Assembly (NCBI RefSeq): GCF_024734405.1
Contig: NZ_CP059556.1
Span: forward strand, 3,596,001-3,660,000
Origin: Saccharopolyspora gregorii
GTDB lineage: Bacteria; Actinomycetota; Actinomycetes; Mycobacteriales; Pseudonocardiaceae
Length of the DNA stretch: 64,000 nt
Direction: 5' to 3'
The notes under the pieces are model-generated. The model saw only the letters and a list, made by a program, of their open reading frames with translations. It searched no databases and was not told where the DNA came from. Both the position numbers and the translations under genes were made by a program. Below are positions 1 through 64,000 of this stretch, in pieces. Positions within the stretch are counted from its first letter, which is position 1, and each line of letters starts with the position of its first letter.

Positions 1-501
1 GCGCTGGTGGAAGGACTCCTCCTTGCAGATCCGCACCATCGCCCGCGCGTAGGGGCCGTAGGAACTCCGGCACAGCGGCACCTGGTTGCAGATCGCGGCG
101 CCGTCGACGAGCCAGCCGATCACCCCGACGTCGGCGAACGTCAGCGTCGGGTAGTTGAAGATCGACGAGTACTTCTGGCGGCCGGAGATGAGCTTCTCGG
201 TCAGGTCCGCCCGGTCCACGCCGAGGGTTTCCGCCGCGGAGTACAGGTACAGCCCGTGCCCGGCCTCGTCCTGCACCTTCGCCAGCAGGATCGCCTTGCG
301 CCGCAACGAGGGCGCCCGCGTGATCCAGTTCCCCTCGGGCTGCATGCCGATGATCTCGGAGTGCGCGTGCTGGGCGATCTGGCGGACCATCGTCTTGCGG
401 TAGCCCTCGGGCGCCCAGTCGCGCGGTTCGATCCGCTGATCGCGTTCGATGGTCCGCTCGAAGTGGGATTCGAGTTCGGTCTCGGGGAGCGTGGCGGTCA
501 T
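1..501 (-). CDS. paaA: Phenylacetyl-CoA epoxidase subunit PaaA (partial)
   Basis: Catalytic subunit of the multicomponent ring-1,2-phenylacetyl-CoA epoxidase, a cytoplasmic ferritin-like di-iron oxygenase. The gene runs off the left edge, so only the first 167 codons are present. The translation starts [14 protein letters not shown] and contains two ExxH di-iron motifs, one in [11 protein letters not shown] and one in EESFH at the window edge, as expected for PaaA. The ATG at 501 overlaps the paaZ stop by four bases (ATGA), so it is probably translationally coupled to paaZ. Further paa genes are expected beyond the left edge. Identification is from remembered family sequence and is firm. Confidence 0.93.
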
Positions 502-2540
502 CGGTCCTCCTTCGCGACGAGGGTCAGCACGTCGTACTTCGCGACGGACTCGCCGTTCTGGTTGGTGACGTCGGCGTCCCACCGGACCTCGCCGTAGTCC
601 TGGTCGACGCGCGGGATGATCTGCTTGGCCGTCAACGTCACGGTCAGCTCGTCGTCCGCCTGGACCGGCGTCAGGAAGCGCAGGTTCTCCAGCCCGTAGT
701 TCGCCAGGACCGGGCCGGGTTCCGGCGAGACGAACAGGCCCGCGGCGAACGAGACCACCAGGTAGCCGTGCGCGACGATCCCGCCGAACAGCGGGTTGGC
801 CGCGGCCGCTTCCGGGTCGGTGTGGGCGTAGAAGGTGTCGCCGGTGAACTCGGCGAAGTGGTCGATGTCGGCGCGGGTGACGGCGCGCGGCCCGGCGACG
901 ACGGTGTCGCCGATCTCCAGCTGCGCCAACGACTTCCGGAAGGGGTGCACCTCGGCCTCGCGCCGCGGGGCGCCTGGGACCCAGCGCCCGGTGATCCCGC
1001 TGAGCGCGGCGGGCGAGCCCTGCACGGCGGTGCGCTGCATGTGGTGCAGCACGCCGCGGATGCCGCCCAGCTCCTCGCCGCCGCCCGCGCGGCCCGGGCC
1101 GCCGTGCACGAGCTGCGGCATCGGCGAGCCGTGCCCGGTGGATTCCTCCGCGTCCGCGGCGTCGAGCACCAGCAGGCGACCGTGGAACGGTGCGACGCCG
1201 AGCACGACCTCGCGCACGAAGCCCGGGTCGGCGGAGACGACGGAACCCACGAGGCTGCCGCCGCCGCGGGCCGCCAGCTCGACGACCTGCGCGGCGGAGG
1301 TGTAGGGCAGCAGCGTCGAGACCGGCCCGAACGCCTCGACCTCGTGCGGCTCGGGCCGTTCCGGGTCGGCGCGCAGCAGCACCGGCGAGAGGAACGCGCC
1401 GCGTTCGGCGTCCGCGCCGACGACGTCGACGTGCTCGGGGTCGCCGAACACCACCGAGCCGGCGGCCAGCAGCGCCTTCAGCGAGCGGCGGACCTCCTCG
1501 CGCTGCTCCAGGCTCGCCAGCGCCCCCATCCGGACGCCGTCGGCGTCAGGGGCGCCGACGGTGACCTTCGCGAGCCGTTCGGAGGCCGCCGCGGCGACGT
1601 CGTCGATCAGCTCGGCAGGCACGAACGCGCGGCGGATCGCGGTACACTTCTGCCCGGCCTTGACCGTCATCTCGGTGGTGAGCTGCTTGACGAACAGGTC
1701 GAACTCCGCGGTGCCCGGGACCGCGTCGGGGCCGAGGATCGAGCAGTTCAGCGAGTCGGCTTCGGCGTTGAACCGCACCGAGTTCCGCACGATCGCCGGG
1801 TGGGCGCGCAGCTGCTGCGCCGTCGCGGCCGAGCCGGTGAACGACACCAGGTCCTGCGCGGTCACGTGGTCCAGCAGGTCTCCGGCGCTGCCCGCGACGA
1901 ACTGCAGCGAACCCTCCGGCAGGATGCCCGATTCGACGATCAGCTCGACCAGCCGCGCCGTCAGGTACGCCGTCTGGCTGGCGGGCTTGACCAGGCTCGG
2001 CACCCCGGCGAGGAACGCGGGGGCGAACTTCTCCAGCGGGCCCCAGACGGGGAAGTTGAAGGCGTTGATCTGCACGGCGACCCCGCGCAGCGGGGTGGCG
2101 ATGTGCTGGGCCAGGAACGTGCCGCCCTTGCTCAGCGGCTCGACGGCGCCGTCGACGTAGATGGTGTCGTTGGGCAGTTCGCGCTTGCCCTTCGAGCCGT
2201 ATGCGAACAGGACGCCGATGCCGCCGTCGACGTCGAACTTCGAGTCGCCGAGCGTGGCGCCGGTCTTCGCGGACAGCGCGTAGAGCTCATCGCGGTGCTC
2301 GCGCAGGTGCGAGGCGAGCGCCTTGAGCAGCGCGGCGCGCTGGTGGAAGGTCAGCCGCCGCAGCGCGGGACCGCCGACCTCGCGGCCGTACCGCAGCGCG
2401 GCGGCGAAGTCGATCCCGGTCGAGGAGATCCGCGCGACCTCCTCCCCGGTGGAGGCGTCGTGCAGCGGAGCGCCCTCGTCCGCCGCCGCGCGCCACTCCC
2501 CGGAGACGTAGCTGCGCAACAGCTCTGCCGCGTGCCCCAT
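498..2540 (-). CDS. paaZ: Bifunctional oxepin-CoA hydrolase / semialdehyde dehydrogenase PaaZ
   Basis: 680-aa two-domain enzyme of phenylacetate breakdown. The N-terminal aldehyde dehydrogenase domain (about 1-520) oxidises 3-oxo-5,6-didehydrosuberyl-CoA semialdehyde; it shows the NAFNFPVWG and [12 protein letters not shown] motifs and the catalytic cysteine region [11 protein letters not shown]. The C-terminal MaoC-like hotdog domain (about 545-680) hydrolyses oxepin-CoA and shows [14 protein letters not shown] and [13 protein letters not shown]. Length equals full-length PaaZ. It is the first gene of the leftward paa operon, followed by paaA with a 4-bp overlap. A GAGGAGA ribosome site lies just upstream of the ATG at 2540, and a TetR-like palindrome lies about 30 bp upstream. 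Confidence 0.95.
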
Positions 2541-2559
2541 CGACTCTCCTCAACCGATT

Positions 2560-2578
2560 AACCGACCGAACGTTCAGG
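2560..2578. promoter_or_regulatory. Putative operator upstream of paaZ
   Basis: The sequence ACCGACCGAACGTTC (2561-2575) contains the perfect palindrome GAACGTTC (2568-2575) about 30 bp upstream of the paaZ start. Actinobacterial paa operons are commonly controlled by a TetR-family PaaR that binds a short palindrome in this position. No such regulator is in the window, so the assignment rests on position and symmetry only. Confidence 0.4.
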
Positions 2579-2580
2579 AA

Positions 2581-3035
2581 CTGATGCTAGCGCGCCCGCG
2601 GAGCCGGGGGAACCCGGAACCGCGAAGCAGCGGCCCCGCGTCCCGGCTCGCCCGCGAGTTCACCCCGCGCACCCAGCCCGCCGGCCGACCGCGCCCGGCC
2701 GGACCGGCGCTCCCGGCGACACCGAGGTCCGGGCGTCCGCGACCGCGAAGGCCTGCGCGATCCCGGCACCACCCCTCCGGCCGCCGCCGAGCACCCGCCG
2801 TCCGCCGGGATCCGCGCCGGACGATCGACCGGCGCGACCCGCGGTGGCCGACCCCACCGCAGCGGCTCCCGCGTTCCGACGCCGAAGCCCGGTTCCCGGC
2901 GCGGACCACTCCGCATTCCGCCGCACGCCGCACCTCGAACCGCCGGACGGCCCCGCACCGGGACACGTTCGCCGGTTCGGCGGCGCGGAATTCGGGACTA
3001 CCGTTGTGCCACGTCGGGAAACTCGACGAGCCCAG
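2581..3035. other. Non-coding, very GC-rich spacer
   Basis: About 450 bases between the divergent paaZ and ATP-grasp starts. Open frames exist on both strands, but they are arginine/proline-rich, resemble no protein family I know and look like composition artefacts. I see no RNA gene. It presumably holds the promoters of the two flanking genes. Confidence 0.5.
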
Positions 3036-3050
3036 ATGGAGGGACGGTCC

Positions 3051-4292
3051 ATGCCGAAGCCCGAATCTGCCACCAAGGACCCGAACAAGGGCTGCGTAGC
3101 GCTCCTCGGCTGGAGCCTCAACGCGGTGGAAGCCCTCGACCGGTTCGACCGGAGGTACGTGGTCGTCGCACCGGACTGGGCGGAGGAGTACTGCGCCGAA
3201 CACGACATCCCGTACCTGCGCTGGAACTTCGAACGGCTCAACGACCGCTCGATGGAGATCGCCGAGCTGCTGCAGGACCGCGGCGTCGACGTGGCCATCC
3301 CGCTGTTCGAGGAGACCGTGGAGTGAACCGGGGCGATCAACTCGGTGCTGCTGGACAACCCGCGGCTGCTCGGCCAGGCGATGCTGTTGCGGGACAAGGC
3401 GTTGATGAAGCGCCGCGCCCAGCTCGGCGGCATCCGGGTGGGGATCTTCGAGGAGGCGCACGACCGGGACGACGTGATCCGGTTCCTCAAGCGGGTCAAC
3501 CAGACGCTGCTCAAGCTCGACGGCGACCCGAACGACCCGATCCACATCAAAGCCTTCGACAAGGCGGGCTGCCTCGGGCACCGGGTGATCCGCACCCCGG
3601 ACGAGATCGACGCCATCCCGGACGAGGAGTTCCCCGTCCTGATGGAATCGCACCTGGACGGCTGGGAGTTCGCCGTCGAGGCGTGGATCCACCACGGGAA
3701 GATCAAATTCCTGAACATCTCCGAGTACGTCACGCTCGGGTACTCCGTGTTCGTCCCGGCGACGCCGGCGCTGGAGCGGTTCCGGCCGCAGATCACCGAA
3801 CAGGTGGAGAAGCTGATCAAGGCGTTCGACATCGAGTTCGGCTTCGTGCACCCCGAGTACTTCGTCACCAGCGACGGCGAGATGTACTTCGGCGAGGTCG
3901 CCTACCGGCCCCCGGGTTTCCGGGTCTTCGAGCTGCTGGAGCGGGCCTACGGGTTCAACGCCTACCAGGGCCTGGCGCTGGCCTTCGACCCGAAGACGAC
4001 CGAGGAGGAGATCGACGGCTTCTTCCCGCGCGAGGTCGTGGACGCCACCGGCGTCGCCGGGTGCTTCGGGGTGTACCCGCGCCGGCGGGTCGTCAGCGAA
4101 CTGCAACTGCCCGAGGAGACCGAGGACGACGACTACTATGAGTCCCACGATCTGACGGCCCCGCCGGAGGCGACCGTGACCAAGCGGACCGCGTTCGGCA
4201 ACCACTGGGGCCTGGTGTACTTCTTCGGTGACGACCCGCACCGGATGCGAGACCTGTTGAAGCAGCAGGAAGAGCTCGACTTCTACGTCTGA
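3051..4292 (+). pseudogene. ATP-grasp carboxylate-amine ligase-like gene with in-frame TGA
   Basis: The reading frame from ATG 3051 (GGAGGG ribosome site seven bases upstream) to 4292 encodes a 413-residue ATP-grasp-type protein interrupted only by TGA at 3324-3326, codon 92. Both sides continue in the same frame: IPLFEETVE, stop, then TGAINSVLLDNPRLL. Relatives of this kind typically read VEW at this point, so TGG appears to have become TGA. Later parts match an ATP-grasp core: HIKAFDKAGCLGHRV (nucleotide-binding lysine), LMESHLDGWEFAVEAW, and the metal-ligand region GEMYFGEVAYRPPG. A single G-to-A mutation or a sequence error explains it. The next gene, 40 bp downstream, is also broken. Substrate unknown. 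Confidence 0.75.
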
Positions 4293-4318
4293 GGTCTCCG
4301 CGCACGCGGGAGACCTCG
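4292..4318 (+). terminator. Hairpin between the ATP-grasp and papain-like genes
   Basis: GAGGTCTCC (4292-4300) pairs perfectly with GGAGACCTC (4310-4318) around a GC-rich loop, starting at the last base of the ATP-grasp stop codon. No T-run follows and the next gene starts 14 bases later, so it may act as an attenuator or mRNA processing hairpin and not as a full terminator. Confidence 0.4.
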
Positions 4319-4331
4319 CAGGGAGAGACCC

Positions 4332-6364
4332 GTGGAACCGACCGCCGACGCCGAGGGTGCGCCGACGACGCTGGACCGGCGCGTCGGCTCGCTCGACGAC
4401 GCCGTCCGCGCCCTGTCCGAGACCCGCGACTTCGGGAAGCCGGCGAAGCTGCGCCGGGTGCTGGAGGCGCTGCGGCGGGTGCTCCGGCAACCGGGCGGCG
4501 CGGCGGCGGTCCAGGCCCGTGCGCAGGCGCTGGATGAGGCCGGGTTGTTCGACGGCACCGACTGGGCCTTCCCCGCCATCCTCATCCCGGCGCTGGCCGG
4601 ACCCGGCCTCCGCTGCGAGAACGCGGACACGCTGGTGCTGGAGGCGACCAGCGAGCTGCGGCTGCTCGCGATCGCGCGCGGCGAGTACGCCCACCCCGCG
4701 TTCTCCGCCGACGACGCCCACCAGTTCCTCTCCCAGGTGCTGGCGATGAACCTGGACCTGCTGTTCACCCCGCCCAACGAGGCGGAGCGCGCCCGGCAGG
4801 GCCGCAACGCGCAGCTGATCCGCGACCTGTTCCAGTACCTCGCCGACGGCATCGGCTACGACAGCGTGCTCGGCGAACTCGTCGACGAGATCTGGCGGAT
4901 CCTGCGCCAGCGGCCGATCCAGGTCGAGCAGGTGCAGTCGCTGATCACCCGGATCTCCGTCTACCGCAGCGACCCGGACGTCGACTTCGGCTCCACCTCC
5001 GGGCAGGGCCTGGACCGGCTGATCACCAGCCTGTTCGGCACGACCGAGGCGTGCCGGGACGATCCGGGGATCCCCGCGTTCCGCGAGCGGCTGGAGGCGC
5101 TGGACACCAGCGGCCTGCAGTACGAGGCCAGCGGGTTCGCGCGGGCGATGCACGACACCGGGCTGGTCTCGCCGTACCACGCCGAACTGCTGCGGTTCCT
5201 GCTCGGCGACAACGACTACCTCGTCGCGGAGGCCCTGGGCCTGTCCGACATCGGCCGCACGTGCCTGATGCGCTACCGCGACGTGGTGCGCCGGCTGGTC
5301 GAGGAGGCGGTGCACCCGCAGACCGCGCAGTGCGTCTACGGGCTGGCGCTGCTGCTGGACCGCGGCGTGCTGCACGAGGCTCCGGTGGTGCCCGCGCTGT
5401 GGCGCCAGCTCTCCCTGGAGCTCTCCCCCACCGCCCGGCAACGCCTGACCGCCGTCTTCGGCGACGAGCCGAGCCCGGAAGCGCGGCTGGTCGCGGGGGT
5501 GATCTCGATGCTGGGCCAGCCGCTCGGCGTCGGGCAGGGCGACAACCCGACCTGCCAGTCGGCCCGCGCGCTGTCGATGTGGGCCTACAACGACCCGGAC
5601 TACCTGCTGCAGCTCGTCGTGTGGGCCGCCCGGGACGACGAGATCATCATGCACTTCGAGGGCAGCCCGCTGTCCTCGAAGGACAGCGCGGGCGGGGTCG
5701 CCAAGGCGCTGCCGGTCGATCTGGACCCGGTGTCGCTCATCGTGGTGCCGCACCTCGACCGGATCTACGCCGAGATGGGCCGGCGCTGCGCGGACCGGCC
5801 CGGGACCCGCACCGCTGGGTCAACCCCGAGTTCCACGGCTGGTGGGCCGCGCGCGGCTTCTGGATCAACGTCGACGTGGCGACCGGGAACCTGGTGGACC
5901 TGGACGAGTTCCTGCGCCAGTTCCACGCGGGCTACCACCCCGGCTACAACGGCGGGCGGCCGCTGATCCACCCGCAGCCGGCCGGGATCGCCGTCACCGA
6001 CAGCGCGGCGCGCTACATCGGCTGGCACGCGATCACCATCCTGCGGGTCGGGCCGGATCCGCAGGGCGTCGTGCGGGTGTACTTCTTCAACCCCAACAAC
6101 GACAGCGGGCAGGACTGGGGCGACGGCGTGGTCGTCTCCACCACCGGTCACGGCGAGCGGTTCGGGGAGGCGTCGCTGCCGTTCGACCAGTTCGCCTCCC
6201 GCATCTACATCTTCCACGTCGACCCGCTCGAACGCGGCGAGCCCGAGCGCGTCCCCGCCGAGGACTTGGAGCGGATCATCGGCTACCTGGAGCGCAGCTG
6301 GGGCCGCGACCGGCTGCGGCCGGGCGCGCTGCAGGCCTCGGAAGGCCCGCACGGCGAGCACTAG
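4332..6364 (+). pseudogene. Papain-like cysteine protease-like gene with a frameshift
   Basis: Translation from GTG 4332 (GGGAG six bases upstream) gives a roughly 490-residue protein. Homology-like sequence then continues in another frame from about 5803 to the stop at 6364. Adding one G to the GGG run at 5802-5804 restores a 677-aa frame (ADRPGDPHRWVNPEF). A candidate Cys-His-Asn triad is visible: cysteine in GDNPTCQSARALSMW, histidine in GWHAITILRV, and asparagine in YFFNPNNDSGQDWG, in the order expected for a papain/C1-like fold. The N-terminal half is helical and unrecognised. Pairing with an ATP-grasp gene suggests a peptide-ligating and peptide-cleaving unit, but the product is unknown. 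The frameshift could be real decay or a sequence error. Confidence 0.6.
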
Positions 6365-6380
6365 ATCCGTCCACTTCGGA

Positions 6381-6644
6381 CTACGACTCGGCGCCCTCCG
6401 GATACCCCACCTTCGCGCTCCACAGCGCGGGACGTTCCCGCCCGGCGAACTCGTGCACGTACCCGCAGCGCGCGCAGATCAACCCGGTTGCGGACCGGTT
6501 TCCCCACACCAGGTCGAAGGAGCTGGCGGAGGTGGTGCTCAGCTTCACCTGGCGGGACCAGAACAACCCGTGGTCGCACACCAGGCACCGGAAGGCGCGC
6601 CCCAGCACGGTGACGAGCTTCGGGTCGGACCTGAGACCACCCAT
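6381..6644 (-). CDS. Small zinc-ribbon protein
   Basis: 87-aa protein, MGGLRSDPKLVTVLGRAF onward, with a CLVC pair at the start of the fold and a CARC pair (GLICARCGYVHEFAG) near the C-terminus, the signature of a one-zinc ribbon. I chose the ATG at 6644 because the frame upstream is composition noise. Proteins of this type are widespread in actinomycetes and unassigned; nucleic-acid binding is possible but not shown. It converges with the papain-like gene, ending 17 bases from its stop. Confidence 0.6.
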   Translation of the reverse strand: MGGLRSDPKLVTVLGRAFRCLVCDHGLFWSRQVKLSTTSASSFDLVWGNRSATGLICARCGYVHEFAGRERPALWSAKVGYPEGAES

Positions 6645-7005
6645 GCCACGATCGTCCCAGCCGACGTCCCCCACCGGCATGCGCCGATCAGGCACAAACC
6701 AGACATCCTGCCGCACGTTCCGCGTTCCCCCGGACGAACCGGCAGCACTGCACCCCGCCCGCTCACCGGACAGGTCGCCGAGGCGTCCGCGACGCGGCCC
6801 GTTCCGCCGAGCAGCGCGGACCGTCGCCTTCCCGATCCTGAAGGCCGCGTTCGAGAGCACAAAGATCCTGATATCACAACTCGCCCGCGCGCCACCGTCG
6901 GCAACGAGCGATCGCCGGAGGGATCGATCGGGCTCGGGCGGGAGCAGGTTCGCGGAGTGCCGCCGGAATCGGGGCGGGGAGGCGGAAATCGGTGTTCGAC
7001 GACGA
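6645..7005. other. Spacer with no recognised gene
   Basis: About 360 bases between the start of the zinc-ribbon gene and the stop of the TetR gene. The open frames here give arginine/proline-rich peptides without family resemblance. I see no RNA gene, repeat or clear terminator. Confidence 0.4.
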
Positions 7006-7602
7006 TCAGGCGCTGGGGTGGATGCCGTCGATCAGCATGCCCACGAGCTGTTCCACGCTGACGTGCCAGCCGTCCTTCGCCAGATGTCCGCTGAGCTCCA
7101 TTCCTGCGATGCCGTGCGCGCTCGACATCAGCAGAGCGCCGTAGCGGCGCGCGTCCGGTTCGCCGACGATATCGGCGACGAGGGCGAGGTATTCGTCCTC
7201 CAAGCGGCTCGCCGCCTCGGCGGCCACCGGGGTGCCTGCCGACGTGCTGAACATCAGCGCGTACCGGTGCGGTGTCCGGCGGGCGACTTCGATGAGCGCC
7301 AGCACGGCTCGTTCGAGTCGTGCGCTCGGTCCCAAGCCCGGATCCGCCCGCAGCCCTTCCACTTCGTCGGCCAGGGAGTTCCAGGCTCCGATGGCGAGCT
7401 CGGCCAGCAGGTGTTCCTTGTTCTTGAAGTGCCCGTAGGGCGCACCGCGCGAGACTCCGGCTCTGGCCCCCACCGCGCGGAGGGTCACGGCATCAGGCCC
7501 GCCCTCGTCGAGCAGTTCGGACGCGGCGACGACGAGGGTGCGCCGAGTTGCGGCAGCGGTCTGAGCCCGGGTCACGAGGACAACCCTACTTGACAGTGTC
7601 AT
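7006..7602 (-). CDS. TetR-family transcriptional regulator
   Basis: 198-aa repressor-type protein. The N-terminal helix-turn-helix is clear (VTLRAVGARAGVSRGAPYGHFKNKEHLL, about residues 38-65), followed by a divergent ligand-binding domain. The ATG at 7602 lies inside a palindrome, so the in-frame GTG at 7575 (VTRAQTAAATRR) is an alternative start that would leave the operator in the leader. Divergent from an SDR gene 187 bp away, with two copies of a TGAC-N3-GTCA palindrome between them, so it probably represses itself and the SDR. Ligand unknown. Confidence 0.85.
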   Translation of the reverse strand: MTLSSRVVLVTRAQTAAATRRTLVVAASELLDEGGPDAVTLRAVGARAGVSRGAPYGHFKNKEHLLAELAIGAWNSLADEVEGLRADPGLGPSARLERAVLALIEVARRTPHRYALMFSTSAGTPVAAEAASRLEDEYLALVADIVGEPDARRYGALLMSSAHGIAGMELSGHLAKDGWHVSVEQLVGMLIDGIHPSA

Positions 7603-7638
7603 CTGAACGGGGAACAGTCACCCATGTGACGCTGTCAC
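7591..7638. promoter_or_regulatory. Two TGAC-N3-GTCA operators between TetR and SDR genes
   Basis: TGACAGTGTCA at 7591-7601 and GTGACGCTGTCAC at 7626-7638 share TGAC/GTCA arms with a three-base centre. They lie between the divergent TetR and SDR genes; the first overlaps the longest possible TetR start. Paired palindromes at a divergent TetR promoter are a classical autoregulatory arrangement. Confidence 0.65.
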
Positions 7639-7789
7639 GCAAGTTGTCCGCCGATGACGCCGGAGCGCCGCGAGCGAGCCTTCTCCGCCAGGAACATCGG
7701 ACGGAAGCGTAGGTGCCGGTGCGGCCCGCGACCGTCCTCCCTTCGCACCGGCCGGCGCACGCAACACACTCATCCGCACAGGAGATCCG

Positions 7790-8746
7790 ATGGCACAGCC
7801 GCACGAACCACTCCCCGACCTCACGGGGCGCACCATCGTCGTCACCGGCACGACGTCCGGACTCGGCCTCGCCCTGTCCGGCGTGCTCGCCAGGGCCGGC
7901 GCCCGCGTCCTGATGACCGCCCGCGACGCCGAACGCGGCGCGGCGGCCGTCGACCAGGTGCGGAACGGGCTCAAGGGCCGGGGTTCGGCCGAGACCGTCC
8001 TGCTCGACCTGGCCGACCTGGCCTCGGTCCGCACCGCCGCCGCGGAGGTCCGGGAACGCACCGGAGACCGGGTCGACCTGCTGATCAACAATGCCGCCGT
8101 GTCGCTGGGCCCCCACGACCGAACCCGCGACGGGTTCGAGCTGCAGATCGGGACCAATCACCTGGGCCCGGCCGCGTTCACCTGGCTGCTCATGCCGGCA
8201 CTGCGGGCAGCGGGCACCCCCGAGCTGCCCTCCCGGGTGGTGACGACCTCGAGCCTCGGTCACCGCACCGGTGGACTCGACCTCACCGATCCGCACTGGG
8301 ATCGTCGGCGCTACTCGCCCACGCTCGCCTACGGGGCCTCGAAGCTCGCGAACCTGCTGTTCGCCGCAGAACTCGATCGGCTGTTGCGGCTGACCGGGGA
8401 CCCGGTGCTGTCGGTCGCCGCCCACCCGGGACTGACCGCATCGGAACTGCTCAACAACAGCCTCGCCCGCGGAGGCACCTGGCGAGCCCGCTTGCTCGTG
8501 CTCCCGGACCGGCTCCTCTCCCAACCGGTGACCGCCGGGATCGCACCCCAGCTCCTCGCGGCCACCGGACCGGTGCACGGCGGCGACTACGTGGGCCCCA
8601 CCGGACCGTTCGAGACGCGCGGACCCGCCGGACCCGCCCGTCGCTCAGCAGCCGCCCGGGATCCGGAGCTCGCCCGCGAGCTGTGGAAGTACACGACCTC
8701 CAGCACCGGCGTCCCATCCGACCCCGAGCCGCCGATCGGCGCGTGA
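7790..8746 (+). CDS. Short-chain dehydrogenase/reductase, retinol-dehydrogenase-like
   Basis: 318-aa NAD(P)-dependent SDR. It has the TGTTSGLG cofactor loop near residue 20, LLINNAAVSLG, and the catalytic YGASK, followed by a C-terminal extension as in the WW-oxidoreductase/retinol dehydrogenase-like group. GGAG lies about eight bases before the ATG. Probably controlled by the divergent TetR. The substrate cannot be read from sequence; a lipophilic alcohol or ketone is typical of this subgroup. Confidence 0.85.
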   Translation: MAQPHEPLPDLTGRTIVVTGTTSGLGLALSGVLARAGARVLMTARDAERGAAAVDQVRNGLKGRGSAETVLLDLADLASVRTAAAEVRERTGDRVDLLINNAAVSLGPHDRTRDGFELQIGTNHLGPAAFTWLLMPALRAAGTPELPSRVVTTSSLGHRTGGLDLTDPHWDRRRYSPTLAYGASKLANLLFAAELDRLLRLTGDPVLSVAAHPGLTASELLNNSLARGGTWRARLLVLPDRLLSQPVTAGIAPQLLAATGPVHGGDYVGPTGPFETRGPAGPARRSAAARDPELARELWKYTTSSTGVPSDPEPPIGA

Positions 8747-8921
8747 CGCTCCTCCTCGACCCTGCCGCGAAGGAGGTTCCTTCGGTCGCCGGCGCACCAG
8801 CCCCGGACCGCACGAACGCACAGCGCGGACGCCGATCACCCCGATCCCGCGTCCGCCAGATCGACATCTGACCAGGCCGCCGCGGCCATCGGAGCGCTCC
8901 GGCGGCCGCGGCAGCGGGGCG

Positions 8922-10274
8922 TCACGCCTCCTGCAGGAACCGGTCGAGGACGCGGACGCCGAACCGCAGCGCCTCCACCGGGACCCGCTCGTCGACGCCG
9001 TGGAACAAGGCGCTGAAGTCGAGTTCGGCGGGCAGCCGCAGCGGCGCGAAGCCGTAGCAGTTCATGCCGAGCCTGCTGAAGGACTTGGCGTCCGTGCCCC
9101 CGGACATCATGTACGGCAACGTCTTCGCCGCCGGGTCCTCGGCGATCAGCGAGGAGCTCATCTTGTCCACCAGGCGGCCTTCGAACTTCGTCTCGACCGG
9201 GGGCAACCCCACCCACTCGCGTTCGACGTCCGGCCCCAGCAGCTCGGCGAGCTCCCGGTCGAACGCCTCTTCGCGGCCCGGCAGGATCCGGCAGTCCACC
9301 GCGGCCTCGGCGACCGAGGGGATCACGTTGTGCTTGTACCCGGCGGTGAGCATCGTCGGGTTCGCCGTGTCGCGCAGCGTCGCCCCCACGATCCGCGACA
9401 GGTTGCCCAGCTTCGCCACCGACCCGTCCAGGTCGTCGGCCGGGAAGTCCCACCCCGTCAACTCGGTGACGCCGTCCAGGAACTCCCGCACCGAATCGTT
9501 GAGCACCAGCGGGAACCGGTGCCGCCCCAGCTTCGCGACCGCCTCGGCCAGCTGCGTGACCGCGTTGTCGTCGTGCACCATCGACCCGTGGCCGGCCCGC
9601 GCGCGGGTCCGCAGCTTCAGCCAGCGGATGCCCTTCTCCGCGGTCTGCACCAGGTAGGCCCGCACCCCGTCCTGGAAGGTCACCGAGTAGCCGCCGACCT
9701 CGCTGATCGCCTCGGTGCAGCCCTCGAACAGCTCCGGTCGGTGATCCGCCAGCCACTGCGCGCCCTGCAGCCCGCCGGCCTCCTCGTCCGCGAGGAACGC
9801 GAACACGATGTCACGCTTCGGAGTGATGCCGTCGCGCTTGAAGCGGCGGGCGACGGCGAGGCTCATCGCCAGCATGTCCTTCATGTCGACCGCCCCGCGG
9901 CCCCACACGTAGCCGTCCTGCACCGCCCCCGAGAACGGGTGCACCGACCACTCCGAGGCGTCCGCGGGCACCACGTCCAAGTGCCCGTGCACCAGCAACC
10001 CGCCCCGACCCGAGCCCGACCCCGGCAGCCGCGCGATCACGTTCCCGCGACCCGGGTGGTCCCCCGACTCCACGTAGGTCGTCTCGTAGCCGACCTCTGC
10101 CAGCTTGCCCGCGACGTACTCGGCGGCCACCCGCTCACCCGCGAGCGTCGCCGGATCGCCCGTGTTCGTCGTATCGATCCGGATCAGCTCGCTCGCCAGC
10201 CCGACGACCTCGTCCTCGGCCACCCGCAGGCCCGCGCCATGATCGTCCGCAGCGGTCTCCATGTGCTCGTTCAC
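8922..10274 (-). CDS. M20-family metallopeptidase / deacylase
   Basis: 450-aa zinc hydrolase of the ArgE/DapE/CPG2 group. Metal ligand motifs are LVHGHLDVVPAD, WGRGAVDMKDM and FLADEEAGG; the dimerisation/lid domain contains RARAGHGSMVHDDN, and a late SGGTDAKSF supplies the final histidine-proximal region of the fold. It probably removes an N-terminal acyl group or residue from small peptides or amino acids in the cytoplasm. Monocistronic, ending 175 bases after the SDR gene and starting about 120 bases before tRNA-Leu. The first five codons may be bypassed at the second ATG (METAADD). Confidence 0.88.
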   Translation of the reverse strand: MNEHMETAADDHGAGLRVAEDEVVGLASELIRIDTTNTGDPATLAGERVAAEYVAGKLAEVGYETTYVESGDHPGRGNVIARLPGSGSGRGGLLVHGHLDVVPADASEWSVHPFSGAVQDGYVWGRGAVDMKDMLAMSLAVARRFKRDGITPKRDIVFAFLADEEAGGLQGAQWLADHRPELFEGCTEAISEVGGYSVTFQDGVRAYLVQTAEKGIRWLKLRTRARAGHGSMVHDDNAVTQLAEAVAKLGRHRFPLVLNDSVREFLDGVTELTGWDFPADDLDGSVAKLGNLSRIVGATLRDTANPTMLTAGYKHNVIPSVAEAAVDCRILPGREEAFDRELAELLGPDVEREWVGLPPVETKFEGRLVDKMSSSLIAEDPAAKTLPYMMSGGTDAKSFSRLGMNCYGFAPLRLPAELDFSALFHGVDERVPVEALRFGVRVLDRFLQEA

Positions 10275-10392
10275 CAGGTCTTTCTATCACTCCGAGCCCC
10301 AAGAGGGGGGTGGGTCCCAAGCCCTGAAATCGATCAGCTAATCTAGTGTCACAACAGAACGGAGCCGCCGAGAACACAGGCGGCACTGAGGC

Positions 10393-10478
10393 GTCCGAGT
10401 GGCGGAATGGCAGACGCGCTAGCTTGAGGTGCTAGTGCCCTATTAATGGGCGTGGGGGTTCAAGTCCCCCCTCGGACA
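10393..10478 (+). tRNA. tRNA-Leu (anticodon GAG)
   Basis: An 86-base cloverleaf with acceptor arms GTCCGAG (10393-10399) and CTCGGAC (10471-10477) and discriminator A at 10478. The anticodon stem CTAGC/GCTAG encloses TTGAGGT, giving anticodon GAG. There is a long variable arm as in class II tRNA-Leu, and a T-arm GGGGG-TTCAAGT-CCCCC. CCA is not encoded. Its last 24 bases plus one flanking base recur at 48087-48111, so the gene is the attachment site of an integrated element that regenerates the tRNA 3' end. Confidence 0.96.
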
Positions 10479-10479
10479 C
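10455..10479. repeat. Left attachment-site repeat (tRNA-Leu 3' end)
   Basis: A 25-bp segment covering the T-arm and 3' acceptor strand of tRNA-Leu. It begins GGGGTTCAAG and ends CTCGGACAC. An exact direct copy is at 48087-48111, without the rest of the tRNA. Flanking bases differ immediately on both sides, which is what site-specific integration into a tRNA 3' end leaves. The integrase 1 stop codon is five bases further right. Confidence 0.85.
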
Positions 10480-10483
10480 TCTT

Positions 10484-12004
10484 TTACCCCACGGGCCTTT
10501 CGGGTCCGTGGGGTTTCGCATCCCTAGGTGCGAACTCGCCTCTACGGGCCTCGGCGTTGAGGTTCAGCTCGATTCCGAGGGGCATCTGCCCAGGTTTGAC
10601 CACCTGCACCGGGTCCGCGGCGGATGGCGCTGGCTTGAGCTCCCAGCCTCTGTGGCTGCACGCTACCTCCAGTCCCGCCCGTGAGAGATAGTCCCCGATC
10701 TCCGGCCACGCATCGTGATCAGGTGGTTCCCACCCTTGCTCGCTGAACAACCCGGGTAAGGCGTCGCGGAGACGATCTTCACGGACATAGACATTGCGCG
10801 GCGCCTCGCGCGCCCGTGGTGTGGCGGTGGTGTAGCCATGACGGCAGCGATATCCCGCGCGCCCGTGGACCCAGTGCGCGTCCATCCGGCGACCGCACTC
10901 ACCACAGGACACCAGCCCGGCCAACACGTACCGCCGCGTCTCACCGGTCTTCGTGGGCCGCGCTGCCCGTACCCGCTGAACGGCGATGAACGCCGCCTCA
11001 TCAACCAACGGTGCATGAGCCAATCCCTCGGATACTTCCCAGTCGTTCACCGAGTTCAACCGCACCGGCCCCGAGCCCCGACCGCTTGTCCGTCCCCCGG
11101 TTCCGTGGCCCTGAGTGGTCTGCCGGTTCCAGACCTGCCGACCCGTATACCGCGGATTCTCCAAAATCCCGCCAACGGTTCGTGCTATCCACCGCTCCCC
11201 CACCCGGTGCGAATTTCGCGCCTGATCCGCTCCGGCCGGGCACGGCACACCACGCTCGTTGAGCTCCCGCGCCAACGACGCCATCGATCGACCACGCGCC
11301 CGTTCGGTAAACATCCACCGCACCCACGGCACGGTCTCTGGATCCGGTTCCAGCACGTGTACCCGCCGCCCCCACCGCGCATGCACCGCGTTCGGATGCG
11401 GCCCACCATCAGCCAACCGATACCCATACGGCGGACGGCCGCCAAGGAAACGTCCCTGCGATCGCACCTGGGCCGCCATGGCGGCCTTCACCCGATGCCG
11501 AGCCCGCACCACCTCGCGCTGCGCCTGCGCACCCAGCAACACCATCAACGCCTCGACAACCGGACTGCCCAGCTCCACCGGACCGCCAGCCTCGGGTAAC
11601 CAGACTTGCACCCCGAGCTCGTTCAGCCGGGCTACAACGTCTCGAAACTGATCACCGTAGAAAGCGCGCTCGTATTCGCCCACTACCACGGCATCGAACT
11701 CGCGATCCCGATCCTCCGCGGCCGTCAACAGGGCGGCCGCGGCCCGCCGATCCCACCACGACCACCTCCGGGACCAGCCCTCATCAAAATAGTCGGCCAC
11801 GATCGCGCCGACCCCCTCAACCAACTCCTCCGCCACAGCACGCTGCCACCCACGCGACGTCCCCCGATCCTGAAACTCACTAGTCGACATCCGCCCATAA
11901 AACGCAAACCGCACACCAACAGCCGGTTCTCCGGCCCCTGGCAGCGAGGTGCGACGACGTCCCGCGACAGCATCCGCAAAGCCCGACCCACTCAACCTGC
12001 TCAT
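10484..12004 (-). CDS. Large serine recombinase (integrase 1)
   Basis: About 506-aa serine recombinase. The N-terminal resolvase domain has the nucleophile in FAFYGRMSTSEFQD (Ser40 from the ATG at 12004) and later LMVLLGAQAQREV. A recombinase domain follows (NPRYTGRQVWNRQTTQ), then a zinc-ribbon CGECGRRMDAHW. I chose ATG 12004, preceded by GGGAAGGGG, because the frame upstream lacks family resemblance. Its stop lies five bases inside the left att repeat, the usual place for an integrase gene. It is homologous in layout to the second recombinase at 48-50 kb. Predicted to integrate and excise the 37.6-kb island at tRNA-Leu. Confidence 0.88.
   Translation of the reverse strand: MSRLSGSGFADAVAGRRRTSLPGAGEPAVGVRFAFYGRMSTSEFQDRGTSRGWQRAVAEELVEGVGAIVADYFDEGWSRRWSWWDRRAAAALLTAAEDRDREFDAVVVGEYERAFYGDQFRDVVARLNELGVQVWLPEAGGPVELGSPVVEALMVLLGAQAQREVVRARHRVKAAMAAQVRSQGRFLGGRPPYGYRLADGGPHPNAVHARWGRRVHVLEPDPETVPWVRWMFTERARGRSMASLARELNERGVPCPAGADQARNSHRVGERWIARTVGGILENPRYTGRQVWNRQTTQGHGTGGRTSGRGSGPVRLNSVNDWEVSEGLAHAPLVDEAAFIAVQRVRAARPTKTGETRRYVLAGLVSCGECGRRMDAHWVHGRAGYRCRHGYTTATPRAREAPRNVYVREDRLRDALPGLFSEQGWEPPDHDAWPEIGDYLSRAGLEVACSHRGWELKPAPSAADPVQVVKPGQMPLGIELNLNAEARRGEFAPRDAKPHGPERPVG
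10486..10514. terminator. Intrinsic terminator after tRNA-Leu / integrase 1
   Basis: ACCCCACGG (10486-10494) pairs perfectly with CCGTGGGGT (10506-10514), flanked by T-rich TTTT on the left and TTT on the right. It sits between the convergent tRNA-Leu and recombinase 1 genes and overlaps the recombinase C-terminal codons, so it can end transcription from both sides. Confidence 0.7.
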
Positions 12005-12163
12005 CTCGGCCCCTTCCCTAGCCCTAGAAGCCGAGACCCACAGGCCCCTCACCCATGACAACGAGCCCTTCCGCTTCCACCCGAACAGAGCAGTCGCCCC
12101 AGAAATCGACAACGGGACCCCCACAGCAGGGACGTTGGAGAGAGCGCGGCCGGGATCGCCATT

Positions 12164-12800
12164 TCACGGACGGCTGCTCTCCGGGCCCACGACCTTCGCT
12201 ACGCCGTGAGGCTGCTGACGAGTTCCGAACGAGCGCATGCGACGCAGGTGGCGCGGCAGGCCACGGAACGGGACCGGTCGTGGCCGAGCGTCGTCGCGGA
12301 AGTAGGCGTCCGAGCCTCCGTCGACGAACACGACGCTTCCCACCAGGAAGTCCGCGGCCTCGGAGCGCATGAACACCACCCGATCCGCGAGCTGCGAGGG
12401 ATCGCCGTAGCCACCGATCGGGACCGGGAACGACTTGATCGCGCCGGCCTGGGAGGCATCGGCCAACTGACCTTCCAGCAACGGGGTCAGGACGGCACCC
12501 GGAGCGAGAGCGTTGAGCCGGATCCCCGAACCCGCCGATTTCCCGGCAGCACCGCGTTGCGGCGCACCCAGCGGCTCAGCGCGATCTTGGAACCGGCGTA
12601 GAGCATCGCGGCAGCGGTTCTCCCGTACCACCGCACGCTGCGCAGCGCCTTGTCCGCGTCACCGGCCAGCAGTGCGCGAATCGCACGACCTCGCACCACG
12701 GGTGTCGTGGTCGTGGAGTTGCTGGAGAACACAACGACCTTGGCGTTGCCCGCGGCGGCCAGAGCGGGGCGCCACTGCCGCAGCAGCTCCACCGCACCGA
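12164..12800 (-). pseudogene. 3-alpha-hydroxysteroid dehydrogenase (HsdA-like SDR) remnant
   Basis: Two overlapping frames together read as the C-terminal two thirds of an HsdA-type SDR. The first (about 12792-12553) contains VVVFSSNSTTTT and YAGSKIALSRWVRRNA; the second (about 12542-12240) contains GSGIRLNALAPGAVLTPLLE and VVFVDGGSDAYFR. The insertion between the serine strand and the YxxxK motif, and the LNxxAPGA...TPLL block, are typical of 3-alpha-HSD/carbonyl reductase. The cofactor-binding N-terminus is missing and a frameshift lies near 12545-12553, so it is dead. It sits between recombinase 1 and the SDR operon and was probably its last gene, trimmed during island rearrangement. Confidence 0.7.
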
Positions 12801-12821
12801 TCGTGGAATTCGGGGCCTACG

Positions 12822-13682
12822 TCACGCATCCGGCTGGGCGACGAAGCGGCTCCGGAACGGCACCGGGGCACGACGTTCGACGAGCTGTTCAGCGCGGGAA
12901 CGCATGGCGCCTAGCACCATCTCCGGTTGCGTGACTATGTAGAACTCGCCCTGCGCGGCCTGATCCATGATCGTCTCGGCGGCCTCGGTAGGCGTGATCG
13001 CGCGCTCGCGGACCGCGAACATGTCACGGCGGTGCTGTTCTGCCGCGTCCACATCGCCGTGGTCAACGCCGCCGGCGCTGGTGAAGATGTCCGAGTCGAC
13101 CGCTCCGGGCAGCACGGCCGCGACGTTGATCTCCACGCCGAGGAGCCCGATCTCCTGGTGCAGGCATTCGGCGATGGCGAGCACGGCGTGCTTGCTCATG
13201 ATGTAGGACGACTGCATCGGCATGGACACCACCGAGCCGATGGAAGCCATCACCAGCACGTGTGCGCTTGCCGGGGCTGCGATCATGCCTGGGAGGAACG
13301 CCCGGGCGGTGTGGAACACGCCGTTGATGTTGACCTCCACCAACCGCTGCCAGCTGTCGGCAGGGGTGTCCCAGAGGTAGCCGAACTGCTGCAGTCCGGC
13401 GTTGGCGACCAGCAACCGCACCGGCCCCAGTTCGGCGCCCACCCAGTCGGCCATCGCCGCCATCGCCTCGGCGTCGCGCACGTCGACGACGTAGGGCACG
13501 CCGCGCCCGGGGGCAGGAAGTTCACCCGCCACCCGGCGCGCGGCGGCCTCATCGATGTCGGCGATCACGACCGTCATGCCCAGTCGTCCGGCCAGGTGGT
13601 GGGCCAGACCTTCGCCGATCCCGGCTCCCGCGCCGGTGACCACGGCCAGCCCGCCGCCGAAGAGCTCCTGCTGGGTCGCCAT
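12822..13682 (-). CDS. SDR oxidoreductase
   Basis: 286-aa classical SDR. Cofactor loop VTGAGAGIG, VANAGLQQFG, serine strand LVMASIGSVVSM and catalytic YIMSK are all present. ATG 13682 was chosen because the cofactor strand begins about 15 residues later. Fourth gene of a tightly spaced leftward operon (esterase, BVMO, SDR, SDR; gaps of 28, 28 and 14 bp), so it probably oxidises a hydroxyl produced or exposed by the BVMO/esterase pair. A 17-beta- or 3-hydroxysteroid dehydrogenase role is plausible but not demonstrable here. Confidence 0.82.
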   Translation of the reverse strand: MATQQELFGGGLAVVTGAGAGIGEGLAHHLAGRLGMTVVIADIDEAAARRVAGELPAPGRGVPYVVDVRDAEAMAAMADWVGAELGPVRLLVANAGLQQFGYLWDTPADSWQRLVEVNINGVFHTARAFLPGMIAAPASAHVLVMASIGSVVSMPMQSSYIMSKHAVLAIAECLHQEIGLLGVEINVAAVLPGAVDSDIFTSAGGVDHGDVDAAEQHRRDMFAVRERAITPTEAAETIMDQAAQGEFYIVTQPEMVLGAMRSRAEQLVERRAPVPFRSRFVAQPDA

Positions 13683-13696
13683 GCCTGCCCCTTCGC

Positions 13697-14455
13697 TCAG
13701 CGGGTTTGGCTGCCGCCGTTGAGGTCGATGGTCTGGCCGGTCAGCCAGCCCGCCTCCGGGGAGGCGAGGTAGATGACGGCGGCACCGGCGTCCTCCGGCG
13801 TACCGAGCCTCCCCGTCGGGATTCCCGCGGCGACCTCCTCGGTCCCGGTACCGCGCCCGGCGTTGCTCATCAGACCCAGCGCCAGCACGTTCGCCGTGAC
13901 GCCCGCGGACGCCTCTTCCTGGGAGATGTGGCGGATGAAGCCCTCCACACCGCTCTTGCCCGAGCCGTAGAGCGCCACACCCATGCTCAATCCGACGCGG
14001 CCCGCGCCGGAGGAGATCTGCACGATCCGCCCCCAGCCCGCCTCGCGCATGCCGGGCAGCACGGCGTGCACGCAGTTCATCGCGCCGAACAGGTTGATCT
14101 CCACGGGGGTGCGCCACTTCGCCGGGTCGAGATCGCGGAACGGGCCGTAACCCATGTCGCCGATGTCAGCGGGGATTCCCGCGTTGTTGACGAGCACGTC
14201 GACCGGTCCGCCGAGTTCCGCTCCTGCCTTGGCCACCCCGGCACGCACGCCGTCGAGATCGGTGACGTCGAAAGGCACCGGGACGGCTCGACCACCGGCC
14301 TGCTCGATCTGGGCGCAGGTCTCCTCGGCTCGGCCCGGTTCGAGATCGTTGACGGCGACCGCCGCGCCCTGACCCGCCAGCGCGCGGGCCATGCCGGCGC
14401 CTGCGTTGCGGCCCGCTCCGGTGACCAGCGCGATGTGGCCGGTGAAGTCGAACAT
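13697..14455 (-). CDS. SDR oxidoreductase with NAGAG cofactor loop
   Basis: 252-aa SDR. The usual TGxxxGxG loop reads TGAGRNAGAG, a variant seen in some FabG-like and hydroxysteroid dehydrogenases. NNAG, SSGAGRVG and YGSGK follow, and the C-terminus is the normal LTGQTIDLNGGSQ. Start ATG 14455. Lies 14 bp upstream of the next SDR and 28 bp after the BVMO, in the same leftward operon. Likely a steroid alcohol or ketone oxidoreductase by context; the exact position acted on is unknown. Confidence 0.82.
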   Translation of the reverse strand: MFDFTGHIALVTGAGRNAGAGMARALAGQGAAVAVNDLEPGRAEETCAQIEQAGGRAVPVPFDVTDLDGVRAGVAKAGAELGGPVDVLVNNAGIPADIGDMGYGPFRDLDPAKWRTPVEINLFGAMNCVHAVLPGMREAGWGRIVQISSGAGRVGLSMGVALYGSGKSGVEGFIRHISQEEASAGVTANVLALGLMSNAGRGTGTEEVAAGIPTGRLGTPEDAGAAVIYLASPEAGWLTGQTIDLNGGSQTR

Positions 14456-14483
14456 GGTGCTTTTCCCTCCAGCAGTGGTGTTC

Positions 14484-16436
14484 TCAGCGGTGCAGCAGCA
14501 GATCGTCGGGGTCGGGGGCGCGCAGCATCGTCCAGTAATCGACCAGGCGCCACGGGCAGGACACCCACGCTCGACCGGCGGCGTTGCGGTAGTAGCCGTT
14601 GGCCGTGCCCCCGTGCTGCCAGACGGTCCGGTCCAGCTCGGCGTCGACCCCGGCGTTGTAGGCGTCGGTGGCCTCGACGGTCGGTTCAGCGGCCGCGTGT
14701 CCCCCGTCGATGAGGAACCGCAAGGTCTCCACCGCGTAGTGCACGTGCTCCTCACTGGTCACGTTGTGCCCACCGCCGTGGTTCGGCGCCGAATTCGGCC
14801 CGGCCGTGACGAAGAAGTTCGGGAACCCCGGCACCGTGATGCCCAGGTAGGCGCGCGGATCGCGGCTGTGGTCCCACTTCTGGGCCAGCGTGACCCCGTC
14901 GCGGCCCACGACGTCGAGGAAGTTCAGGTACTCCAGCTTGAAACCGGTCGCCCAGATGATCACATCGGCTTCCAGGAACTCCCCGCTGGCCAGGTGCACG
15001 CCGTTGGGCTCGATCCTGTCGAAGGTCGTGCGGTGCAGCGCGACGTCCTCGCGGCGCGCAGCGGCGAGGAAGCCGGGGTCCTTGACGATGCGCTTGGCGA
15101 ACGGCGGGAAGTCCGGGGTCAGCATCTCGACCAGGTCGGGCCGGTCACCGAGCTCCTCGTGCAGGTGCTTCAAGCAGATCTGCATGAGCGCGTCGTTGGC
15201 CGGTGAGCAGGAGACGTGCTCGGCGTACCAGTCGGGGTCGATGCGAGGGATCTGGAAACCCTTGTCCGCGGTGAACCAGTGCGTCACCAGCCGGTACCAC
15301 TGGTGGAAGTACGGGATGTGCCGCAACGCCCATCGCACGTCCTCGTCCACTCCGGACACGACGTTGCGCTCCGGGGTGATCCAGTGCGGTTGCCGGAACA
15401 CCACGTCCAGGTGCTCGGCGCGTTCGGCGAGGTCGGCGACGACCTGCACGGCCGTGCACCCGGTGCCCAGGACCACGACGCGCTTGCCGTCGAGCTCGAC
15501 GGAATCGTCCCACTCGGCGGTGTGCATGGCCACGCCCTCGAAGCTCTCCGCCCCGGGGACCTCGGGGATGGAGGCGGCGTTGAGGATGCCGGTGGCGGTG
15601 ATGACGGCGTTGGCCTCGTAGACCTCCGGGGAACCGTCGGGGCCCTGCACGCGGACGTGCCACAGCAGCCGCTGCTCGTCCCACTCGCACCCCAGCACGC
15701 GCGACCGCAGCTCGACGTGGTCGCGGACCCCGTACTTGTCGGCCACGTGCCGCAGGTAGGCCATGTATTCCGGGCCCATCGGGTAGAACTTCGACCAGTC
15801 CGGGTTGAGCTCGAAGGAGTACGAGTAGAAGTGGCTCGGGGTGTCCACCGCGGCACCGGGGTAGGTGTTGCGCGACCAGGTGCCGCCGAGGTCGTCGGAC
15901 GCCTCGAAGACCCGGAACTCGATGCCGGCCTCGGCGAGCTCGACCGCCGCGTTGATGCCGACCATCCCGGCGCCCACTACGGCCACCCGGAAACCGTCCG
16001 GGACCGGGCGGTGCTCGGGTTCGGAGGCGGGAACCGGTGGGAAACCGGCTTGTTCCCGCAGGTAGGCCACGTACTCCGGGCCGATGTCGTCATCGGTGGC
16101 GACCCGGCTCATCTCCAGGAAGAGCTCGTCGTCGGGCACGCGCAGCTCGGGTACGAGCTCGGAGCTCAGCACCGCGCGAGCCCGGCGGCGCACCTCCTCT
16201 GCGACCTCGGCCGGGTACTCCCCCGGTGCCGACGCCGGTTCGGCCGCCTTCGCCTTCTCCAGCAGGGAGGCGAACTCGTCCAGCAGCGACCGGTCGCCGG
16301 TCAGGTGCACCAGCGTCATCAGCAGCGGTCCCGGGGCGACCGCGTCGATCGCCGCGTTCAGCCGTTCCGGGTCCGCGTCGTGGACCGCGTTGACCGCGCG
16401 GGTCGAGCGGTCCCCCGGAATCACCGACGTCGTCAT
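14484..16436 (-). CDS. Baeyer-Villiger monooxygenase (FAD/NADPH)
   Basis: 650-aa type I BVMO that would insert oxygen next to a ketone. An N-terminal extension of about 145 residues precedes the FAD Rossmann motif GAGMVG (155-160). The family fingerprint FxGxxxHxxxWD is present as FEGVAMHTAEWDD (near 299), followed by the NADPH site VLGTGCTAVQ and the late ATG-containing strand IIWATGFKLEYL. Start ATG 16436 follows the esterase stop by 28 bp. Next to an HSL-type esterase, the known logic (steroid monooxygenase plus esterase in Rhodococcus) is conversion of a 20-ketosteroid to a 17-acetate, then hydrolysis. That substrate is inference; cyclic-ketone oxidation is an alternative. Confidence 0.9.
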   Translation of the reverse strand: MTTSVIPGDRSTRAVNAVHDADPERLNAAIDAVAPGPLLMTLVHLTGDRSLLDEFASLLEKAKAAEPASAPGEYPAEVAEEVRRRARAVLSSELVPELRVPDDELFLEMSRVATDDDIGPEYVAYLREQAGFPPVPASEPEHRPVPDGFRVAVVGAGMVGINAAVELAEAGIEFRVFEASDDLGGTWSRNTYPGAAVDTPSHFYSYSFELNPDWSKFYPMGPEYMAYLRHVADKYGVRDHVELRSRVLGCEWDEQRLLWHVRVQGPDGSPEVYEANAVITATGILNAASIPEVPGAESFEGVAMHTAEWDDSVELDGKRVVVLGTGCTAVQVVADLAERAEHLDVVFRQPHWITPERNVVSGVDEDVRWALRHIPYFHQWYRLVTHWFTADKGFQIPRIDPDWYAEHVSCSPANDALMQICLKHLHEELGDRPDLVEMLTPDFPPFAKRIVKDPGFLAAARREDVALHRTTFDRIEPNGVHLASGEFLEADVIIWATGFKLEYLNFLDVVGRDGVTLAQKWDHSRDPRAYLGITVPGFPNFFVTAGPNSAPNHGGGHNVTSEEHVHYAVETLRFLIDGGHAAAEPTVEATDAYNAGVDAELDRTVWQHGGTANGYYRNAAGRAWVSCPWRLVDYWTMLRAPDPDDLLLHR

Positions 16437-16464
16437 CAATCCTCCGTTTCGTGAGCGCGCGGGG

Positions 16465-17418
16465 TCACCACGGCAGCGGGTGGGCGACCTTCGCGCGCAG
16501 GACACCGGCGATCTCGGCCAGTGCTTGTCTGCCGCGCGCCAGGTGGTGGAGCTGCATCAGGAACCCGTGGCCGACGCCCGGATACCGGGTGAAGGTGGTC
16601 TGCACACCGGCGTCGCGCAGCCGCTCGGCGTAGCGCTCGGACCAGTCCCGGAGCGGGTCCATCTCCCCCACCGCCACGATCGCCTGCGGCAGTCCGCTCA
16701 GGTCGGGGGCGTAACAGGGCACCTCGTCCGGGCCGGTCGGGTCGGGTTCGCCCGCGCGGGCGAGTTCGTGCAGGTAGAACACGTCGTCACGGGTCAGGCC
16801 AGGACCATCGGCGAATTCCTGGACCGAGGGCGCGGCCATGTCCCGGTCGAGTCCGCCGTACATCAGGACCTGGCAGAACAACTGCGGTCCGCGGTCACGG
16901 GCGCGCAGCGCCACGAGCGCGGCCAGGGTGCCGCCCGCGCTGTCGCCCGCCACCGTGATGTGTTCGGCGCGCACGCCCAGTTCCCGGGCATGCGCAGCCA
17001 CCCATGCGGTCGCTGCGCAGGCATCGTCGACCTGGGTCGGCGGTGGGTGCTCCGGCGCGAGCCGGTAGTCCACGGCGAAGACTCGATGCCCAGTGTCGGC
17101 GGCGATGGCTCGGGCGAAGGGCTCGAAGGAGTGGTTGCTGCCCATGACCATGCCGCCGCCGTGGAAGTACACGATCGCCGGGAGTTCCTCGTCCTCGGTC
17201 GGGCTGTAGATCCGCAAGGCCACGGTGCCCACACCGCTGGGGATCTCCCGGTCCTCGACCGCTGCCATCTTCGCCATGTCCGGCGGGTGCGGCAGCTGCT
17301 CCAGGCCCGCGCGGACCGCTTCCAGGCCGATCTCGCGCATCGTCCCCGCGCGCTGGGACCGGCGCTGCCGGTCCAGCGCCGCGAGATCCGGATCCAGGGC
17401 CGGGATGTGTACCGCCAT
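16465..17418 (-). CDS. Alpha/beta hydrolase esterase, HSL family
   Basis: 317-aa cytoplasmic esterase of the hormone-sensitive-lipase family. It has the oxyanion-hole motif YFHGGGMVMG, nucleophile elbow GDSAGGT, acid in VGEMDPLRDW and histidine in YPGVGHGFLM. It is the first gene of the operon with the BVMO and two SDRs and is the natural candidate to hydrolyse the ester the BVMO makes. A CCCGCTGATCGGG palindrome lies 72 bp upstream of its start. Confidence 0.9.
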   Translation of the reverse strand: MAVHIPALDPDLAALDRQRRSQRAGTMREIGLEAVRAGLEQLPHPPDMAKMAAVEDREIPSGVGTVALRIYSPTEDEELPAIVYFHGGGMVMGSNHSFEPFARAIAADTGHRVFAVDYRLAPEHPPPTQVDDACAATAWVAAHARELGVRAEHITVAGDSAGGTLAALVALRARDRGPQLFCQVLMYGGLDRDMAAPSVQEFADGPGLTRDDVFYLHELARAGEPDPTGPDEVPCYAPDLSGLPQAIVAVGEMDPLRDWSERYAERLRDAGVQTTFTRYPGVGHGFLMQLHHLARGRQALAEIAGVLRAKVAHPLPW

Positions 17419-17489
17419 CGACCTGCCTCTCCTCGTTGACCAAGCGGGTCAGAGTCTTGCGGCTCCCGACCGGTCCGGCTCGTGCGATT

Positions 17490-17502
17490 CCCGCTGATCG
17501 GG
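17490..17502. promoter_or_regulatory. Steroid-box palindrome upstream of the esterase operon
   Basis: CCCGCTGATCGGG, one base from the CCCGCTCATCGGG boxes found upstream of hsaB and between kshA and hsaA. It lies 72 bp upstream of the esterase start and just downstream of the truncated kstD, where a promoter for the BVMO operon is expected. Confidence 0.5.
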
Positions 17503-17517
17503 ACACCTGTTCGCCGG

Positions 17518-17861
17518 TCACACCCGCGTGCGCATGTCGAGTGCGGCGAGGTGGTAGTCGATGAGGGCGGCACCGGTGTCCAGAAATGCGTCCTGCACGG
17601 CGGGTGGGGTGCGATCACCGACGACGGCCCGGAAGTAGGTCCTCGCGTCCTCCACCGTGTCCTGATCCCCGGCCCGCTTGAGCGCCGCGTTGCACGGAAA
17701 CCACAGTCCCCCACCGGAACAGGCAGTCGTACCGCCGAGGTGACCGGCGGCCTCGACCACGACGACCGACAGACCCTCCCTGGAAGCCGGGTAGGCCCCC
17801 GTCAGAGCGCCGCCGCCCGGATCCCACGAAGCACATCGCGCTCATCCCATGCCACGCTCAT
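17518..17861 (-). pseudogene. Truncated KstD (N-terminal fragment)
   Basis: Reads as the first roughly 110 residues of a 3-ketosteroid delta-1-dehydrogenase: MSVAWDERDVL, then an indel, then the FAD region GGALTGAYPASREGLSVVVV, GGTTACSGGGLWFPCN and YFRAVVGDRTP. Full KstD proteins are over 500 aa; this stops at 17518 after ALDMRTRV. The ATG at 17861 overlaps the hsaB stop (ATGA), so an hsaB-kstD pair was once coupled. The catalytic and substrate domains are gone. A complete KstD-like gene is present at 32.9-34.6 kb. Confidence 0.75.
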
Positions 17862-18424
17862 CGCAGCGCCTCCTGCTCGTCTCTTGAGGACGCGACATCG
17901 AGGTCGTGACGGCCTCGGTAGAAAAGCAGGGGCCGTCCCCCGCGTTCGGCGCGCAAGGAGGTGACGCGGCCGACGACGATCTCGTGGTCCCCGCCATCGT
18001 GGATCGACTCGATCTGGCAATGGATCCAGGCCAGAACGCCGTCCAGCAGCACTTCACCCGCTGGGCCGCTCCGCCAGTCGACGGCGTCGAACTTCGATCC
18101 TCCGCTGGATCCGAAAGCCGCGCAGACCGCGCCCTGGTGTTCCGCCAGGACGTTGACCGTGAACCGGCCGCCTGCGCGGATGCGCGGCCAGCTCGTCGAA
18201 CCCCGGCCCGGGCAGATCAACACCAGCGGCGGATCCAACGACACCGCGCTGAAGGACTGGCAGGCGAACCCGCGGGGTCGGCCGCCTCCGATCCCGGCAA
18301 CGATGGTGATCCCCGTGCAGAAGCGGCCGAGCACGTCGCGGTACTCATCCGGCGGAATCAACGTTTCCCCTCTCACCGCGGTCGATCTCATCTGATCGTC
18401 GGTTCTCGCGGGGAGGGAGACCAT
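17858..18424 (-). CDS. hsaB: Flavin reductase component HsaB
   Basis: 188-aa NADH:FMN/FAD reductase that supplies reduced flavin to HsaA, the 3-HSA 4-hydroxylase. Diagnostic strings are LGRFCTGITIV, RGFACQSFSAVSLDPPLVL, GGRFTVNVLAE, IHDGGDHEIVVG and PLLFYRG, which match mycobacterial HsaB closely. Start ATG 18424 has GGGAG five bases upstream, and that ribosome site overlaps the CCCGCTCATCGGG palindrome. It is separated from hsaA by 3.7 kb and is followed by the truncated kstD with a 4-bp overlap. Confidence 0.9.
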   Translation of the reverse strand: MVSLPARTDDQMRSTAVRGETLIPPDEYRDVLGRFCTGITIVAGIGGGRPRGFACQSFSAVSLDPPLVLICPGRGSTSWPRIRAGGRFTVNVLAEHQGAVCAAFGSSGGSKFDAVDWRSGPAGEVLLDGVLAWIHCQIESIHDGGDHEIVVGRVTSLRAERGGRPLLFYRGRHDLDVASSRDEQEALR

Positions 18425-18431
18425 CAGTTCT

Positions 18432-18444
18432 CCCGCTCATCGGG
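18432..18444. promoter_or_regulatory. Steroid-box palindrome at hsaB
   Basis: CCCGCTCATCGGG, identical to the left half of the inverted pair at 22061-22097. It lies eight bases upstream of the hsaB start and overlaps its ribosome binding site, so a bound regulator would block transcription or initiation. Confidence 0.6.
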
Positions 18445-18509
18445 CAGCATCGTGCTGAAATGAGCGAGCGGGGCGGCCCATCCGGTCCGCCCCGCCGCAT
18501 CAACGCCGG

Positions 18510-19433
18510 TCACCGAAGCGCGGCGAGATCCTCCGCGGTCAGCCGCCACCGCGCGGCGGAGACGTTGGCGCGCACCTGCTCAGGACGGGTCGCCCCGGTG
18601 ATCACCGAGCTCACACCTCGCTGCGCGACGAGCCAGGCCACCGCCAGTTCCAGGATCGTGTGGCCTCGTTCCTCGGCGAACGCGGTCAACCGCTCGACCT
18701 CGTCGAAGTTGTCGTCGCTGACGACCTTGTCCGCCAGGAAGCTCAGCTTGTCGAACCGGCTTCCTTCGGGAAACGCTTCGCCCTTGCGGTACTTTCCCGT
18801 CAACAAGCCCGAAGCCAGCGGGAAGTACGGCACCACGCCCAGCCCGCACTGCGACGCGGCAGGCACGATCTCGGTTTCGACACCGCGGTTGAGCAGGTTC
18901 CACTCGATCTGCGTTCCGGTGAACCGCGCCACCGACCTCTGCAGGGACACCTCGGCGGAGCGGTTGATCTGGTCGGCCGAGACGTTCGACGAAGCCACGT
19001 GCAGCACCTTGCCGGTGCGCACCAGCTCGTCCAACGCCTCCAGCGCCTCGTGTTCCGGTGCCTCGGTGTCCGGGTAGTGCTGGTAGTAGACGTCGATCCG
19101 GTCGGTGCGCAACCTCCGCAAGCTGCCCTCGCACGCCTCGCGGATCCGCTTGGCCAAGGCACCCGGTGCGTACGGCTCCTCTGGGGGCCTCGGCAGGAAC
19201 TTCGTCGCGATCACCACGTCATCGCGACGCGAACCCAAGCACTCCCCGATGATCTCCTCCGACCGGCCGCCGCCGTACATCTCGGCGGTGTCCAGGTGCG
19301 TGATGCCGGCTTCCAACGCCGCGTCCAGCACCGCTCGGGAGTCCTCCAACTCCAGCTTCATGCCGAAGTTGTTGCACCCCAGGCCGATCACGGACAACTC
19401 CGGCCCATCGGTTCCGAGCCGACGCTTCTCCAT
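18510..19433 (-). CDS. Aldo/keto reductase
   Basis: 307-aa AKR with the full catalytic tetrad: Asp48 and Tyr53 in HLDTAEMYGGG, Lys78 in VIATKFLP, His119 in YYQHYPD. The late NADP-binding block SSVITGATRPEQV is also present. Start ATG 19433; the upstream open frame belongs to another reading frame of kshB. Last gene of the leftward kshA-small protein-kshB operon (14-bp gap). By context it may reduce or oxidise a keto/hydroxy group of the steroid; some AKRs are 3-alpha-HSDs, but this one has the general actinobacterial AKR pattern. Confidence 0.87.
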   Translation of the reverse strand: MEKRRLGTDGPELSVIGLGCNNFGMKLELEDSRAVLDAALEAGITHLDTAEMYGGGRSEEIIGECLGSRRDDVVIATKFLPRPPEEPYAPGALAKRIREACEGSLRRLRTDRIDVYYQHYPDTEAPEHEALEALDELVRTGKVLHVASSNVSADQINRSAEVSLQRSVARFTGTQIEWNLLNRGVETEIVPAASQCGLGVVPYFPLASGLLTGKYRKGEAFPEGSRFDKLSFLADKVVSDDNFDEVERLTAFAEERGHTILELAVAWLVAQRGVSSVITGATRPEQVRANVSAARWRLTAEDLAALR

Positions 19434-19447
19434 CTTCCACCTTCCAG

Positions 19448-20518
19448 TCATTCGTCGTAGGTGACCGCGACCTCGTCGGTCGCAGGCAACGCCTGGCAGG
19501 CCAGCACCCATCCCTCGGCGAGGTCCTCCGCTTCGAGGACGTCGTTGCGGGTCATGTTCACCTGACCCGCGGTGACCTTGCAGGCGCAGGCGCTGCAGGC
19601 GCCCTCGCGGCAGGAGAACGGCGCATCCAGGCCGTCCGCGCGCAGCACGTCGAGCAGAGGGGCGTTCTTCGGCCAATCCAGCACGTGTCGTTGTCCGTCG
19701 AGGTCGACGGCGACCCGCGCCGCCGGTCCCATCACCGTCTCGACTGGTGGCAGATCCGGTTCCGCGAACGGGTCGCCGGTCAGCGACTCGAACCGCTCCA
19801 CGACCACCCGCTGCACGCTGAGGTCGCGCAGCGCTGCGGTGGCGGCGTCCATGAACGGCGCCGGCCCGCACACGAATGCGGCCGCGCTCGATGCGAACGG
19901 CCGCAGCAGGTCGCGCAACCGTGCTTCGGTGGGCAGGCCTTCCACGGACTCCAGCAGGTGCAGCGTCACCAGTCGGCCGGGGTGTCGTTCTGCCAGTTCG
20001 CGCAACCGCTCAGCGAAGATCACCGAGCGCTCGTCGCGATTGGCGTAGACGAGCACCACCGAACCGGATCCCCGTTCCAGCACGGAACGGACCACCGAGA
20101 ACATCGGCGTGATACCGCTGCCACCGGCGACCAGCAGCAGGTCCGCATCCAGCGACGGGGGAACGAACCGGCCTGACGGGGGCAGGACCCGGAGCCGGTC
20201 ACCCGGCCGCACCTCGTCGCAGATCCAGTTCGACACCAGACCACCCGCCACCCGCTTCACGGTCACGACGAGGGAGTCGTCCACTCCCGGAGCACTGGAC
20301 AGCGAGTAGCAGCGAGCCGCCGCCGGCTCACCGGGCATCCGCACCGTGAGGAACTGCCCCGGTTGATAGCGAAACCGCTCGGAGAGCTCGTCGGGCACGT
20401 CGAAGACCAAGGACTTCGCGTCGGGAGTTTCGGTCACCACGTCCCGCACCACCAGGCTGTGACCCGGACCTTGAGCAACGCTGTTCTCGCTTCCGGTGTC
20501 CGCTGTCGGCACCGTCAC
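19448..20518 (-). CDS. kshB: 3-ketosteroid 9-alpha-hydroxylase reductase KshB
   Basis: 356-aa electron-transfer protein that passes electrons from NADH to KshA. Order: FAD-binding domain with RCYS (69-72), NAD domain with GGSGITPMFS, and C-terminal plant-type [2Fe-2S] domain with cysteines 303, 308, 311 and 341 (CREGACSAC and WVLACQ). GTG 20518 overlaps the upstream 71-aa gene by four bases (GTGA). Domain order and length match KshB; position right after kshA supports the assignment over other phenylacetate-type reductases. Confidence 0.92.
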   Translation of the reverse strand: MTVPTADTGSENSVAQGPGHSLVVRDVVTETPDAKSLVFDVPDELSERFRYQPGQFLTVRMPGEPAAARCYSLSSAPGVDDSLVVTVKRVAGGLVSNWICDEVRPGDRLRVLPPSGRFVPPSLDADLLLVAGGSGITPMFSVVRSVLERGSGSVVLVYANRDERSVIFAERLRELAERHPGRLVTLHLLESVEGLPTEARLRDLLRPFASSAAAFVCGPAPFMDAATAALRDLSVQRVVVERFESLTGDPFAEPDLPPVETVMGPAARVAVDLDGQRHVLDWPKNAPLLDVLRADGLDAPFSCREGACSACACKVTAGQVNMTRNDVLEAEDLAEGWVLACQALPATDEVAVTYDE

Positions 20519-20730
20519 GGCTCCGGCACCTCGATCACCCCGGCCCGGACCGCGTCGTCGATCGACTCGCGCATCTGCGAACACCCCGGCCGCAGCGCTC
20601 GTTCGGTCAGGTCGGTGGGTGTCAGCTCCGCGCAGCGGTTGGCCTCGGTCCACTGGACCGAGGTGTGCGCGAAGCTGTTCTTCTTGACCAGCACGTGATT
20701 TCCGCAGCGGCGGCAGTCGAGAGGTTGCAC
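20515..20730 (-). CDS. Conserved-looking 71-aa CxxC protein between kshA and kshB
   Basis: Small protein starting (GTG) QPLDCRRCGNHVLVKK, with two further cysteines (NRCAELT, RPGCSQM). The CxxC plus later cysteines could bind zinc or an Fe-S cluster. It has a good ribosome site (GGAGA, seven bases) and overlaps kshB by four bases, so it is translated with it. I recognise no function. Its fixed position between oxygenase and reductase suggests a role in assembling or regulating the KshAB system. Confidence 0.65.
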   Translation of the reverse strand: MQPLDCRRCGNHVLVKKNSFAHTSVQWTEANRCAELTPTDLTERALRPGCSQMRESIDDAVRAGVIEVPEP

Positions 20731-20760
20731 GGTGGTTCTCCAGAGTCTTTCCGCCGAGGG

Positions 20761-21963
20761 TCAGCGGGTTCCGGTCTCGGCGGCGCGTTCGGCTTCGAAG
20801 CTCTCCACCGCCGGATCCGAGGTGATCAGCCGTCCCGCGGCGATGTTGTCCTCGACCTCGCGTTGCCAGTACGAGATCGCGCGTTGGGTGTCGATCTCGA
20901 ACTCGAAGCGCTGCGTCATCTCCGGAGTGACGTCCTCGACGTCGACGTAGAACTGCTCGTACCAGCGACGCAGCTGGTAGACCGGCCCGTCCTCCTCGCA
21001 CAGCAGCGGGTTGTCGATCTTGGCCTTGCTCCGCCAGATCTCCACGTCCTGCACGAAGCCCTTCTCCACGCCGGCGGCGAAGGAGCCGGCCATCTCGGCG
21101 GCCTGCTCGTCGGTCATGCCCGCGGGCTTCTTCACGCTCACGCCCCACTGCAGGACGAAGCTCGTCGCCGTCACCGGGTAGTGGCAGTTGATCAGTACCG
21201 TCTCGATCGTGCCCAGCGGCGAGTCGTTCCACAGGTAGTCGATCATGTACGACGGGCCGTAGTAGGCCGCCTCGGATCGGCCGACGGCGTCGTCGCTCTG
21301 GGAATAGTTCGTGCCGATGTCGACGTCCGGGCGCGGCCGCGAGTTCATGTGCTGCGCCGCGATATGCCCTTCGAAGATGTTCTTGAACAACGTCGGGAAC
21401 GAGTAGTGCACGTAGAAGAAGTGCGCCATGTCCACGACGTTGTCGACGATCTCCCGGCAGTGGGAACCCTCGATCTTGATCGAGTTCCAGGTCCACTCGG
21501 TCCAACCCGGATCTCCGAAGGACTCGATCTCCGGGATCGTGACGTCCTCCGGCGGCGGGCTGCCCTGCGGATCGTGCCAGACGAACAGCTGCCCGTTGCG
21601 CTCCAGCACCGTCCACGCGCGGGTGCGGGCGCGCGGCGGAACGCGCTTGGCGTAGGGGATGCTCTGGCAGCGGCCGTTCCCGCCCCAGCGCCAGTCGTGG
21701 AACGGGCAGGCCACCGCGTCGCCCTTCACCTCACCGCGAGTGAGGTCGCCACCCATGTGCCTGCAGTAGGCGTCGAGCACGTTGATCTTCCCGCTGCTGT
21801 CGGCGAAAACCACCAGTTTGGTGCCGAACGCCTCGACCGGGTGCGGTCGGCCGTCCCGGAAATCGGCGGCAAGCCCCAGGCAGTGCCAACCCCGGGCGAA
21901 CCGGGTCGGCGGGGCCACCGCCTCGACGGTCCTGATCTCCTCGTCGGATCCAGTGGTGGTCAT
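20761..21963 (-). CDS. kshA: 3-ketosteroid 9-alpha-hydroxylase oxygenase KshA
   Basis: 400-aa Rieske non-haem iron oxygenase that hydroxylates C9 of 4-androstene- or 1,4-androstadiene-3,17-dione, which together with KstD opens ring B. Rieske ligands are Cys67, His69 (CRHMGGDL), Cys86 and His89 (CPFHDWRWGG); mononuclear iron ligands His181 and His186 lie in DNVVDMAHFFYVHY, with Asp306 in GFVQDVEIW. Numbering and sequence agree with mycobacterial KshA. GGAGG lies five bases before ATG 21963. Divergent from hsaA across a shared palindromic operator. Confidence 0.95.
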   Translation of the reverse strand: MTTTGSDEEIRTVEAVAPPTRFARGWHCLGLAADFRDGRPHPVEAFGTKLVVFADSSGKINVLDAYCRHMGGDLTRGEVKGDAVACPFHDWRWGGNGRCQSIPYAKRVPPRARTRAWTVLERNGQLFVWHDPQGSPPPEDVTIPEIESFGDPGWTEWTWNSIKIEGSHCREIVDNVVDMAHFFYVHYSFPTLFKNIFEGHIAAQHMNSRPRPDVDIGTNYSQSDDAVGRSEAAYYGPSYMIDYLWNDSPLGTIETVLINCHYPVTATSFVLQWGVSVKKPAGMTDEQAAEMAGSFAAGVEKGFVQDVEIWRSKAKIDNPLLCEEDGPVYQLRRWYEQFYVDVEDVTPEMTQRFEFEIDTQRAISYWQREVEDNIAAGRLITSDPAVESFEAERAAETGTR

Positions 21964-22060
21964 CGCTACCTCCGTGTCAGCGGCGCCGCAGACGGCGGAC
22001 GTGGTGCATGCCGACGGTTCGGCGCCGACGCTAAGCGGCGACGCCCGGAGGCTCCATCGT

Positions 22061-22097
22061 TGTTCCCGCTCATCGGGATCCTCCCGATGAGCGGGAA
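22061..22097. promoter_or_regulatory. Perfect inverted pair of steroid boxes between kshA and hsaA
   Basis: A 17-bp arm at 22061-22077 (GTTCCCGCTCATCGGGA) is repeated exactly in inverted form at 22081-22097, three bases apart. Each arm contains the 13-bp near-palindrome CCCGCTCATCGGG. It lies about 100 bp from the kshA start and 83 bp from the hsaA start, in the middle of a divergent promoter region. Single copies or variants occur at 17490, 18432, 25212 and 38584. Confidence 0.75.
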
Positions 22098-22179
22098 CCG
22101 CAGCCCGGCCCGAGTGCTTCCGTCCCTACCGTCTCCACCATCGCCGCCGTGGCGGCCTCACGACGCACCTGGAGGAACC

Positions 22180-23364
22180 ATGACGCACGAAGTCGTGCAG
22201 AAGGTGGAGGCCCTGGGACCGCGGTTCGCGGCTGCCGCGGCCGACACCGAACGGCTGGGCAAGCTCTCGCCCGAGTCCGTGGCCCTGGTCCGCGAAGCAG
22301 GCGTGATGCGGATGCTCCAGCCCAAGGACTTCGGTGGTTTCGCCGCGCACCCGCGCGACTTCGCCGAAGCCGTCATGGCCGTGGCCCGGCGCTGCGGCTC
22401 CACCGGCTGGGTGTGCGGGGTCGGCGGCGTGCACCCGTGGGAGATGGCGCTGTGCGACCGCGAGGTTCAGCACGAGGTGTGGGGCGAGAACCCCGAGACC
22501 TGGATCGCCTCGCCGTACATGCCCAGCGGCGTGGCCGTGCCCACCGACGGCGGCTACGTGCTCAACGGCCGCTGGCAGTTCTCCTCCGGCACCGACCACT
22601 GCGACTGGATCTTCCTGGGAGCACTCGTCGGTGACGCCGACGGCAAGCCGCTCACCCCGCCCAGCGGGTTGCACGTGATCCTGCCTCGCGCGGACTACAC
22701 GATCGTCGAGGACTCCTGGAACGTCGTGGGTCTGGCGGGGACCGGCAGCAAGGACATCGTCGTCGAGAACGCCTTCGTGCCCACCTACCGCACGATCGAC
22801 TCCGCCGAGGTCGCCGAAGGGGAGATCGCCGCCGAACGCGCCGGCCGGACCGAGACCGTCTACCGGCTGCCGTTCTGGTCCATGTTCCCGCTGGGCATCA
22901 CCTCCGCCGTCGTGGGCATCACCGAGGGCGTGCTCGAACACCACCTCGCCTACCAGCGTGACCGGACGATGTCGACGGGGACCAAGGTCAAGGAGGATCC
23001 CTACTCGCTGTACGCGATCTCCGACGCCGCCGCCGAGATCGCCGCGTCCCGCGCCCAACTGCTCGACGGCATCACCCGCCTCTACGACCTGGCCGACGCG
23101 GGCAAGACCATCGCCTTCGAACAGCGGGCCCTGGTGCGGCGCAACCAGATCCGCTGCGCGTGGCGGGCGGTCACCGCCGCCGACCAGATCTTCGCGCGAT
23201 CCGGCGGCAACGCGCTGCGTCTGGACAACCCGATGCAGCGGTTCTGGCGCGATGCCCACGCGGGCCTGCACCACGCGATCCACACCCCGGGGCCGACCTA
23301 TCACACCGCGGCGCTGACCGAGATGGACATCGAACCGTCTCCGGCGCAGCGCGTGATGATCTGA
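22180..23364 (+). CDS. hsaA: 3-HSA 4-hydroxylase oxygenase HsaA
   Basis: 394-aa flavin-dependent monooxygenase of the acyl-CoA dehydrogenase fold. It hydroxylates 3-HSA to the catechol 3,4-DHSA using reduced flavin from HsaB. Supporting strings are MRMLQPKDFGGFAAHP, RRCGSTGWVCGVGGVHPWEM, WQFSSGTDHCDWIFLGALV and the C-terminal GLHHAIHTPGPTYH, all close to mycobacterial HsaA. GGAGG lies four bases before ATG 22180. First gene of the rightward hsaA-hsaD-hsaC operon. Related flavin oxygenases for other phenols exist, but the neighbours settle the assignment. Confidence 0.93.
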   Translation: MTHEVVQKVEALGPRFAAAAADTERLGKLSPESVALVREAGVMRMLQPKDFGGFAAHPRDFAEAVMAVARRCGSTGWVCGVGGVHPWEMALCDREVQHEVWGENPETWIASPYMPSGVAVPTDGGYVLNGRWQFSSGTDHCDWIFLGALVGDADGKPLTPPSGLHVILPRADYTIVEDSWNVVGLAGTGSKDIVVENAFVPTYRTIDSAEVAEGEIAAERAGRTETVYRLPFWSMFPLGITSAVVGITEGVLEHHLAYQRDRTMSTGTKVKEDPYSLYAISDAAAEIAASRAQLLDGITRLYDLADAGKTIAFEQRALVRRNQIRCAWRAVTAADQIFARSGGNALRLDNPMQRFWRDAHAGLHHAIHTPGPTYHTAALTEMDIEPSPAQRVMI

Positions 23365-23393
23365 ACGGCATCGCATTTCGAGGAAGGAGGCGC

Positions 23394-24272
23394 ATGTCCC
23401 TCAGCACCGACGAACTCCGGGAACAGACGTCCCGGACGCTGCCCGGGTCCGAGCCACTGCACTACCACCGGGTCGGCGACGGCCCCGGCCTGTTCCTGGT
23501 CCACGGCAGCGGGCCAGGCGTGTCTGGCTGGGCCAACTTCGGAGCGAACGTGCCGGTGTTCTCCCGCGACCGCACGGTGATCATCCCCGACCAGCCCGGA
23601 TTCGGTGCCAGCCACCGGCCCGACCTCACCGCCGCGCCGTACGCGACGACTTCGGTGGCGGCTCTCCTGCGGATCCTCGACGCCGAAGGACTCGACGTGG
23701 TCGACGTGGTCGGCAACTCGCTGGGCGGGATGGTCGCCACCCACCTGGCGCTGCAGCACCCCGACCGGGTTCGCCGGATGGTGCTGATGGGACCGGGCGG
23801 TATCGCACCACCGCTGCTGGCCCCGCAACCGACCGAGGGAATCCGGCTGCTCATCGAGTTCTGCGAGGATCCCACGCGCGAAAGGCTCGTCGCCTGGATG
23901 CGCGCCATGGTCGGTGACCAGCGCTTCCTCACCGAGGAACGCGTCGAAGAGCGCTGGAAGACCGCCTCCGCCCCAGGCGGTGTCGACTTCGTGCGCGACT
24001 TCTACCGCGCGGCGATGCGCCCCGGTGCCACGGCCGGTACTCCACTCTGGGCCCGGCTCGACGAGATCGCGCACCCGGTGCTGCTGACCTACGGCCGCGA
24101 CGACCGGGTCACACCGCTGGAATCCGCACTGCATCCGCTGCGCACCATGCGCAACGCCGAACTGCACGTCTTCCCCAACTGCGGGCATTGGGCCATGCAG
24201 GAACGCCAGAACGACTTCGAGCGCGTGGTGCTGGAGTTCCTCACCCGCGACGACCGGCAGGAGGATCGATGA
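23394..24272 (+). CDS. hsaD: 4,9-DSHA meta-cleavage-product hydrolase HsaD
   Basis: 292-aa alpha/beta hydrolase that cleaves the C-C bond of 4,9-DSHA to give HIP and 2-hydroxyhexa-2,4-dienoate. Nucleophile Ser109 in VVGNSLGGM, the acid in YGRDDRVTP and the histidine in FPNCGHWAMQ form the triad; HGSGPGVSGWANF is the family's oxyanion region. Strong GGAGG site before ATG 23394. Its stop overlaps the hsaC start (ATGA), so the two are translationally coupled. Confidence 0.93.
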   Translation: MSLSTDELREQTSRTLPGSEPLHYHRVGDGPGLFLVHGSGPGVSGWANFGANVPVFSRDRTVIIPDQPGFGASHRPDLTAAPYATTSVAALLRILDAEGLDVVDVVGNSLGGMVATHLALQHPDRVRRMVLMGPGGIAPPLLAPQPTEGIRLLIEFCEDPTRERLVAWMRAMVGDQRFLTEERVEERWKTASAPGGVDFVRDFYRAAMRPGATAGTPLWARLDEIAHPVLLTYGRDDRVTPLESALHPLRTMRNAELHVFPNCGHWAMQERQNDFERVVLEFLTRDDRQEDR

Positions 24273-25156
24273 CCGACATCAAGGCGCTCGGCTACGTCCG
24301 AGTTCGCGCCACCGACATGCGGGCGTGGAAGGAGTTCGCCGCCGAGGTCATCGGCTTCGCCTTCGGCGACGGACCCGAGCAGGAGGCGCTGTACCTGCGG
24401 GTCGACGAGCGACCGGCGCGGATCGTCGTGCTGCCCGGCGACACCGACCGGGTCGAAGCCGTCGGCTGGGAGGTCGGCGACGGGGCAGCGCTGGCGAGGG
24501 TGCGCGACCAGGTCGAGGCTGTCGGAGTCGCGACCGCACCGCTGTCCCAGGACGAGGCCGACCTGCGCCGCGTCGAGGCAGGATTCACCTTCGACGCGCC
24601 CGGCGGCACCCCGACGGAGATCTTCCACGGTTCCGGACTGGACCACTCGCCGCTGGCGACTCCGCACGGAAACCGGTTCGTCGCGGGCGAGCTCGGTCTC
24701 GGCCACGTCGTCGTGCCGGTCGACGACCTCGACGGCGCGTTTCGGTTCTACGGCGACACCCTCGGCTTTCGCAGCCGCGGCGCGTTCCGGCTGCCCACCC
24801 CGCCCGAGGCCGGACCCGTGCGACTGCGGTTCATGGGTGTCAACCCTCGCCACCACAGCCTGGCCATCCTGCCTTCGCCGGAGCTGAAGTCCCCTGCCCT
24901 GGTGCACATCATGGTCGAGTGCGAAACCCTCGACGAGGTCGGCCGGGCCCTCGACCGGCTCACGGCCAAGGGTTATCACCTGTCCTCCACCTTGGGCAGG
25001 CACACCAACGACAAGATGGTCTCGTTCTACGCCCGCACGCCCGGCGGCTGGGACCTGGAAGTCGGCTGCGACGGCATGCTCGTCGACGACGACCACTACT
25101 CCGCGGCGGAGATCACCGCCGACAGCTACTGGGGACACCAGTGGGACTTCTCCTGA
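24269..25156 (+). CDS. hsaC: 3,4-DHSA extradiol dioxygenase HsaC
   Basis: 295-aa type I extradiol dioxygenase (two-domain VOC fold) that opens ring A of 3,4-DHSA by meta cleavage. The Fe(II) ligands are His146 (LGLGHVVVPV), His213 (LVHIMVEC) and Glu264 (WDLEVGCDG); further active-site residues lie in GRHTNDKMVSFY. Length and ligand spacing match HsaC. The start overlaps hsaD. Followed by a strong hairpin at 25178-25212. Confidence 0.94.
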   Translation: MTDIKALGYVRVRATDMRAWKEFAAEVIGFAFGDGPEQEALYLRVDERPARIVVLPGDTDRVEAVGWEVGDGAALARVRDQVEAVGVATAPLSQDEADLRRVEAGFTFDAPGGTPTEIFHGSGLDHSPLATPHGNRFVAGELGLGHVVVPVDDLDGAFRFYGDTLGFRSRGAFRLPTPPEAGPVRLRFMGVNPRHHSLAILPSPELKSPALVHIMVECETLDEVGRALDRLTAKGYHLSSTLGRHTNDKMVSFYARTPGGWDLEVGCDGMLVDDDHYSAAEITADSYWGHQWDFS

Positions 25157-25177
25157 CCGAACCACGCTCCTCCTGAT

Positions 25178-25212
25178 GAGGCCCGCGGCGTCTCCCGACC
25201 GCCGCGGGCCTC
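25178..25212 (+). terminator. Hairpin after hsaC
   Basis: GAGGCCCGCGGCG (25178-25190) is perfectly complementary to CGCCGCGGGCCTC (25200-25212), loop nine bases. There is no T-run. It lies 22 bases after the hsaC stop and abuts a regulatory palindrome before hsaG, so it may partly terminate the hsaADC transcript. Confidence 0.5.
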
Positions 25213-25224
25213 CCGCTGAGCGGG
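25212..25224. promoter_or_regulatory. Steroid-box palindrome upstream of hsaG
   Basis: CCCGCTGAGCGGG, a perfect palindrome about a single central base, 43 bp before the hsaG start. Its half-sites CCCGCT and AGCGGG occur in the kshA/hsaA operator, consistent with the same regulator controlling hsaGFE. Confidence 0.5.
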
Positions 25225-25267
25225 CAGGAACCCGCTACAGCGCCGTCGGGGATGTGAAAGTGCCGTC

Positions 25268-26176
25268 ATGGCGGAGAATCGAGTGACAGCGGCGATCGTC
25301 GGACCGGGCAACATCGGGACCGACCTACTGGCGAAGCTGGCCCGCAGCGATCTCATCGATGTGCGGTACGTGGTCGGTGTGGTGGAGTCCGACGGCCTCG
25401 CCCGAGCACGCGATCAAGGCGTGGAGGCCTCCGCGGAAGGCGTGGACTGGCTGCTTCGGCAGGACCCGCTGCCCGAGATCGTGTTCGAGGCGACCTCGGC
25501 GAAGGCCCACCTCGCCAACGCCCCGCGCTACGCGGACGCCGACATCCAGGCGGTGGACCTGACCCCGGCGCACCTCGGACCGATGGTCTGCCCGCCGGTC
25601 AACGGAACCGAGCACCTCGACGCCCGGAACGTCTCGATGATCACCTGCGGTGGCCAGGCCACGATCCCGGTGGTGCACGCGGTCTCGCGCGTGACTCCGG
25701 TGACCTACGCCGAGATCGTCGCTTCGGTGTCGTCGCGCTCGGCCGGACCCGGCACGCGGGCCAACATCGACGAGTTCACCCGCACCACCTCCGGTGCGGT
25801 CGCCGAGGTCGGTGGTGCCGAGGAGGGCAAGGCGATCATCATCCTCAACCCGATCGAACCGCCGATGATCATGCGCGACACCGTGTTCTGCATGATCCGC
25901 CCGGATGCCGACCAGGACGCGATCACCGCCTCCGTGCACGCGATGGTCGCCGAGGTCCAGCAGTACGTCCCCGGCTACACCCTGCGCGCCGAGCCGCAGT
26001 TCGACCGGCCGCGCCCGGGGTGGAACGGCAACGCCCGCGTGGCGATGTTCCTGGAGGTCGCGGGCAACGGCGACTACCTGCCGCCCTACGCGGGCAATCT
26101 CGACATCATGACCGCCGCCGCGGCCCGCACCGGAGAGCAGATGGCCGCCGCCCGCACGAACGGAGCACAGGCATGA
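25268..26176 (+). CDS. hsaG: Acylating aldehyde dehydrogenase HsaG
   Basis: 302-aa NAD- and CoA-dependent acetaldehyde/propionaldehyde dehydrogenase. It forms a channelling complex with HsaF and turns the aldehyde from the aldolase into acyl-CoA. The N-terminal Rossmann motif [13 protein letters not shown], catalytic cysteine in [10 protein letters not shown], and [15 protein letters not shown] are typical. It overlaps hsaF by four bases. BphJ/DmpF paralogues from aromatic pathways have the same signature; the hsa neighbours support the steroid role. Confidence 0.93.
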
Positions 26177-27201
26177 GCGCCCGACCGCCGCTGGCCCACG
26201 ACGTCCGCATCATCGACACCACGCTGCGCGACGGTTCGCACGCCATGGCACACCGGTTCACCGAAGCCCAGGTCCGAGACACCGTCCGGGCGCTGGACTC
26301 CGCCGGAGTGGAGGTCATCGAGGTCACCCACGGCGACGGGCTCGGCGGTTCCTCGTTCAACTACGGCTTCTCGCACACCGACGAGAGGCACCTGATCGCA
26401 GCCGCCCGCGAAGAGGCCGTGCAGGCGAAGATCGCCGTGCTGCTCGTACCGGGCATCGGAACGGTCGAACACCTCAAGATGGCCCGTGACTCCGGCGCCG
26501 ACATGGTCCGCGTGGCCACGCACTGCACCGAGGCTGACGTGTCCCCGCAGCACTTCGAGGCAGCGCGCGAGCTGGGCATGGAGACCGCCGGGTTCCTCAT
26601 GATGGCCCACCGCACCAGCCCGGAGGACCTGGCCGAGCAGGCGCGCATCATGGTCGACGCCGGCTGCCAGGCCCCGTACTGCACCGACTCCGCGGGCGCG
26701 CTGCTGATGCACGAGGCGCGCGACCGCTTCGAAGCGCTGATCACCGAGGTCGGCGACCAGGCGTGGATCGGCTACCACGGGCACCAGAACCTCAGCTTCG
26801 GTGTCGCGAACTCGGTGATCGCCCAGGAGGTCGGTGTGCGCTACATCGACGGCTCGCTGTGCGCGCTGGGCGCGGGTGCCGGCAACTCCCCCACCGAGGT
26901 CCTGGCCGCGGTCTTCGACCGCCTCGGCGTGACCACTGGACTGGACGTGATGGGTCTGCTGCACGCCGCTGAGGAGGTCGTGCGCCCGTACCTGAACCGG
27001 TGGCCGAAGATGGACCGCAACGCGATCGTGCAGGGCTGGGCCGGGGTGTACTCGTCGTTCCTGCTGCACGCCGAGACCGCCGCGGAGCGCTACGGCGTGC
27101 CCGCGCACGAGATCCTCAAGCGCTGCGGTGAGCTCGGTTACGTCGGCGGCCAGGAGGACATGATCATCGACGTCGCGCTGTCCCTGGCGGCCGACCGGTG
27201 A
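26173..27201 (+). CDS. hsaF: 4-hydroxy-2-oxovalerate/oxohexanoate aldolase HsaF
   Basis: 342-aa class II pyruvate aldolase with a TIM-barrel domain. Metal/catalytic motifs are [17 protein letters not shown] near the N-terminus and [16 protein letters not shown]; a C-terminal communication domain ([20 protein letters not shown]) contacts HsaG. It splits 4-hydroxy-2-oxohexanoate to pyruvate and propanal. Start and stop both overlap neighbours by four bases, giving a tightly coupled GFE unit. Confidence 0.93.
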
Positions 27202-27986
27202 CCCCCGAACTGGCACGGCAGCGCGCCCTGGCGCTGTACCGGGCTCGGGCGACGCGCGAGCCGATCGCCCCGTTCACCGACGAGGATCCGACGCTGGGCA
27301 TGGACGAGGGCTACGCCATCCAGCGCGAGCTGGTGTCGATGCTCCTGGCCGATGGAGACGACATCATCGGGCACAAGGTCGGGGTGACCTCGGCACCCAT
27401 GCAGCGGATGCTCGGCGTCAACTCCCCCGACCACGGACCGGTCCTGGCTTCCACCCGATACCGCGACGGCGGCACCGTGAGCCTGCGCGGGTTCATCGCG
27501 CCGAAGATCGAGGCCGAGATCGTGTTCGTGCTCGGGACTCGTCTGGAGGGGCCGGACGTGACGGTGGAGCAGGCGCGGCAGGCCATCAGCGGGGTCGTGG
27601 CCGGGTTGGAGATCGTGGACTCGCGGATCGCGGACTGGCGGATCGAGCTGGCCGACACGGTCGCCGACCTGGCCTCCAACGGCGCCCTCGCGCTGTCGGA
27701 CCGGGTCGTCCCGTTCGACGAGGTCGCCGATCCCCGGTTGGTGGGAATGGTGCTGTCCCGCAACGGAAACCTCGTCGACACCGGGGCCGGGGCTGCCGCG
27801 CTGGGCGACCCGGTCGCGGTGGTGGCCTGGCTCGCCAACGTCCTCGCCCGCAACGGCGTCGTGCTCGAACCCGGTCACCTGGTGATGACCGGGGCTCTGC
27901 ACGCGGCGGTCCCGATGTCCGAGGGCGACGAGTTCCTCGCCGAGTTCGACCGCCTCGGCACCGTCCGCCTCAACGTCGGCCCGTAG
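27198..27986 (+). CDS. hsaE: 2-hydroxyhexa-2,4-dienoate hydratase HsaE
   Basis: 262-aa fumarylacetoacetase-fold hydratase that adds water to the dienoate released by HsaD, giving the HsaF substrate. Recognisable strings are GHKVGVTSAPMQRMLGV, APKIEAEIVFVLG, GLEIVDSRIADW and VMTGALHAAVPMSEGDEF. GTG 27198 overlaps the hsaF stop. Last gene of the hsaGFE unit; it converges on the ferredoxin reductase gene 16 bp away. Confidence 0.92.
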   Translation: MTPELARQRALALYRARATREPIAPFTDEDPTLGMDEGYAIQRELVSMLLADGDDIIGHKVGVTSAPMQRMLGVNSPDHGPVLASTRYRDGGTVSLRGFIAPKIEAEIVFVLGTRLEGPDVTVEQARQAISGVVAGLEIVDSRIADWRIELADTVADLASNGALALSDRVVPFDEVADPRLVGMVLSRNGNLVDTGAGAAALGDPVAVVAWLANVLARNGVVLEPGHLVMTGALHAAVPMSEGDEFLAEFDRLGTVRLNVGP

Positions 27987-28002
27987 GTCGCCGCGGGCAT
28001 CG

Positions 28003-29223
28003 TCAGGTTCGGGCGGCCAGGAGGTCCTTCAGCTTGCCCGGCAGCCTGGCGGTGTCCGCGCTGAGCTGCGCGCCCCCTGCGATGGCCCGGCGGGCGGCCA
28101 GGAACTCGGCCGGTGCGTTGACGCATTCGGCCGCCACCAGGACGCCGTCGCGGTAGCGCAGCACGGTCTGCTGGCCCTCGCGCAGCGCGGGACGGACCAC
28201 TTCCTCGTCCGAAGTGGCCGCCAAGCCCGCGATCTGGAGCTTCGCCGAGGGCTGTTCGGACCAGAACCACGGCACCCCGCGGTACGGGCGCGGATCGCCG
28301 ACGAGCGTGGTGGCCGCCGCGCGGGCCTGCTCGACGGCGTTGTCCACGCTCTCCAGCCGCAACCTCGACGACGGCCCGGGCACCGGTGACGGGTCGGGCA
28401 GGTTCGCGCAGTCTCCGACGGCCAGCGTCCGGCCGTCCGAGGTCACCGAGAACTCGTCCACCACAACACCGTTGTCGCACTTCAGCCCGGCACCACGAGC
28501 CAACTCGTCGACCGGCTCGACTCCCACGCCCACCACGACCAGCGACGCCCGGAACCGGGTTCCGTCGGCCAGCTCCACGCCTGCCACCCGGTCGCCACCG
28601 ACGATGCGCTGCGGGAGGGCTCCGGTGCGCACCTCGATTCCCGAGCGCTCGTGGGCGCGGCGCACGAACTCCGCGGTGGCCGAGCCCACGGCCCTGCCCA
28701 TCAGCGCCGGCCCGGCTTCCAGCACCACGACCCGACACCCGAGGGCGGCAGCGGTACCGGCCACTTCGAGTCCCACGAACCCACCACCGATCACCACCAC
28801 CTCGGGTGCGCGTTCCAGTTCGGCGCGCAACGCCTGCGCGTCGTCGAGCCCCCGCAGCACGTGCACGCCCGGCAACTCGGCGCCGTCGATCGGCAACCGA
28901 CGGGGCCGGGAACCGGTGGCCAACGCCAACCGTTCGAAGCCCAACCTCCGCCCGGACGCGGTGATCACGGCATCCGACCGCAGCTCGGTCACCGCTTCAC
29001 CCAGCACCAGCTCGATGTCGTGCTCGGCGTAGAACTCCGCGCTGCGCAGTTCCAGCGAAGCGGCGTTGCTCTTCAGGAACGCCTTCGACAGCGACGGGCG
29101 GGCGTAGGGCGGGTGCGGTTCGGCGCCGATGATCGTCACCGGCCGGTCCCAGCCGAGTTCCCGCGCGCTGCAGGCGAGTTGGACGCCCGCCTGGGACGCG
29201 CCGACGATCAGCAGTCCGCTCAC
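28003..29223 (-). CDS. Ferredoxin reductase (FAD, NAD(P)H)
   Basis: 406-aa putidaredoxin-reductase-type flavoprotein. FAD motif GASQAGVQLA near the start, PPYARPSLSKAFLK, NAD motif VVIGGGFVGLEVAG, and the second FAD strand TLAVGDCANLPDP are in the right order. GTG 29223 overlaps the ferredoxin stop. It completes a three-protein P450 system with the two upstream genes, passing electrons to the ferredoxin. It could also feed other oxygenases in the island. Confidence 0.92.
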   Translation of the reverse strand: MSGLLIVGASQAGVQLACSARELGWDRPVTIIGAEPHPPYARPSLSKAFLKSNAASLELRSAEFYAEHDIELVLGEAVTELRSDAVITASGRRLGFERLALATGSRPRRLPIDGAELPGVHVLRGLDDAQALRAELERAPEVVVIGGGFVGLEVAGTAAALGCRVVVLEAGPALMGRAVGSATAEFVRRAHERSGIEVRTGALPQRIVGGDRVAGVELADGTRFRASLVVVGVGVEPVDELARGAGLKCDNGVVVDEFSVTSDGRTLAVGDCANLPDPSPVPGPSSRLRLESVDNAVEQARAAATTLVGDPRPYRGVPWFWSEQPSAKLQIAGLAATSDEEVVRPALREGQQTVLRYRDGVLVAAECVNAPAEFLAARRAIAGGAQLSADTARLPGKLKDLLAART

Positions 29224-29537
29224 AGCTGCTCGTCCGCGATGACCACGTGCAGGTCCCGGTCGGCCAGGACCAGCTGGCAGGACAGGCGTGAGGTGTCCTC
29301 CCGATCCACGGCGGTGCCGTCGAGCATGTCCTCCTCGTCCTCGCTCGGCGCGGGGAAGGCCGCCAGCTCGTCGGCGTCGACGAACACGTGGCAGGTCGCG
29401 CAGGACAGTTCGCCGCCGCACTGGGCGACGATGCCGGTGACGCCGTTGCGCACAGCTGTCTGCATCACCGAATCGCCGGCAGCTGCCTCTACGACGCGTT
29501 CGGTTCCGTCAGGCAGGGTGTAGAAGACCTTGGGCAT
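29220..29537 (-). CDS. Adrenodoxin-type [2Fe-2S] ferredoxin
   Basis: 105-aa ferredoxin. Cluster cysteines appear as C-x5-C-x2-C in AQCGGELSCATCHVF plus a fourth in RLSCQLVL. Charged C-terminal half as in putidaredoxin. It lies 31 bp downstream of the P450 and overlaps the reductase by four bases, so it is the dedicated redox partner. Confidence 0.93.
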   Translation of the reverse strand: MPKVFYTLPDGTERVVEAAAGDSVMQTAVRNGVTGIVAQCGGELSCATCHVFVDADELAAFPAPSEDEEDMLDGTAVDREDTSRLSCQLVLADRDLHVVIADEQL

Positions 29538-29568
29538 GTCAGGGCTTTCTTGTTCGATCAGGTGTCGG

Positions 29569-30783
29569 TCACCACGCCACGGGCATGGAGGTCATCGGCT
29601 GCGAGATGTGCTCGCTGCTGTAGGTGGGCTCGCCGTCCAGGCGCAGTCCGGGCAGTCTGCGGAAGAGCTCGGTGATGCCGACCTGCAGCTCCATCCGGGC
29701 CAGCGGAGCTCCCAGGCAGTGGTGCAGGCCGTGGCTCAGCGTCAGGTGCGGGTTGTCGGTACGTCCGATGTCGAAGCGGAACGGGTCGTCGAAGACCTCC
29801 GGATCGTGCCCGGCCAGGCCCGGGTCGACCGCGATGGCCTCCCCCTCCTTGACCAGCTGCCCGTCGATCTCGACGTCCTCGGTGGCCACGAACGGCACGA
29901 GGCTCCCACCCCCGCCCATCTGCAGGCTGACCGCGGTGCGCCCGTGCCGCAGCACCTCCTCGGCCGCGGTGGACGCGAGACCGTCGATGTCGGCCAGCAG
30001 GCGTTCGCGCTGGTCGTCCGAGCGCAGCAGCGCCAGCACCCCGGACGCCAAGAACGTCGCGGTGTTGTCGAACCCGCCGATGATGAGGATGAACGCGATC
30101 GGCAAGATCTCGTCGTCGGTGAGCGTCTCGTCCTTGTCACGGGCGTTGGCCAGCGCGCTGAGCAGGTCCTCGCGCGGCTCCTCGCGGCGGCGGGCGATCA
30201 GCTCGCTCATGTAGCCGGCGAGCTCGGCGACGTCCTGCCCCATCTCCTCGACGGTCTTGCCGGAGGTCTCCAGGAACGACGAGCTCCAGTGCTCGAATCG
30301 CTCTCGATCCTCCACGGGAACGCCTAGCAGGTTCGAGAGCATCTGGATCGGCAGCGACATCGCGTACTCGCTGATCAGATCACGAGTACCGCCCTTGACG
30401 ACCATCTGGTCGATGAGCTCGTTGGCGAAGGCCACGGCCGACTCGCGCATGGCCTTGACCCGGCGCGGGGTGATGCCCTTCTGCACGAGCTTGCGCAGCT
30501 TCGTGTGCTGCGGCGGGTCCTCGAACTGCAGCGTAGAGCGCAGCATGTCCGGGAACGGCGCCATGAACGGCACCTCCCGCTCACCGGTGCGGAACGGCTC
30601 GCGCACGAACCGCTTGTCGCTCAGCAGCTCCTTGGCGGCCTTGTTGCGGTGCACCACCCAGACGTCGCCGCCGACGGGCATGGTCACCTTGGTCATGGGG
30701 CGGTCGCGCAGGATCGCGCGGATGTGCTCGGCGGCCTGCTCCATCGGCAGCGGCCCGAAGGGGTATTCGGCGGTCTGCGTCAT
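29569..30783 (-). CDS. Cytochrome P450
   Basis: 404-aa soluble bacterial P450. Haem thiolate Cys356 in LSHGLHHCLGAPLAR, K-helix EEVLR, and I-helix GGFDNTAT. The I-helix reads DNT where DTT is usual, so the oxygen-activating threonine is shifted or replaced by Asn; the haem loop has Leu where Phe is common. Complete class I system with the following ferredoxin and reductase. In this island a steroid hydroxylase is likely, position unknown. Operon order: SMP-30, SDR, P450, ferredoxin, reductase. Confidence 0.92.
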   Translation of the reverse strand: MTQTAEYPFGPLPMEQAAEHIRAILRDRPMTKVTMPVGGDVWVVHRNKAAKELLSDKRFVREPFRTGEREVPFMAPFPDMLRSTLQFEDPPQHTKLRKLVQKGITPRRVKAMRESAVAFANELIDQMVVKGGTRDLISEYAMSLPIQMLSNLLGVPVEDRERFEHWSSSFLETSGKTVEEMGQDVAELAGYMSELIARRREEPREDLLSALANARDKDETLTDDEILPIAFILIIGGFDNTATFLASGVLALLRSDDQRERLLADIDGLASTAAEEVLRHGRTAVSLQMGGGGSLVPFVATEDVEIDGQLVKEGEAIAVDPGLAGHDPEVFDDPFRFDIGRTDNPHLTLSHGLHHCLGAPLARMELQVGITELFRRLPGLRLDGEPTYSSEHISQPMTSMPVAW

Positions 30784-30800
30784 CGATGTCTCCTCGGCAG

Positions 30801-31694
30801 TCACTGCTCGGTCGAAATGGTCTGCGGGGCGGAGTCCGGGGTGATCGCCATGACCTCGTCGAAGCGCTCGGCGACGGTTTCCGGGGTCAGAGCCGGGTCG
30901 TGGATGCCGGCCGTGTTGACCACGGCCATGCGGTTGACCGCGCCACCTGCGACGTTGAATACCTCGCCGGTCACCGCGCAGGAGGGGTGGACGAGGTAGG
31001 CCGCGACCGGAGCGACGTGTTCCGGCAGGAGCCGGGTGCGCAGGTACTCCAGCACCTCCGGCGCCAGCGATTCCGCCGAGTTCTCGGCCATCCGCGTGCC
31101 CGCGCCGGGCGCGATGGCGTTGACGGTGATGCCGTGCGCGACCCCTTCGATCGCGAGGTTGCGGGTGAGTCCGAACACCGCGCCCTTGGAGGAGCCGTAG
31201 TGGGTCATGAGCGGGTTTCCCAGCATGGCGGCCGAGATCGTGTTGACGATCCGTCCGCTGCCGGAGGCCTTCAGGTGCGGCCAGGCAGCGCGTGCCAGCA
31301 GCAACGAGCCGAAGTAGTGCACGTCGAGGTGGCGCTGGTACTCGGCGAGATCGACCTCGTCGAAGCGCGCGGTGCGCACGATGCCCGCGTTGCTGATGAG
31401 CGCGTCCAACCGTCCGAAGTGCTCGACCGCAGCCGAGACCATCGATGCCGCACCGGCTTCGGTCGACACGTCCGCGCGTGCGGCCACGGCGATCCCACCA
31501 GCATCGGTGATCTCGGCGACCACAGCACCGGCGGGGTCCTCGTCTTCGACACCTGAACCGTCGGTGCGGGCGCCGAGGTCGCCCACCACCACCGACGCGC
31601 CACGCGACGCCAGCAGCAGGGCGTGCGCCCTGCCGATGCCCCGCCCGGCTCCGGTCACGACGATCGCGCGACCGGTGAAGTCCAGTTCTTCCAT
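30801..31694 (-). CDS. SDR oxidoreductase, 17-beta-HSD4-like
   Basis: 297-aa SDR. VTGAGRGIG and VVVGDLGARTDGSG resemble the N-terminal dehydrogenase domain of peroxisomal 17-beta-HSD4; SNAG, NTISAAML and YGSSK are the other core motifs. A C-terminal extension of about 50 residues (LTPETVAERFDEVMAITP) is also typical of that group. Start ATG 31694. Located 17 bp before the P450, so it may oxidise the alcohol the P450 makes. Confidence 0.83.
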   Translation of the reverse strand: MEELDFTGRAIVVTGAGRGIGRAHALLLASRGASVVVGDLGARTDGSGVEDEDPAGAVVAEITDAGGIAVAARADVSTEAGAASMVSAAVEHFGRLDALISNAGIVRTARFDEVDLAEYQRHLDVHYFGSLLLARAAWPHLKASGSGRIVNTISAAMLGNPLMTHYGSSKGAVFGLTRNLAIEGVAHGITVNAIAPGAGTRMAENSAESLAPEVLEYLRTRLLPEHVAPVAAYLVHPSCAVTGEVFNVAGGAVNRMAVVNTAGIHDPALTPETVAERFDEVMAITPDSAPQTISTEQ

Positions 31695-31723
31695 GCCTTG
31701 TCCAGTCCTTCGCGAGTCGGTGG

Positions 31724-32650
31724 TCAGGGGCGGGCCTGTCCGCCACCGGTGTCGACGGAAGCGGTCCAGATCGACCCCTTGGCCTCGCGACGGGACTTCT
31801 CCCAGTCGAAGACCTCCACACCGCCCGCGACGTAGAGGGTTTTCCGATCGGCTCCACCGAGGACGCAGGCCACCGGGATCACCTCGGTCCTGTCGAACCG
31901 AACGACGTCGGTGAGCGTCCCGCCGTCGAGCATCCGCGCGACGAAACCACCGGCCGGCGAGCACAGCCACGCGGCTCCTTCGCCGTCCAGGCACATCCCG
32001 TCGCCGGGCGCGGGCAGTTCACCGAACGCGTGCGGGCGGCTGAGACTTCCCTCGGAGTCCCGGTCGAAGGCGTGCACGGTGGTGCCGAACGCCTCGACGG
32101 TGACCACGGACGCACCGTCCGGGCTGATGGCGATGCCGTTGGCGCACTGGAACTCGCCGAGTTCCGCGAGCACCCGGGCGCTGCCGTCGGGCTCGACGAC
32201 CAGCAGCGGCGAGGGGCGCGCGTCCTCGCCCCGGAACAGCTCGAAGCCGAGCTGGGTGATGTAGCAGCGGCCGTCGGTGTCGACGACCATGTCGTTGATC
32301 GGACCGGTGGCCAGGCCACTGAGGTCGGCGTGTTCGGTGAGCTCGTTTCCGTCCCAGGCCAGGACCAGGCGCTCGTGCATCGAGTTGACCACGATGCGGC
32401 CGTCCGGGAACCAACCGAACCCACCGAAGATCACCTCGGCGCCGTTGCGCGATTCGCGCTGCGAACCGTCGATGACGACCTCGGGCGCCCCGGCCTCGTC
32501 GAGCCGGAGCAGTCGGTGGTTGTACATGTCCGTCAGGTGCAGCGCGCCGTCGTGCCAGCGCGGGCACTCCGGCCAGCTGTAGCCGCTGGAGAAGCGTTCC
32601 GACGTTGCCACCGCTGCCGTGGCGAACGGGTCGGAAGTGGTTTCGGTCAT
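31724..32650 (-). CDS. SMP-30/gluconolactonase-family lactonase
   Basis: 308-aa six-bladed beta-propeller of the SMP-30/LRE family, metal-dependent hydrolases that often open lactones. Metal-ligand-like strings include WPECPRWHDGALHLTDM near the start, GPINDMVVDTDGRCYI, and FQCANGIAISPDGASVVTVE. First gene of the P450 operon. Next to a P450 and within an island with a BVMO, a steroid lactone or ester is a reasonable substrate, but this is inference. Confidence 0.82.
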   Translation of the reverse strand: MTETTSDPFATAAVATSERFSSGYSWPECPRWHDGALHLTDMYNHRLLRLDEAGAPEVVIDGSQRESRNGAEVIFGGFGWFPDGRIVVNSMHERLVLAWDGNELTEHADLSGLATGPINDMVVDTDGRCYITQLGFELFRGEDARPSPLLVVEPDGSARVLAELGEFQCANGIAISPDGASVVTVEAFGTTVHAFDRDSEGSLSRPHAFGELPAPGDGMCLDGEGAAWLCSPAGGFVARMLDGGTLTDVVRFDRTEVIPVACVLGGADRKTLYVAGGVEVFDWEKSRREAKGSIWTASVDTGGGQARP

Positions 32651-32691
32651 CGCAAGTCTCCCTCCGCTCGACCGCAGCCGGAACCCAACCT

Positions 32692-32706
32692 ACGCAACAC
32701 TTGCGT
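32692..32706. promoter_or_regulatory. Palindrome ACGCAACACTTGCGT upstream of the P450 operon
   Basis: Perfect six-base arms ACGCAA/TTGCGT around CAC, about 42 bp upstream of the SMP-30 gene start. Immediately to its right is an unusually AT-rich stretch (TTTTGTCAAATAAATTGCTC) suited to promoter function. It differs from the CCCGCT box, implying separate control, perhaps by one of the TetR or MarR regulators at 36-38 kb. Confidence 0.5.
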
Positions 32707-32834
32707 TTTGTCAAATAAATTGCTCAATGGCCGCCCCCTAGTCCTCTTCAGTCGCGAAAATGTCCGGTGCGCCCGATGGTTCGTGCGCGTGGTGCGATCA
32801 CGATCCGGCCGCACCCCGCGTCGGACAATCGACT

Positions 32835-32851
32835 CTCCCGATCACCGGGAG
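32835..32851 (-). terminator. Short hairpin after kstD
   Basis: CTCCCG (32835-32840) pairs with CGGGAG (32846-32851) around ATCAC, eight bases beyond the kstD stop. The stem is short and no T-run is seen on the leftward transcript. It also resembles the CCCGCT box family, so its role is uncertain. Confidence 0.3.
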
Positions 32852-32858
32852 GGGCGCC

Positions 32859-34565
32859 TCACGCGAGCGCTTGGTCAGCGGAGGCGGCGTGGCGGGCGGC
32901 GATGAACCCGTAGACCAGACCCTGACCGATGGTCGCGCCCGCGCCCGGATAGGTCTTGCCGAAGGTGTTGGCGGCGGTGTTGCCGATGGCGTAGAGCCCC
33001 TCGACGGGCGAGTCGTCGACTCGCAGGACCCGCGCGCGGTCGTCGGCGCGAAGCCCTCCGCAGGTGCCCAGGTCGCCGAGCACCACGCGCACGGCGTGGA
33101 GAGGTCCGGACAGCGGCCGCAGGTTCGGGTTCGGTGCGATCGTCGGGTCGCCGTAGTAGCGGTCGTAGGCGCTCTGCCCCCGCCCATGGTCGTGGTCGAC
33201 TCCCCCGCTCGCCAACTCGTTGAACCGGGCGAACTGCGCGGCGAAGGCCTCCTTGGGCAATCCGGCCGCGAGCGCGAGGCCGACCGGGCTGTGCGCGCGG
33301 TGGGCGATGCCGCCGTCGAACCAGGACTGCGGCAGCGGCATCCGGGGGTAGAGCGAACCGGCGAAGACGTAGCTGTTGCGGTAGCGCTGATCGAAGATCA
33401 GCCAGGTCGTTCCGACCGGATCTCCCCTCCGTTCGCGCTCCTGGACGCGTTGCCCGAAGCTCATGTAATCGGTCGCCTCGTTGACGAAGCGCCGCCCGGT
33501 CGAGTCGACCATGAACGAGCCGGGCAGCGAGCGCTCCGCGAGCAGCACCTGCGGCGGGTTCCCGCCGAACGGCGCCACTTCCGGGAACCACCACGCCTGA
33601 TCCAGCAGCGCGGTGTCCGCACCGACCTCACGACCCGCTCGGATACCGTCCCCGGTGTTGCCCTCCGAGCCCAGGCTCCACCCCGGTTCCAGCGCGGTGA
33701 GCTGGTGCCGACGGCGCGTCGCGATGTCGTGGTCGAACCCGCCGGTCGCGAGCAGCACTCCGCGGCGAGCGGTCACGGTGACCTCGCACCCGCCCTGCTC
33801 CAGCACGGCTCCACCGACGCGATCCCCGTCGAGAACGAGGCGCTGCAGAGAGGTGCGCGTCCACACCGGGATCCCCGCGGCCAGCACCCCGGCGTAGAGC
33901 CCGGCGGCCAACGCCTGCCCGCCTGCCAGGTACTCGCGGCCCAGCGCCAGCCCGCCGATGCCCTGCGCGGCCCGCTTGAGCACCCGCGGCAGCGCTCTGC
34001 CCGGTAATCGGGCCAGCAGGTTCATCCACTTGTAGTCGGCGCCGGTGACCGGCATCGGCACCGGCGATTCCATGACTCCCGGTCGCAGGCGGGCGCGTTC
34101 ACCACCGAGGACGGACGCGTCGAACGGTCGGCACTCGCAGGTGCGTCCGATGGCCGAGCCGCCGGGCGACTCGGGGTGGTAGTCGGAGTAGCCCTCGGCC
34201 CAGAAGAACCGCATCGGCGTCGTCCGCCGCAGCATCTCCACCGTCTTTGGCCCGCTGTGCAGGAACGCACGCCGACGCGGCTCCGGCGAGGAGTCGCATA
34301 CGACCGAGTCCAGGTAGGCGCGAGCCGCCTCGGCCGTGTCCGCGGAACCGCAGTCGCGCAGCACCGGGCTCGCCGGGATCCAGAACGCGCCGCCGGAACG
34401 CGCCGTGGAACCGCCCACGTAGCCCGTCTTCTCGACGATCAGGACCCGCAGACCCTTCTCGTGAGCCGCCAACGCGGCGGCCATCCCGGTACCGGAGCCG
34501 ATCACCAGCAGGTCCACCTCGTCGTCGCGCGCGGGCGCGGAGGCAGGAGGTTCGTCGTGGGTCAC
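32859..34565 (-). CDS. kstD: FAD-dependent 3-ketosteroid dehydrogenase (KstD-like)
   Basis: 568-aa flavoprotein of the KstD/flavocytochrome c family. N-terminal FAD motif LLVIGSGTGMAAALAAHEKG, GGSTARSGGAFWIP, and the C-terminal family signature GNTAANTFGKTYPGAGATIG are present. It would remove hydrogens across C1-C2 (or C4-C5) of a 3-ketosteroid, the step that with KshA opens ring B. Sequence divergence leaves open which double bond is made. Followed on the leftward transcript by a weak hairpin and preceded at 17 bp by a VOC-like gene. It is the only complete KstD in the island. Confidence 0.85.
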   Translation of the reverse strand: MTHDEPPASAPARDDEVDLLVIGSGTGMAAALAAHEKGLRVLIVEKTGYVGGSTARSGGAFWIPASPVLRDCGSADTAEAARAYLDSVVCDSSPEPRRRAFLHSGPKTVEMLRRTTPMRFFWAEGYSDYHPESPGGSAIGRTCECRPFDASVLGGERARLRPGVMESPVPMPVTGADYKWMNLLARLPGRALPRVLKRAAQGIGGLALGREYLAGGQALAAGLYAGVLAAGIPVWTRTSLQRLVLDGDRVGGAVLEQGGCEVTVTARRGVLLATGGFDHDIATRRRHQLTALEPGWSLGSEGNTGDGIRAGREVGADTALLDQAWWFPEVAPFGGNPPQVLLAERSLPGSFMVDSTGRRFVNEATDYMSFGQRVQERERRGDPVGTTWLIFDQRYRNSYVFAGSLYPRMPLPQSWFDGGIAHRAHSPVGLALAAGLPKEAFAAQFARFNELASGGVDHDHGRGQSAYDRYYGDPTIAPNPNLRPLSGPLHAVRVVLGDLGTCGGLRADDRARVLRVDDSPVEGLYAIGNTAANTFGKTYPGAGATIGQGLVYGFIAARHAASADQALA

Positions 34566-34582
34566 GATGGGGCTCCTCCGGT

Positions 34583-35299
34583 TCAGGGGGTCAGGTCGTT
34601 GAAGGGGTTGCGCTCCCGGCCGGGGCCGGTGAACACGAAGTCCAGCTCCACGACGGAGTCGAGCATCGCCAAGCCGGTGGCGAACAGGTCGGTGCGGATG
34701 TGCACCTGCACGGTGTTGCGGCCGTAGGCGTGCTCGGCCTCGGCGAAGACCGCGGAGGAATCCATCCTCGCGGCGACGGCCTCATCACCGTCCTCGCCGC
34801 GCGCCCGCAGCACCCGGAGATCCTTGATGCGCGCTCCGAACACCGGATCGGCTTCGATCTCGGAGCGCAAGCGCCCGACAGACGCCTCCAGCTCGTCGAG
34901 GGAATCGAAGACGAGCCCGAAGTGCAGGTAGGACTCCAGCCATTCGTTGCGGTGCGCGTGGAACGCCCCCACCGCCGGGTGCTCCTCGGCGGTGCCGATG
35001 CGCAGCGCGGAGGCGATGACCTCCTCCAACTCGGCCTGCGCCGGTTTGAGCGCCATCAGGAAGATGATGTCGCTGGCTCGATCGGGCTCGGCGCCGTTCA
35101 TCGCAACCAGGTAGATCGGTTCTGGGGACAACGGGTTCGGGAACTCCCGGATCCGGGCGCCCAGCAGCTGGAAGAAGCGCGTGGCCAGCTCGCGTTCGCC
35201 GGGGCGGAAGTGCACCGCCAGGTGGGCGAGCGCGGTGGGAGTATTCGCCAGCGTGTTGAACGTTCTCGGTGCGTTTCCAGGCGATTCGGATGTCGGCAC
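34583..35299 (-). CDS. Vicinal-oxygen-chelate-like protein
   Basis: 238-aa protein in which two halves each begin with a beta-strand pattern like a glyoxalase/dioxygenase module (LAHLAVHFRPGERELATRFF and SYLHFGLVFDSLDELEASVG). I place the start at GTG 35299, before TSESPGNAPRTFN, since the frame further upstream overlaps other genes and lacks resemblance. It is not one of the well-known extradiol dioxygenases; metal ligands are not certain. Co-transcribed with kstD (17-bp gap), so it probably handles a steroid-like intermediate. Confidence 0.6.
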   Translation of the reverse strand: MPTSESPGNAPRTFNTLANTPTALAHLAVHFRPGERELATRFFQLLGARIREFPNPLSPEPIYLVAMNGAEPDRASDIIFLMALKPAQAELEEVIASALRIGTAEEHPAVGAFHAHRNEWLESYLHFGLVFDSLDELEASVGRLRSEIEADPVFGARIKDLRVLRARGEDGDEAVAARMDSSAVFAEAEHAYGRNTVQVHIRTDLFATGLAMLDSVVELDFVFTGPGRERNPFNDLTP

Positions 35300-35381
35300 G
35301 GGCACTCCTGTTCGTTGCGGCGCCCACTCCACGGTGAGCGGACGGCTCGGCCGTGAGGTCGGTCCTGCGTACGACGCGCGA

Positions 35382-36185
35382 TCACATCGCGACGTCGGTC
35401 GACGGAATTCGGGTCGGTGCCTTGACCCTGCGCGGCAGCCGCGACACACCGGTCGCGGCGTACCAGATGTCCATCGCCGTGGTGCGCAGCGCACCCGCGA
35501 CGCGCTCCACCCGCACGAGCTCACACGGACCCGACACCGACAAGGCCATCCGCGCGCGGACTCCCTCCGGGCCGATGGGCGCGGCCACGACCGTGATGCC
35601 GGGTATGCCCAGCTGCGCATCGATCGAGAGACCACCGGAGCGCCGCACGTGGGCGAGCTCGCGCTCCAACTGCTGGGCGCTGCGAATACCGCGCGGCGAC
35701 GGCGGCCCGAGGACCTCGTGCGGGAGCTCCTCCGGCGCCAGCCATGCGAGGAGCGCCCGTCCAGGAGCGGTGTGCACCGCGGGGCTGCGCGTGCCGACCG
35801 TCCAGTTGGCACCGTCGGCACCGACCCGCTCCAGGTGCACGACCTCGTCCTCGGACAGGGCGCTCAGATGCACCGACAACCCCGTGGCGCGATGCAGGTC
35901 GCCGAGCACCAACGCCGCCGCGCGGTGCACCGGGTCGTGTCGGGCGACGTGGGATCCGAGTTCGAAGACCCGGATTCCCAGCCCATAGCCGTAGCCGTCG
36001 CGCTCGACCCATCCGAAATCCACCAGCCGCTGGAGAATCCGGTGCGCGGATGACCGGGGAAGGCTGGATCGACGCGAGACCTGCGCCAGCGTGAGCCGCT
36101 GGTGCCCGCGGAGGAGCTCCAGCACCGAGACCATCCGGTCGATCATGGATGCGGGTGCGACCTGCGTCGTCTCCAAAGAGAGCAC
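35382..36185 (-). CDS. IclR-family transcriptional regulator
   Basis: About 267-aa regulator. N-terminal winged helix-turn-helix (LTLAQVSRRSSLPRSSAHRILQ... near residues 33-55) and a GAF-like effector domain (VHTAPGRALLAWLAPEELP, ITVVAAPIGPEGVRARMALSV). Several starts are possible; TTG 36176 has GGAGG eight bases upstream, while GTG 36185 has none. It heads the leftward VOC-kstD unit and is divergent from TetR. IclR proteins bind short palindromes, so it is a candidate reader of the CCCGCTCATCGGG boxes. Confidence 0.88.
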   Translation of the reverse strand: MLSLETTQVAPASMIDRMVSVLELLRGHQRLTLAQVSRRSSLPRSSAHRILQRLVDFGWVERDGYGYGLGIRVFELGSHVARHDPVHRAAALVLGDLHRATGLSVHLSALSEDEVVHLERVGADGANWTVGTRSPAVHTAPGRALLAWLAPEELPHEVLGPPSPRGIRSAQQLERELAHVRRSGGLSIDAQLGIPGITVVAAPIGPEGVRARMALSVSGPCELVRVERVAGALRTTAMDIWYAATGVSRLPRRVKAPTRIPSTDVAM

Positions 36186-36221
36186 CTCCGGCGTCGTCGC
36201 CTGGTACGTCGTGGTGAGTCA

Positions 36222-36271
36222 TCTGCCACTCCTAGCTGGGAGAACTTGTCGTCGATGAGCGAAGTGGCAGA
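36222..36271. promoter_or_regulatory. Inverted repeat in the IclR/TetR divergent promoter
   Basis: TCTGCCACT (36222-36230) and AGTGGCAGA (36263-36271) are perfect inverted copies 32 bases apart, in the 115-bp gap between the divergent IclR and TetR genes. Between them lies GATGAGCG, which resembles half of the CCCGCT box. TATAAAT just before the TetR start could be its -10 element. Confidence 0.5.
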
Positions 36272-36300
36272 AACTGACACCCGCGAAGGTAGCTATAAAT

Positions 36301-36963
36301 TTGACGAAAGGCAATCTTTTGACGAGGCCCGTGCACGACGACGCCCTGAACACGCGGCCCACATCCGGGCTCGACGCCAGACGCCTGGACGTCTCCCGCA
36401 CGGCGATGCGCATCTTCGGCGAGGACGGCGACATCTCGGCCACCGTCGAGCGGATCGCTGCCGAAGCCGGAGTCTCCGCACGGACTTTCCACCGCTACTT
36501 CCCCGCCAAGGAAGACGTCGTCCGACCGGTGTTCGAGCGCAGTGCCGAGCTCACCAGCGCCGCCCTGCGCGCGGCACCGCGCAACGGCGATCCGGTCGAC
36601 GTGCTGGTGGACGCCATGATGGCGCTGCTCGACGAGACACGGCAGCGGATGACGCCACAGCACCAGGTCTTCATGCGGCTGGTCTCAGAACTGCCGGAGC
36701 TGCGGCTGCGCTGGCGAGAAGCCGCCGGGACGACCGAGGACGCGGTGCGCGAGTTCCTGGCCGGGCGCGTCGCACCGGACCCGGATCCTCAGCTGCAGGA
36801 CCTCCCCGCGACGCTGGTCGTGCACGCCGTGCACCACGTGCTGGAGCTGTGGTTGCGCGGGGCCACACCGGAGGAGCTGGATCCGCTGCTGCGGCGGGGC
36901 CTGAGCACCGTGTTCGACGGACTGCGACTCCGCGGAACCGGGCGGGCGCGGCGCGCCAGGTGA
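36301..36963 (+). CDS. TetR-family transcriptional regulator
   Basis: 220-aa regulator with the helix-turn-helix ISATVERIAAEAGVSARTF followed by HRYFPAKEDV, and an alpha-helical ligand domain. The frame opens at TTG 36301; GTG 36331 is an alternative. Its stop overlaps the next gene's GTG by four bases, so it is coupled to the double-MarR protein. Divergent from IclR. Target operators are unknown; the palindrome at 32692 is one candidate. Confidence 0.85.
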   Translation: MTKGNLLTRPVHDDALNTRPTSGLDARRLDVSRTAMRIFGEDGDISATVERIAAEAGVSARTFHRYFPAKEDVVRPVFERSAELTSAALRAAPRNGDPVDVLVDAMMALLDETRQRMTPQHQVFMRLVSELPELRLRWREAAGTTEDAVREFLAGRVAPDPDPQLQDLPATLVVHAVHHVLELWLRGATPEELDPLLRRGLSTVFDGLRLRGTGRARRAR

Positions 36964-38000
36964 ACTCGAGGGGCCCGGCGCGACTATCCTCTGCAGACGT
37001 GGTCGAGTCCTCCAGCAGCAGCCGGTCCCGCGCGGACGCGCACCCAGAGCTGGAAACCGAGACCCTCCGCCTGATCAACCTCATCGGTTACAGCGCCCAC
37101 GGGCGCACCTTCGCCCGGCGCTTCGAACGCGCCACGGGCATCTCGCTCCCCGGGAGCGACCTGCGCGCGCTGATCGCGCTGCGACCTGCGCCCCCCGCTC
37201 CGATCGGTGAACTCAGCGCGGAGCTGGGCATCGATCTCGGACAGCTCAGCAGGCAGGTCGCCACGCTCGTCGAGGAGGGCCTGGCGCTGCGCGAACCCGA
37301 TTCCGCCGACCGGAGGCGGATGCTCGTCGGGCTCACCGACGAGGGCGCCCGGCTGGTGCAGCGGTGGCGGCGCAGCTGGGTGCAGGACTACCTCGACCCG
37401 GTCCGCGACCGGAACCCCGATCAGTTGGCGGCCCTGGCCGAATGGCTCGACCACGTCGCCGACCGACTCGCCGAGGCGCTCGACACCCAGGACTCCGGGC
37501 TCGGGCTGCCCGCCGGGTGGCAACGGGCCGCCAAGATCAGCGACCCGGATCCTGCGTTGAAGGACTACCTGCGCGCAGTGGTGCGATTGGCCGAGATCGT
37601 GGGCCGCTCGCACGGTTTCGACGACATGCTCTCCGCCGTCGACGCACCCGTGCGCCAGCACTCTTGGGTGACTCTTAGGCTGATCAGCACGCACGGCCCG
37701 CTCGCGGTCTCCGACCTCGCCGCCCGCATGGACATCGACGTGCCGCGCGCCAGCAAGCGCCTGCGCGCGCTGCGCGAGCTGGGACTGGTGCACCGCCGCC
37801 CCAGCGAGCAGGACCGGCGGGTCGGGGTCATCGAGGTGACACCGGTCGGCGCGGACCTCATCCGCCACGTCGAGGAGTTCCAGCTCAAGGGCTTCCGCCA
37901 GACCCTCGGCCCCATCACCCGGGCCGACCGCACTCGCTGGACCCCACCCCTGACGACTCTCGTGACACGCCTCGCGGCACCCGCCACCACCCAGCGATGA
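36960..38000 (+). CDS. Tandem (double) MarR-family regulator
   Basis: About 346 aa containing two complete MarR winged-helix units in one chain. Unit 1 (roughly 30-175) has PIGELSAELGIDLGQLSRQV and LREPDSADRRRMLVGLTDEG; unit 2 (roughly 195-340) has LAVSDLAARMDIDVPRASKR and VHRRPSEQDRRVGVIEVTP. Normal MarR proteins are about 150 aa and work as dimers, so this is probably a covalent pseudo-dimer with two unlike halves. GTG 36960 overlaps the TetR stop; GTG 36999 is an alternative. It converges on the broken rhamnosidase, the stops abutting exactly. Confidence 0.8.
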   Translation: MNSRGPARLSSADVVESSSSSRSRADAHPELETETLRLINLIGYSAHGRTFARRFERATGISLPGSDLRALIALRPAPPAPIGELSAELGIDLGQLSRQVATLVEEGLALREPDSADRRRMLVGLTDEGARLVQRWRRSWVQDYLDPVRDRNPDQLAALAEWLDHVADRLAEALDTQDSGLGLPAGWQRAAKISDPDPALKDYLRAVVRLAEIVGRSHGFDDMLSAVDAPVRQHSWVTLRLISTHGPLAVSDLAARMDIDVPRASKRLRALRELGLVHRRPSEQDRRVGVIEVTPVGADLIRHVEEFQLKGFRQTLGPITRADRTRWTPPLTTLVTRLAAPATTQR

Positions 38001-38510
38001 TCACGTCTCCGGACAGCAGGTGAATTCGCGCTCTCCGGGCTCGACTTCGACGTGCTTCCCGTCCGGCAGAACGACGTCGGCGGTCGTGTTGGCCGGAACG
38101 ATCACCGACACCCGGATCCGGCCCGGTTCGCGCTCCCACCGGCACGCGACCGTCCCGTACGGGCTGTCGTAGCCAGCTCCTGCGTGGCTGAGAGTGCCGC
38201 CGGGGTGCGGGGCGATGGCGAAGCGGTTCTGGCGGTAAGCCCGCTTCACGCCCTCGGCGTAGTCGGCGAACAAGCTCGCGTCGGCGAACTCACCGAGATG
38301 GTCGGCAACCTCGGCCAGGTGCTGCATCGTGTAGTGCAGGTAAGCCGTGGCCTCTTCGGCGCGGGGAGTTCTGCTCCTGCCCGACAGGACGTCCTGGTAC
38401 TCCTCAGGTTCCACCTTGCGCCCCGCACGCTTCATCATGAACTTCCCGTAGGACCGCATCATCGGGTAGCACTCGCGCAGCAGCTCCCAACAGATGTCCT
38501 CCTCCGAGCG
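38001..38510 (-). pseudogene. Internally deleted GH78 alpha-L-rhamnosidase remnant
   Basis: Two separated pieces of a rhamnosidase are joined in one frame. EEDICWELLRECYPMMRSYG and ATAYLHYTMQHLAEVADHLG belong to the (alpha/alpha)6 catalytic barrel; YDSPYGTVACRWERE and VIVPANTTADVVLPDGKHV are the C-terminal beta-domain. The catalytic acid region, the base region and the N-terminal domains are missing, so no active enzyme can result. A complete GH78 gene lies 4 kb away. The residues upstream of about 38510 are not rhamnosidase-like. Confidence 0.72.
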
Positions 38511-38583
38511 GCGCAATGGTCCTCCCGCACGCTGCCCCACGACCGGACCGCGGTGGACCGGCTCAACGGAATCACGGGTGTGG

Positions 38584-38596
38584 TCCGATGAGCGGG
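38584..38596. promoter_or_regulatory. Steroid-box variant upstream of the DegT-family gene
   Basis: TCCGATGAGCGGG matches CCCGATGAGCGGG (right arm of the kshA/hsaA operator) at 12 of 13 positions. It is about 90 bp upstream of the DegT-family start. If bound by the same regulator, it would tie this gene to the steroid regulon and not to the adjacent LacI unit. Confidence 0.4.
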
Positions 38597-38686
38597 ACAC
38601 CCCACCCCACGGCATGGCATCGCCTCATAACGTCCAGCGCGCTTCGGTCACGCAAGTGCGTCGACCGGCGTTCAAGGAGGTTCGAG

Positions 38687-39895
38687 ATGGGTAAGCGTGT
38701 TGTCTACGCCCGCAGCGTGCACGACCAGGCCGAGATCGATGCGGTGCTGGAGGTGCTGCGCGCCGGGCCTCTCGGCATGAAGATCGGCAAGAACGTGGCC
38801 GAAATGGAGCGGCGCGTCGCCGAGCTCTACGGGAAGCGTCTGGGGGTGATGTGCAACTCCGGCTCCTCGGCGATCTACCTCGCCGTCGAACTACTCGATC
38901 TGCCACGGGGTTCGGAGGTCATCACCTCGCCGCTGACCTTCTCCACCGACGTCGCTCCGCTGGTGCGCGCCGGGCTGGTGCCGGTGTTCGCCGACGTCGA
39001 ACCCGACACCTACAACATCGACGTCGGCAAGATCGAAGCGCTGGTCACCGACAAGACCGAGGCATTGCTGATCCCGAACCTCGCGGGCAACGCCCCGGAC
39101 TGGGACGCCATCCGCGACATCGCCGACCGGCACGGGCTCAAGGTCATCGAGGACTCCTGCGACTGCATCGGCACGACCCTGCGCGGCACACCCACCGGAC
39201 TGCGCAGCGACATCACCGTCACCAGCTTCGCGATGGCGCACATCATCACCTGCGCCGGCAACGGCGGCATGGTCTGTCTCAACGATGAGCAGCTGCGCGA
39301 CAAAGCGCTGATGCTGCGCCGTTGGGGACGCCGTTCGGAGCCGCACCTCTTCGGGTCCGCGGGCACCGGCAGGATCTTCCGCGAGGATCTCGACGGCATC
39401 GCCTACGACAACGACTTCATCTTCGACCTGCTTCCCTGGAACTTCGAGCCCTCCGAGCTCGGGGCAGCTTTCGGCCTGCAGCAGTTGGCGAAACTCGAGA
39501 GGAACTACGCCCGCCGGGCCGAGATCTTCCGTGCGTACAACGACGCCTTCGGAACCTATCCCCACCTGTTCTCGCTCCCCCGGCAGCTCGCGGACTTCCA
39601 CACCGCGTGGCTGTGCTACCCGGTCCTGGTCAAACCCAACGCCGGTTTCGAGCGCAGCGACCTGCAGGAAGCCCTCGAAGCTGCCGGTATCGATACCCGC
39701 ACGGTCTGGAGCGGCAACGTCACCCGCCACCCCATGATGCGCGGCGTGACCTACCGGGTTCCCGAGAACGGGCTCCCGGTCGCCGACGAGGTCTTCCAGC
39801 GCGGCATGTCCCTGGGCATGAGCCACGGCACCACCGACGACGAGCTCCAGCACGTCGTCAGCAGCATCCACGACTTCGCGAAGCAGCACGCGTGA
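38687..39895 (+). CDS. DegT/DnrJ/EryC1-family PLP enzyme with His in place of the Schiff-base Lys
   Basis: 402-aa fold-type I PLP/PMP protein. AAGGAGG lies six bases before ATG 38687. The sugar-aminotransferase scaffold is clear: NSGSSAIYLAVELL, LTFSTDVAPLVRAG, VIEDSCDCIGTTLRG, and LPWNFEPSELGAAFGLQQL. The usual SFxxxKxxT motif reads SFAMAHIIT, so the PLP lysine is His185. The sugar 3-dehydratases ColD and E1 have the same Lys-to-His change and use PMP as a dehydratase cofactor. The Fe-S cysteines of E1 are not evident, so ColD is the closer model. Why such an enzyme lies between rhamnosidase and LacI genes is unknown. Confidence 0.82.
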   Translation: MGKRVVYARSVHDQAEIDAVLEVLRAGPLGMKIGKNVAEMERRVAELYGKRLGVMCNSGSSAIYLAVELLDLPRGSEVITSPLTFSTDVAPLVRAGLVPVFADVEPDTYNIDVGKIEALVTDKTEALLIPNLAGNAPDWDAIRDIADRHGLKVIEDSCDCIGTTLRGTPTGLRSDITVTSFAMAHIITCAGNGGMVCLNDEQLRDKALMLRRWGRRSEPHLFGSAGTGRIFREDLDGIAYDNDFIFDLLPWNFEPSELGAAFGLQQLAKLERNYARRAEIFRAYNDAFGTYPHLFSLPRQLADFHTAWLCYPVLVKPNAGFERSDLQEALEAAGIDTRTVWSGNVTRHPMMRGVTYRVPENGLPVADEVFQRGMSLGMSHGTTDDELQHVVSSIHDFAKQHA

Positions 39896-39911
39896 GCGGA
39901 ACCGCCGACGT

Positions 39912-40916
39912 TCAGTCCCCTGTGGACTCCCGCACGATCACCGCGGCGTCCACATCGGGGGATTCTTCGGAGTCGACCGGTTTCCCCTCGGCGTGCAGCA
40001 ACGCCAGTCCCGCCCAATAGCGGCCCACGTTCACCGGATCCAGGCGGATGCTGGAGATCGAGGGCAGGAACACCCGGGCCAACGGACTGTCGTCGTGCCC
40101 GATCACCGACAGATCCCCTGGCACGTCGAGACCGTCGCGGACCGCGGCACCGATGACAGCGGCCGCCGCGTCGTCGTTGTAGGCGACCACACCGGTGCGG
40201 CCCTGCGACCTCCAACGCCGCACGGCGGCGAACGCGGAATCATCGCGATGATCGACGGTCACCACATCGATCTCCCCGGCGGCTTCCTCGGCGACTCGTG
40301 CGCGGCGCTCCACCAGCGGGGACAGGCGAGGATCGGGGGAAGCGGCGAAGGCCAGCCGCTCGTGCCCGCGAGCTCGCAGATGCTCGACCTGCAGCCTCGG
40401 GCCCGCGGTGAAGGCCGAGCTCTCGAAGAACCGCTCCGCGTGCTCAGGAGTCGGGAAGACATCGGTGACGCCGCAGGCACGCATGGAAGCGATCTCGTCC
40501 GAGTCGAACGGGGTGAAGCCCAGCACCACCGACGGTGCGAGCAGTTCCCAAAGAGGGCGCGTACGCCCGAACTCGTGGCGCGTGTAGGTGACCAGCGAGT
40601 ACCCGGCCTCGTCGAGCGCCAGCGAAGCCTCCTCCAGATGGCGTCGCATGGTGAACTCGATCGGCCAGTCCGGCAGCACGAGAAGAACGAGCCTGCTGCT
40701 GCCACGACGCAAGGCCTGCGCCTGCCGATGCGGCCGATAACCGAGCCGCCCGGCCTCGGCGAGCACGCGCTCGCGCGTGGCCTCCGAGATCGTCTGTCCC
40801 GGCGTGTTGTTCAAGACGAACCCCACCGTCGCACGCGACACGCCCAGAGATCGGGCCACATCGGCCGCGGTCACCCGCCGCCCCGATGCGGAACCGCCCA
40901 TCGCGACCACCTTCAC
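39912..40916 (-). CDS. LacI-family transcriptional regulator
   Basis: 334-aa repressor. The DNA-binding headpiece VTAADVARSLGVSRATVGFVLNN starts near residue 15, followed by a hinge and a sugar-binding-protein-like effector domain ending IRLDPVNVGRYWAGLALLH. Divergent from the MFS-GH78-GH3-SDR operon across a region with three CACGTGCTAG boxes, so it almost certainly represses that operon and itself. A glycoside or released sugar is the probable inducer. Confidence 0.92.
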   Translation of the reverse strand: MKVVAMGGSASGRRVTAADVARSLGVSRATVGFVLNNTPGQTISEATRERVLAEAGRLGYRPHRQAQALRRGSSRLVLLVLPDWPIEFTMRRHLEEASLALDEAGYSLVTYTRHEFGRTRPLWELLAPSVVLGFTPFDSDEIASMRACGVTDVFPTPEHAERFFESSAFTAGPRLQVEHLRARGHERLAFAASPDPRLSPLVERRARVAEEAAGEIDVVTVDHRDDSAFAAVRRWRSQGRTGVVAYNDDAAAAVIGAAVRDGLDVPGDLSVIGHDDSPLARVFLPSISSIRLDPVNVGRYWAGLALLHAEGKPVDSEESPDVDAAVIVRESTGD

Positions 40917-40920
40917 TTCC

Positions 40921-41027
40921 TTGCACGTGCTAGTAGCGCCGACGGTAACAGGTTCGACTCACGCAGATCGCGTACTTGCACGTGCTAGTAATCACGCACT
41001 AGCCTCCCCGGAACTATCACGTGCTAG
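40921..41027. promoter_or_regulatory. Three LacI-type boxes (CACGTGCTAG)
   Basis: TTGCACGTGCTAGTA occurs at 40921-40935 and 40976-40990; CACGTGCTAG recurs at 41018-41027. The core GCACGTGC is palindromic. The first box abuts the LacI start and the last is 27 bp before the MFS start, so the three span the divergent promoter region. Spacing of boxes 1 and 2 is 55 bp and of boxes 2 and 3 about 40 bp, which would permit looping. Confidence 0.75.
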
Positions 41028-41053
41028 CTCATGCACCTCAACACGGAGTCGCC

Positions 41054-42379
41054 ATGAAGGCAGAAAACGGCCCCGAAGTCTCCGCTCCGTCCCCCATCCC
41101 CACCAAGGTGACGCCCTCACCTGATGCACCGACCAGCGGCGGAGAGCAGCCTCCCGTCTCCTCCCGCTACATCTGGCTCATGGTCGTCGCGCAGTTCGGC
41201 GTGTTCCTCGCGCTCATCACACCGATCGCCGTCTCCCTCTCCATCCGCGTCAACCAGCTCGCCCCCGGACACGAGGAATACCTGGGCTACGTCACCGGAG
41301 TGGGAGCCGCGGTCTCGGTTATGGTCGGACCGCTGCTCGGGGTCCTCTCGGACCGCACCCGCAGTCGGCTCGGCCGGCGCAAGCCCTTCCTCATCGCCGG
41401 CCTGGTGCTCGGACCGATCTCACTGGTCGTGATCGCACTGGCGCCCTCCATGATCGTGCTGGCGGTCGGCTGGATCATGAGCCAGGTGACGTGGGGACTC
41501 GCTCTCGGCGGCCTCACCAATTCGATGGCCGACCGCGTCCCGGAACAGCAGCGCGGACGCCTCGCGGGGTTCGTCGGTTTCGTCAACCTGGTCGCCCCCG
41601 TGGCCGGCGTCGGCATCAGCAGCGGATTGGCCGGCAACAACCTCCTGTTGTTCGGCGTCCCCGGCCTGCTCGGAGCCCTCCTGCTGGCCCCGTTCATCCT
41701 CCTCGTCCCCGAGTCCGACAGCCGGAACATGCCCGACATGGGTCGGCTCTCCCCGGGCACCGTGCTCGGCAAGTACGTGTTCAACCCGGCGCGCTACCCG
41801 GACTACTCGTTGAACCTCCTGGGGCGCGCGCTGTTCTACTTCGGACTCACCTTGTGCACCACGTTCACGGCCTTCTTCCTCGCTTCTCGGATGGGCGTGG
41901 GGGTGCAAAACGTGGCCGGCACGATGGCCGTGCTCTCCGCGCTCGGCGTGGTGGCCACCGCGATCGGTGCGCTGGGGAGCGGATTCCTGTCCGACCGCTT
42001 GCGGCGTCGCCGCGCCTTCGTCCTGGCGTCGGGGATCCTGTTCGGGCTCGGCTCGGTCGGGATGGCGCTGTCGCCGACCGTGCCGCTACTGTTCGCCTCC
42101 CAGCTCACCACGTCCCTGGCTCTCGGCATGTTCTCGTCGGTGGACCAGGCGCTGGCACTGGACGTGCTGCCGGAGCGCGCCACCAACGCGGGTCGGTTCA
42201 TGGCCATCTTCGGCCTCACCGCCAGCATCCCGCAGTCCGTCGCGCCGCTGGTGGCCCCGGTCTTCCTGACGATCGGCGTCGCCGCGGGCCAGAAGAACTA
42301 CCCCCTGCTGTTCGCGATCGCCGGCGCGTTCACCGTGCTCGGCGGCATCGTGATCACCCGAATCAGGTCAGTGCGTTGA
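41054..42379 (+). CDS. MFS transporter (sugar/glycoside-type)
   Basis: 441-aa integral membrane protein with about 12 predicted helices after a hydrophilic, proline-rich N-terminus of about 35 residues. The MFS loop motif is GVLSDRTRSRLGRRKPFL after helix 2, with a related GFLSDRLRRRRAF in the second half. ATG 41054 was chosen because the residues before it are not family-like. First gene of the LacI-controlled operon with GH78 and GH3, so it presumably imports the intact glycoside, which is then hydrolysed inside the cell. Confidence 0.9.
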   Translation: MKAENGPEVSAPSPIPTKVTPSPDAPTSGGEQPPVSSRYIWLMVVAQFGVFLALITPIAVSLSIRVNQLAPGHEEYLGYVTGVGAAVSVMVGPLLGVLSDRTRSRLGRRKPFLIAGLVLGPISLVVIALAPSMIVLAVGWIMSQVTWGLALGGLTNSMADRVPEQQRGRLAGFVGFVNLVAPVAGVGISSGLAGNNLLLFGVPGLLGALLLAPFILLVPESDSRNMPDMGRLSPGTVLGKYVFNPARYPDYSLNLLGRALFYFGLTLCTTFTAFFLASRMGVGVQNVAGTMAVLSALGVVATAIGALGSGFLSDRLRRRRAFVLASGILFGLGSVGMALSPTVPLLFASQLTTSLALGMFSSVDQALALDVLPERATNAGRFMAIFGLTASIPQSVAPLVAPVFLTIGVAAGQKNYPLLFAIAGAFTVLGGIVITRIRSVR

Positions 42380-42393
42380 GAAGTGGAGCGGTC

Positions 42394-44871
42394 TTGCCCA
42401 TCGATCAGCAGGCGGGATTCATCACCGCCCCGTTCGGCGACTGGACCCGGCCCGGCGCCGCGGCGCCGTACTTCCGCCGCGAGTTCCAGGCGCCGAGCGC
42501 CCCCGTCAGAGCCGTGCTGCAGGTCAGCGCGATCGGGCTCGTCGAACCGCACCTCAACGGGTCCCCGGTCGGCGACGAGGTCCTCGCGCCCGGTTGGACG
42601 TCGTACCGTCACCGGCTGGCCGTCTCGCACTACGACGTCACCGGGAGAATCGCCACGGGTCCCAACGTCATCGGCGCGATCCTCGGCGAGGGATGGGCCG
42701 TCGGGCGCCTGGGTTTCGAAGGACGGCGCAACCACTACAGCGACCGGCCCGCCTTGTTCCTCCGCCTCGAGCTCGACTACGGCGACCACACCGAGATCAT
42801 TGGCAGCGACCAGGAGTTCCAAGTCTCCACCGGTGCCGTGCTGAGCAACGACCTCTACGACGGCGAAAGCCACGACGCCAGGCTGGAACCCCGCGGATGG
42901 GACCAACCCGGTTTCGACGCCGCCAAGTGGAGCCCAGCCGAGCCCTTCGAGTGGAACCTCGACGCTCTCATCGACACGGGCGCACCGCCGATCCGCCGGA
43001 TCGAGGAGATCGATCCGGTCGACGTGGCGACGAGCCCGAGTGGCAAGACGATCCTCGACTTCGGACAGAACATCTCGGGCCGCGTGCGCTTCACCGTCAC
43101 CGGCAAGGCCGGCCAAACGGTTCAGCTGCGGCATGCCGAGGTCTGCACCGGCGGCGAGATCGACACCGAAACCCTGCGCACGGCCGTCGCCACCGACCGC
43201 TACGTGCTGCGCGGCGGAGGGACCGAGACGTGGGAGCCGAGGTTCACCTTCCACGGGTTCCGCTACGTCGAGCTCGGCGGCGATGTCGAGCCCGACAAAC
43301 TGCGCGCCGTCGTGCTCCACAGCGACATGCCCCGCACCGGGTGGTTGGAGACCTCCGACGACCGGTTGAACCGGTTGCACGCCAACGCCGTCTGGTCCAT
43401 GCGGGACAACTTCGTCGGGGTCCCGACCGACTGCCCGCAGCGCGACGAGCGGCTGGGATGGACCGGTGATCTCAACGCCTTCGCACCCGCGGCGAGCTTC
43501 CTGCACGACGTGCGCGGCGTCCTCGACTCCTGGCTGGCCGACCTGGCCGCCGAGCAGCGGGAGAAGGGGTACGTGCCGTGGGTCGTGCCCGACGTGCTCT
43601 CGACTCCGTCACCTCCGACCGCGTTGTGGAGCGACGTCGCCGTCAGCCTCCCCTGGGCCCTCTACCGCGAGTACGGCGACGCGGAGATCCTCCGCCGGAG
43701 CTACCCGTCGATGACGACGTTCATCCGGGACGTGGCCGACCGGCTCGACGACAACGACTTGTGGAGCACCGGTTTCCAGTTCGGTGACTGGCTCGACCCC
43801 GATGCCCCGATGGACAACCCCGCCGGCGGCAAGACCGACCGGCACCTGGTGGCGCAGGCGTTCCTGTGCAAGACCACGCGCGAGATGGCGCTGGCCGCCG
43901 AAGTCCTGGGCGAGGACACGACCGAGTTCGCGCAGCTCGCCGACCGGGTGCGCACCGCGTTCCGCCGCGAGTACGTCACCCCGTCAGGACGGATCTCCGG
44001 GGAGACCGCGACCGCCTACGCACTGGCGATCCGCTTCGGCATCCTCGATGACGACCAGCGGACCACGGCGGGCGACCGACTCGCCGAGCTGGTCGCCAAG
44101 GACGGCTACCGGATCGCCACCGGCTTCGCCGGGACGCCGCACGTCACCGCAGCCCTGTCGGAGACCGGGCACCTGGAAGAGGCCTACCTGCTGCTCACCG
44201 AGACCGGCTGTCCCTCGTTCCTCTACCCCGTGACCATGGGTGCGACGACGATCTGGGAACGATGGGACTCCATCCGCCCGGACGGAACCATCAACCCCTC
44301 CGGCATGACCTCGCTCAACCACTACGCGCTCGGCGCCGTGGTGGACTGGATGCACCGGGTCATCGGCGGCCTGGAAGCGGATGAACCGGGCTACCGCAGC
44401 ATGATCATCGCGCCGCAGCCCGGCGGTGGTCTCACCCGCGCGAAGGTCGATCACGACACCCCGCACGGCCGTGCGTCCGTGGCCTGGCGCATCACTGACC
44501 AGCGGATGCGCGTGGAGGTGAGCATCCCCGCGGGCACCACGGCCACCGTGGTGCTTCCCCTCGACCCGGAGGCGCGCGTCGAGCGCGTGGCCGGAGGTGA
44601 GCACCTCTGGGAGTACGCCCTTCCCGAGGACGTCTCGGCCGAGCGACACACGATGGACACCCCGTTGCAGACGCTCGCGAAAGACCCCGCCGTCTGGCGA
44701 GACCTCACGGCCGTGTTCGCCGAGCACCTGCCGGGCATCCCCATCGACGGCACCGCACCCGAAGCCGCGGGCATCTCGCTGAACGGCCTCCTGCAGCACA
44801 TCCCGGGCGCCTCCCCCGACTTCGAGTCGGACCTCCGCGACGCACTCGGCCACCAGAAAGGACGATCATGA
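42394..44871 (+). CDS. GH78 alpha-L-rhamnosidase
   Basis: 825-aa intracellular (no signal peptide) glycosidase that removes terminal L-rhamnose. N-terminal beta domains contain VEPHLNGSPVGDEVLAPGWT and ILGEGWAVGRLGFEGRR; the barrel's acid region is DCPQRDERLGWTGD (346-359, acid probably Glu352) and the base region is TTIWERWDSI; the C-terminal beta domain is TPHGRASVAWRI. I chose TTG 42394 because GGAG lies five bases before it; another TTG at 42376 overlaps the MFS stop. The stop overlaps the GH3 start (ATGA), coupling the two enzymes. Confidence 0.93.
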   Translation: MPIDQQAGFITAPFGDWTRPGAAAPYFRREFQAPSAPVRAVLQVSAIGLVEPHLNGSPVGDEVLAPGWTSYRHRLAVSHYDVTGRIATGPNVIGAILGEGWAVGRLGFEGRRNHYSDRPALFLRLELDYGDHTEIIGSDQEFQVSTGAVLSNDLYDGESHDARLEPRGWDQPGFDAAKWSPAEPFEWNLDALIDTGAPPIRRIEEIDPVDVATSPSGKTILDFGQNISGRVRFTVTGKAGQTVQLRHAEVCTGGEIDTETLRTAVATDRYVLRGGGTETWEPRFTFHGFRYVELGGDVEPDKLRAVVLHSDMPRTGWLETSDDRLNRLHANAVWSMRDNFVGVPTDCPQRDERLGWTGDLNAFAPAASFLHDVRGVLDSWLADLAAEQREKGYVPWVVPDVLSTPSPPTALWSDVAVSLPWALYREYGDAEILRRSYPSMTTFIRDVADRLDDNDLWSTGFQFGDWLDPDAPMDNPAGGKTDRHLVAQAFLCKTTREMALAAEVLGEDTTEFAQLADRVRTAFRREYVTPSGRISGETATAYALAIRFGILDDDQRTTAGDRLAELVAKDGYRIATGFAGTPHVTAALSETGHLEEAYLLLTETGCPSFLYPVTMGATTIWERWDSIRPDGTINPSGMTSLNHYALGAVVDWMHRVIGGLEADEPGYRSMIIAPQPGGGLTRAKVDHDTPHGRASVAWRITDQRMRVEVSIPAGTTATVVLPLDPEARVERVAGGEHLWEYALPEDVSAERHTMDTPLQTLAKDPAVWRDLTAVFAEHLPGIPIDGTAPEAAGISLNGLLQHIPGASPDFESDLRDALGHQKGRS

Positions 44872-47099
44872 CCGACTCGACGCGTCTCTCCCTCGACCAG
44901 AAGGCCGCCCTGCTGTCAGGGCAGGACTTCGCACACACCAAGCCCGTCGACGAGGCAGGCGTTCCCGCCCTCACGCTCGTCGACGGTCCGCACGGGCTCC
45001 GCGTCCAAGACGCCGACCAGGACCACCTCGGGGTGCACGAAAGCCGACCTGCCACCTGCTTCCCACCGGCGGTCGCCGTCGGATCCAGCTGGGACCCCGA
45101 CGTCGCCGGCAGCGTGGGCGAGGCCGTGGGCCGCGAAGCCCGGGCCGCCGGGGTGGCGGTCAACCTCGGACCAGGCGTCAACATCAAGCGCTCCCCGCTG
45201 TGCGGCCGCAACTTCGAGTACTACTCAGAGGATCCGCTGCTGTCCGGTGTGCTCGGTACGGCTCATGTCCGCGCGCTTCAGAGCCAGGGCGTCGGGGCCT
45301 CCGTCAAGCACTTCGCGGCCAACAACCAGGAGACCGAGCGCATGCACGTCAGCGCCGAGGTCGACGAACGCACCCTGCGCGAGATCTACCTCCCGGCCTT
45401 CGAACGCGTCGTCACCCAGGCCGACCCCGCGACGGTGATGTGCTCCTACAACCGCATCAACGGCGTCGCCGCGTCCCAGAACCGGTGGCTCCTGACGGAG
45501 GTCCTGCGCGACGAGTGGGGGTTCGAGGGCGTCGTGATCTCCGACTGGGGCGCCGTCTACGACAAGCTCGCCTCGCTCCTGGCCGGGCTCGACCTGGAGA
45601 TGCCGGGATCCGGCGGTAAGAACGACGTCCGGCTCGTCGAGGCCGTCTGCAGCGGAGAGGTCCCCGAATCCCGCGTCGACGAGGCCGTCCAGCGCGTCCT
45701 CACCCTCACGCGGCACCACACCGAGCCCACCGGTCGATTCGACGCGGACGAACACCACGCTCTAGCGCGCCGCCTGGCCGCGGAATGCGCCGTGCTGCTC
45801 AAGAACGACCGGCAGAGCCTTCCGCTCGCCCATGACGCCGAGGTGGCGGTGATCGGCGAGTTCGCCCGTGCTCCGCGATTCCAGGGAGGCGGCAGCTCGC
45901 ACATCAACCCCACGCGCGTGCAGAGCGCTCTGGACTCCCTGCGCGAGCTCGGCACGAACGTCACCTACGCACCCGGGTTCCACCTCGACGGCTCGCCGGA
46001 CGAGTCGCTCAGGTCGGAAGCCGTCAGCGCGGCCAGGGCCGCCGATGTCGCGGTCGTCTTCGCCGGACTCCCCGATGCTCACGAGTCCGAGGGCTACGAT
46101 CGGGACACCCTCGATCTGCCCGCGGATCAGATCGCCACGATCCGGGCAGTGGCGGACGCCGCCGCCCGCACGGTCGTGGTCCTCTCGCACGGCGGAGTCG
46201 TCTCCCTGGAGGGGTGGCACGACGACGTCGACGCCATCCTCGACGGGTTCCTGCTGGGCCAGGCCGGCGGTGGTGCACTCGCGGACCTGCTGCGCGGCGA
46301 GGTGAACCCGTCCGGCCACCTGGCGGAGAGCATCCCCCTACGCCTCCAGGACAACCCGACATACCTCAACTTCCCCGGGGAGCAGGGCCACGTCCGGTAC
46401 GGCGAAGGTGTCATGGTTGGCTACCGCTACTACGAGACCGCGCAGGTCCCGGTCCGGTACCCGTTCGGCCACGGGCTGTCCTACACGACCTTCGAGACCG
46501 TCGATCTGACGGTGACCACGACCGGGCCGGACACCGCAACGGCTTCGGTCACCGTCACCAACACCGGCAGCCGTTCCGGCAAGCACGTCGTCCAGCTCTA
46601 CGTCGCCACCGACGCAGGCCCCGTGCGCCGCCCGGTCCGCGAGCTGCGCGCCTTCACCAAGGTCGCGCTCGAACCGGGCCAGACCCGCACCGTTGAGCTG
46701 GAACTGGACTCCCGCGCCTTCGCCTACTACGACATCGAAGCCGGCCGCTGGGTGACCACCCCGGGTGACTACACGGTTCAGGTCGGCCTCAGCGCGGGTG
46801 ACGTGGTCGCGGAGCAGCGCATCTCGCTCGACGGCGAGGTGATCCGCAAGGAGCTCACCCTCGACTCGACGGTCCAGGAGTGGTTCGGGCATCCCGAAGT
46901 CGGTCCGCGATTCCTCGACTGGATCACCGCAGGAATGGGCGAGCAGCAGGTTCACGACCCCGACCGGAGCACCGGCGAGCTGCGCATGATCGATTCCCTT
47001 CCGCTGCACCAGTTCCTGAACTTCCTCGAAGGCTTCGGTGGCGGTGTTCCCGCCGAGGAGATCGAGGAGCTCATCCAGCTCAGCAAGACCACCGACTGA
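44868..47099 (+). CDS. GH3 beta-glucosidase
   Basis: 743-aa family 3 glycoside hydrolase. The TIM-barrel domain has KHFAANNQETERMHVSAEVD and the catalytic nucleophile Asp226 in GVVISDWGAVYDK; the alpha/beta sandwich follows (VAVIGEFARAPRFQGGGSS), then a C-terminal fibronectin III-like domain (YPFGHGLSYTTFE). No signal peptide, so it acts inside the cell after the MFS importer. Together with GH78 it would take a rhamnosyl-glucosyl chain off an aglycone. Confidence 0.93.
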   Translation: MTDSTRLSLDQKAALLSGQDFAHTKPVDEAGVPALTLVDGPHGLRVQDADQDHLGVHESRPATCFPPAVAVGSSWDPDVAGSVGEAVGREARAAGVAVNLGPGVNIKRSPLCGRNFEYYSEDPLLSGVLGTAHVRALQSQGVGASVKHFAANNQETERMHVSAEVDERTLREIYLPAFERVVTQADPATVMCSYNRINGVAASQNRWLLTEVLRDEWGFEGVVISDWGAVYDKLASLLAGLDLEMPGSGGKNDVRLVEAVCSGEVPESRVDEAVQRVLTLTRHHTEPTGRFDADEHHALARRLAAECAVLLKNDRQSLPLAHDAEVAVIGEFARAPRFQGGGSSHINPTRVQSALDSLRELGTNVTYAPGFHLDGSPDESLRSEAVSAARAADVAVVFAGLPDAHESEGYDRDTLDLPADQIATIRAVADAAARTVVVLSHGGVVSLEGWHDDVDAILDGFLLGQAGGGALADLLRGEVNPSGHLAESIPLRLQDNPTYLNFPGEQGHVRYGEGVMVGYRYYETAQVPVRYPFGHGLSYTTFETVDLTVTTTGPDTATASVTVTNTGSRSGKHVVQLYVATDAGPVRRPVRELRAFTKVALEPGQTRTVELELDSRAFAYYDIEAGRWVTTPGDYTVQVGLSAGDVVAEQRISLDGEVIRKELTLDSTVQEWFGHPEVGPRFLDWITAGMGEQQVHDPDRSTGELRMIDSLPLHQFLNFLEGFGGGVPAEEIEELIQLSKTTD

Positions 47100-47114
47100 C
47101 GATCAGGAGTCCAC

Positions 47115-47885
47115 ATGCAACGCTTCACCGACCGCAAGGTGCTTCTCACCGGGGGCGCGTCAGGGATCGGCCGCGCCACGGTCCTGCGACTGCTCGCCGA
47201 AGGCGCCGACGTCGTCGCGGCCGATCTCTCCGAGGAGGGCCTGGCAGGCACCACCGAGCACGCCGTGCAGGCCGGTACCGATTCCCGCCTTTCCACGGTG
47301 GTCCTCGACATCGCCGACGAAGCCGCCGTGGATCAGGCGGTGCTCAACGCCGTCGAGCGCTTAGGCGGCCTCGACGTGCTGGTCAACGCCGCGGGGATGC
47401 TGCGCGGCGGCCACACCCACGAGTTCTCCCTGGACTTGTGGAACCACATCCTCGCCGTCAACGCGACCGGCACGTTCCTGCTGACCAGGGCCGCGCTGCC
47501 CGCGCTGCTCGACAGCGGACGCGGAGTGATCGTCAACTTCAGCTCCACCTCGGCGAGCTTCGCGCACCCGTTCATGGCCGCCTACTCGGCCAGCAAGGGC
47601 GCGGTGGAGTCCTTCACCCACGCCATCGCCCTCGAATACGCCAAGCGAGGCCTGCGCGCGGTCTCGATCAAGCCGGGCAGCATCTCGAGCGGTATCACCA
47701 ACAACATCTACGAGTACATGCCCGTCGACACCGATTGGTCGCTGATGAGCAAGCTCAGCCCGGCCCTCGGTGACGGCTTCGCAGACCCGGAATCCGTAGC
47801 AGGCGTGGTCGCCATGCTCGCCTCCGACGACGGCAGCTTCATCACGGGCACCGAGATCAGAATCGACGGCGGAACTCACGCCTGA
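47115..47885 (+). CDS. SDR oxidoreductase in the glycoside operon
   Basis: 256-aa SDR. LLTGGASGIGRATVL, LVNAAGMLRGG, FSSTSASFAHP and YSASK give a complete catalytic core; the C-terminus ITGTEIRIDGGTHA is standard. It lies 15 bp after the GH3 gene and is followed by a strong terminator, so it is the last gene of the operon. It may oxidise the hydroxyl that is freed when the sugar is removed; a 3-hydroxysteroid dehydrogenase activity would fit, but sequence cannot prove it. Confidence 0.85.
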   Translation: MQRFTDRKVLLTGGASGIGRATVLRLLAEGADVVAADLSEEGLAGTTEHAVQAGTDSRLSTVVLDIADEAAVDQAVLNAVERLGGLDVLVNAAGMLRGGHTHEFSLDLWNHILAVNATGTFLLTRAALPALLDSGRGVIVNFSSTSASFAHPFMAAYSASKGAVESFTHAIALEYAKRGLRAVSIKPGSISSGITNNIYEYMPVDTDWSLMSKLSPALGDGFADPESVAGVVAMLASDDGSFITGTEIRIDGGTHA

Positions 47886-47888
47886 ACC

Positions 47889-47926
47889 CGGGTGGGGCAT
47901 CACGCCCGCTCGCGATGCCCCACCCG
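47889..47926 (+). terminator. Terminator of the LacI-controlled operon
   Basis: CGGGTGGGGCATC (47889-47901) is fully complementary to GATGCCCCACCCG (47914-47926). The hairpin starts four bases after the SDR stop and ends the rightward operon. No T-run, as is common in actinomycetes. Confidence 0.7.
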
Positions 47927-48054
47927 AAAGCACGGCAACTCGACCGACGGGACCAGCAGCCAACACGCCGACCAATCCCATGCGTCGACGACCCGCACAC
48001 TGTCCCGCAGACTCACACGAGAAACACTGTGTTAGCTTCAAACCCATGGAGATG

Positions 48055-48073
48055 AATCCCACGAACGGGGATT
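48055..48073. repeat. Inverted repeat in the presumed attP arm
   Basis: AATCCC (48055-48060) and GGGATT (48068-48073) form a 6-7-6 inverted repeat about 14 bp left of the right att copy. Serine-integrase attP sites usually carry imperfect inverted repeats around the crossover, so this may be part of the integrase-binding arm. It is weak evidence by itself. Confidence 0.3.
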
Positions 48074-48086
48074 CCTCCCACTGGCA

Positions 48087-48111
48087 GGGGTTCAAGTCCC
48101 CCCTCGGACAC
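48087..48111. repeat. Right attachment-site repeat (copy of tRNA-Leu 3' end)
   Basis: Exact 25-bp direct copy of 10455-10479, with no other part of a tRNA on its left. It marks the right boundary of the 37.6-kb island. It also forms the extreme 3' end of recombinase 2: read leftward, the repeat encodes VRGGT and supplies the TGA stop (48092-48094). It can therefore serve at once as the right end of island 1 and the left end of element 2. Confidence 0.85.
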
Positions 48112-49918
48112 GCACACTATTCACCCGGCTTCGTGCCGGGTGAATTTTTATGTCCGCTGCGCGGTCTTCGTGCTGGTAGCGGACCGGGAGGTCCACGGCG
48201 GTGTACAGACCCGCCAGGTGATCCGGTTTCCCCTGGTCGAGGGCGGCCCCGACGTCGCCGAGCGAGTCGATCATGGCGTGGATCTCGGCGTCAGTCAGCG
48301 TGCTGGGAGTGGGCGCGTGTTCGAGTTCAGCTCTGAGCGCTGCTCGTTCGTTCTGAGCGGCGTTGATCGCTTCCACCATTGCAGCCGGATCGACGCCCGC
48401 TCCGATGGCGGCATGGAACTTGCTCAGCCTCGCTTCCGCGTCGGCGAGCTTCTGCTTCAACCGCACCTGCTCGCTCGGGACACCGCTGGAGCCGCCCTGT
48501 GAAGCGACCAAAGCCGCCACGGTCCCATCGATGTTCTTGCGGTCGAACAGTCGTCCGAGCCATCCGTTGACCGCTTCGCGGATGACGTCTTCTCGGAGGT
48601 AGACCGAAGGCGGGTGGGATTCCAGCGCCGGTGAGCCGGGCGCGAGCGTGCGAGCTGGGCACCGGTAGTACATGCCGTGCGCGCGGGGACTGCCTTCCAT
48701 CTTGCGTCCGCAGAGAGCGCAGCGGATTCGTCCCCGGAACAGGTAGACGTGTTTGGTTGCTCGGCCGCTGCGTTCGGCCTTGCGCGCGGTCTTGAGTCCT
48801 CCTGAGGCTTTCGAGCGGCGCAGCAGTTGGGCTTGGGTGAAGTCTTCGATCGAGACGATTTCCGGGTGGGCCGGTTCTCTCGATCTCACGACGCGGTCCG
48901 GGCTCGATCGACGGAAGCGGACCGCGCTTCCGGCGGCGACGTCGTCCGGGTCGATCAACGTCTCCTGTCGAGTCCATCGGCCGAAGAACGCGTAACCGGT
49001 GTAGCGCGGGTTCTCCAAGATCGCGCGCACGGTGCTGCCCTGCCATCCGTCGGCGAGCCGGTGTCGGTTCTGCTCCGGTCGCCGCGCTGACGGGCACGGA
49101 ACGGCATCGCGATTGAGACCGTTCGCAATCGCCCGATCACCCTTACCGCTGATGTACTCCGCGAAGATCCGCCGCACCACCTCGGCCGACGCCTCCTCGA
49201 CCACGAGCACACGCAGCCGATAGCCCTCAGCAGCCTTGCGCGGGTTCGGGTGCGGACCACCGTCCGTGGTGCAATACCCGAACGGTGCCCGGCCGCCCTG
49301 GTGACGTCCCTCGTTGACGACCTGCGCATCCATCGCCGCCCGGACACGCGCCTGCACGTGCTGCCGCTCCGATTCGCTCATGCCGCCGAGCACGCTCATC
49401 AACATCTTGTGCGACGGGTTGCGCGCGTCGAACTTGCCACCCAACTCCGGCACCCACAGTTCGACTCCCTGCACGGCGAACTTCGGGGCGACCAACGAGA
49501 ACTGGTTGCCGAACCAGCACCGCGTTCCTTCGCCGACCACAACGGCGTTCCACCCGCGGTCCGGGTTCTTCAACGCCGCGAGCAGCCGCCCGGCTTCATC
49601 CCGACGCTCCCACGGCACCGAACGGGACTGCCCGATGTCGAAGTACTCAGCGGCCACGGTCGCACCCAGGGGTTCGACGAACTTCCGCGCAGTGTCGAGC
49701 TGCCAGCCGTGCGAGGTTTCCGGGTCCTGGTTGTCCTCCGTCGAGCACCGTCCGTAGAAGGCGATCGGACCCAACGGGTTCGACAACTTCCAGCCGAAGC
49801 CCGCAGCACGGGCGCCAGCAATGCCTCCACCCGGGCACGGATCACCTCGTCGCGCGACGTTGTGCCTCCGATCACGATCTCGACGCGGACGAGCGCCGTC
49901 ACCCGCTCCTGACTGCAC
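48092..49918 (-). CDS. Large serine recombinase (integrase 2)
   Basis: About 608-aa serine recombinase. Nucleophile serine in IAFYGRCSTEDNQD (near residue 59 from 49918), MSVLGGMSESERQHVQARV, recombinase domain with NPRYTGYAFFGRWTRQ, zinc ribbon CALCGRKMEGS...YYRC, and a coiled-coil segment (VRLKQKLADAEARLSKF). The first 40 or so residues are arginine/glycine-rich and the true start may be nearer 49785. It parallels recombinase 1 in domain order, orientation and distance to its att copy, but the proteins are clearly different. Probably the integrase of a second element stacked at the same tRNA-Leu. Confidence 0.88.
   Translation of the reverse strand: MQSGAGDGARPRRDRDRRHNVARRGDPCPGGGIAGARAAGFGWKLSNPLGPIAFYGRCSTEDNQDPETSHGWQLDTARKFVEPLGATVAAEYFDIGQSRSVPWERRDEAGRLLAALKNPDRGWNAVVVGEGTRCWFGNQFSLVAPKFAVQGVELWVPELGGKFDARNPSHKMLMSVLGGMSESERQHVQARVRAAMDAQVVNEGRHQGGRAPFGYCTTDGGPHPNPRKAAEGYRLRVLVVEEASAEVVRRIFAEYISGKGDRAIANGLNRDAVPCPSARRPEQNRHRLADGWQGSTVRAILENPRYTGYAFFGRWTRQETLIDPDDVAAGSAVRFRRSSPDRVVRSREPAHPEIVSIEDFTQAQLLRRSKASGGLKTARKAERSGRATKHVYLFRGRIRCALCGRKMEGSPRAHGMYYRCPARTLAPGSPALESHPPSVYLREDVIREAVNGWLGRLFDRKNIDGTVAALVASQGGSSGVPSEQVRLKQKLADAEARLSKFHAAIGAGVDPAAMVEAINAAQNERAALRAELEHAPTPSTLTDAEIHAMIDSLGDVGAALDQGKPDHLAGLYTAVDLPVRYQHEDRAADIKIHPARSRVNSVRVRGGT
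48119..48145. terminator. Intrinsic terminator beside the right att copy
   Basis: ATTCACCCGGC (48119-48129) pairs perfectly with GCCGGGTGAAT (48135-48145) around TTCGT, followed by TTTTTA. It lies eight bases right of the att repeat, in the same relative place as the hairpin after tRNA-Leu, and inside the last codons of recombinase 2. After excision of island 1 it would become the terminator of tRNA-Leu. Confidence 0.75.
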
Positions 49919-50590
49919 TGGGCCGCGCTTGCAGCAGGGTTGCCCCTCGCTGTGGAATGGTCATCGTGGCGGCTGCCCCTGATCGAGGTCATGGGCGCGT
50001 TACCGCTGAATCCAGCGGCTCCGTGAGTGGAATCCCGACAATGCGGCCCCCGTACCGCTGTCGCGATCTGTCGGGCGGGCCCGCGTGATGAACTGTTGCC
50101 CGACCGGTTCCTCTCACCGATTCCTCTCTCCAGGTGTCTTCATGCCAGCCGACGCTCGGTTCGCCGTGCCTGCCGAAACCCGCATTTCCCGATACGTCCG
50201 CCGTGGGTGCGCCAGAGCGAGCAGGCTCCGCTGGACGACGGCGCTCCGCGGGCGAGGGCCGACCCATCTGCTGGCCCGGGTCAGGTCCCTCGACCCGGCT
50301 GTGCTGGCGCGGCGGGGTGTTCGATGCGGACGGCCAGTACGTGGAGTCGCTAAGACATCCAGTCCCGGTGGCCGGTCCCCGCGCTCGACGTCGAGCCGGC
50401 GATGGCGCTGTCCATGCCCGACTTGGAAGCGGTGCACCGGAAAGAGCCGGTGAGCTGGCTGGCGATCTGGACCACCCTGTCCGAGGTGTTGGGCGACCTC
50501 GCAGACCTGGTGAGCACCTGAACCGCGGGCAGCAGTCCCGCGACAGCGATGGCAGCGGACGGTTCGGCCGCGCTCCGAATAGAACTAGCG
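49919..50590. other. Decayed stretch with an ORF fragment
   Basis: About 670 bases without an intact gene. A protein-like fragment can be read rightward in two frames: GVFDADGQYVESLRHPVP (about 50313-50366), then VPALDVEPAMALSMPDLEAV continuing to SEVLGDLADLVST and a stop at 50519-50521. The coherent, acidic sequence suggests the tail of a small gene with one frameshift. I do not recognise the family. The rest appears empty. Confidence 0.35.
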
Positions 50591-50600
50591 AGGAGAATAG

Positions 50601-51674
50601 ATGCGTTCGGTCTTGATGCTCAGCACCGCGGTGGCCGTGCTGGGCACTGCGGGGTTTGTGGGCCTGCTGTCGATGGCCCCATCCGATCCGCAGACGGCGT
50701 CGGTGGCGGCAGCGTCCCAGGCCGTGGAAGCACCGCAGCTGGACCCCCGGTGGTACGGGGCGGCACCGTACGTGACACCGATGTACGGCAACCCGCCGGA
50801 CCTGCCCCGCGTAATGCGCGAAACCGGGCAGAAGACCTTCCAACTGGCGTTCGTACTCGCTCCGAAGAGCGGGGGCTGCCAGCCCACTTGGGACGGCACG
50901 ACCCCGGTCTCCGCGGACGACGGAACGGCGGCCATCGTCGACGGCGTTCGCGCGGCGGGTGGTGACGTCTCAGTGTCCGTTGGCGGCTACGGCGGGACGA
51001 ACCTCGGCCAGACCTGCGGCACGCCGGAGGCCACGGCCGCGGCCTACCAGCAGGTCATCGACGCGCACCAACTCCGCGCGATCGACTTCAACCTGGAAGA
51101 GCCGGAGATCCAGCAGCCCGACGCGATCAGGAACGAGCTCGCCGCGGCACAGATCCTGCAGCGGAACAATCCCGGCTTGTACGTCTCGGTGACCACCGTC
51201 GCGTCCACGACCGGCACGACACCCGCCGGGCAGAACCTGCTGGACACCGCCAAGGCGCTGAACTTCGTCCCGAACAACTACGCGACCATGCCGTTCAACG
51301 GGTTCCCGGACGTCGACAGCCAGATTGCCTCGCTCGAAGCGTTCCACGGCACCTTGATGAGCACGTTCGGCTGGGACAGCGCCACCGCGTACGCCCACGA
51401 AGGCGTCTCGTTGATGAACGGGCGCTCGGACGCGGGCGAGTACTACCGGCAGGAGGACATGCGGGCGGTGCTGGACTACGGGATCAGCCGCGGGTTCTCC
51501 CGGTACACGTTCTGGTCGCTCAACCGAGACCGCCAATGCGACCAGCCCGACAACGGCCAGACGTCGGGGACGTGCAGCAGCGTGCCGCAGCAGCCCTGGG
51601 ACTTCACCAAGCTGACCGCGCAGTTCGCCACCGCTGCACCGCCAGCACCGGCGCCACCGGTCGCCGGCGGCTGA
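50601..51674 (+). CDS. Secreted GH18-like (chitinase-fold) protein
   Basis: 357-aa secreted protein. A signal peptide is evident (MRSVLMLSTAVAVLGTAGFV, then GLLSMA), and AGGAG lies six bases before the ATG. The barrel strands VSVSVGGYGGTN and LRAIDFNLEEPE correspond to the SxGG and DxxDxDxE motifs of family 18; the middle Asp is Asn164 here, with candidate acid Glu166. A proline/alanine-rich tail ends the protein. It may bind or hydrolyse chitin-like glycans or be a non-catalytic relative. Monocistronic, followed by a strong hairpin. Confidence 0.75.
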   Translation: MRSVLMLSTAVAVLGTAGFVGLLSMAPSDPQTASVAAASQAVEAPQLDPRWYGAAPYVTPMYGNPPDLPRVMRETGQKTFQLAFVLAPKSGGCQPTWDGTTPVSADDGTAAIVDGVRAAGGDVSVSVGGYGGTNLGQTCGTPEATAAAYQQVIDAHQLRAIDFNLEEPEIQQPDAIRNELAAAQILQRNNPGLYVSVTTVASTTGTTPAGQNLLDTAKALNFVPNNYATMPFNGFPDVDSQIASLEAFHGTLMSTFGWDSATAYAHEGVSLMNGRSDAGEYYRQEDMRAVLDYGISRGFSRYTFWSLNRDRQCDQPDNGQTSGTCSSVPQQPWDFTKLTAQFATAAPPAPAPPVAGG

Positions 51675-51685
51675 CGCGAGAGCAG

Positions 51686-51717
51686 GCGTGGTCGCGGGAA
51701 CTCACCCGCGACCACGC
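51686..51717 (+). terminator. Terminator after the GH18-like gene
   Basis: GCGTGGTCGCGGG (51686-51698) is perfectly complementary to CCCGCGACCACGC (51705-51717), six-base loop, followed by GCTTTCG. It starts 12 bases after the stop codon. Confidence 0.75.
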
Positions 51718-51909
51718 GCTTTCGGAGTCCGCGTGCTCCGCTCTGCCGACGCGGCGCTCGCCGAGCGGCCCGATACGGCATGGCCGCCACGTAGATCGCT
51801 TCACCCGACGACATCAACCACGCACTCCTCCCGCCCGAGCGGACGATCCCTTGAGCGATGTGGTGCTCGACGTCGTGCCGCGCGAGCTTCCGTGCCCAGA
51901 GAAGAACAT

Positions 51910-52194
51910 TCATTGCCAAACCACGTTCCGGCAAAGGATTGCCCCTACGACGCCGGTGTAGTCCGGCCGCACCGAAAGCCGGCCGGCGGCGGTGTTCCGG
52001 AAGAACATCTCGGCCAGGCCGGTTTCGTGGAAGCGGCAGTGGCCGTTGTTCAGCTCTTCGACCAGCTGGGGATCGGTGCCCACGCCGACGACGTCCACGC
52101 CTCGGTCGGCCAGCATCGCCGCGATGCACGACCCCAGGTATCCGAGCCCGATGACCGACGCCTTGAGCGAACGGCGTTCTGCCAGGAAACACAT
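51910..52194 (-). pseudogene. UDP-sugar dehydrogenase N-terminal remnant
   Basis: 94 residues beginning near MCFLAERRSLKASVIGLGYLG, the Rossmann motif of UDP-glucose/UDP-ManNAc dehydrogenases, then VVGVGTDPQLVEELNNGHC and FHETGLAEMFFRN. Normal enzymes are about 430 aa; the central and UDP-binding domains are absent. The stop at 51910 comes soon after the first Rossmann half. No partner fragment was found downstream. A dead fragment, in line with the decay of this zone. Confidence 0.7.
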
Positions 52195-52368
52195 GTGCCC
52201 TCCACGATCAAAGGAAGGCCCTGTTCAGTCCCTTTTGGATAGATGGTGGGCACGAACTCCGATCGTCCACTGTGCCACGCCGACTTCCATCGCCCCTGGA
52301 TCACTCCGGTCAGATCCGCCCGGCATCTCCCTGCGTGCTTCGCGCGAGCAGCGCGTGCAGCAGGCCGA

Positions 52369-52850
52369 TCAGGTCGCGCCCCGGCGATGCCGGATCAGGT
52401 CGACGACCTCGTCGAGCGGGATCCACTCGATCCGCTCCGATTCATGCGAATCCGAGGGGGCCGACGTAATTCGCTCCCTCGGCCACGAAGACGTACTGCT
52501 CGGCGTTGGTGATTCCGGCGATCGGCTGGACGTAGGCCGTCTCCCGCAACGCACGCGGCCGCCAGCCGGTCTCCTCCTCCGCCTCGCGGGCAGCGGCTTG
52601 CAACGGACTCTCACCGGGTTCCACGGTGCCGCTGGGAATCTCCCAGTTCCAGGTGTCCGTCGTGAACTGGTGCCGATGCAACAGCAGCACCTGTCCCGCT
52701 CATCGCACACCACGACACCGGCCGACGGGTCCACCCGGACGAGGTGGAGCTCGAAGCGCGCTCCCCCGGGGAACCTCCACGTCGGCGAGGACGAGTTCGA
52801 CCCACGAACTCGCGTACACCTGGCGTTCCCCGTGCACAGTCCACTGCGTT
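52369..52850 (-). pseudogene. Nudix hydrolase pseudogene (multiple frameshifts)
   Basis: A Nudix protein can be read only by moving between frames. VYASSWVELVLADVEVPRGS (about 52830-52770) is followed in a second frame by FELHLVRVDPSAGVVVCDE, then in a third by LLLHRHQFTTDTWNWEIPSG and the full Nudix box GTVEPGESPLQAAAREAEEE, then back to SDSHESERIEWIPLDEVVDL. That implies frame changes near 52765, 52690 and 52460. Three lesions make a sequencing artefact unlikely, so this is a decayed gene. Confidence 0.7.
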
Positions 52851-53137
52851 CCGCCACGCTCCTCGGGCCGTCCTCCGGTCCGAGGAGCGTGCAGTCGGAC
52901 GGCCGGGCACACATCTTCGTACGTGCTGAACCGTTGCCTTCGGACACATCGATCCGCCGATCGAACAATCCCTTGCACGGAGGTATTTCCGCCGAAGTTA
53001 CTCCATACTGCGGTTTCGGAGAATCCCGGTTGGCAACAGTTGACACCGCATGCACCCCTGGACACGATTGTCTCGCTCCGCCCAAACTCCGATTCGGATG
53101 CGGCTGCCCGCCGCCCTCACCGACAGGGTTGATCCAC

Positions 53138-53908
53138 TTGACGACGACGTACGACCCGAATCCCGTCCTCGATGAGCCGTGGCTCGAGATCGGAAAACAC
53201 CAGTTCAGATCCCGGCTCATCGTCGGCATCGAGCAGTACGACTCCGTTCCCGTCGTCAGGGACGTGCTGACCGCGACCGGAGCCGATGTCTTCATCACCA
53301 CCGTGGACCCGGAGAATCGCCGTTCCAGCCTGCTCCTGTCAGATCTCGACGACGCGCTCGCCCTGGAGAACTTCAGCTGGATCGGCACCACCTCGTTCTC
53401 CCGCTCGAAGGACAGCGCGGTCAAGACCGCGGGAATTCTGCGGGATTCGCTGGGAATCGACGTCCTGAAGCTGGACGTCCGGGGCGAGGACAACATGCCT
53501 GACAACCGGATGACGATCGAAGCAGCTCAAGAACTCCGTGCCCAGGGAATGGAACTCATGCCGTTCATCCTGCCGGATCTCGAAGCGGCGCGGGAACTAC
53601 AGGACCTCGGTTGTGCCGCGCTGCGCGTGATGGCGTCGCCGGTTGCTTCCGGCCGAGGCATCGTCGACCCGACGCGAATCCGGGAGGTCATCGAGCACTC
53701 GGACGTCCCGGTGATCGTCGAAGGCGGGCTGGGGAGCGCGAAGCACGTCGCATTCGCGATGGAACTCGGAGCCGCGGCGACGCTGATCAACACCGCGTTG
53801 GTGCGAGCAGGTGAGCCGCTCAAGATGGCCAGAGCCATGCGGTACGCGGCGACCGCTGGACGCCTGGCGTTCGAATCCAGCCCGATGCCGGAGGACCTGG
53901 CCGCCTGA
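53138..53908 (+). CDS. ThiG-like thiazole/thiosugar synthase paralogue
   Basis: 256-aa TIM-barrel protein. It resembles ThiG in IDVLKLDVRGEDN (Schiff-base lysine position), LPDLEAARELQDLGCAALRV, ASPVASGRGIVDP, VPVIVEGGLGSAKHVAFAMELG and INTALVRAGEPLKMARAMR. TTG 53138 is the best start, with AGGG nine bases upstream. No thiS, thiO, thiE or thiF is nearby, and several ThiG-conserved residues differ, so it may act outside thiamine synthesis, as BexX does in making a 2-thiosugar. It is intact among decayed neighbours. Function not established. Confidence 0.75.
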   Translation: MTTTYDPNPVLDEPWLEIGKHQFRSRLIVGIEQYDSVPVVRDVLTATGADVFITTVDPENRRSSLLLSDLDDALALENFSWIGTTSFSRSKDSAVKTAGILRDSLGIDVLKLDVRGEDNMPDNRMTIEAAQELRAQGMELMPFILPDLEAARELQDLGCAALRVMASPVASGRGIVDPTRIREVIEHSDVPVIVEGGLGSAKHVAFAMELGAAATLINTALVRAGEPLKMARAMRYAATAGRLAFESSPMPEDLAA

Positions 53909-54344
53909 TCGTCGAACCCGTTTCGCGCTCGGCGTGTTCGACGGGCCCGGGATCCAGCTGATTGGACGAACTCGACAGACATTTCCACCGTGATCGCCCT
54001 TCCGCGCGAAGCGGACGCTCGTGTCGAGTGAGGCACGCGTCGGCGCACGAACCGCACAGGTCACCGGGCACAGCAGCGTGCTGGTCCTGCTCGCCGTTGC
54101 CACCACCATCGCCAGCACCGGCTTGGCGGCAGGCGGGACGGCCGGAGCCCTTCTCGCCGTGGACGGAGTGAACAGCGTCCATGTGCTCAGCTCGGCTGGT
54201 CGGCAACTCGGTTCGCTTCGTGCCGAGGGTGCTACGACCCCCGTCCGCATCGAGAGAAGTTCTTGTTCCAGGCACCGCTGGAAGTCTGGCCCGGGAAGAC
54301 TTCCGATGAGGCGGGGTCCTCGGTCGTGCAGTGGTGTTTCCCGA
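53909..54344. other. Spacer with a possible MFS remnant
   Basis: No intact gene. A rightward frame at about 54021-54250 contains a hydrophobic stretch (LVLLAVATTIASTGLAAG) followed by GTAGALLAVDGVNSVHV and SSAGRQLGSLRAEG, reminiscent of the late part of drug-type MFS transporters (AGRQLG). It is too short to function and the resemblance is weak. Confidence 0.3.
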
Positions 54345-55094
54345 TCAGACCGCCGTGTAGCCTCCGTCGACGGTCACGGCGGTGCCGGTCATGAACGATG
54401 CACCTGGGGAGCACAGGAACGCGATGACGTTCGCGATCTCCTCCGGCGAACCGGCGCGGTCCATCGGCGGAGTCGTCCACCGCTGTGGGCCCGCTGACAC
54501 CACGGAAGCACCGTAGACGCCCTCGCTGTTGGTGGCCAGGTTCGTCGAGACATGGCCGGGGCACACGCAGTTGGCCCGGATTCCGCGGTCGGCGTACTCC
54601 GCTGCGATCCCGCGCGTCAGCTGCACGACGCCGCCTTTCGTCGCGTCGTAGGCGGCGCTGCGCCCCGCAGCGACGAGCGATCCGACCGAGCCGACGGTGA
54701 CGAGGGAACCGCCACCGGCCGCGAGCAGTTGCCGCAAACCGTGCTTGGCGGTGAAGAACATTCCGGTGAGGTTGACGCTGACGAGGTCGTGCCAAGACTC
54801 GGACGACATCTCGTGAGCGGGACCGCCGATCACGATGCCGGCCGCGGCGACAACCGAATCAAGCCCGCCGAACCGCTCTCCGGCCACCGTCATCGCGTGG
54901 GCGACGCTGTCCTCGTCGCCCACGTCGCACTCCACACCGACGCACGCCTCGCCGAGCGACTCGGCGACCTCCGCTGCGGCATCGCCCCGCACGTCGCAGA
55001 CCACGACGGACGCGCCGTCCCGGGCGAAGCACTCCGCCGTTGCGCGTCCGATACCGCTTCCCGCACCGGTGACCAGAATCCGCTGTGGAGTCAT
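54345..55094 (-). CDS. SDR oxidoreductase
   Basis: 249-aa classical SDR: ILVTGAGSGIGRATAE, VVAAAGIVIGG, TVGSVGSLVAAG and YDATK, with C-terminal MTGTAVTVDGGYTAV. Its ATG overlaps the preceding SDR stop by four bases. Last gene of a leftward operon that runs thiolase, enoyl-CoA hydratase, MBL hydrolase, SDR, SDR. Beta-oxidation context suggests a hydroxyacyl or ring-alcohol dehydrogenase. Confidence 0.83.
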   Translation of the reverse strand: MTPQRILVTGAGSGIGRATAECFARDGASVVVCDVRGDAAAEVAESLGEACVGVECDVGDEDSVAHAMTVAGERFGGLDSVVAAAGIVIGGPAHEMSSESWHDLVSVNLTGMFFTAKHGLRQLLAAGGGSLVTVGSVGSLVAAGRSAAYDATKGGVVQLTRGIAAEYADRGIRANCVCPGHVSTNLATNSEGVYGASVVSAGPQRWTTPPMDRAGSPEEIANVIAFLCSPGASFMTGTAVTVDGGYTAV

Positions 55095-55876
55095 GCGCCG
55101 CTCCCCTTCATTTCGATGCCGTACGACGTCGCCGTCAGGCCTCCGTCGACCGGGAGGTCAATGCCGGTGACGAACGCGCTCAGGTCCGAACCCAGCCACG
55201 CCGCCGCTTCACCGATGTCGGTCGGACGACCGAGGCGCCCCAACGGCAGCTTCGCCGCGTACGCGCCCCAATCCGCCTGCGCGAACTGCGGGTCACCGAC
55301 GCTCATGCCGCCTTCGATCGGTCCCGGGCAGAGCGCGTTGACCCGGATTCCCAGCGGTCCGAGCTCCACCGCGGCCGACTTGGTGAGCCCGCGCACGCCG
55401 AACTTCGTCGCGGAGTACGTCGTGGCACCCGCGCCGCCGATCAAGCCACGCGCGGAAGCGACGTTGACCACCGAACCGCTTCGGGCCCCGCTCTCCCGGT
55501 GGAGCTCAGCGAACGTCTGCAAGCCGAGGAACGTGCCCATGACGTTGACCCGGAAACTGCGTTCGAGATCAGCACGGCTGGACTGGGCAAGCGTCTTCCC
55601 GACGATGAGGCCGGCGTTGTTGACGAGGACGTCGAGGTGCCCGAGATCGCGGCGCACCACATCGGCCGCTTCCGCCCACGCAGCGGGATCAGCCACGTCG
55701 AGCGGTCGACAAGCCGCGGACCTCCCCAACGCGGCAGTGGTCCGCTCCAGTTCCTCGGTCAGCACGTCGGTGAGCAGAACCCGCGCGCCATGCCGCACGC
55801 ACGCGTCGGCGATGGCGGCACCGAGGCCACCGGCCGCACCGGTCACCAGCACGGATTTCCCCGCGAGCAGCTGCAT
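55091..55876 (-). CDS. SDR oxidoreductase
   Basis: 261-aa SDR starting MQLLAGKSVLVTGAAGGLG; ATG 55876 is preceded by a GGTGGGG ribosome-like site, and the upstream 28 codons are not family-like. VLVNNAGLIVG, NVASARGLIGG, YSATK and VTGIDLPVDGGLTA complete the family pattern. Coupled by a 4-bp overlap to the next SDR. Substrate unknown. Confidence 0.83.
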   Translation of the reverse strand: MQLLAGKSVLVTGAAGGLGAAIADACVRHGARVLLTDVLTEELERTTAALGRSAACRPLDVADPAAWAEAADVVRRDLGHLDVLVNNAGLIVGKTLAQSSRADLERSFRVNVMGTFLGLQTFAELHRESGARSGSVVNVASARGLIGGAGATTYSATKFGVRGLTKSAAVELGPLGIRVNALCPGPIEGGMSVGDPQFAQADWGAYAAKLPLGRLGRPTDIGEAAAWLGSDLSAFVTGIDLPVDGGLTATSYGIEMKGSGA

Positions 55877-55931
55877 CCCCACCTCGTCGATTGTTGAGGC
55901 ACTCCGAGAACGGTTCGATTCCTGGGCTCGT

Positions 55932-56984
55932 TCAGCGCGGGTCACGGGTGCCGTCGTCACCTGTCCGCACGTACCGCGCCACTCCCTCCACGAGCTCGAC
56001 CGCGAGTCGTCCGCGTTCGACGAGCACGTCGAGGTGTGCGGCCGTCTCGTTCACCGCGAGCATCTGGTTGAAGGCGTTGAGCTCTGCGAACGGGACCTCG
56101 TGCCTGGTCCACATCAGATCCCGTGCCACCGCCGAAGCGTCGCTCGTGCGGCGGCCGAGCGCGTCGATGGTGGCGTCGAGCCGTGCGTCGTGATGTTCGA
56201 GGAGTTCGGCGACTCTCGCGTGCGCACTGCCTCCGGCGGGCCCGTGCGCCGGCAGCAGCTCCGCGTCCGCGAACGCGGTGACGAGGTGCAGCGAGTCCAG
56301 GTAGTCCGCGAGCGGCCGACCGGACGTGGTCAGTTCGAAGCCGATCGACGGAGTGATGTGCGGAAGCACGTGATCGCCGGAGAACAGCAGGCCGCGGCTC
56401 TCATCGAGGTACACGACATGTCCTCTGGTATGGCCGGGCGTCGGGACGACGCGCAGCGCGTGCCGCTCGAATCGGACCACGCCGGGACCCAGCCATCGAT
56501 CCGGCTTCTCCCAGACGCTCGCATCGAATTCGCTACGGTCCATGTCCCGCAGAACGCGTTCGGCGAGTTCGCCGGCGCCTGCCCGGCGCAGGGTGTCCAG
56601 GGAGGTGACCGGAACGTCCGTGCGGACCTCGTCCAGCATTTCCAGTCCTGGACGTTCGCCGGCTCCCAAGTACACCCGCGAGCCGACCAGCCTGCGCAGC
56701 TCGACGGCCTGGGTGTAGTGGTCTCGGTGCACGTGCGTGACCAAGATGTGGCTGACGTCGCCGAGGTCGTGGCCGAGCGCGGCCAACCCGGCTTCGAGCT
56801 CCTTGCGCGACTCCGAAACCGCCCAGCCGCCGTCGATCAGGATGACGTCGTCGCCGTCTTCGAGGACGTAGACGTTGACGGCCCGGAGACCGTCGTTGGG
56901 CAGCGGCAGCGGTATCCGATGCACGTCCGGCCGGATCGTCTCCACCCCGCTGCAGGCCCACGGCCCCCTGTCCAGTTTCGTCAC
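55932..56984 (-). CDS. Metallo-beta-lactamase-fold hydrolase
   Basis: 350-aa MBL-fold protein. Zinc motif HxHxDH in LVTHVHRDHYTQA, then TPGHTRGHVVYLD and LLFSGDHVLPHITPS for the remaining ligands. A C-terminal helical domain follows, as in the large group of glyoxalase II-like/lactonase/thioesterase-like MBL proteins. In a CoA-thioester operon a thioesterase or lactonase role is plausible. The start is ATG 56984, 110 bp after the enoyl-CoA hydratase stop. Confidence 0.85.
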   Translation of the reverse strand: MTKLDRGPWACSGVETIRPDVHRIPLPLPNDGLRAVNVYVLEDGDDVILIDGGWAVSESRKELEAGLAALGHDLGDVSHILVTHVHRDHYTQAVELRRLVGSRVYLGAGERPGLEMLDEVRTDVPVTSLDTLRRAGAGELAERVLRDMDRSEFDASVWEKPDRWLGPGVVRFERHALRVVPTPGHTRGHVVYLDESRGLLFSGDHVLPHITPSIGFELTTSGRPLADYLDSLHLVTAFADAELLPAHGPAGGSAHARVAELLEHHDARLDATIDALGRRTSDASAVARDLMWTRHEVPFAELNAFNQMLAVNETAAHLDVLVERGRLAVELVEGVARYVRTGDDGTRDPR

Positions 56985-57094
56985 GTGCTTCCCTTCGCCG
57001 CGTTGGAGCTCGGTTCAGTTCTGCTGCGAGCCGGCTGTTCCCCTTCCGCGTCAGAGCCGTGAACGATCGGGTCGAAGGGGTCCCCGGTCGCGGC

Positions 57095-57955
57095 TCAGTC
57101 CGCGTGCGGTGGGAGGAAGCGCGGTGGGCGTTTGGCCCGGAATGCCGCCAAACCCTCGACGCCCTCGGGTGACACCGCCGCTGCGGCCAGGGACCGGGAT
57201 TCGCGATCCAGTTGGGTGTCAAGTCCGCTGGAGAGCCCTTGGGCGACGAGGTGCTTCGTGGCACCGAACGCCCCCGTCGCGCCGCGCGCCAATTGACCGG
57301 CGAGCCGCTGCGCCTCGTCGACCAGCGTCTCGCCATCGGTGACGCGGGTGATCAGCCCCATGGCCGCCGCCTCGTCCGCGGGGATTCGGGGGTTGGTCAG
57401 CAGTAGTTCCATGGCGCGCTTCGGACCGACCAGGCGCGGCAGCGACCAGGTCACCCCGGCATCCGGCGAATAGCCGATCCCGGTGTAGGCGAGCAGGAAC
57501 ACCGCGTCCGCGGAGGCGATCGTCAAGTCCGCGGCTGCCGCTAGGCCGACTCCGGCACCGGCCACCGAGCCGTGCACAGCGGCGATGAGCGGTGCCTCCA
57601 TCGACGCGAAGATTCGCAGCGCGTCGTGCAGGGCGTCGGTGACGGAAATCAGGTGATCCCGTCGATCCTCGACGTCCACCGCCTCGAAGTCGCGAAGGTC
57701 CCCTCCGACGCAGAACGAATGTCCTTCGCCGCGCAGCAGTACGACCCGGGCGTTCGCACGGCGGCAGGTCCGTGCAGCGTCCAGAAGTGCGCACGCCATT
57801 ACGAGATCGATGGGGTTGCCTCGGTCTCCGCGTCGCATGACCACATGGGCGATCGAATCGCGCACCTCGACGGTGACGGGTGATCTTTCCACGCTGTTCC
57901 CGCTCACGGGTCCGTTCGGCTCCCGTCGACGATCGCCGCGCAGTTCCTCGGTCAT
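57095..57955 (-). CDS. Enoyl-CoA hydratase/isomerase family protein
   Basis: 286-aa crotonase-fold protein. SFCVGGDLRDFEAV is the oxyanion-hole/active-site strand, followed by PLIAAVHGSVAGAGVGLAAA, GYSPDAGVTWSLPRLVG and AMGLITRV. The usual second catalytic Glu position is Asp in SPDAGVT, as in several isomerases and dehydratases of the family. ATG 57955 has GAGG six bases upstream; GTG 57967 is an alternative. Directly follows the thiolase gene, so it probably acts in the same beta-oxidation-like sequence. Confidence 0.87.
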   Translation of the reverse strand: MTEELRGDRRREPNGPVSGNSVERSPVTVEVRDSIAHVVMRRGDRGNPIDLVMACALLDAARTCRRANARVVLLRGEGHSFCVGGDLRDFEAVDVEDRRDHLISVTDALHDALRIFASMEAPLIAAVHGSVAGAGVGLAAAADLTIASADAVFLLAYTGIGYSPDAGVTWSLPRLVGPKRAMELLLTNPRIPADEAAAMGLITRVTDGETLVDEAQRLAGQLARGATGAFGATKHLVAQGLSSGLDTQLDRESRSLAAAAVSPEGVEGLAAFRAKRPPRFLPPHAD

Positions 57956-57977
57956 CTCGGACCTCACTCTCGTGTCG

Positions 57978-59126
57978 TCAGATGCGTTCGACGACTGTCG
58001 CGTTCGCCATGCCGCCGCCCTCGCACATGGTCTGGAGGCCGTACCGCCCGCCGGTCCGGCGGAGGTGGTGGATCAGGGTGGTCATGAGCCGTCCCCCGGT
58101 CGCGCCGAGCGGATGGCCCAGCGCGATGGCCCCGCCGAGCACGTTCGTCTTCGCCCAAGGAGCCCCGGATTCCTTCAGCCAGGCCAGGACCACCGAAGCG
58201 AACGCCTCGTTCACCTCGAACAGGTCGATCTCGTCGATCGTGAGGCCGGCCTTGGCCAGGACCGCCTCCGTCGCGGGGATCGGGCCCGTGAGCATGAACA
58301 CCGGGTCGGACCCCACGACCGCCATGGTGTGAATCCTCGCCAGCGGTGTGAGTCCGTGAACCTCGACCGCCTTCTCGGACGCGATCAGCATCGCGGACGC
58401 GCCATCGGAGATCTGGCTCGACACGGCAGGTGTGAGCCGGCCGCCCTCGCGGAGGGGCTTCAGGCCGGCCATCTTCTCCAGCGAACCGTCCGGACGCGGC
58501 CCTTCGTCAGCGACGACATCACCGACCTGCACGATTTCTTCGGCGAAAAGACCGTCAGCGGTGGCCGCGATGGCGCGCTGGTGGCTGTCGAAGGCCAGCC
58601 GCTCCATGTCCTCGCGGGAGATGCTCCACTCCTGCGCGATGAGCTCCGCGCCGCGGAACTGGGAGATTTCCTGATCTCCGTATCGATGCGTCCAACCCTC
58701 ACCGCCGTAGGGGAACCCCATTCCCTCTCGTTGGCCGACGACGGCCGGACCGGCGAGCGGCACCAGCGACATCACCTCGACACCACCGGCGACGACGAGG
58801 TCCTGGGTCCCGGACATCACGGCCTGCGCCGCGAAGTGGATCGTCTGCTGGGACGACCCGCACTGACGGTCGATCGTGGTCGCGGGGACCGTCTCCGGCA
58901 GCCCGGCGCTCAGCCACGCGTTGCGGGCGACGTTCCCGGCCTGCGCACCCATCTGGTCGACGCACCCCAAGATCACGTCATCGACCGCCGCCGGATCGAC
59001 GCCGGTCCTCTCCAGCAACGCGGCGAGGACGCGTGCGCCGAGATCGTTCGGGTGGACGGCGCTGAGCCCGCCGCCACGACGTCCGACCGGCGTTCGAAGA
59101 GCTTCGACGACGTAGGCCTCGGGCAT
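57978..59126 (-). CDS. Thiolase (acetyl-CoA C-acyltransferase)
   Basis: 382-aa thiolase with all three catalytic regions: Cys89 in TTIDRQCGSSQQ, the histidine in GGAIALGHPLGATGG, and the C-terminal cysteine in QTMCEGGGMAN; NEAFAS is also present. It releases acetyl- or propionyl-CoA from a 3-oxoacyl-CoA. Resembles FadA6-type thiolases in general pattern, but I cannot fix the subgroup. First gene of the leftward operon, divergent from an SDR across two AACTGA-type operators. Confidence 0.9.
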   Translation of the reverse strand: MPEAYVVEALRTPVGRRGGGLSAVHPNDLGARVLAALLERTGVDPAAVDDVILGCVDQMGAQAGNVARNAWLSAGLPETVPATTIDRQCGSSQQTIHFAAQAVMSGTQDLVVAGGVEVMSLVPLAGPAVVGQREGMGFPYGGEGWTHRYGDQEISQFRGAELIAQEWSISREDMERLAFDSHQRAIAATADGLFAEEIVQVGDVVADEGPRPDGSLEKMAGLKPLREGGRLTPAVSSQISDGASAMLIASEKAVEVHGLTPLARIHTMAVVGSDPVFMLTGPIPATEAVLAKAGLTIDEIDLFEVNEAFASVVLAWLKESGAPWAKTNVLGGAIALGHPLGATGGRLMTTLIHHLRRTGGRYGLQTMCEGGGMANATVVERI

Positions 59127-59241
59127 GGTTTCTCCAGGTGCGACGAAGTTGCGAGACGGCCGAACCGGGTGAGTTCCGTCGGCGCACTTCCGGCGTGCGC
59201 TCCGCACTTGCCGGCCGCTCGAGCAAGCCTCAAGTTAACAG

Positions 59242-59311
59242 AACTGAATTCAGTTGCATAGGTTCGAACAGCTGGGAACCGGGTGACCTACGAGCTAAAC
59301 TGACTCCAGTT
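59242..59311. promoter_or_regulatory. Two AACTGAATTCAGTT-type operators (thiolase/SDR promoter)
   Basis: AACTGAATTCAGTT at 59242-59255 is a perfect 14-bp palindrome; AACTGACTCCAGTT at 59298-59311 matches it at 12 of 14 bases and runs into another TCAGTT. Both lie between the divergent thiolase and SDR genes. A third copy with one mismatch is at 62853. AT-rich palindromes like these stand out in the GC-rich sequence and are typical TetR targets. Confidence 0.75.
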
Positions 59312-59330
59312 CAGTTCCACGGGAGGGCAT

Positions 59331-60080
59331 GTGACCAGGCGACTCGACGGCAGCACAGCACTCGTCACCGGCGCCACCGGTGGACTCGGCGTACCCATCG
59401 TCCGCCGACTCGTAGCAGAAGGAGCGCGGGTGGTCATCACGGATGTCGACGCCTGCGCGTGCGAACGGCTGGCCGCCGAGCTCGGCACCGGCGCGGCGGC
59501 CCACGCGCTCGACGTCACCGAACAACAGCGTTGGCACGAGGTGACGGCGGCGGTGGAAGCCGAGCACGGGGGCCTGGACGTGCTGGTCAACAACGCCGGC
59601 ATCGGCAGCCTGGCCACCGTCGAGGACGAGACGGTCGAGCGCTGGGAGCAGGTGATCGACATCGACCAGCGGGGCACCTGGCTCGGCATGAAGCATTGCG
59701 GGCCGCTGATCGAGCGCAGTGGCGGAGGGTCGATCGTCAACATCGCGTCGATCCTCGGTGCGGGTGGCGGCTTGGCCAACAGCTTCGGCTACGCCGCCGC
59801 GAAGGGCGCCGTGCGCTCGATGACCGCGAACGCCGCTCTGCACTGGGCCGAGCGCGGCGTCCGCGTCAACGCGGTGGTGCCCGGGTTCATCGGCACCGCC
59901 CAGCTGCACGAGCGTTTCGACGGCAGCGAACGGCACCGCGCCATGCTCGCCAACACCCCGATGGGCAGGTTGGGACGACCGGAGGAGGTCGCCGCCGCAG
60001 TCGCCCACCTGGCCAGCGACGACGCCGGCTACACGACCGGTTCGGAGCTGTACGTCGACGGCGGCTGGACCGCCAGGTAG
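59331..60080 (+). CDS. SDR oxidoreductase
   Basis: 249-aa SDR from GTG 59331 (GGGAGG five bases upstream): ALVTGATGGLGVPIV, VLVNNAGIGSL, NIASILGAGGG, YAAAK and TTGSELYVDGGWTAR. Single-gene unit, divergent from the thiolase operon and followed by a bidirectional terminator. Its promoter carries the shared operator, so it belongs to the same catabolic regulon. Confidence 0.85.
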   Translation: MTRRLDGSTALVTGATGGLGVPIVRRLVAEGARVVITDVDACACERLAAELGTGAAAHALDVTEQQRWHEVTAAVEAEHGGLDVLVNNAGIGSLATVEDETVERWEQVIDIDQRGTWLGMKHCGPLIERSGGGSIVNIASILGAGGGLANSFGYAAAKGAVRSMTANAALHWAERGVRVNAVVPGFIGTAQLHERFDGSERHRAMLANTPMGRLGRPEEVAAAVAHLASDDAGYTTGSELYVDGGWTAR

Positions 60081-60092
60081 CTCCGGCGAGGC

Positions 60093-60129
60093 AGCGGGGC
60101 CGCCCTTCACCTCGAAGGGCGGCCCCGCT
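60093..60129. terminator. Bidirectional terminator between convergent genes
   Basis: AGCGGGGCCGCCCTT (60093-60107) is perfectly complementary to AAGGGCGGCCCCGCT (60115-60129), seven-base loop, followed by TCTTCTCGTT. It lies between the SDR stop (60080) and the acyl-CoA ligase stop (60146). Confidence 0.85.
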
Positions 60130-60145
60130 TCTTCTCGTTGCGCCG

Positions 60146-61636
60146 TCAGATGGCGCTGCGCTCGCTGAGCTCACGGGCCGTGCGCGCGGCATCCGCGCGG
60201 GACAGCTTGCCGACCCGGTTCAGCGGCAGCTCGTCCACGCGGAACAGGTACTCGGGCCACTTGGCCTTCATCAACCCGCGCTGGTCCAGATGCGCCGTCG
60301 CGGCGTCGAGGTCGAAGCCGGCGTCCTGCGTCACGACCAGCGCCGCGACCCGCTCGCCCAGGAGCTCGTCCGGCACCGGCACGACGCACAGCTGCTCGAT
60401 GGCGGGGTGCGAGGCGAGGGCCGTCTCGACCTCGACGATGTCGATGTTCCGACCACCGCGGATGATCACGCTCTTCTCCCTGCCCCGCACCGACACCACG
60501 CCGTCGGCCCGCACCGACATCAGGTCGCCGGTCGGGAAGAAGCCGTCCGGGGTCACCTCGGGCGCTTCGACGGTTCCGTTGCGGGCGTACCCGAGGAACA
60601 GCGATGGGCCGCGCACCTGCGCCCGCCCGACCTCGCCCGCCGCAACCGGCACACCATCCAGGTCGACCACGCGCAGCTCCGTGCCGGGAAACGGTCGGCC
60701 ATCCGTGCCCAGGCGCGTCTCGTCGGGGTCGTCCATTCGCGGCGACGTGTGCCCCAGGCACTCGGACATGCCGAACACGCGCAGGATCCGCGTGCCGAGA
60801 CGTCCCTCCGCGCGCGCCAGCGCCGCCGCCTCCATCGGCCCGCCACCGATCGTCATGGCCCGCACGTCGCGCAGCGGCCGGTCGCCCTCCACGGCGCTCG
60901 CCAGCTGCAGGGCCATCGTCGGTACGCACATCGTCCAGCGGACGCCGTGCTCGGCCATCAGCCGCAGCGCGGTCGGCGGATGCCACCGGTCCAGGAACAC
61001 GATCCGGCCGCCGAGCATGAGCGGCAGGTACAGGCCGAAGCAGAACGCCGCCGCCGACGACAGCGGAACCAGCGCCGCGACGGAATCACCGGAAGCGAGG
61101 CCGACCGCGTCGATGGTGCTCCGCCCGGCGTAGCGCAGCGCCGCTTCGGACTGCACCACGCCCTTGGGGCGGCCGGTCGACCCGGAGGTCAGGCCGATCA
61201 CCACACCACCGCTCCAGCGCGGGCCCGGACTAGCCGCCCGCGTCCGGCTGCCCCACCCGTCGAGCACCTGCGGGCCCTCGGAGTCCGGTAACCACTCGCC
61301 GAGGCATTCCGGCGAGGCGATCACCACGGCCGGGTCGATGTCCTCGCACGCGGCGTCGTACTCGGCGCGAGTGGCGTGGTGGCTGAGCAGACCGAGCGTG
61401 CCGTCCAGCTTGCCCGCGGCGAGGGCGGCGACCACGGTCCGCCAGGAGTTGTCCGCCTGCACCAAGATCGTCGCCTGCGGTCCGGCCACGTCGCGCACCG
61501 CGCTCGACAGTTCCTCGGCGGCGCGCAGCAACTCGCGCAGCGAATGCTCGCCGTCGACGTCGGCCGCGATGACCGCATCGCCGCCCGCCAGCGTCGTAGC
61601 TGCTCTGGACTCGAGTTCGGCCACCAGTTCCCGCAT
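60146..61636 (-). CDS. AMP-dependent acyl-CoA synthetase/ligase
   Basis: 496-aa ANL-superfamily enzyme that activates a carboxylate to its CoA thioester through an adenylate. P-loop GLTSGSTGRPKGVV, FGMSECLGHTSP (A5), GFFPTGDLMSV (A7), RGREKSVIIRGGRNID (A8) and the C-terminal lysine in LNRVGKLSRADA (A10) are complete. Last gene of a leftward operon with two SnoaL-like and one EthD-like proteins. It would start the CoA-dependent part of the pathway served by the thiolase and hydratase. Substrate unknown. Confidence 0.9.
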   Translation of the reverse strand: MRELVAELESRAATTLAGGDAVIAADVDGEHSLRELLRAAEELSSAVRDVAGPQATILVQADNSWRTVVAALAAGKLDGTLGLLSHHATRAEYDAACEDIDPAVVIASPECLGEWLPDSEGPQVLDGWGSRTRAASPGPRWSGGVVIGLTSGSTGRPKGVVQSEAALRYAGRSTIDAVGLASGDSVAALVPLSSAAAFCFGLYLPLMLGGRIVFLDRWHPPTALRLMAEHGVRWTMCVPTMALQLASAVEGDRPLRDVRAMTIGGGPMEAAALARAEGRLGTRILRVFGMSECLGHTSPRMDDPDETRLGTDGRPFPGTELRVVDLDGVPVAAGEVGRAQVRGPSLFLGYARNGTVEAPEVTPDGFFPTGDLMSVRADGVVSVRGREKSVIIRGGRNIDIVEVETALASHPAIEQLCVVPVPDELLGERVAALVVTQDAGFDLDAATAHLDQRGLMKAKWPEYLFRVDELPLNRVGKLSRADAARTARELSERSAI

Positions 61637-61663
61637 TGCATTCGCCTCCGTTGGCTCAGGGAC

Positions 61664-61984
61664 TCAGCCCGAGAACATTTCCCGCTCTTCGCCGAGCACC
61701 GCGATGCGCTTGCCCCGCATGCGCCCGACGTGGCGGATCGCCGCGTCCCACTCCGCGCTGGCCAACGCCGCGCGTGCCGCCTCTTCGGAATCGAAGCTCA
61801 GCACGGACAGCCCGTCCCAACCCTCCGATCGCGGCTCCATCGCGCTGGTGATGGCGGTGTGCCGCCACGCCCGCAGACCCGGCAGCGGGTACGTCACCTC
61901 AGCGTGTTCGCCTCGCCACCACTCGATGAACTGCTCATGGGTCCACTCCGGGGGACGGGAGGCCAGCAGAGCCAGATTGAACAT
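61664..61984 (-). CDS. EthD-like dimeric alpha/beta-barrel protein
   Basis: 106-aa protein, MFNLALLASRPPEWTHEQF, with EFIEWW-like segment QFIEWWRGEHAEV and a later WDGLSVLSFDSEEAARAAL, the ferredoxin-like half-barrel seen in EthD and related polyketide cyclase or monooxygenase-like proteins. ATG 61984 fits the family start better than the upstream GTG. It lies 27 bp before the acyl-CoA ligase. Members of this group accompany degradation of ethers, terpenoids and aromatics; the specific role is unknown. Confidence 0.72.
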   Translation of the reverse strand: MFNLALLASRPPEWTHEQFIEWWRGEHAEVTYPLPGLRAWRHTAITSAMEPRSEGWDGLSVLSFDSEEAARAALASAEWDAAIRHVGRMRGKRIAVLGEEREMFSG

Positions 61985-62015
61985 TCCACGTCGTCCTTCC
62001 ACACCTGGCACCCGC

Positions 62016-62399
62016 TCAGTCGGACTCGTGCAGTTCCAACATGGGCGAGCGACCGATCATCAGATTCCGTACCGCGCCGTCGGCTCCGAGCCGGGCCGCC
62101 GCGACGAAGGTCGACTCGAACACCTCACCGCGCCTGGTCTCACCGAGCACGAGTTCGTCGTGGCCATCGGCGCTCGCCGACACCACGTGGTGCGTGAGCA
62201 CCCCCTTTTCGCGTTGCCGCAGATAGCCCTCGAGCGCCTCACGGTCGCCCGCGAAGTCCGTCGCCTGCCCCGCGCCCGTGCCGAACACGATCGAGAACCT
62301 GAAATCCGGCGCGATCAGGTCGAGGATGCCTTCGGGGTGGTCGGAGTCGATCAGCGCGAACCACCGGGTCAGCGTGGGAGCACCTGCCGTGGACGTCAC
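62016..62399 (-). CDS. SnoaL-like (NTF2-fold) protein
   Basis: 127-aa protein with the cone-shaped NTF2/SnoaL pattern: LTRWFALIDSDHPEGILDLI, then APDFRFSIVFGTG and a C-terminal strand GAVRNLMIGRSPMLEL. GTG 62399 overlaps the stop of the upstream paralogue by four bases. Such pairs often act as isomerases, dehydratases or hydrolases for polycyclic or steroid-like molecules (ketosteroid isomerase shares the fold), but no catalytic Asp/Tyr set could be assigned. Confidence 0.7.
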   Translation of the reverse strand: MTSTAGAPTLTRWFALIDSDHPEGILDLIAPDFRFSIVFGTGAGQATDFAGDREALEGYLRQREKGVLTHHVVSASADGHDELVLGETRRGEVFESTFVAAARLGADGAVRNLMIGRSPMLELHESD

Positions 62400-62758
62400 G
62401 CCGCCTCCTCGGGGAGCAGGGAGAACGTCGGGTGGAAGAAGGACTGGTAGCGGGCCAGTTTCCCGCCGGGCGAGACCACACCCGCAGAGGCGAACGAACC
62501 GGTGGGCTTCTCCTCCGGTCCTTCGACGACCACGCCGTAGACCATCTCCAGCTCGCCGTCCCGGGTGGACCTGAGAACGCGGTGCTTGCGCCCGACCGCC
62601 GGGCGGCCCGAGATGTAGGAGGCGAGGTCCTCCAGGCCGCGGCCGGAGACCTCGTTGCCCGGCAATGCGAGCAGGAACTCGATATCGGACTCCACCAGCT
62701 CCAGCCCGCTCAACGGATCCGGGCCGTCCAGCCGTGCGAAGTAGTCTGAGATGAGCAC
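62396..62758 (-). CDS. SnoaL-like (NTF2-fold) protein, first gene of operon
   Basis: 120-aa protein. GTG 62758 (VLISDYFARLDGPDPLSGL) was preferred over GTG 62797 because AAGGAGGAG lies six bases before it. The helix-rich N-terminus followed by IEFLLALPGNEVSGRGLEDL and VVSPGGKLARYQSFF fits the NTF2/SnoaL fold. Coupled to a second, divergent paralogue by a GTGA overlap, suggesting a heteromer. An AGCTGAATTCAGTT operator lies about 95 bp upstream. Confidence 0.68.
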   Translation of the reverse strand: MLISDYFARLDGPDPLSGLELVESDIEFLLALPGNEVSGRGLEDLASYISGRPAVGRKHRVLRSTRDGELEMVYGVVVEGPEEKPTGSFASAGVVSPGGKLARYQSFFHPTFSLLPEEAA

Positions 62759-62852
62759 GTGCGGCTCCTCCTTGTCGCCGTTGACGAGGTGGTACACCAG
62801 CCGGAACGAGATCGGCCACTGGATGGATCACTCGGCCCGCTCGACAACTAAG

Positions 62853-62866
62853 CTGAATTCAGTTCG
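62853..62866. promoter_or_regulatory. AGCTGAATTCAGTT operator upstream of the SnoaL operon
   Basis: Differs from the perfect palindrome at 59242 by one base. It is about 95 bp upstream of the first SnoaL-like gene and is probably the binding site of the TetR encoded at 63140-63766. Confidence 0.65.
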
Positions 62867-63139
62867 CTCCGTCTGACGCTAGCGCTCCCCCAAACACGCC
62901 GCAAGACTCAAAATCGCCCAGCCGCGGAGAAGGCGTCGGAACAGGACGGAGCTCCCCGCGCGGACGTCGGAGTCGACGCGCGGGGAGCGCACGGATACCG
63001 CTACTCACAGCGGGTACCGGTTCGATGGAAAGGTGACGCGGCGACCGTTCAGGGCCGCGAGGACGAGGGGTCGGAGATCAGTGGTGAACGCGGACGGCGC
63101 GCACCGCCGCGACGGCCGCACGGCGCACGCGGCGCGCGG
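62867..63139. other. Intergenic region without a recognised gene
   Basis: Lies between the SnoaL operon promoter and the stop of the TetR gene. Short arginine-rich frames are present but none resembles a protein. No RNA gene or strong hairpin was noticed. Confidence 0.4.
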
Positions 63140-63766
63140 TCACGGTGTCACGATGCGCACGCAGCAGTGGGTCACCAGCTCGCAGATCGCATCGAGACCG
63201 GTCTCCCCACCGGGTCGGTACCAGCGCCACACGGCGACGATCGTGCCCAGGAGCGTGCGCGCCAACAGCTGCGGATCACGGCGCGCGAACTCACCGGAAT
63301 CCATTCCCTGGCGGAGCAGCTCCGTCCAGTTCCGCTCGATCCTGGCGACCAGTTCCCGGCACGCCAGCCGCTCGGCCTCCTCCCGCTCCGAGCTGCGCTC
63401 GCTGACCAGCAACGCGATGTTGGCCTGCAGGATCCGGTTCTGCCGCACTTCCAGATCGGAGATCTCGTAGGCGCTGCGCACCGCCCGGCGCAGCGCCTCG
63501 TGCGCGCTCGGCGCGTCCGCGGTCGCCGCGCGGAACGCCTCGTCCGAGTTGTGCAGGCCGATGCGCATCACCGTGAGCAGGCAATGCGCTTTCGACTCGA
63601 AGTAGTGGTACAGCGCGGTCTGGCCGATGCCGACGTGCTTGGCGATCTCCGACCACTTGGTGGCTTCGAAGCCGACCTCACCGAAATGTTCCACGGCAGC
63701 GCCCAAAATCGCCGCTCGCTTCGACCTGGGGCCGTCGTCGGCCTCCCGCAACGTCTCGACGCCCAC
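63140..63766 (-). CDS. TetR-family transcriptional regulator
   Basis: 208-aa regulator. HTH: FEATKWSEIAKHVGIGQTALYHYF, near residues 33-56; the rest is an all-helical ligand-binding domain ending VWRWYRPGGETGLDAICELV, a string reminiscent of KstR2-like regulators of CoA-ester catabolism. It lies beside the operon with the AGCTGAATTCAGTT operator and is the only regulator in the right-hand cluster, so it is the best candidate to bind all AACTGA-type sites. Its ligand may be a CoA thioester. Confidence 0.87.
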   Translation of the reverse strand: MGVETLREADDGPRSKRAAILGAAVEHFGEVGFEATKWSEIAKHVGIGQTALYHYFESKAHCLLTVMRIGLHNSDEAFRAATADAPSAHEALRRAVRSAYEISDLEVRQNRILQANIALLVSERSSEREEAERLACRELVARIERNWTELLRQGMDSGEFARRDPQLLARTLLGTIVAVWRWYRPGGETGLDAICELVTHCCVRIVTP

Positions 63767-63812
63767 ACCTTTCCCTCCGTCGGTGAGGATCCAGCATAGA
63801 TGCCAACCGATG

Positions 63813-64000
63813 TCAGTTCACGAGGGATCCGGCCGCGGCGCGCCGCCCGAACACGATCGCCGGTGCCAGTCCCCCGGCGTAGGCGCGCTCGTACAGGCCA
63901 CCGATGTCCGCACCTGCCGCGAACAGGCCCGGGATCGGCGCACCGCTCGACGACAGGACCCGCGCCTGCGGGTCTATCCGGACACCGGTGAACGGGAACG
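63813..64000 (-). CDS. FAD-dependent dehydrogenase, C-terminal end (partial)
   Basis: The last 62 codons of a leftward gene that enters from the right edge. FPFTGVRIDPQARVLSSSG, then PIPGLFAAGADIGGLYE and YAGGLAPAIVFGRRAA, are the C-terminal FAD-binding signature of the fumarate reductase/KstD/TcuA group. The stop TGA is at 63813-63815, 46 bases upstream of the TetR start. Whether it is a ketosteroid dehydrogenase cannot be told from the tail. Confidence 0.75.
   Translation of the reverse strand, partial: FPFTGVRIDPQARVLSSSGAPIPGLFAAGADIGGLYERAYAGGLAPAIVFGRRAAAGSLVN

Follow-up and report, generated by a model that had tools for sequence, protein, structure and literature searches.

In Rhodococcus jostii RHA1, the plasmid pRHL1 carries a steroid A/B-ring gene cluster whose function is reported as unknown and whose genes are called most similar to the cholate pathway in the available part of PMC4810484. 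Judging from the plasmid and the gene content, this cluster is presumably the one at 944-983 kb. Steroidal saponin catabolism has been described for the alphaproteobacterium Sphingobium sp. RC1, which degrades tomatine, solanine and dioscin; its steroid enzymes, as given in the accessible text of the source, include a 3beta-HSD and a 3-ketosteroid delta4-dehydrogenase whose gene is near the GH genes (PMC10653915). Glycoalkaloid clusters with GH2, GH3 and GH78 genes are attributed to Arthrobacter S41 and Glutamicibacter halophytocola S2 in the available portion of PMC9597252 (citing Hennessy 2018/2020). The Baeyer-Villiger step of progesterone degradation is assigned to a steroid monooxygenase of the pdc cluster in the accessible section of PMC12239570.

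The window (the whole 64,000-nucleotide stretch of Saccharopolyspora gregorii DNA that was analysed) contains a 37,632-bp element flanked by an exact 25-bp direct repeat (10455..10479 and 48087..48111, plus strand). The integration target is tRNA-Leu(gag) (10393..10479, plus strand), the last 25 bp of which form the proximal att copy, as repeat comparison indicated; the first base of the element, 10480, follows directly, and the second att copy, recognized from repeat and sister-genome comparisons, is its distal end. A search of the whole genome with up to two mismatches returned only two matches to the 22-bp att core, namely the two repeats. Since a sister species (genome G137) has the same junction without the element, a single insertion event is indicated. 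The cytochrome P450 gene of the island, described below, has no match at E<=1e-100 in any of five sister-genus genomes. Adjacent to the proximal att copy is the gene for a large serine recombinase with Resolvase, Recombinase and Zn ribbon domains (10484..12124, minus strand), which together with the direct repeat and the empty site in a relative identifies an integrative element of this recombinase type. Relaxase and transfer families were not detected among the 33 island ORFs (Pfam, E<=0.001), so the element is not classed as an integrative conjugative element. A second serine recombinase gene (48092..49918, minus strand) begins at the distal repeat and is part of an older adjacent element outside the island; it has a 94% counterpart in G137 and shares 38% identity with the island recombinase. 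An earlier note on this DNA had proposed one discrete mobile insertion between two att copies, and the exact repeat and empty site bear this out; the interval it gave, 12164..47885, is inside the att-bounded element but omits the beginning at 10480 and the recombinase.

By gene content, the island can be classed as a predicted 9,10-seco A/B-ring steroid degradation cluster, with full-length open frames for KshA, KshB, KstD, HsaA, HsaB, HsaC and HsaD. Family scans placed an HsaB-type flavin reductase (17858..18424), an aldo/keto reductase (AKR; 18510..19433) and KshA (20761..21963) on the minus strand, and an HsaA-type oxygenase (22180..23364), an HsaD-type meta-cleavage product hydrolase (23394..24272), an HsaC-type extradiol dioxygenase (24269..25156), an HsaG-type acylating aldehyde dehydrogenase (25283..26176), an HsaF-type aldolase (26173..27201) and an HsaE-type hydratase (27198..27986) on the plus strand. 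KstD, a 3-ketosteroid delta-1-dehydrogenase (32859..34565, minus strand), scored above its NCBIfam cut-off (970.3 versus 793), as did HsaF and HsaG above theirs. These scans upheld the kshA, kstD and hsaA-hsaG genes named previously, with HsaA (391.6 versus 450), HsaB (215.2 versus 230), HsaC (345.4 versus 450) and HsaD (287 versus 400) falling under their NCBIfam equivalog cut-offs and HsaE (239.7 versus 408.8) under that of its best hydratase model. The kshB assignment (19448..20452, minus strand) stands on domain order, location beside kshA and 57% identity to the gene adjoining the host's kshA, and lacks the support of a family cut-off. The best solved relative of KshA is 4qdc (642 bits, versus 559 bits each for 4qdf_B and 2zyl), which we take to be R. 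rhodochrous KshA5. Actinobacterial clusters for 9,10-seco degradation of cholesterol and cholate follow the same Ksh/KstD/HsaA-G logic; the island differs from them in its glycosidases, LacI and MFS genes and in its sub-cut-off HsaA-D, and no Mce genes were found among the 33 ORFs scanned. The host chromosome already has its own Ksh/KstD/Hsa genes, a CoA-transferase pair and a FadD3 gene scoring above its cut-off. KshA was rejected as a marker of orphan clusters, being 69% identical to the host chromosomal copy versus 61-68% to the orphan clusters; no clear grouping with those clusters was seen for KshA, HsaB and HsaD, and HsaE resembles the host's copy more closely. These groupings and the chromosomal Ksh/KstD/Hsa genes count against the steroid-glycoside reading given below. 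The earlier note overlooked the remains, left by a deletion, of a second KstD gene (17521..17817, minus strand), which match residues 7-101 and 486-503 of a 503-aa gene product of Saccharopolyspora flava.

Interspersed with the ring genes is a set of genes that may act on other parts of the molecule, all on the minus strand and assigned by family scan. These encode SDR1 (12822..13682), SDR2 (13697..14455), a 650-aa Baeyer-Villiger monooxygenase (BVMO; 14484..16436), an Abhydrolase_3 (hormone-sensitive-lipase type) esterase/lactonase (16465..17418), ferredoxin reductase (28003..29223), a 2Fe-2S ferredoxin (29220..29537), a cytochrome P450 (29569..30783), SDR3 (30801..31694) and an SMP-30/gluconolactonase-family (SGL) protein (31724..32650). 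The BVMO-esterase pair and the P450 with its redox partners and lactonase-family protein thus agree with what had been claimed for them. At least seven SDR/AKR genes had also been counted; such genes are present, though as five intact copies (SDR1 to SDR4 and the AKR) and one truncated SDR consisting of the C-terminal part only (12164..12631, minus strand; 79% match in S. flava). The best solved relative of the BVMO is the 'steroid monooxygenase' 4aos (205 bits). Like the progesterone system, as far as the accessible section describes it, the island has a BVMO related to steroid monooxygenase, with an esterase gene adjoining, but the island protein has ~140 extra N-terminal residues. The remaining genes of this region encode a 210-aa protein of unassigned family that is nearly identical in S. 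flava (34583..35215, minus strand) and, by family scan, regulators of the IclR (35382..36185, minus strand), TetR (36331..36963, plus strand) and double MarR-type HTH (36999..38000, plus strand) types. One island regulator has a sub-cut-off match to Replic_Relax.

The SGL-SDR3-P450-Fd-FdR block, BVMO, esterase, KshA/KshB, HsaA-G and KstD have counterparts on pRHL1 (35-79% identity), which is likewise a mobile replicon. The 50 kb of pRHL1 read differ from the island in giving no match to LacI, MFS, GH78 or GH3 and in having an OYE and a D4-KSTD-like gene (46%), neither of which was found in the window. The island has the block, KstD (at least 65%), KshA and HsaA/C/D of the pRHL1 type and departs from it in that GH78 and GH3 are present, as they are in S. 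flava; by gene content it is a variant, not a plain member, of the pRHL1-type orphan steroid cluster, and looks like a sugar-handling relative of it.

The sugar-handling genes form a compact group in which family scans confirmed each of the previously named components. A LacI regulator (39912..40901, minus strand) is followed on the plus strand by an MFS transporter (41054..42379), a GH78 alpha-L-rhamnosidase family protein with four Pfam rhamnosidase domains (42394..44871), a GH3 glycosidase family protein (44868..47099) and SDR4 (47115..47885); a C-terminal GH78 remnant (38001..38516, minus strand) had escaped notice. With GH78, GH3, an importer and a regulator linked to steroid genes, the locus qualifies by gene linkage as a putative steroidal-glycoside utilisation locus. 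Sphingobium sp. RC1 also has GH3 and GH78 with steroid enzymes, but its GH genes are split between chromosome and plasmid and include GH39 and GH106, and a single integrative element is not described in the accessible text (PMC10653915). The Arthrobacter S41 and G. halophytocola S2 clusters share actinobacterial GH3 and GH78, and GH2 as found near the P450 block in Kibdelosporangium and L. alba; they differ in that deglycosylation leads to solanidine, and ring-opening genes are not mentioned in the available portion of the source (PMC9597252). The claim that no mobile element with this combination has been described held for the literature searched, which included few subscription journals, and has to be qualified by the GH78/GH3 and steroid enzymes published for Sphingobium (PMC10653915, available text).

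Two sets of operator-like sites, neither of which the earlier note mentions, are present in the window. Three LacI-operator-like sites (40921..41026) occur between lacI and the MFS gene, TTGCACGTGCTA at 40921 and 40976 and TATCACGTGCTA at 41015. Motif search found seven copies of a palindrome, two of them (TCCCGCTCATCGGGA) between kshA and hsaA (22064..22096) and the others before esterase-BVMO (17489..17503, plus strand), hsaB (18431..18445, plus strand), hsaG (25211..25225, minus strand), SGL (32836..32850, plus strand) and a DegT-like gene (38583..38597, minus strand). All seven are intergenic, with centres 14-193 bp ahead of the steroid operons and the DegT-like gene; pRHL1 matches the palindrome at only two places, with 2 mismatches in each case. 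LacI-type sites are confined to LacI/MFS and palindromes to steroid and DegT-like gene starts, and because the two halves carry different operator-like sites no shared control is seen in the window. The IclR protein is a candidate regulator for the palindrome, of which no match was found upstream of the IclR gene.

With a probability of roughly 0.68, the tRNA-Leu(gag) serine-recombinase element encodes the breakdown of a rhamnosylated/glucosylated steroid, apparently of the plant type, or of a closely steroid-like glycoside. From gene content, element boundaries, conserved synteny and operator-like sites we infer the reactions, substrate, location and induction as follows. The MFS transporter would bring the glycoside into the cell intact, GH78 and GH3 would strip rhamnose and glucose in the cytoplasm, and the glycoside or its sugars would release LacI. 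SDR/AKR enzymes would oxidise the 3-OH, KstD and KshAB would open ring B, HsaAB, HsaC and HsaD would open ring A, and HsaE-F-G would carry the fragment on to central metabolism. P450, SDR3, SGL, BVMO, esterase and SDR1/2 may modify the side chain at C-17 or a substituent of ring D, and the C/D-ring acid would pass to host chromosomal FadD3 and ipdABC-like genes. Deglycosylation and ring cleavage genes would thus travel together on one recombinase element. This would connect rhamnosyl/glucosyl glycosides with a family of steroid clusters in actinobacteria, that of RHA1 pRHL1 included, for which no substrate is known; the role of such orphan clusters could then be tested in laboratory strains with defined compounds.

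Alternatively, LacI-MFS-GH78-GH3 might be an operon for flavonoid or general rhamnoglucosides that shares the element with the steroid cluster by chance. This is unlikely, although the separate operator-like sites in the window favour it, and enzymes of the GH78 and GH3 families act on flavonoid glycosides too. GH78 matches are also common, occurring in at least 88 of 200 family genomes (GH78 counts are minimum values because no more than four candidates were scored in each genome). Against chance association, the P450 was found in 6 of the 200 genomes, and every one of these has a GH78 gene at a distance of 6.8-25.1 kb from it; the chance product for this proximity is 3e-11 if they are independent and 1e-5 counting three lineages, with a 26-kb limit set after the distances had been seen. 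The four closest GH78 relatives among the matches listed for the 200 genomes (66-99%) are all near the P450 block, whereas around 11 weaker matches (43-53%) no block was found within 20-kb surroundings, stretches shorter than the 26-kb limit, and their genomes gave no P450 at E<=1e-100. The Kibdelosporangium GH78 close to the block has only ~40% identity to that of the island and is thus a different gene, which slightly weakens the case for a single glycoside pathway.

S. flava has a near-complete copy of the island cargo, GH78/GH3 included. It also has a second KstD, OYE, acyl-CoA dehydrogenases and a CoA-transferase, and since the island copy lacks these its pathway may be incomplete. Among the clusters read, glycosidases and linked ring genes occur together only in this island and S. 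flava; no linkage of the two was seen in the stretches read from Lentzea, Kibdelosporangium and Goodfellowiella, which again suits independent cargo. Coupling of a different kind argues against it. In Goodfellowiella, MFS-GH78-GH3 and then aglycone genes follow on one strand, the GH3 stop overlapping the next start, and in Lentzea fradiae LacI-type sites are also located 202 and 244 bp ahead of an aglycone operon. No such sites were found near the L. alba, Trebonia and Nocardia-type clusters, and no good ones near that of Kibdelosporangium. The L. fradiae cluster begins ~2 kb from its tRNA-Leu(gag); as a second att copy was absent from the ~75 kb downstream read, no island is claimed there. 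The asserted link between glycosidases and steroid genes stands for the P450/BVMO/SGL part, with which glycosidases recur and which belongs to steroid-ring clusters in other actinobacteria, and is weakened by the different operators in the window and by Goodfellowiella, where GH78, GH3 and the block are present and no KshA was found (best 40 bits).

This last case bears on a further alternative, quite improbable, in which the glycosidases and the P450/BVMO/SGL block break down the glycoside of a terpenoid other than a steroid, such as a triterpenoid, and Ksh/KstD/Hsa serve another steroid. A scan for the P450 by peptide patterns yielded 77 stretches and at least 24 confirmed loci. Glycosidase matches are within ~10 kb of the P450 in five of the 24 (L057, L058, L059, L060, L079), a weak GH42-like gene is near it in a sixth (L063), and in S. 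flava and Kibdelosporangium the glycosidases are farther away than ~10 kb; none was found within ~10 kb in 11 Nocardia/Rhodococcus/Gordonia/Williamsia loci (L066-L075, L078). GH1/GH2/GH3 genes are near the block in Allonocardiopsis. No KstD was detected at E<=1e-80 in Allonocardiopsis, Goodfellowiella or Actinomadura kijaniata, and because Goodfellowiella lacks KshA and Allonocardiopsis KstD, the block can exist where such ring opening looks impossible. A set of SDR, BVMO and Abhydrolase_3 esterase also resembles monoterpene ketone pathways. That resemblance is weakened by the block being embedded in Ksh/KstD/Hsa clusters: KstD and KshA accompany it in all six clusters fetched from Nocardia, Rhodococcus, Gordonia, Williamsia and Trebonia and on pRHL1, in none of which glycosidases were detected. 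A KstD search covering the genomes of 20 of the 24 loci (all but L066, L068, L070 and L079) found a copy of at least 63% identity in ten, from which the six clusters and S. flava were taken (G206, G210 and G215 were left out). A delta4(5alpha)-ketosteroid dehydrogenase-like gene occurs in 4 of the 24 loci, and the one tested scored 782 bits to 4at0. SGL-P450 and kshA/hsaA share their upstream palindrome in both the island and S. flava, and the Goodfellowiella copy, which seems internally deleted, may for that reason be decayed; both points argue against a terpenoid substrate.

The least probable alternative is a variant cholate pathway in which steroids of animal type (bile acids, pregnanes) are the substrates of the steroid half and plant glycosides play no part. 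The cholate-like pRHL1 genes (PMC4810484, available part) and the CoA-transferase and paired acyl-CoA dehydrogenase genes of related clusters favour it, but it leaves unexplained why glycosidases of GH78, GH3, GH2 and GH1 repeatedly occur next to the block.

Within the preferred reading, a steroid-glycoside pathway, one further gene may have a part. It encodes a DegT/ColD-like PLP enzyme (38687..39895, plus strand), is missing from the earlier note and is preceded by the steroid-operon palindrome, so that a PLP enzyme is predicted in steroid catabolism. The His of its SFAMAH motif aligns to His220 of a sugar 3-dehydrase, at what is presumably the position of the aminotransferase Lys, and His replaces this Lys in all ten distinct DegT-like sequences inspected, which suggests dehydroxylation. 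Scoring 254.7 bits versus a cut-off of 423 for the RfbH model, the protein is, by this comparison, an RfbH relative and not RfbH itself. A complete plant-steroid-glycoside pathway in which a ColD-like PLP dehydroxylase removes a hydroxyl beside a steroid ketone so that KstD can act is a tentative and rather doubtful extension; if true, this kind of steroid deoxygenation would be new, and the pRHL1-type orphan clusters would acquire a natural class of substrates. The target could be, for instance, the 2-OH group adjacent to the 3-ketone in polyhydroxylated sapogenins or in ecdysteroids. The steroid reading of this gene is weakened because the gene also occurs away from steroid genes, as on a plasmid of R. 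erythropolis R138, and no clear steroid cluster surrounds it in the stretches from G503, G321, G513 and G482. Relatives of the DegT-like protein at ~51% are encoded on Ensifer and other plasmids.

The 37.6-kb island of Saccharopolyspora gregorii is a variant of an orphan steroid cluster of actinobacteria that includes glycosidases and sits on a recombinase element, and the best reading of its substrate class, though not a proven one, is a rhamnosyl or glucosyl steroid. The earlier note had proposed a mobile island that pairs glycoside uptake and deglycosylation with steroid ring A/B opening. The genes it named are backed by Pfam and NCBIfam scans, with HsaA-D scoring under the NCBIfam equivalog cut-offs and KstD well over its own, but its seven SDR/AKR genes become five intact SDR/AKR genes and one truncated SDR. 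Precedents for joining sugar and steroid metabolism come from Sphingobium RC1 (PMC10653915) and from a GH2/GH3/GH78 glycoalkaloid cluster (PMC9597252).

tRNA-Leu(gag) ends in the sequence GGGGTTCAAGTCCCCCCTCGGACAC (10455-10479), of which there is a second copy at 48087-48111; a 22-bp core of this att repeat has exactly these two matches in the 6.34-Mb genome when up to two mismatches are allowed. Next to the tRNA is a gene for a large serine recombinase (10484-12124), with the cargo beyond it. In the sister species G137 an intact tRNA-Leu is joined directly to the sequence that follows the window's second att copy, and the recombinase there shares 94% identity with the second one of the window (48092-49918). 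The 37,632 bp from 10480 to 48111 are therefore a single insertion, which separates the tRNA from an older element. Related serine recombinase genes are present at the tRNA-Leu locus in all five sister genomes, adjoining the att core in G137, G101, G079 and G120 and lying about 4 kb from it in G046; in G079 the recombinase is at the distal att copy, about 109 kb away. At E ≤ 1e-100 none of the five has the island P450. The 33 island ORFs scanned gave no hit to a relaxase or transfer family, so movement between cells would need help.

The steroid character of the P450 block is indicated by its neighbors in other genomes. A pattern-based scan of genome contigs for the P450 yielded 24 loci, and genes for SGL (SMP-30/gluconolactonase family) and SDR3 adjoin it in every one, as do those for ferredoxin and its reductase in 23. 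In six clusters picked for a close KstD in the genome (Nocardia flavorosea, N. paucivorans, Williamsia, Gordonia, Rhodococcus sp. HM1 and Trebonia), the 60-80 kb around the P450 include KstD (66-70%) and KshA (61-68%) in all six and HsaA with HsaC in five, with no match to the query glycosidases. Four loci have a delta4(5alpha)-ketosteroid dehydrogenase-like gene no more than 10 kb from the P450, and the one tested scored 782 bits against 4at0. The P450 block and KstD/KshA/Hsa set of the orphan clusters are also found on plasmid pRHL1 of R. jostii RHA1; we infer that this set is the A/B-ring cluster of pRHL1 that the published account (PMC4810484) describes as having no known function, if it has one at all. 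The window proteins are closer to the orphan clusters than to the host chromosomal copies for KstD (65-70% versus 48%), HsaA (58-74% versus 41%) and HsaC (57-73% versus 47%). HsaF and HsaG are closer to pRHL1 (79 and 78%) than to the host (59 and 66%), though not to the other clusters. KshA, HsaB and HsaD do not separate the two groups, and HsaE is nearer to the host copy. The SGL-SDR3-P450-Fd-FdR block is also present in Streptomyces turgidiscabies Car8.

Six of 200 family genomes contain the P450 (E ≤ 1e-100), and in all six a GH78 gene is located 6.8-25.1 kb from it. The probability of this proximity by chance is 3e-11 if the genomes are independent and 1e-5 for three lineages, neither value being corrected for a 26-kb limit set post hoc. 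Among the matches listed for the 200 genomes, the four GH78 relatives at 66-99% identity are all near the P450 block, and 11 weaker relatives (43-53%) have no P450 block in their 20-kb surroundings. In Kibdelosporangium, the sixth genome, the GH78 near the P450 is only about 40% identical to the window's, and GH2, two GH3, GH1 and an MFS gene lie between it and the aglycone operon. In Goodfellowiella, MFS-GH78-GH3 is followed on the same strand by aglycone genes, the GH3 stop overlapping the start of the next gene. Lentzea alba has two recombinases, 61-63% identical to the island recombinase, about 1 and 18.5 kb past the point where the glycosidase genes of its cluster end. Lentzea fradiae has a tRNA-Leu(gag) (5704-5787 of L029) about 2 kb before its glycosidase/aglycone cluster, and no second att was found over roughly 75 kb downstream.

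With up to two mismatches allowed, the window has seven copies of the palindrome TCCCGCTCATCGGGA, against an expectation of 0.3 derived from 20 first-order Markov shuffles. Each of them is intergenic and within the island, of which 7.3% is intergenic, and they are centered 14-193 bp before esterase-BVMO, hsaB, kshA, hsaA, hsaG, SGL-P450 and the DegT-like gene. S. flava has eight versus 0.8 expected, seven of which precede the corresponding operons, with none before hsaG. The glycosidase and steroid halves of the window seem to be under separate switches, because candidate LacI-type sites occur only at LacI/MFS and the palindromes precede the steroid operons and the DegT-like gene. This differs from L. 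fradiae, where candidate LacI-type sites are found 202 and 244 bp upstream of an aglycone operon as well as at LacI and at MFS-GH78-GH3.

Saccharopolyspora flava DSM 44771, which the genome tool puts in another genus, has the same cargo. The two copies are mosaic, as DNA identity differs between blocks: 96.3% for DegT-LacI-MFS-GH78-GH3-SDR4, 94.8% from hsaG to MarR, 90.9% from SDR1 to esterase, 86.5% from kshA to hsaC and 79.3% from hsaB to kshB. The S. flava cluster extends into OYE, acyl-CoA dehydrogenase and CoA-transferase genes and has a second KstD, of which the window retains only residues 7-101 and 486-503 (17521-17817, reduced to its ends by internal deletion). A search of the 95 kb around the S. 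flava cluster yielded neither a tRNA nor a relative of either recombinase. A C-terminal remnant of another GH78 (38001-38516; 46% identical to the intact GH78 over 59 aa) has no counterpart in S. flava, which has a VOC gene at that position. A 210-aa protein (34583-35215) without a Pfam or NCBIfam match has zero or one difference from S. flava, depending on the start residue.

The nearest PDB relative of the DegT-family protein is CDP-4-keto-6-deoxyglucose-3-dehydrase (189 bits), whose His220 aligns with the His of an SFAMAH motif, at the position of the Lys of aminotransferases. The 10 distinct sequences inspected (window, S. flava, N. flavorosea, A. kijaniata and six others) all have this His, and the protein presumably lacks most of the Fe-S cysteines. 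The gene belongs to a steroid cluster in four cases, namely the window, S. flava, N. flavorosea and genome G269. The enzyme might catalyze dehydroxylation adjacent to a ketone, a role proposed tentatively because the gene is also found elsewhere without linked steroid genes. An 81.5% relative on a plasmid of R. erythropolis R138 (potato hydroponics) adjoins a VOC gene, with no steroid ring genes within 20 kb.

Ring opening by the island would stop at A and B. A Ksh/KstD/Hsa cluster of the host's own lies near 3.41-3.42 Mb and is adjoined by a FadD3 above cut-off. Near 3.36 Mb are a CoA-transferase pair, a thiolase and acyl-CoA-dehydrogenase-like genes, which we take to resemble ipdABC by gene order and sequence, although they gave no specific family match. 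The older element carries another catabolic cargo. Its far end is apparently at about 81.2 kb (window numbering), marked by a degenerate att copy (5 mismatches of 25) and by the return of similarity to G101. It spans 48087 to about 81225 (the window plus stretch L005), has its own serine recombinase, and carries genes for acyl-CoA-dehydrogenase-like proteins, CoA ligase, metallo-beta-lactamase-fold, SDR and enoyl-CoA hydratase proteins, and a thiolase that is 62% identical to the host thiolase near the CoA-transferase pair.
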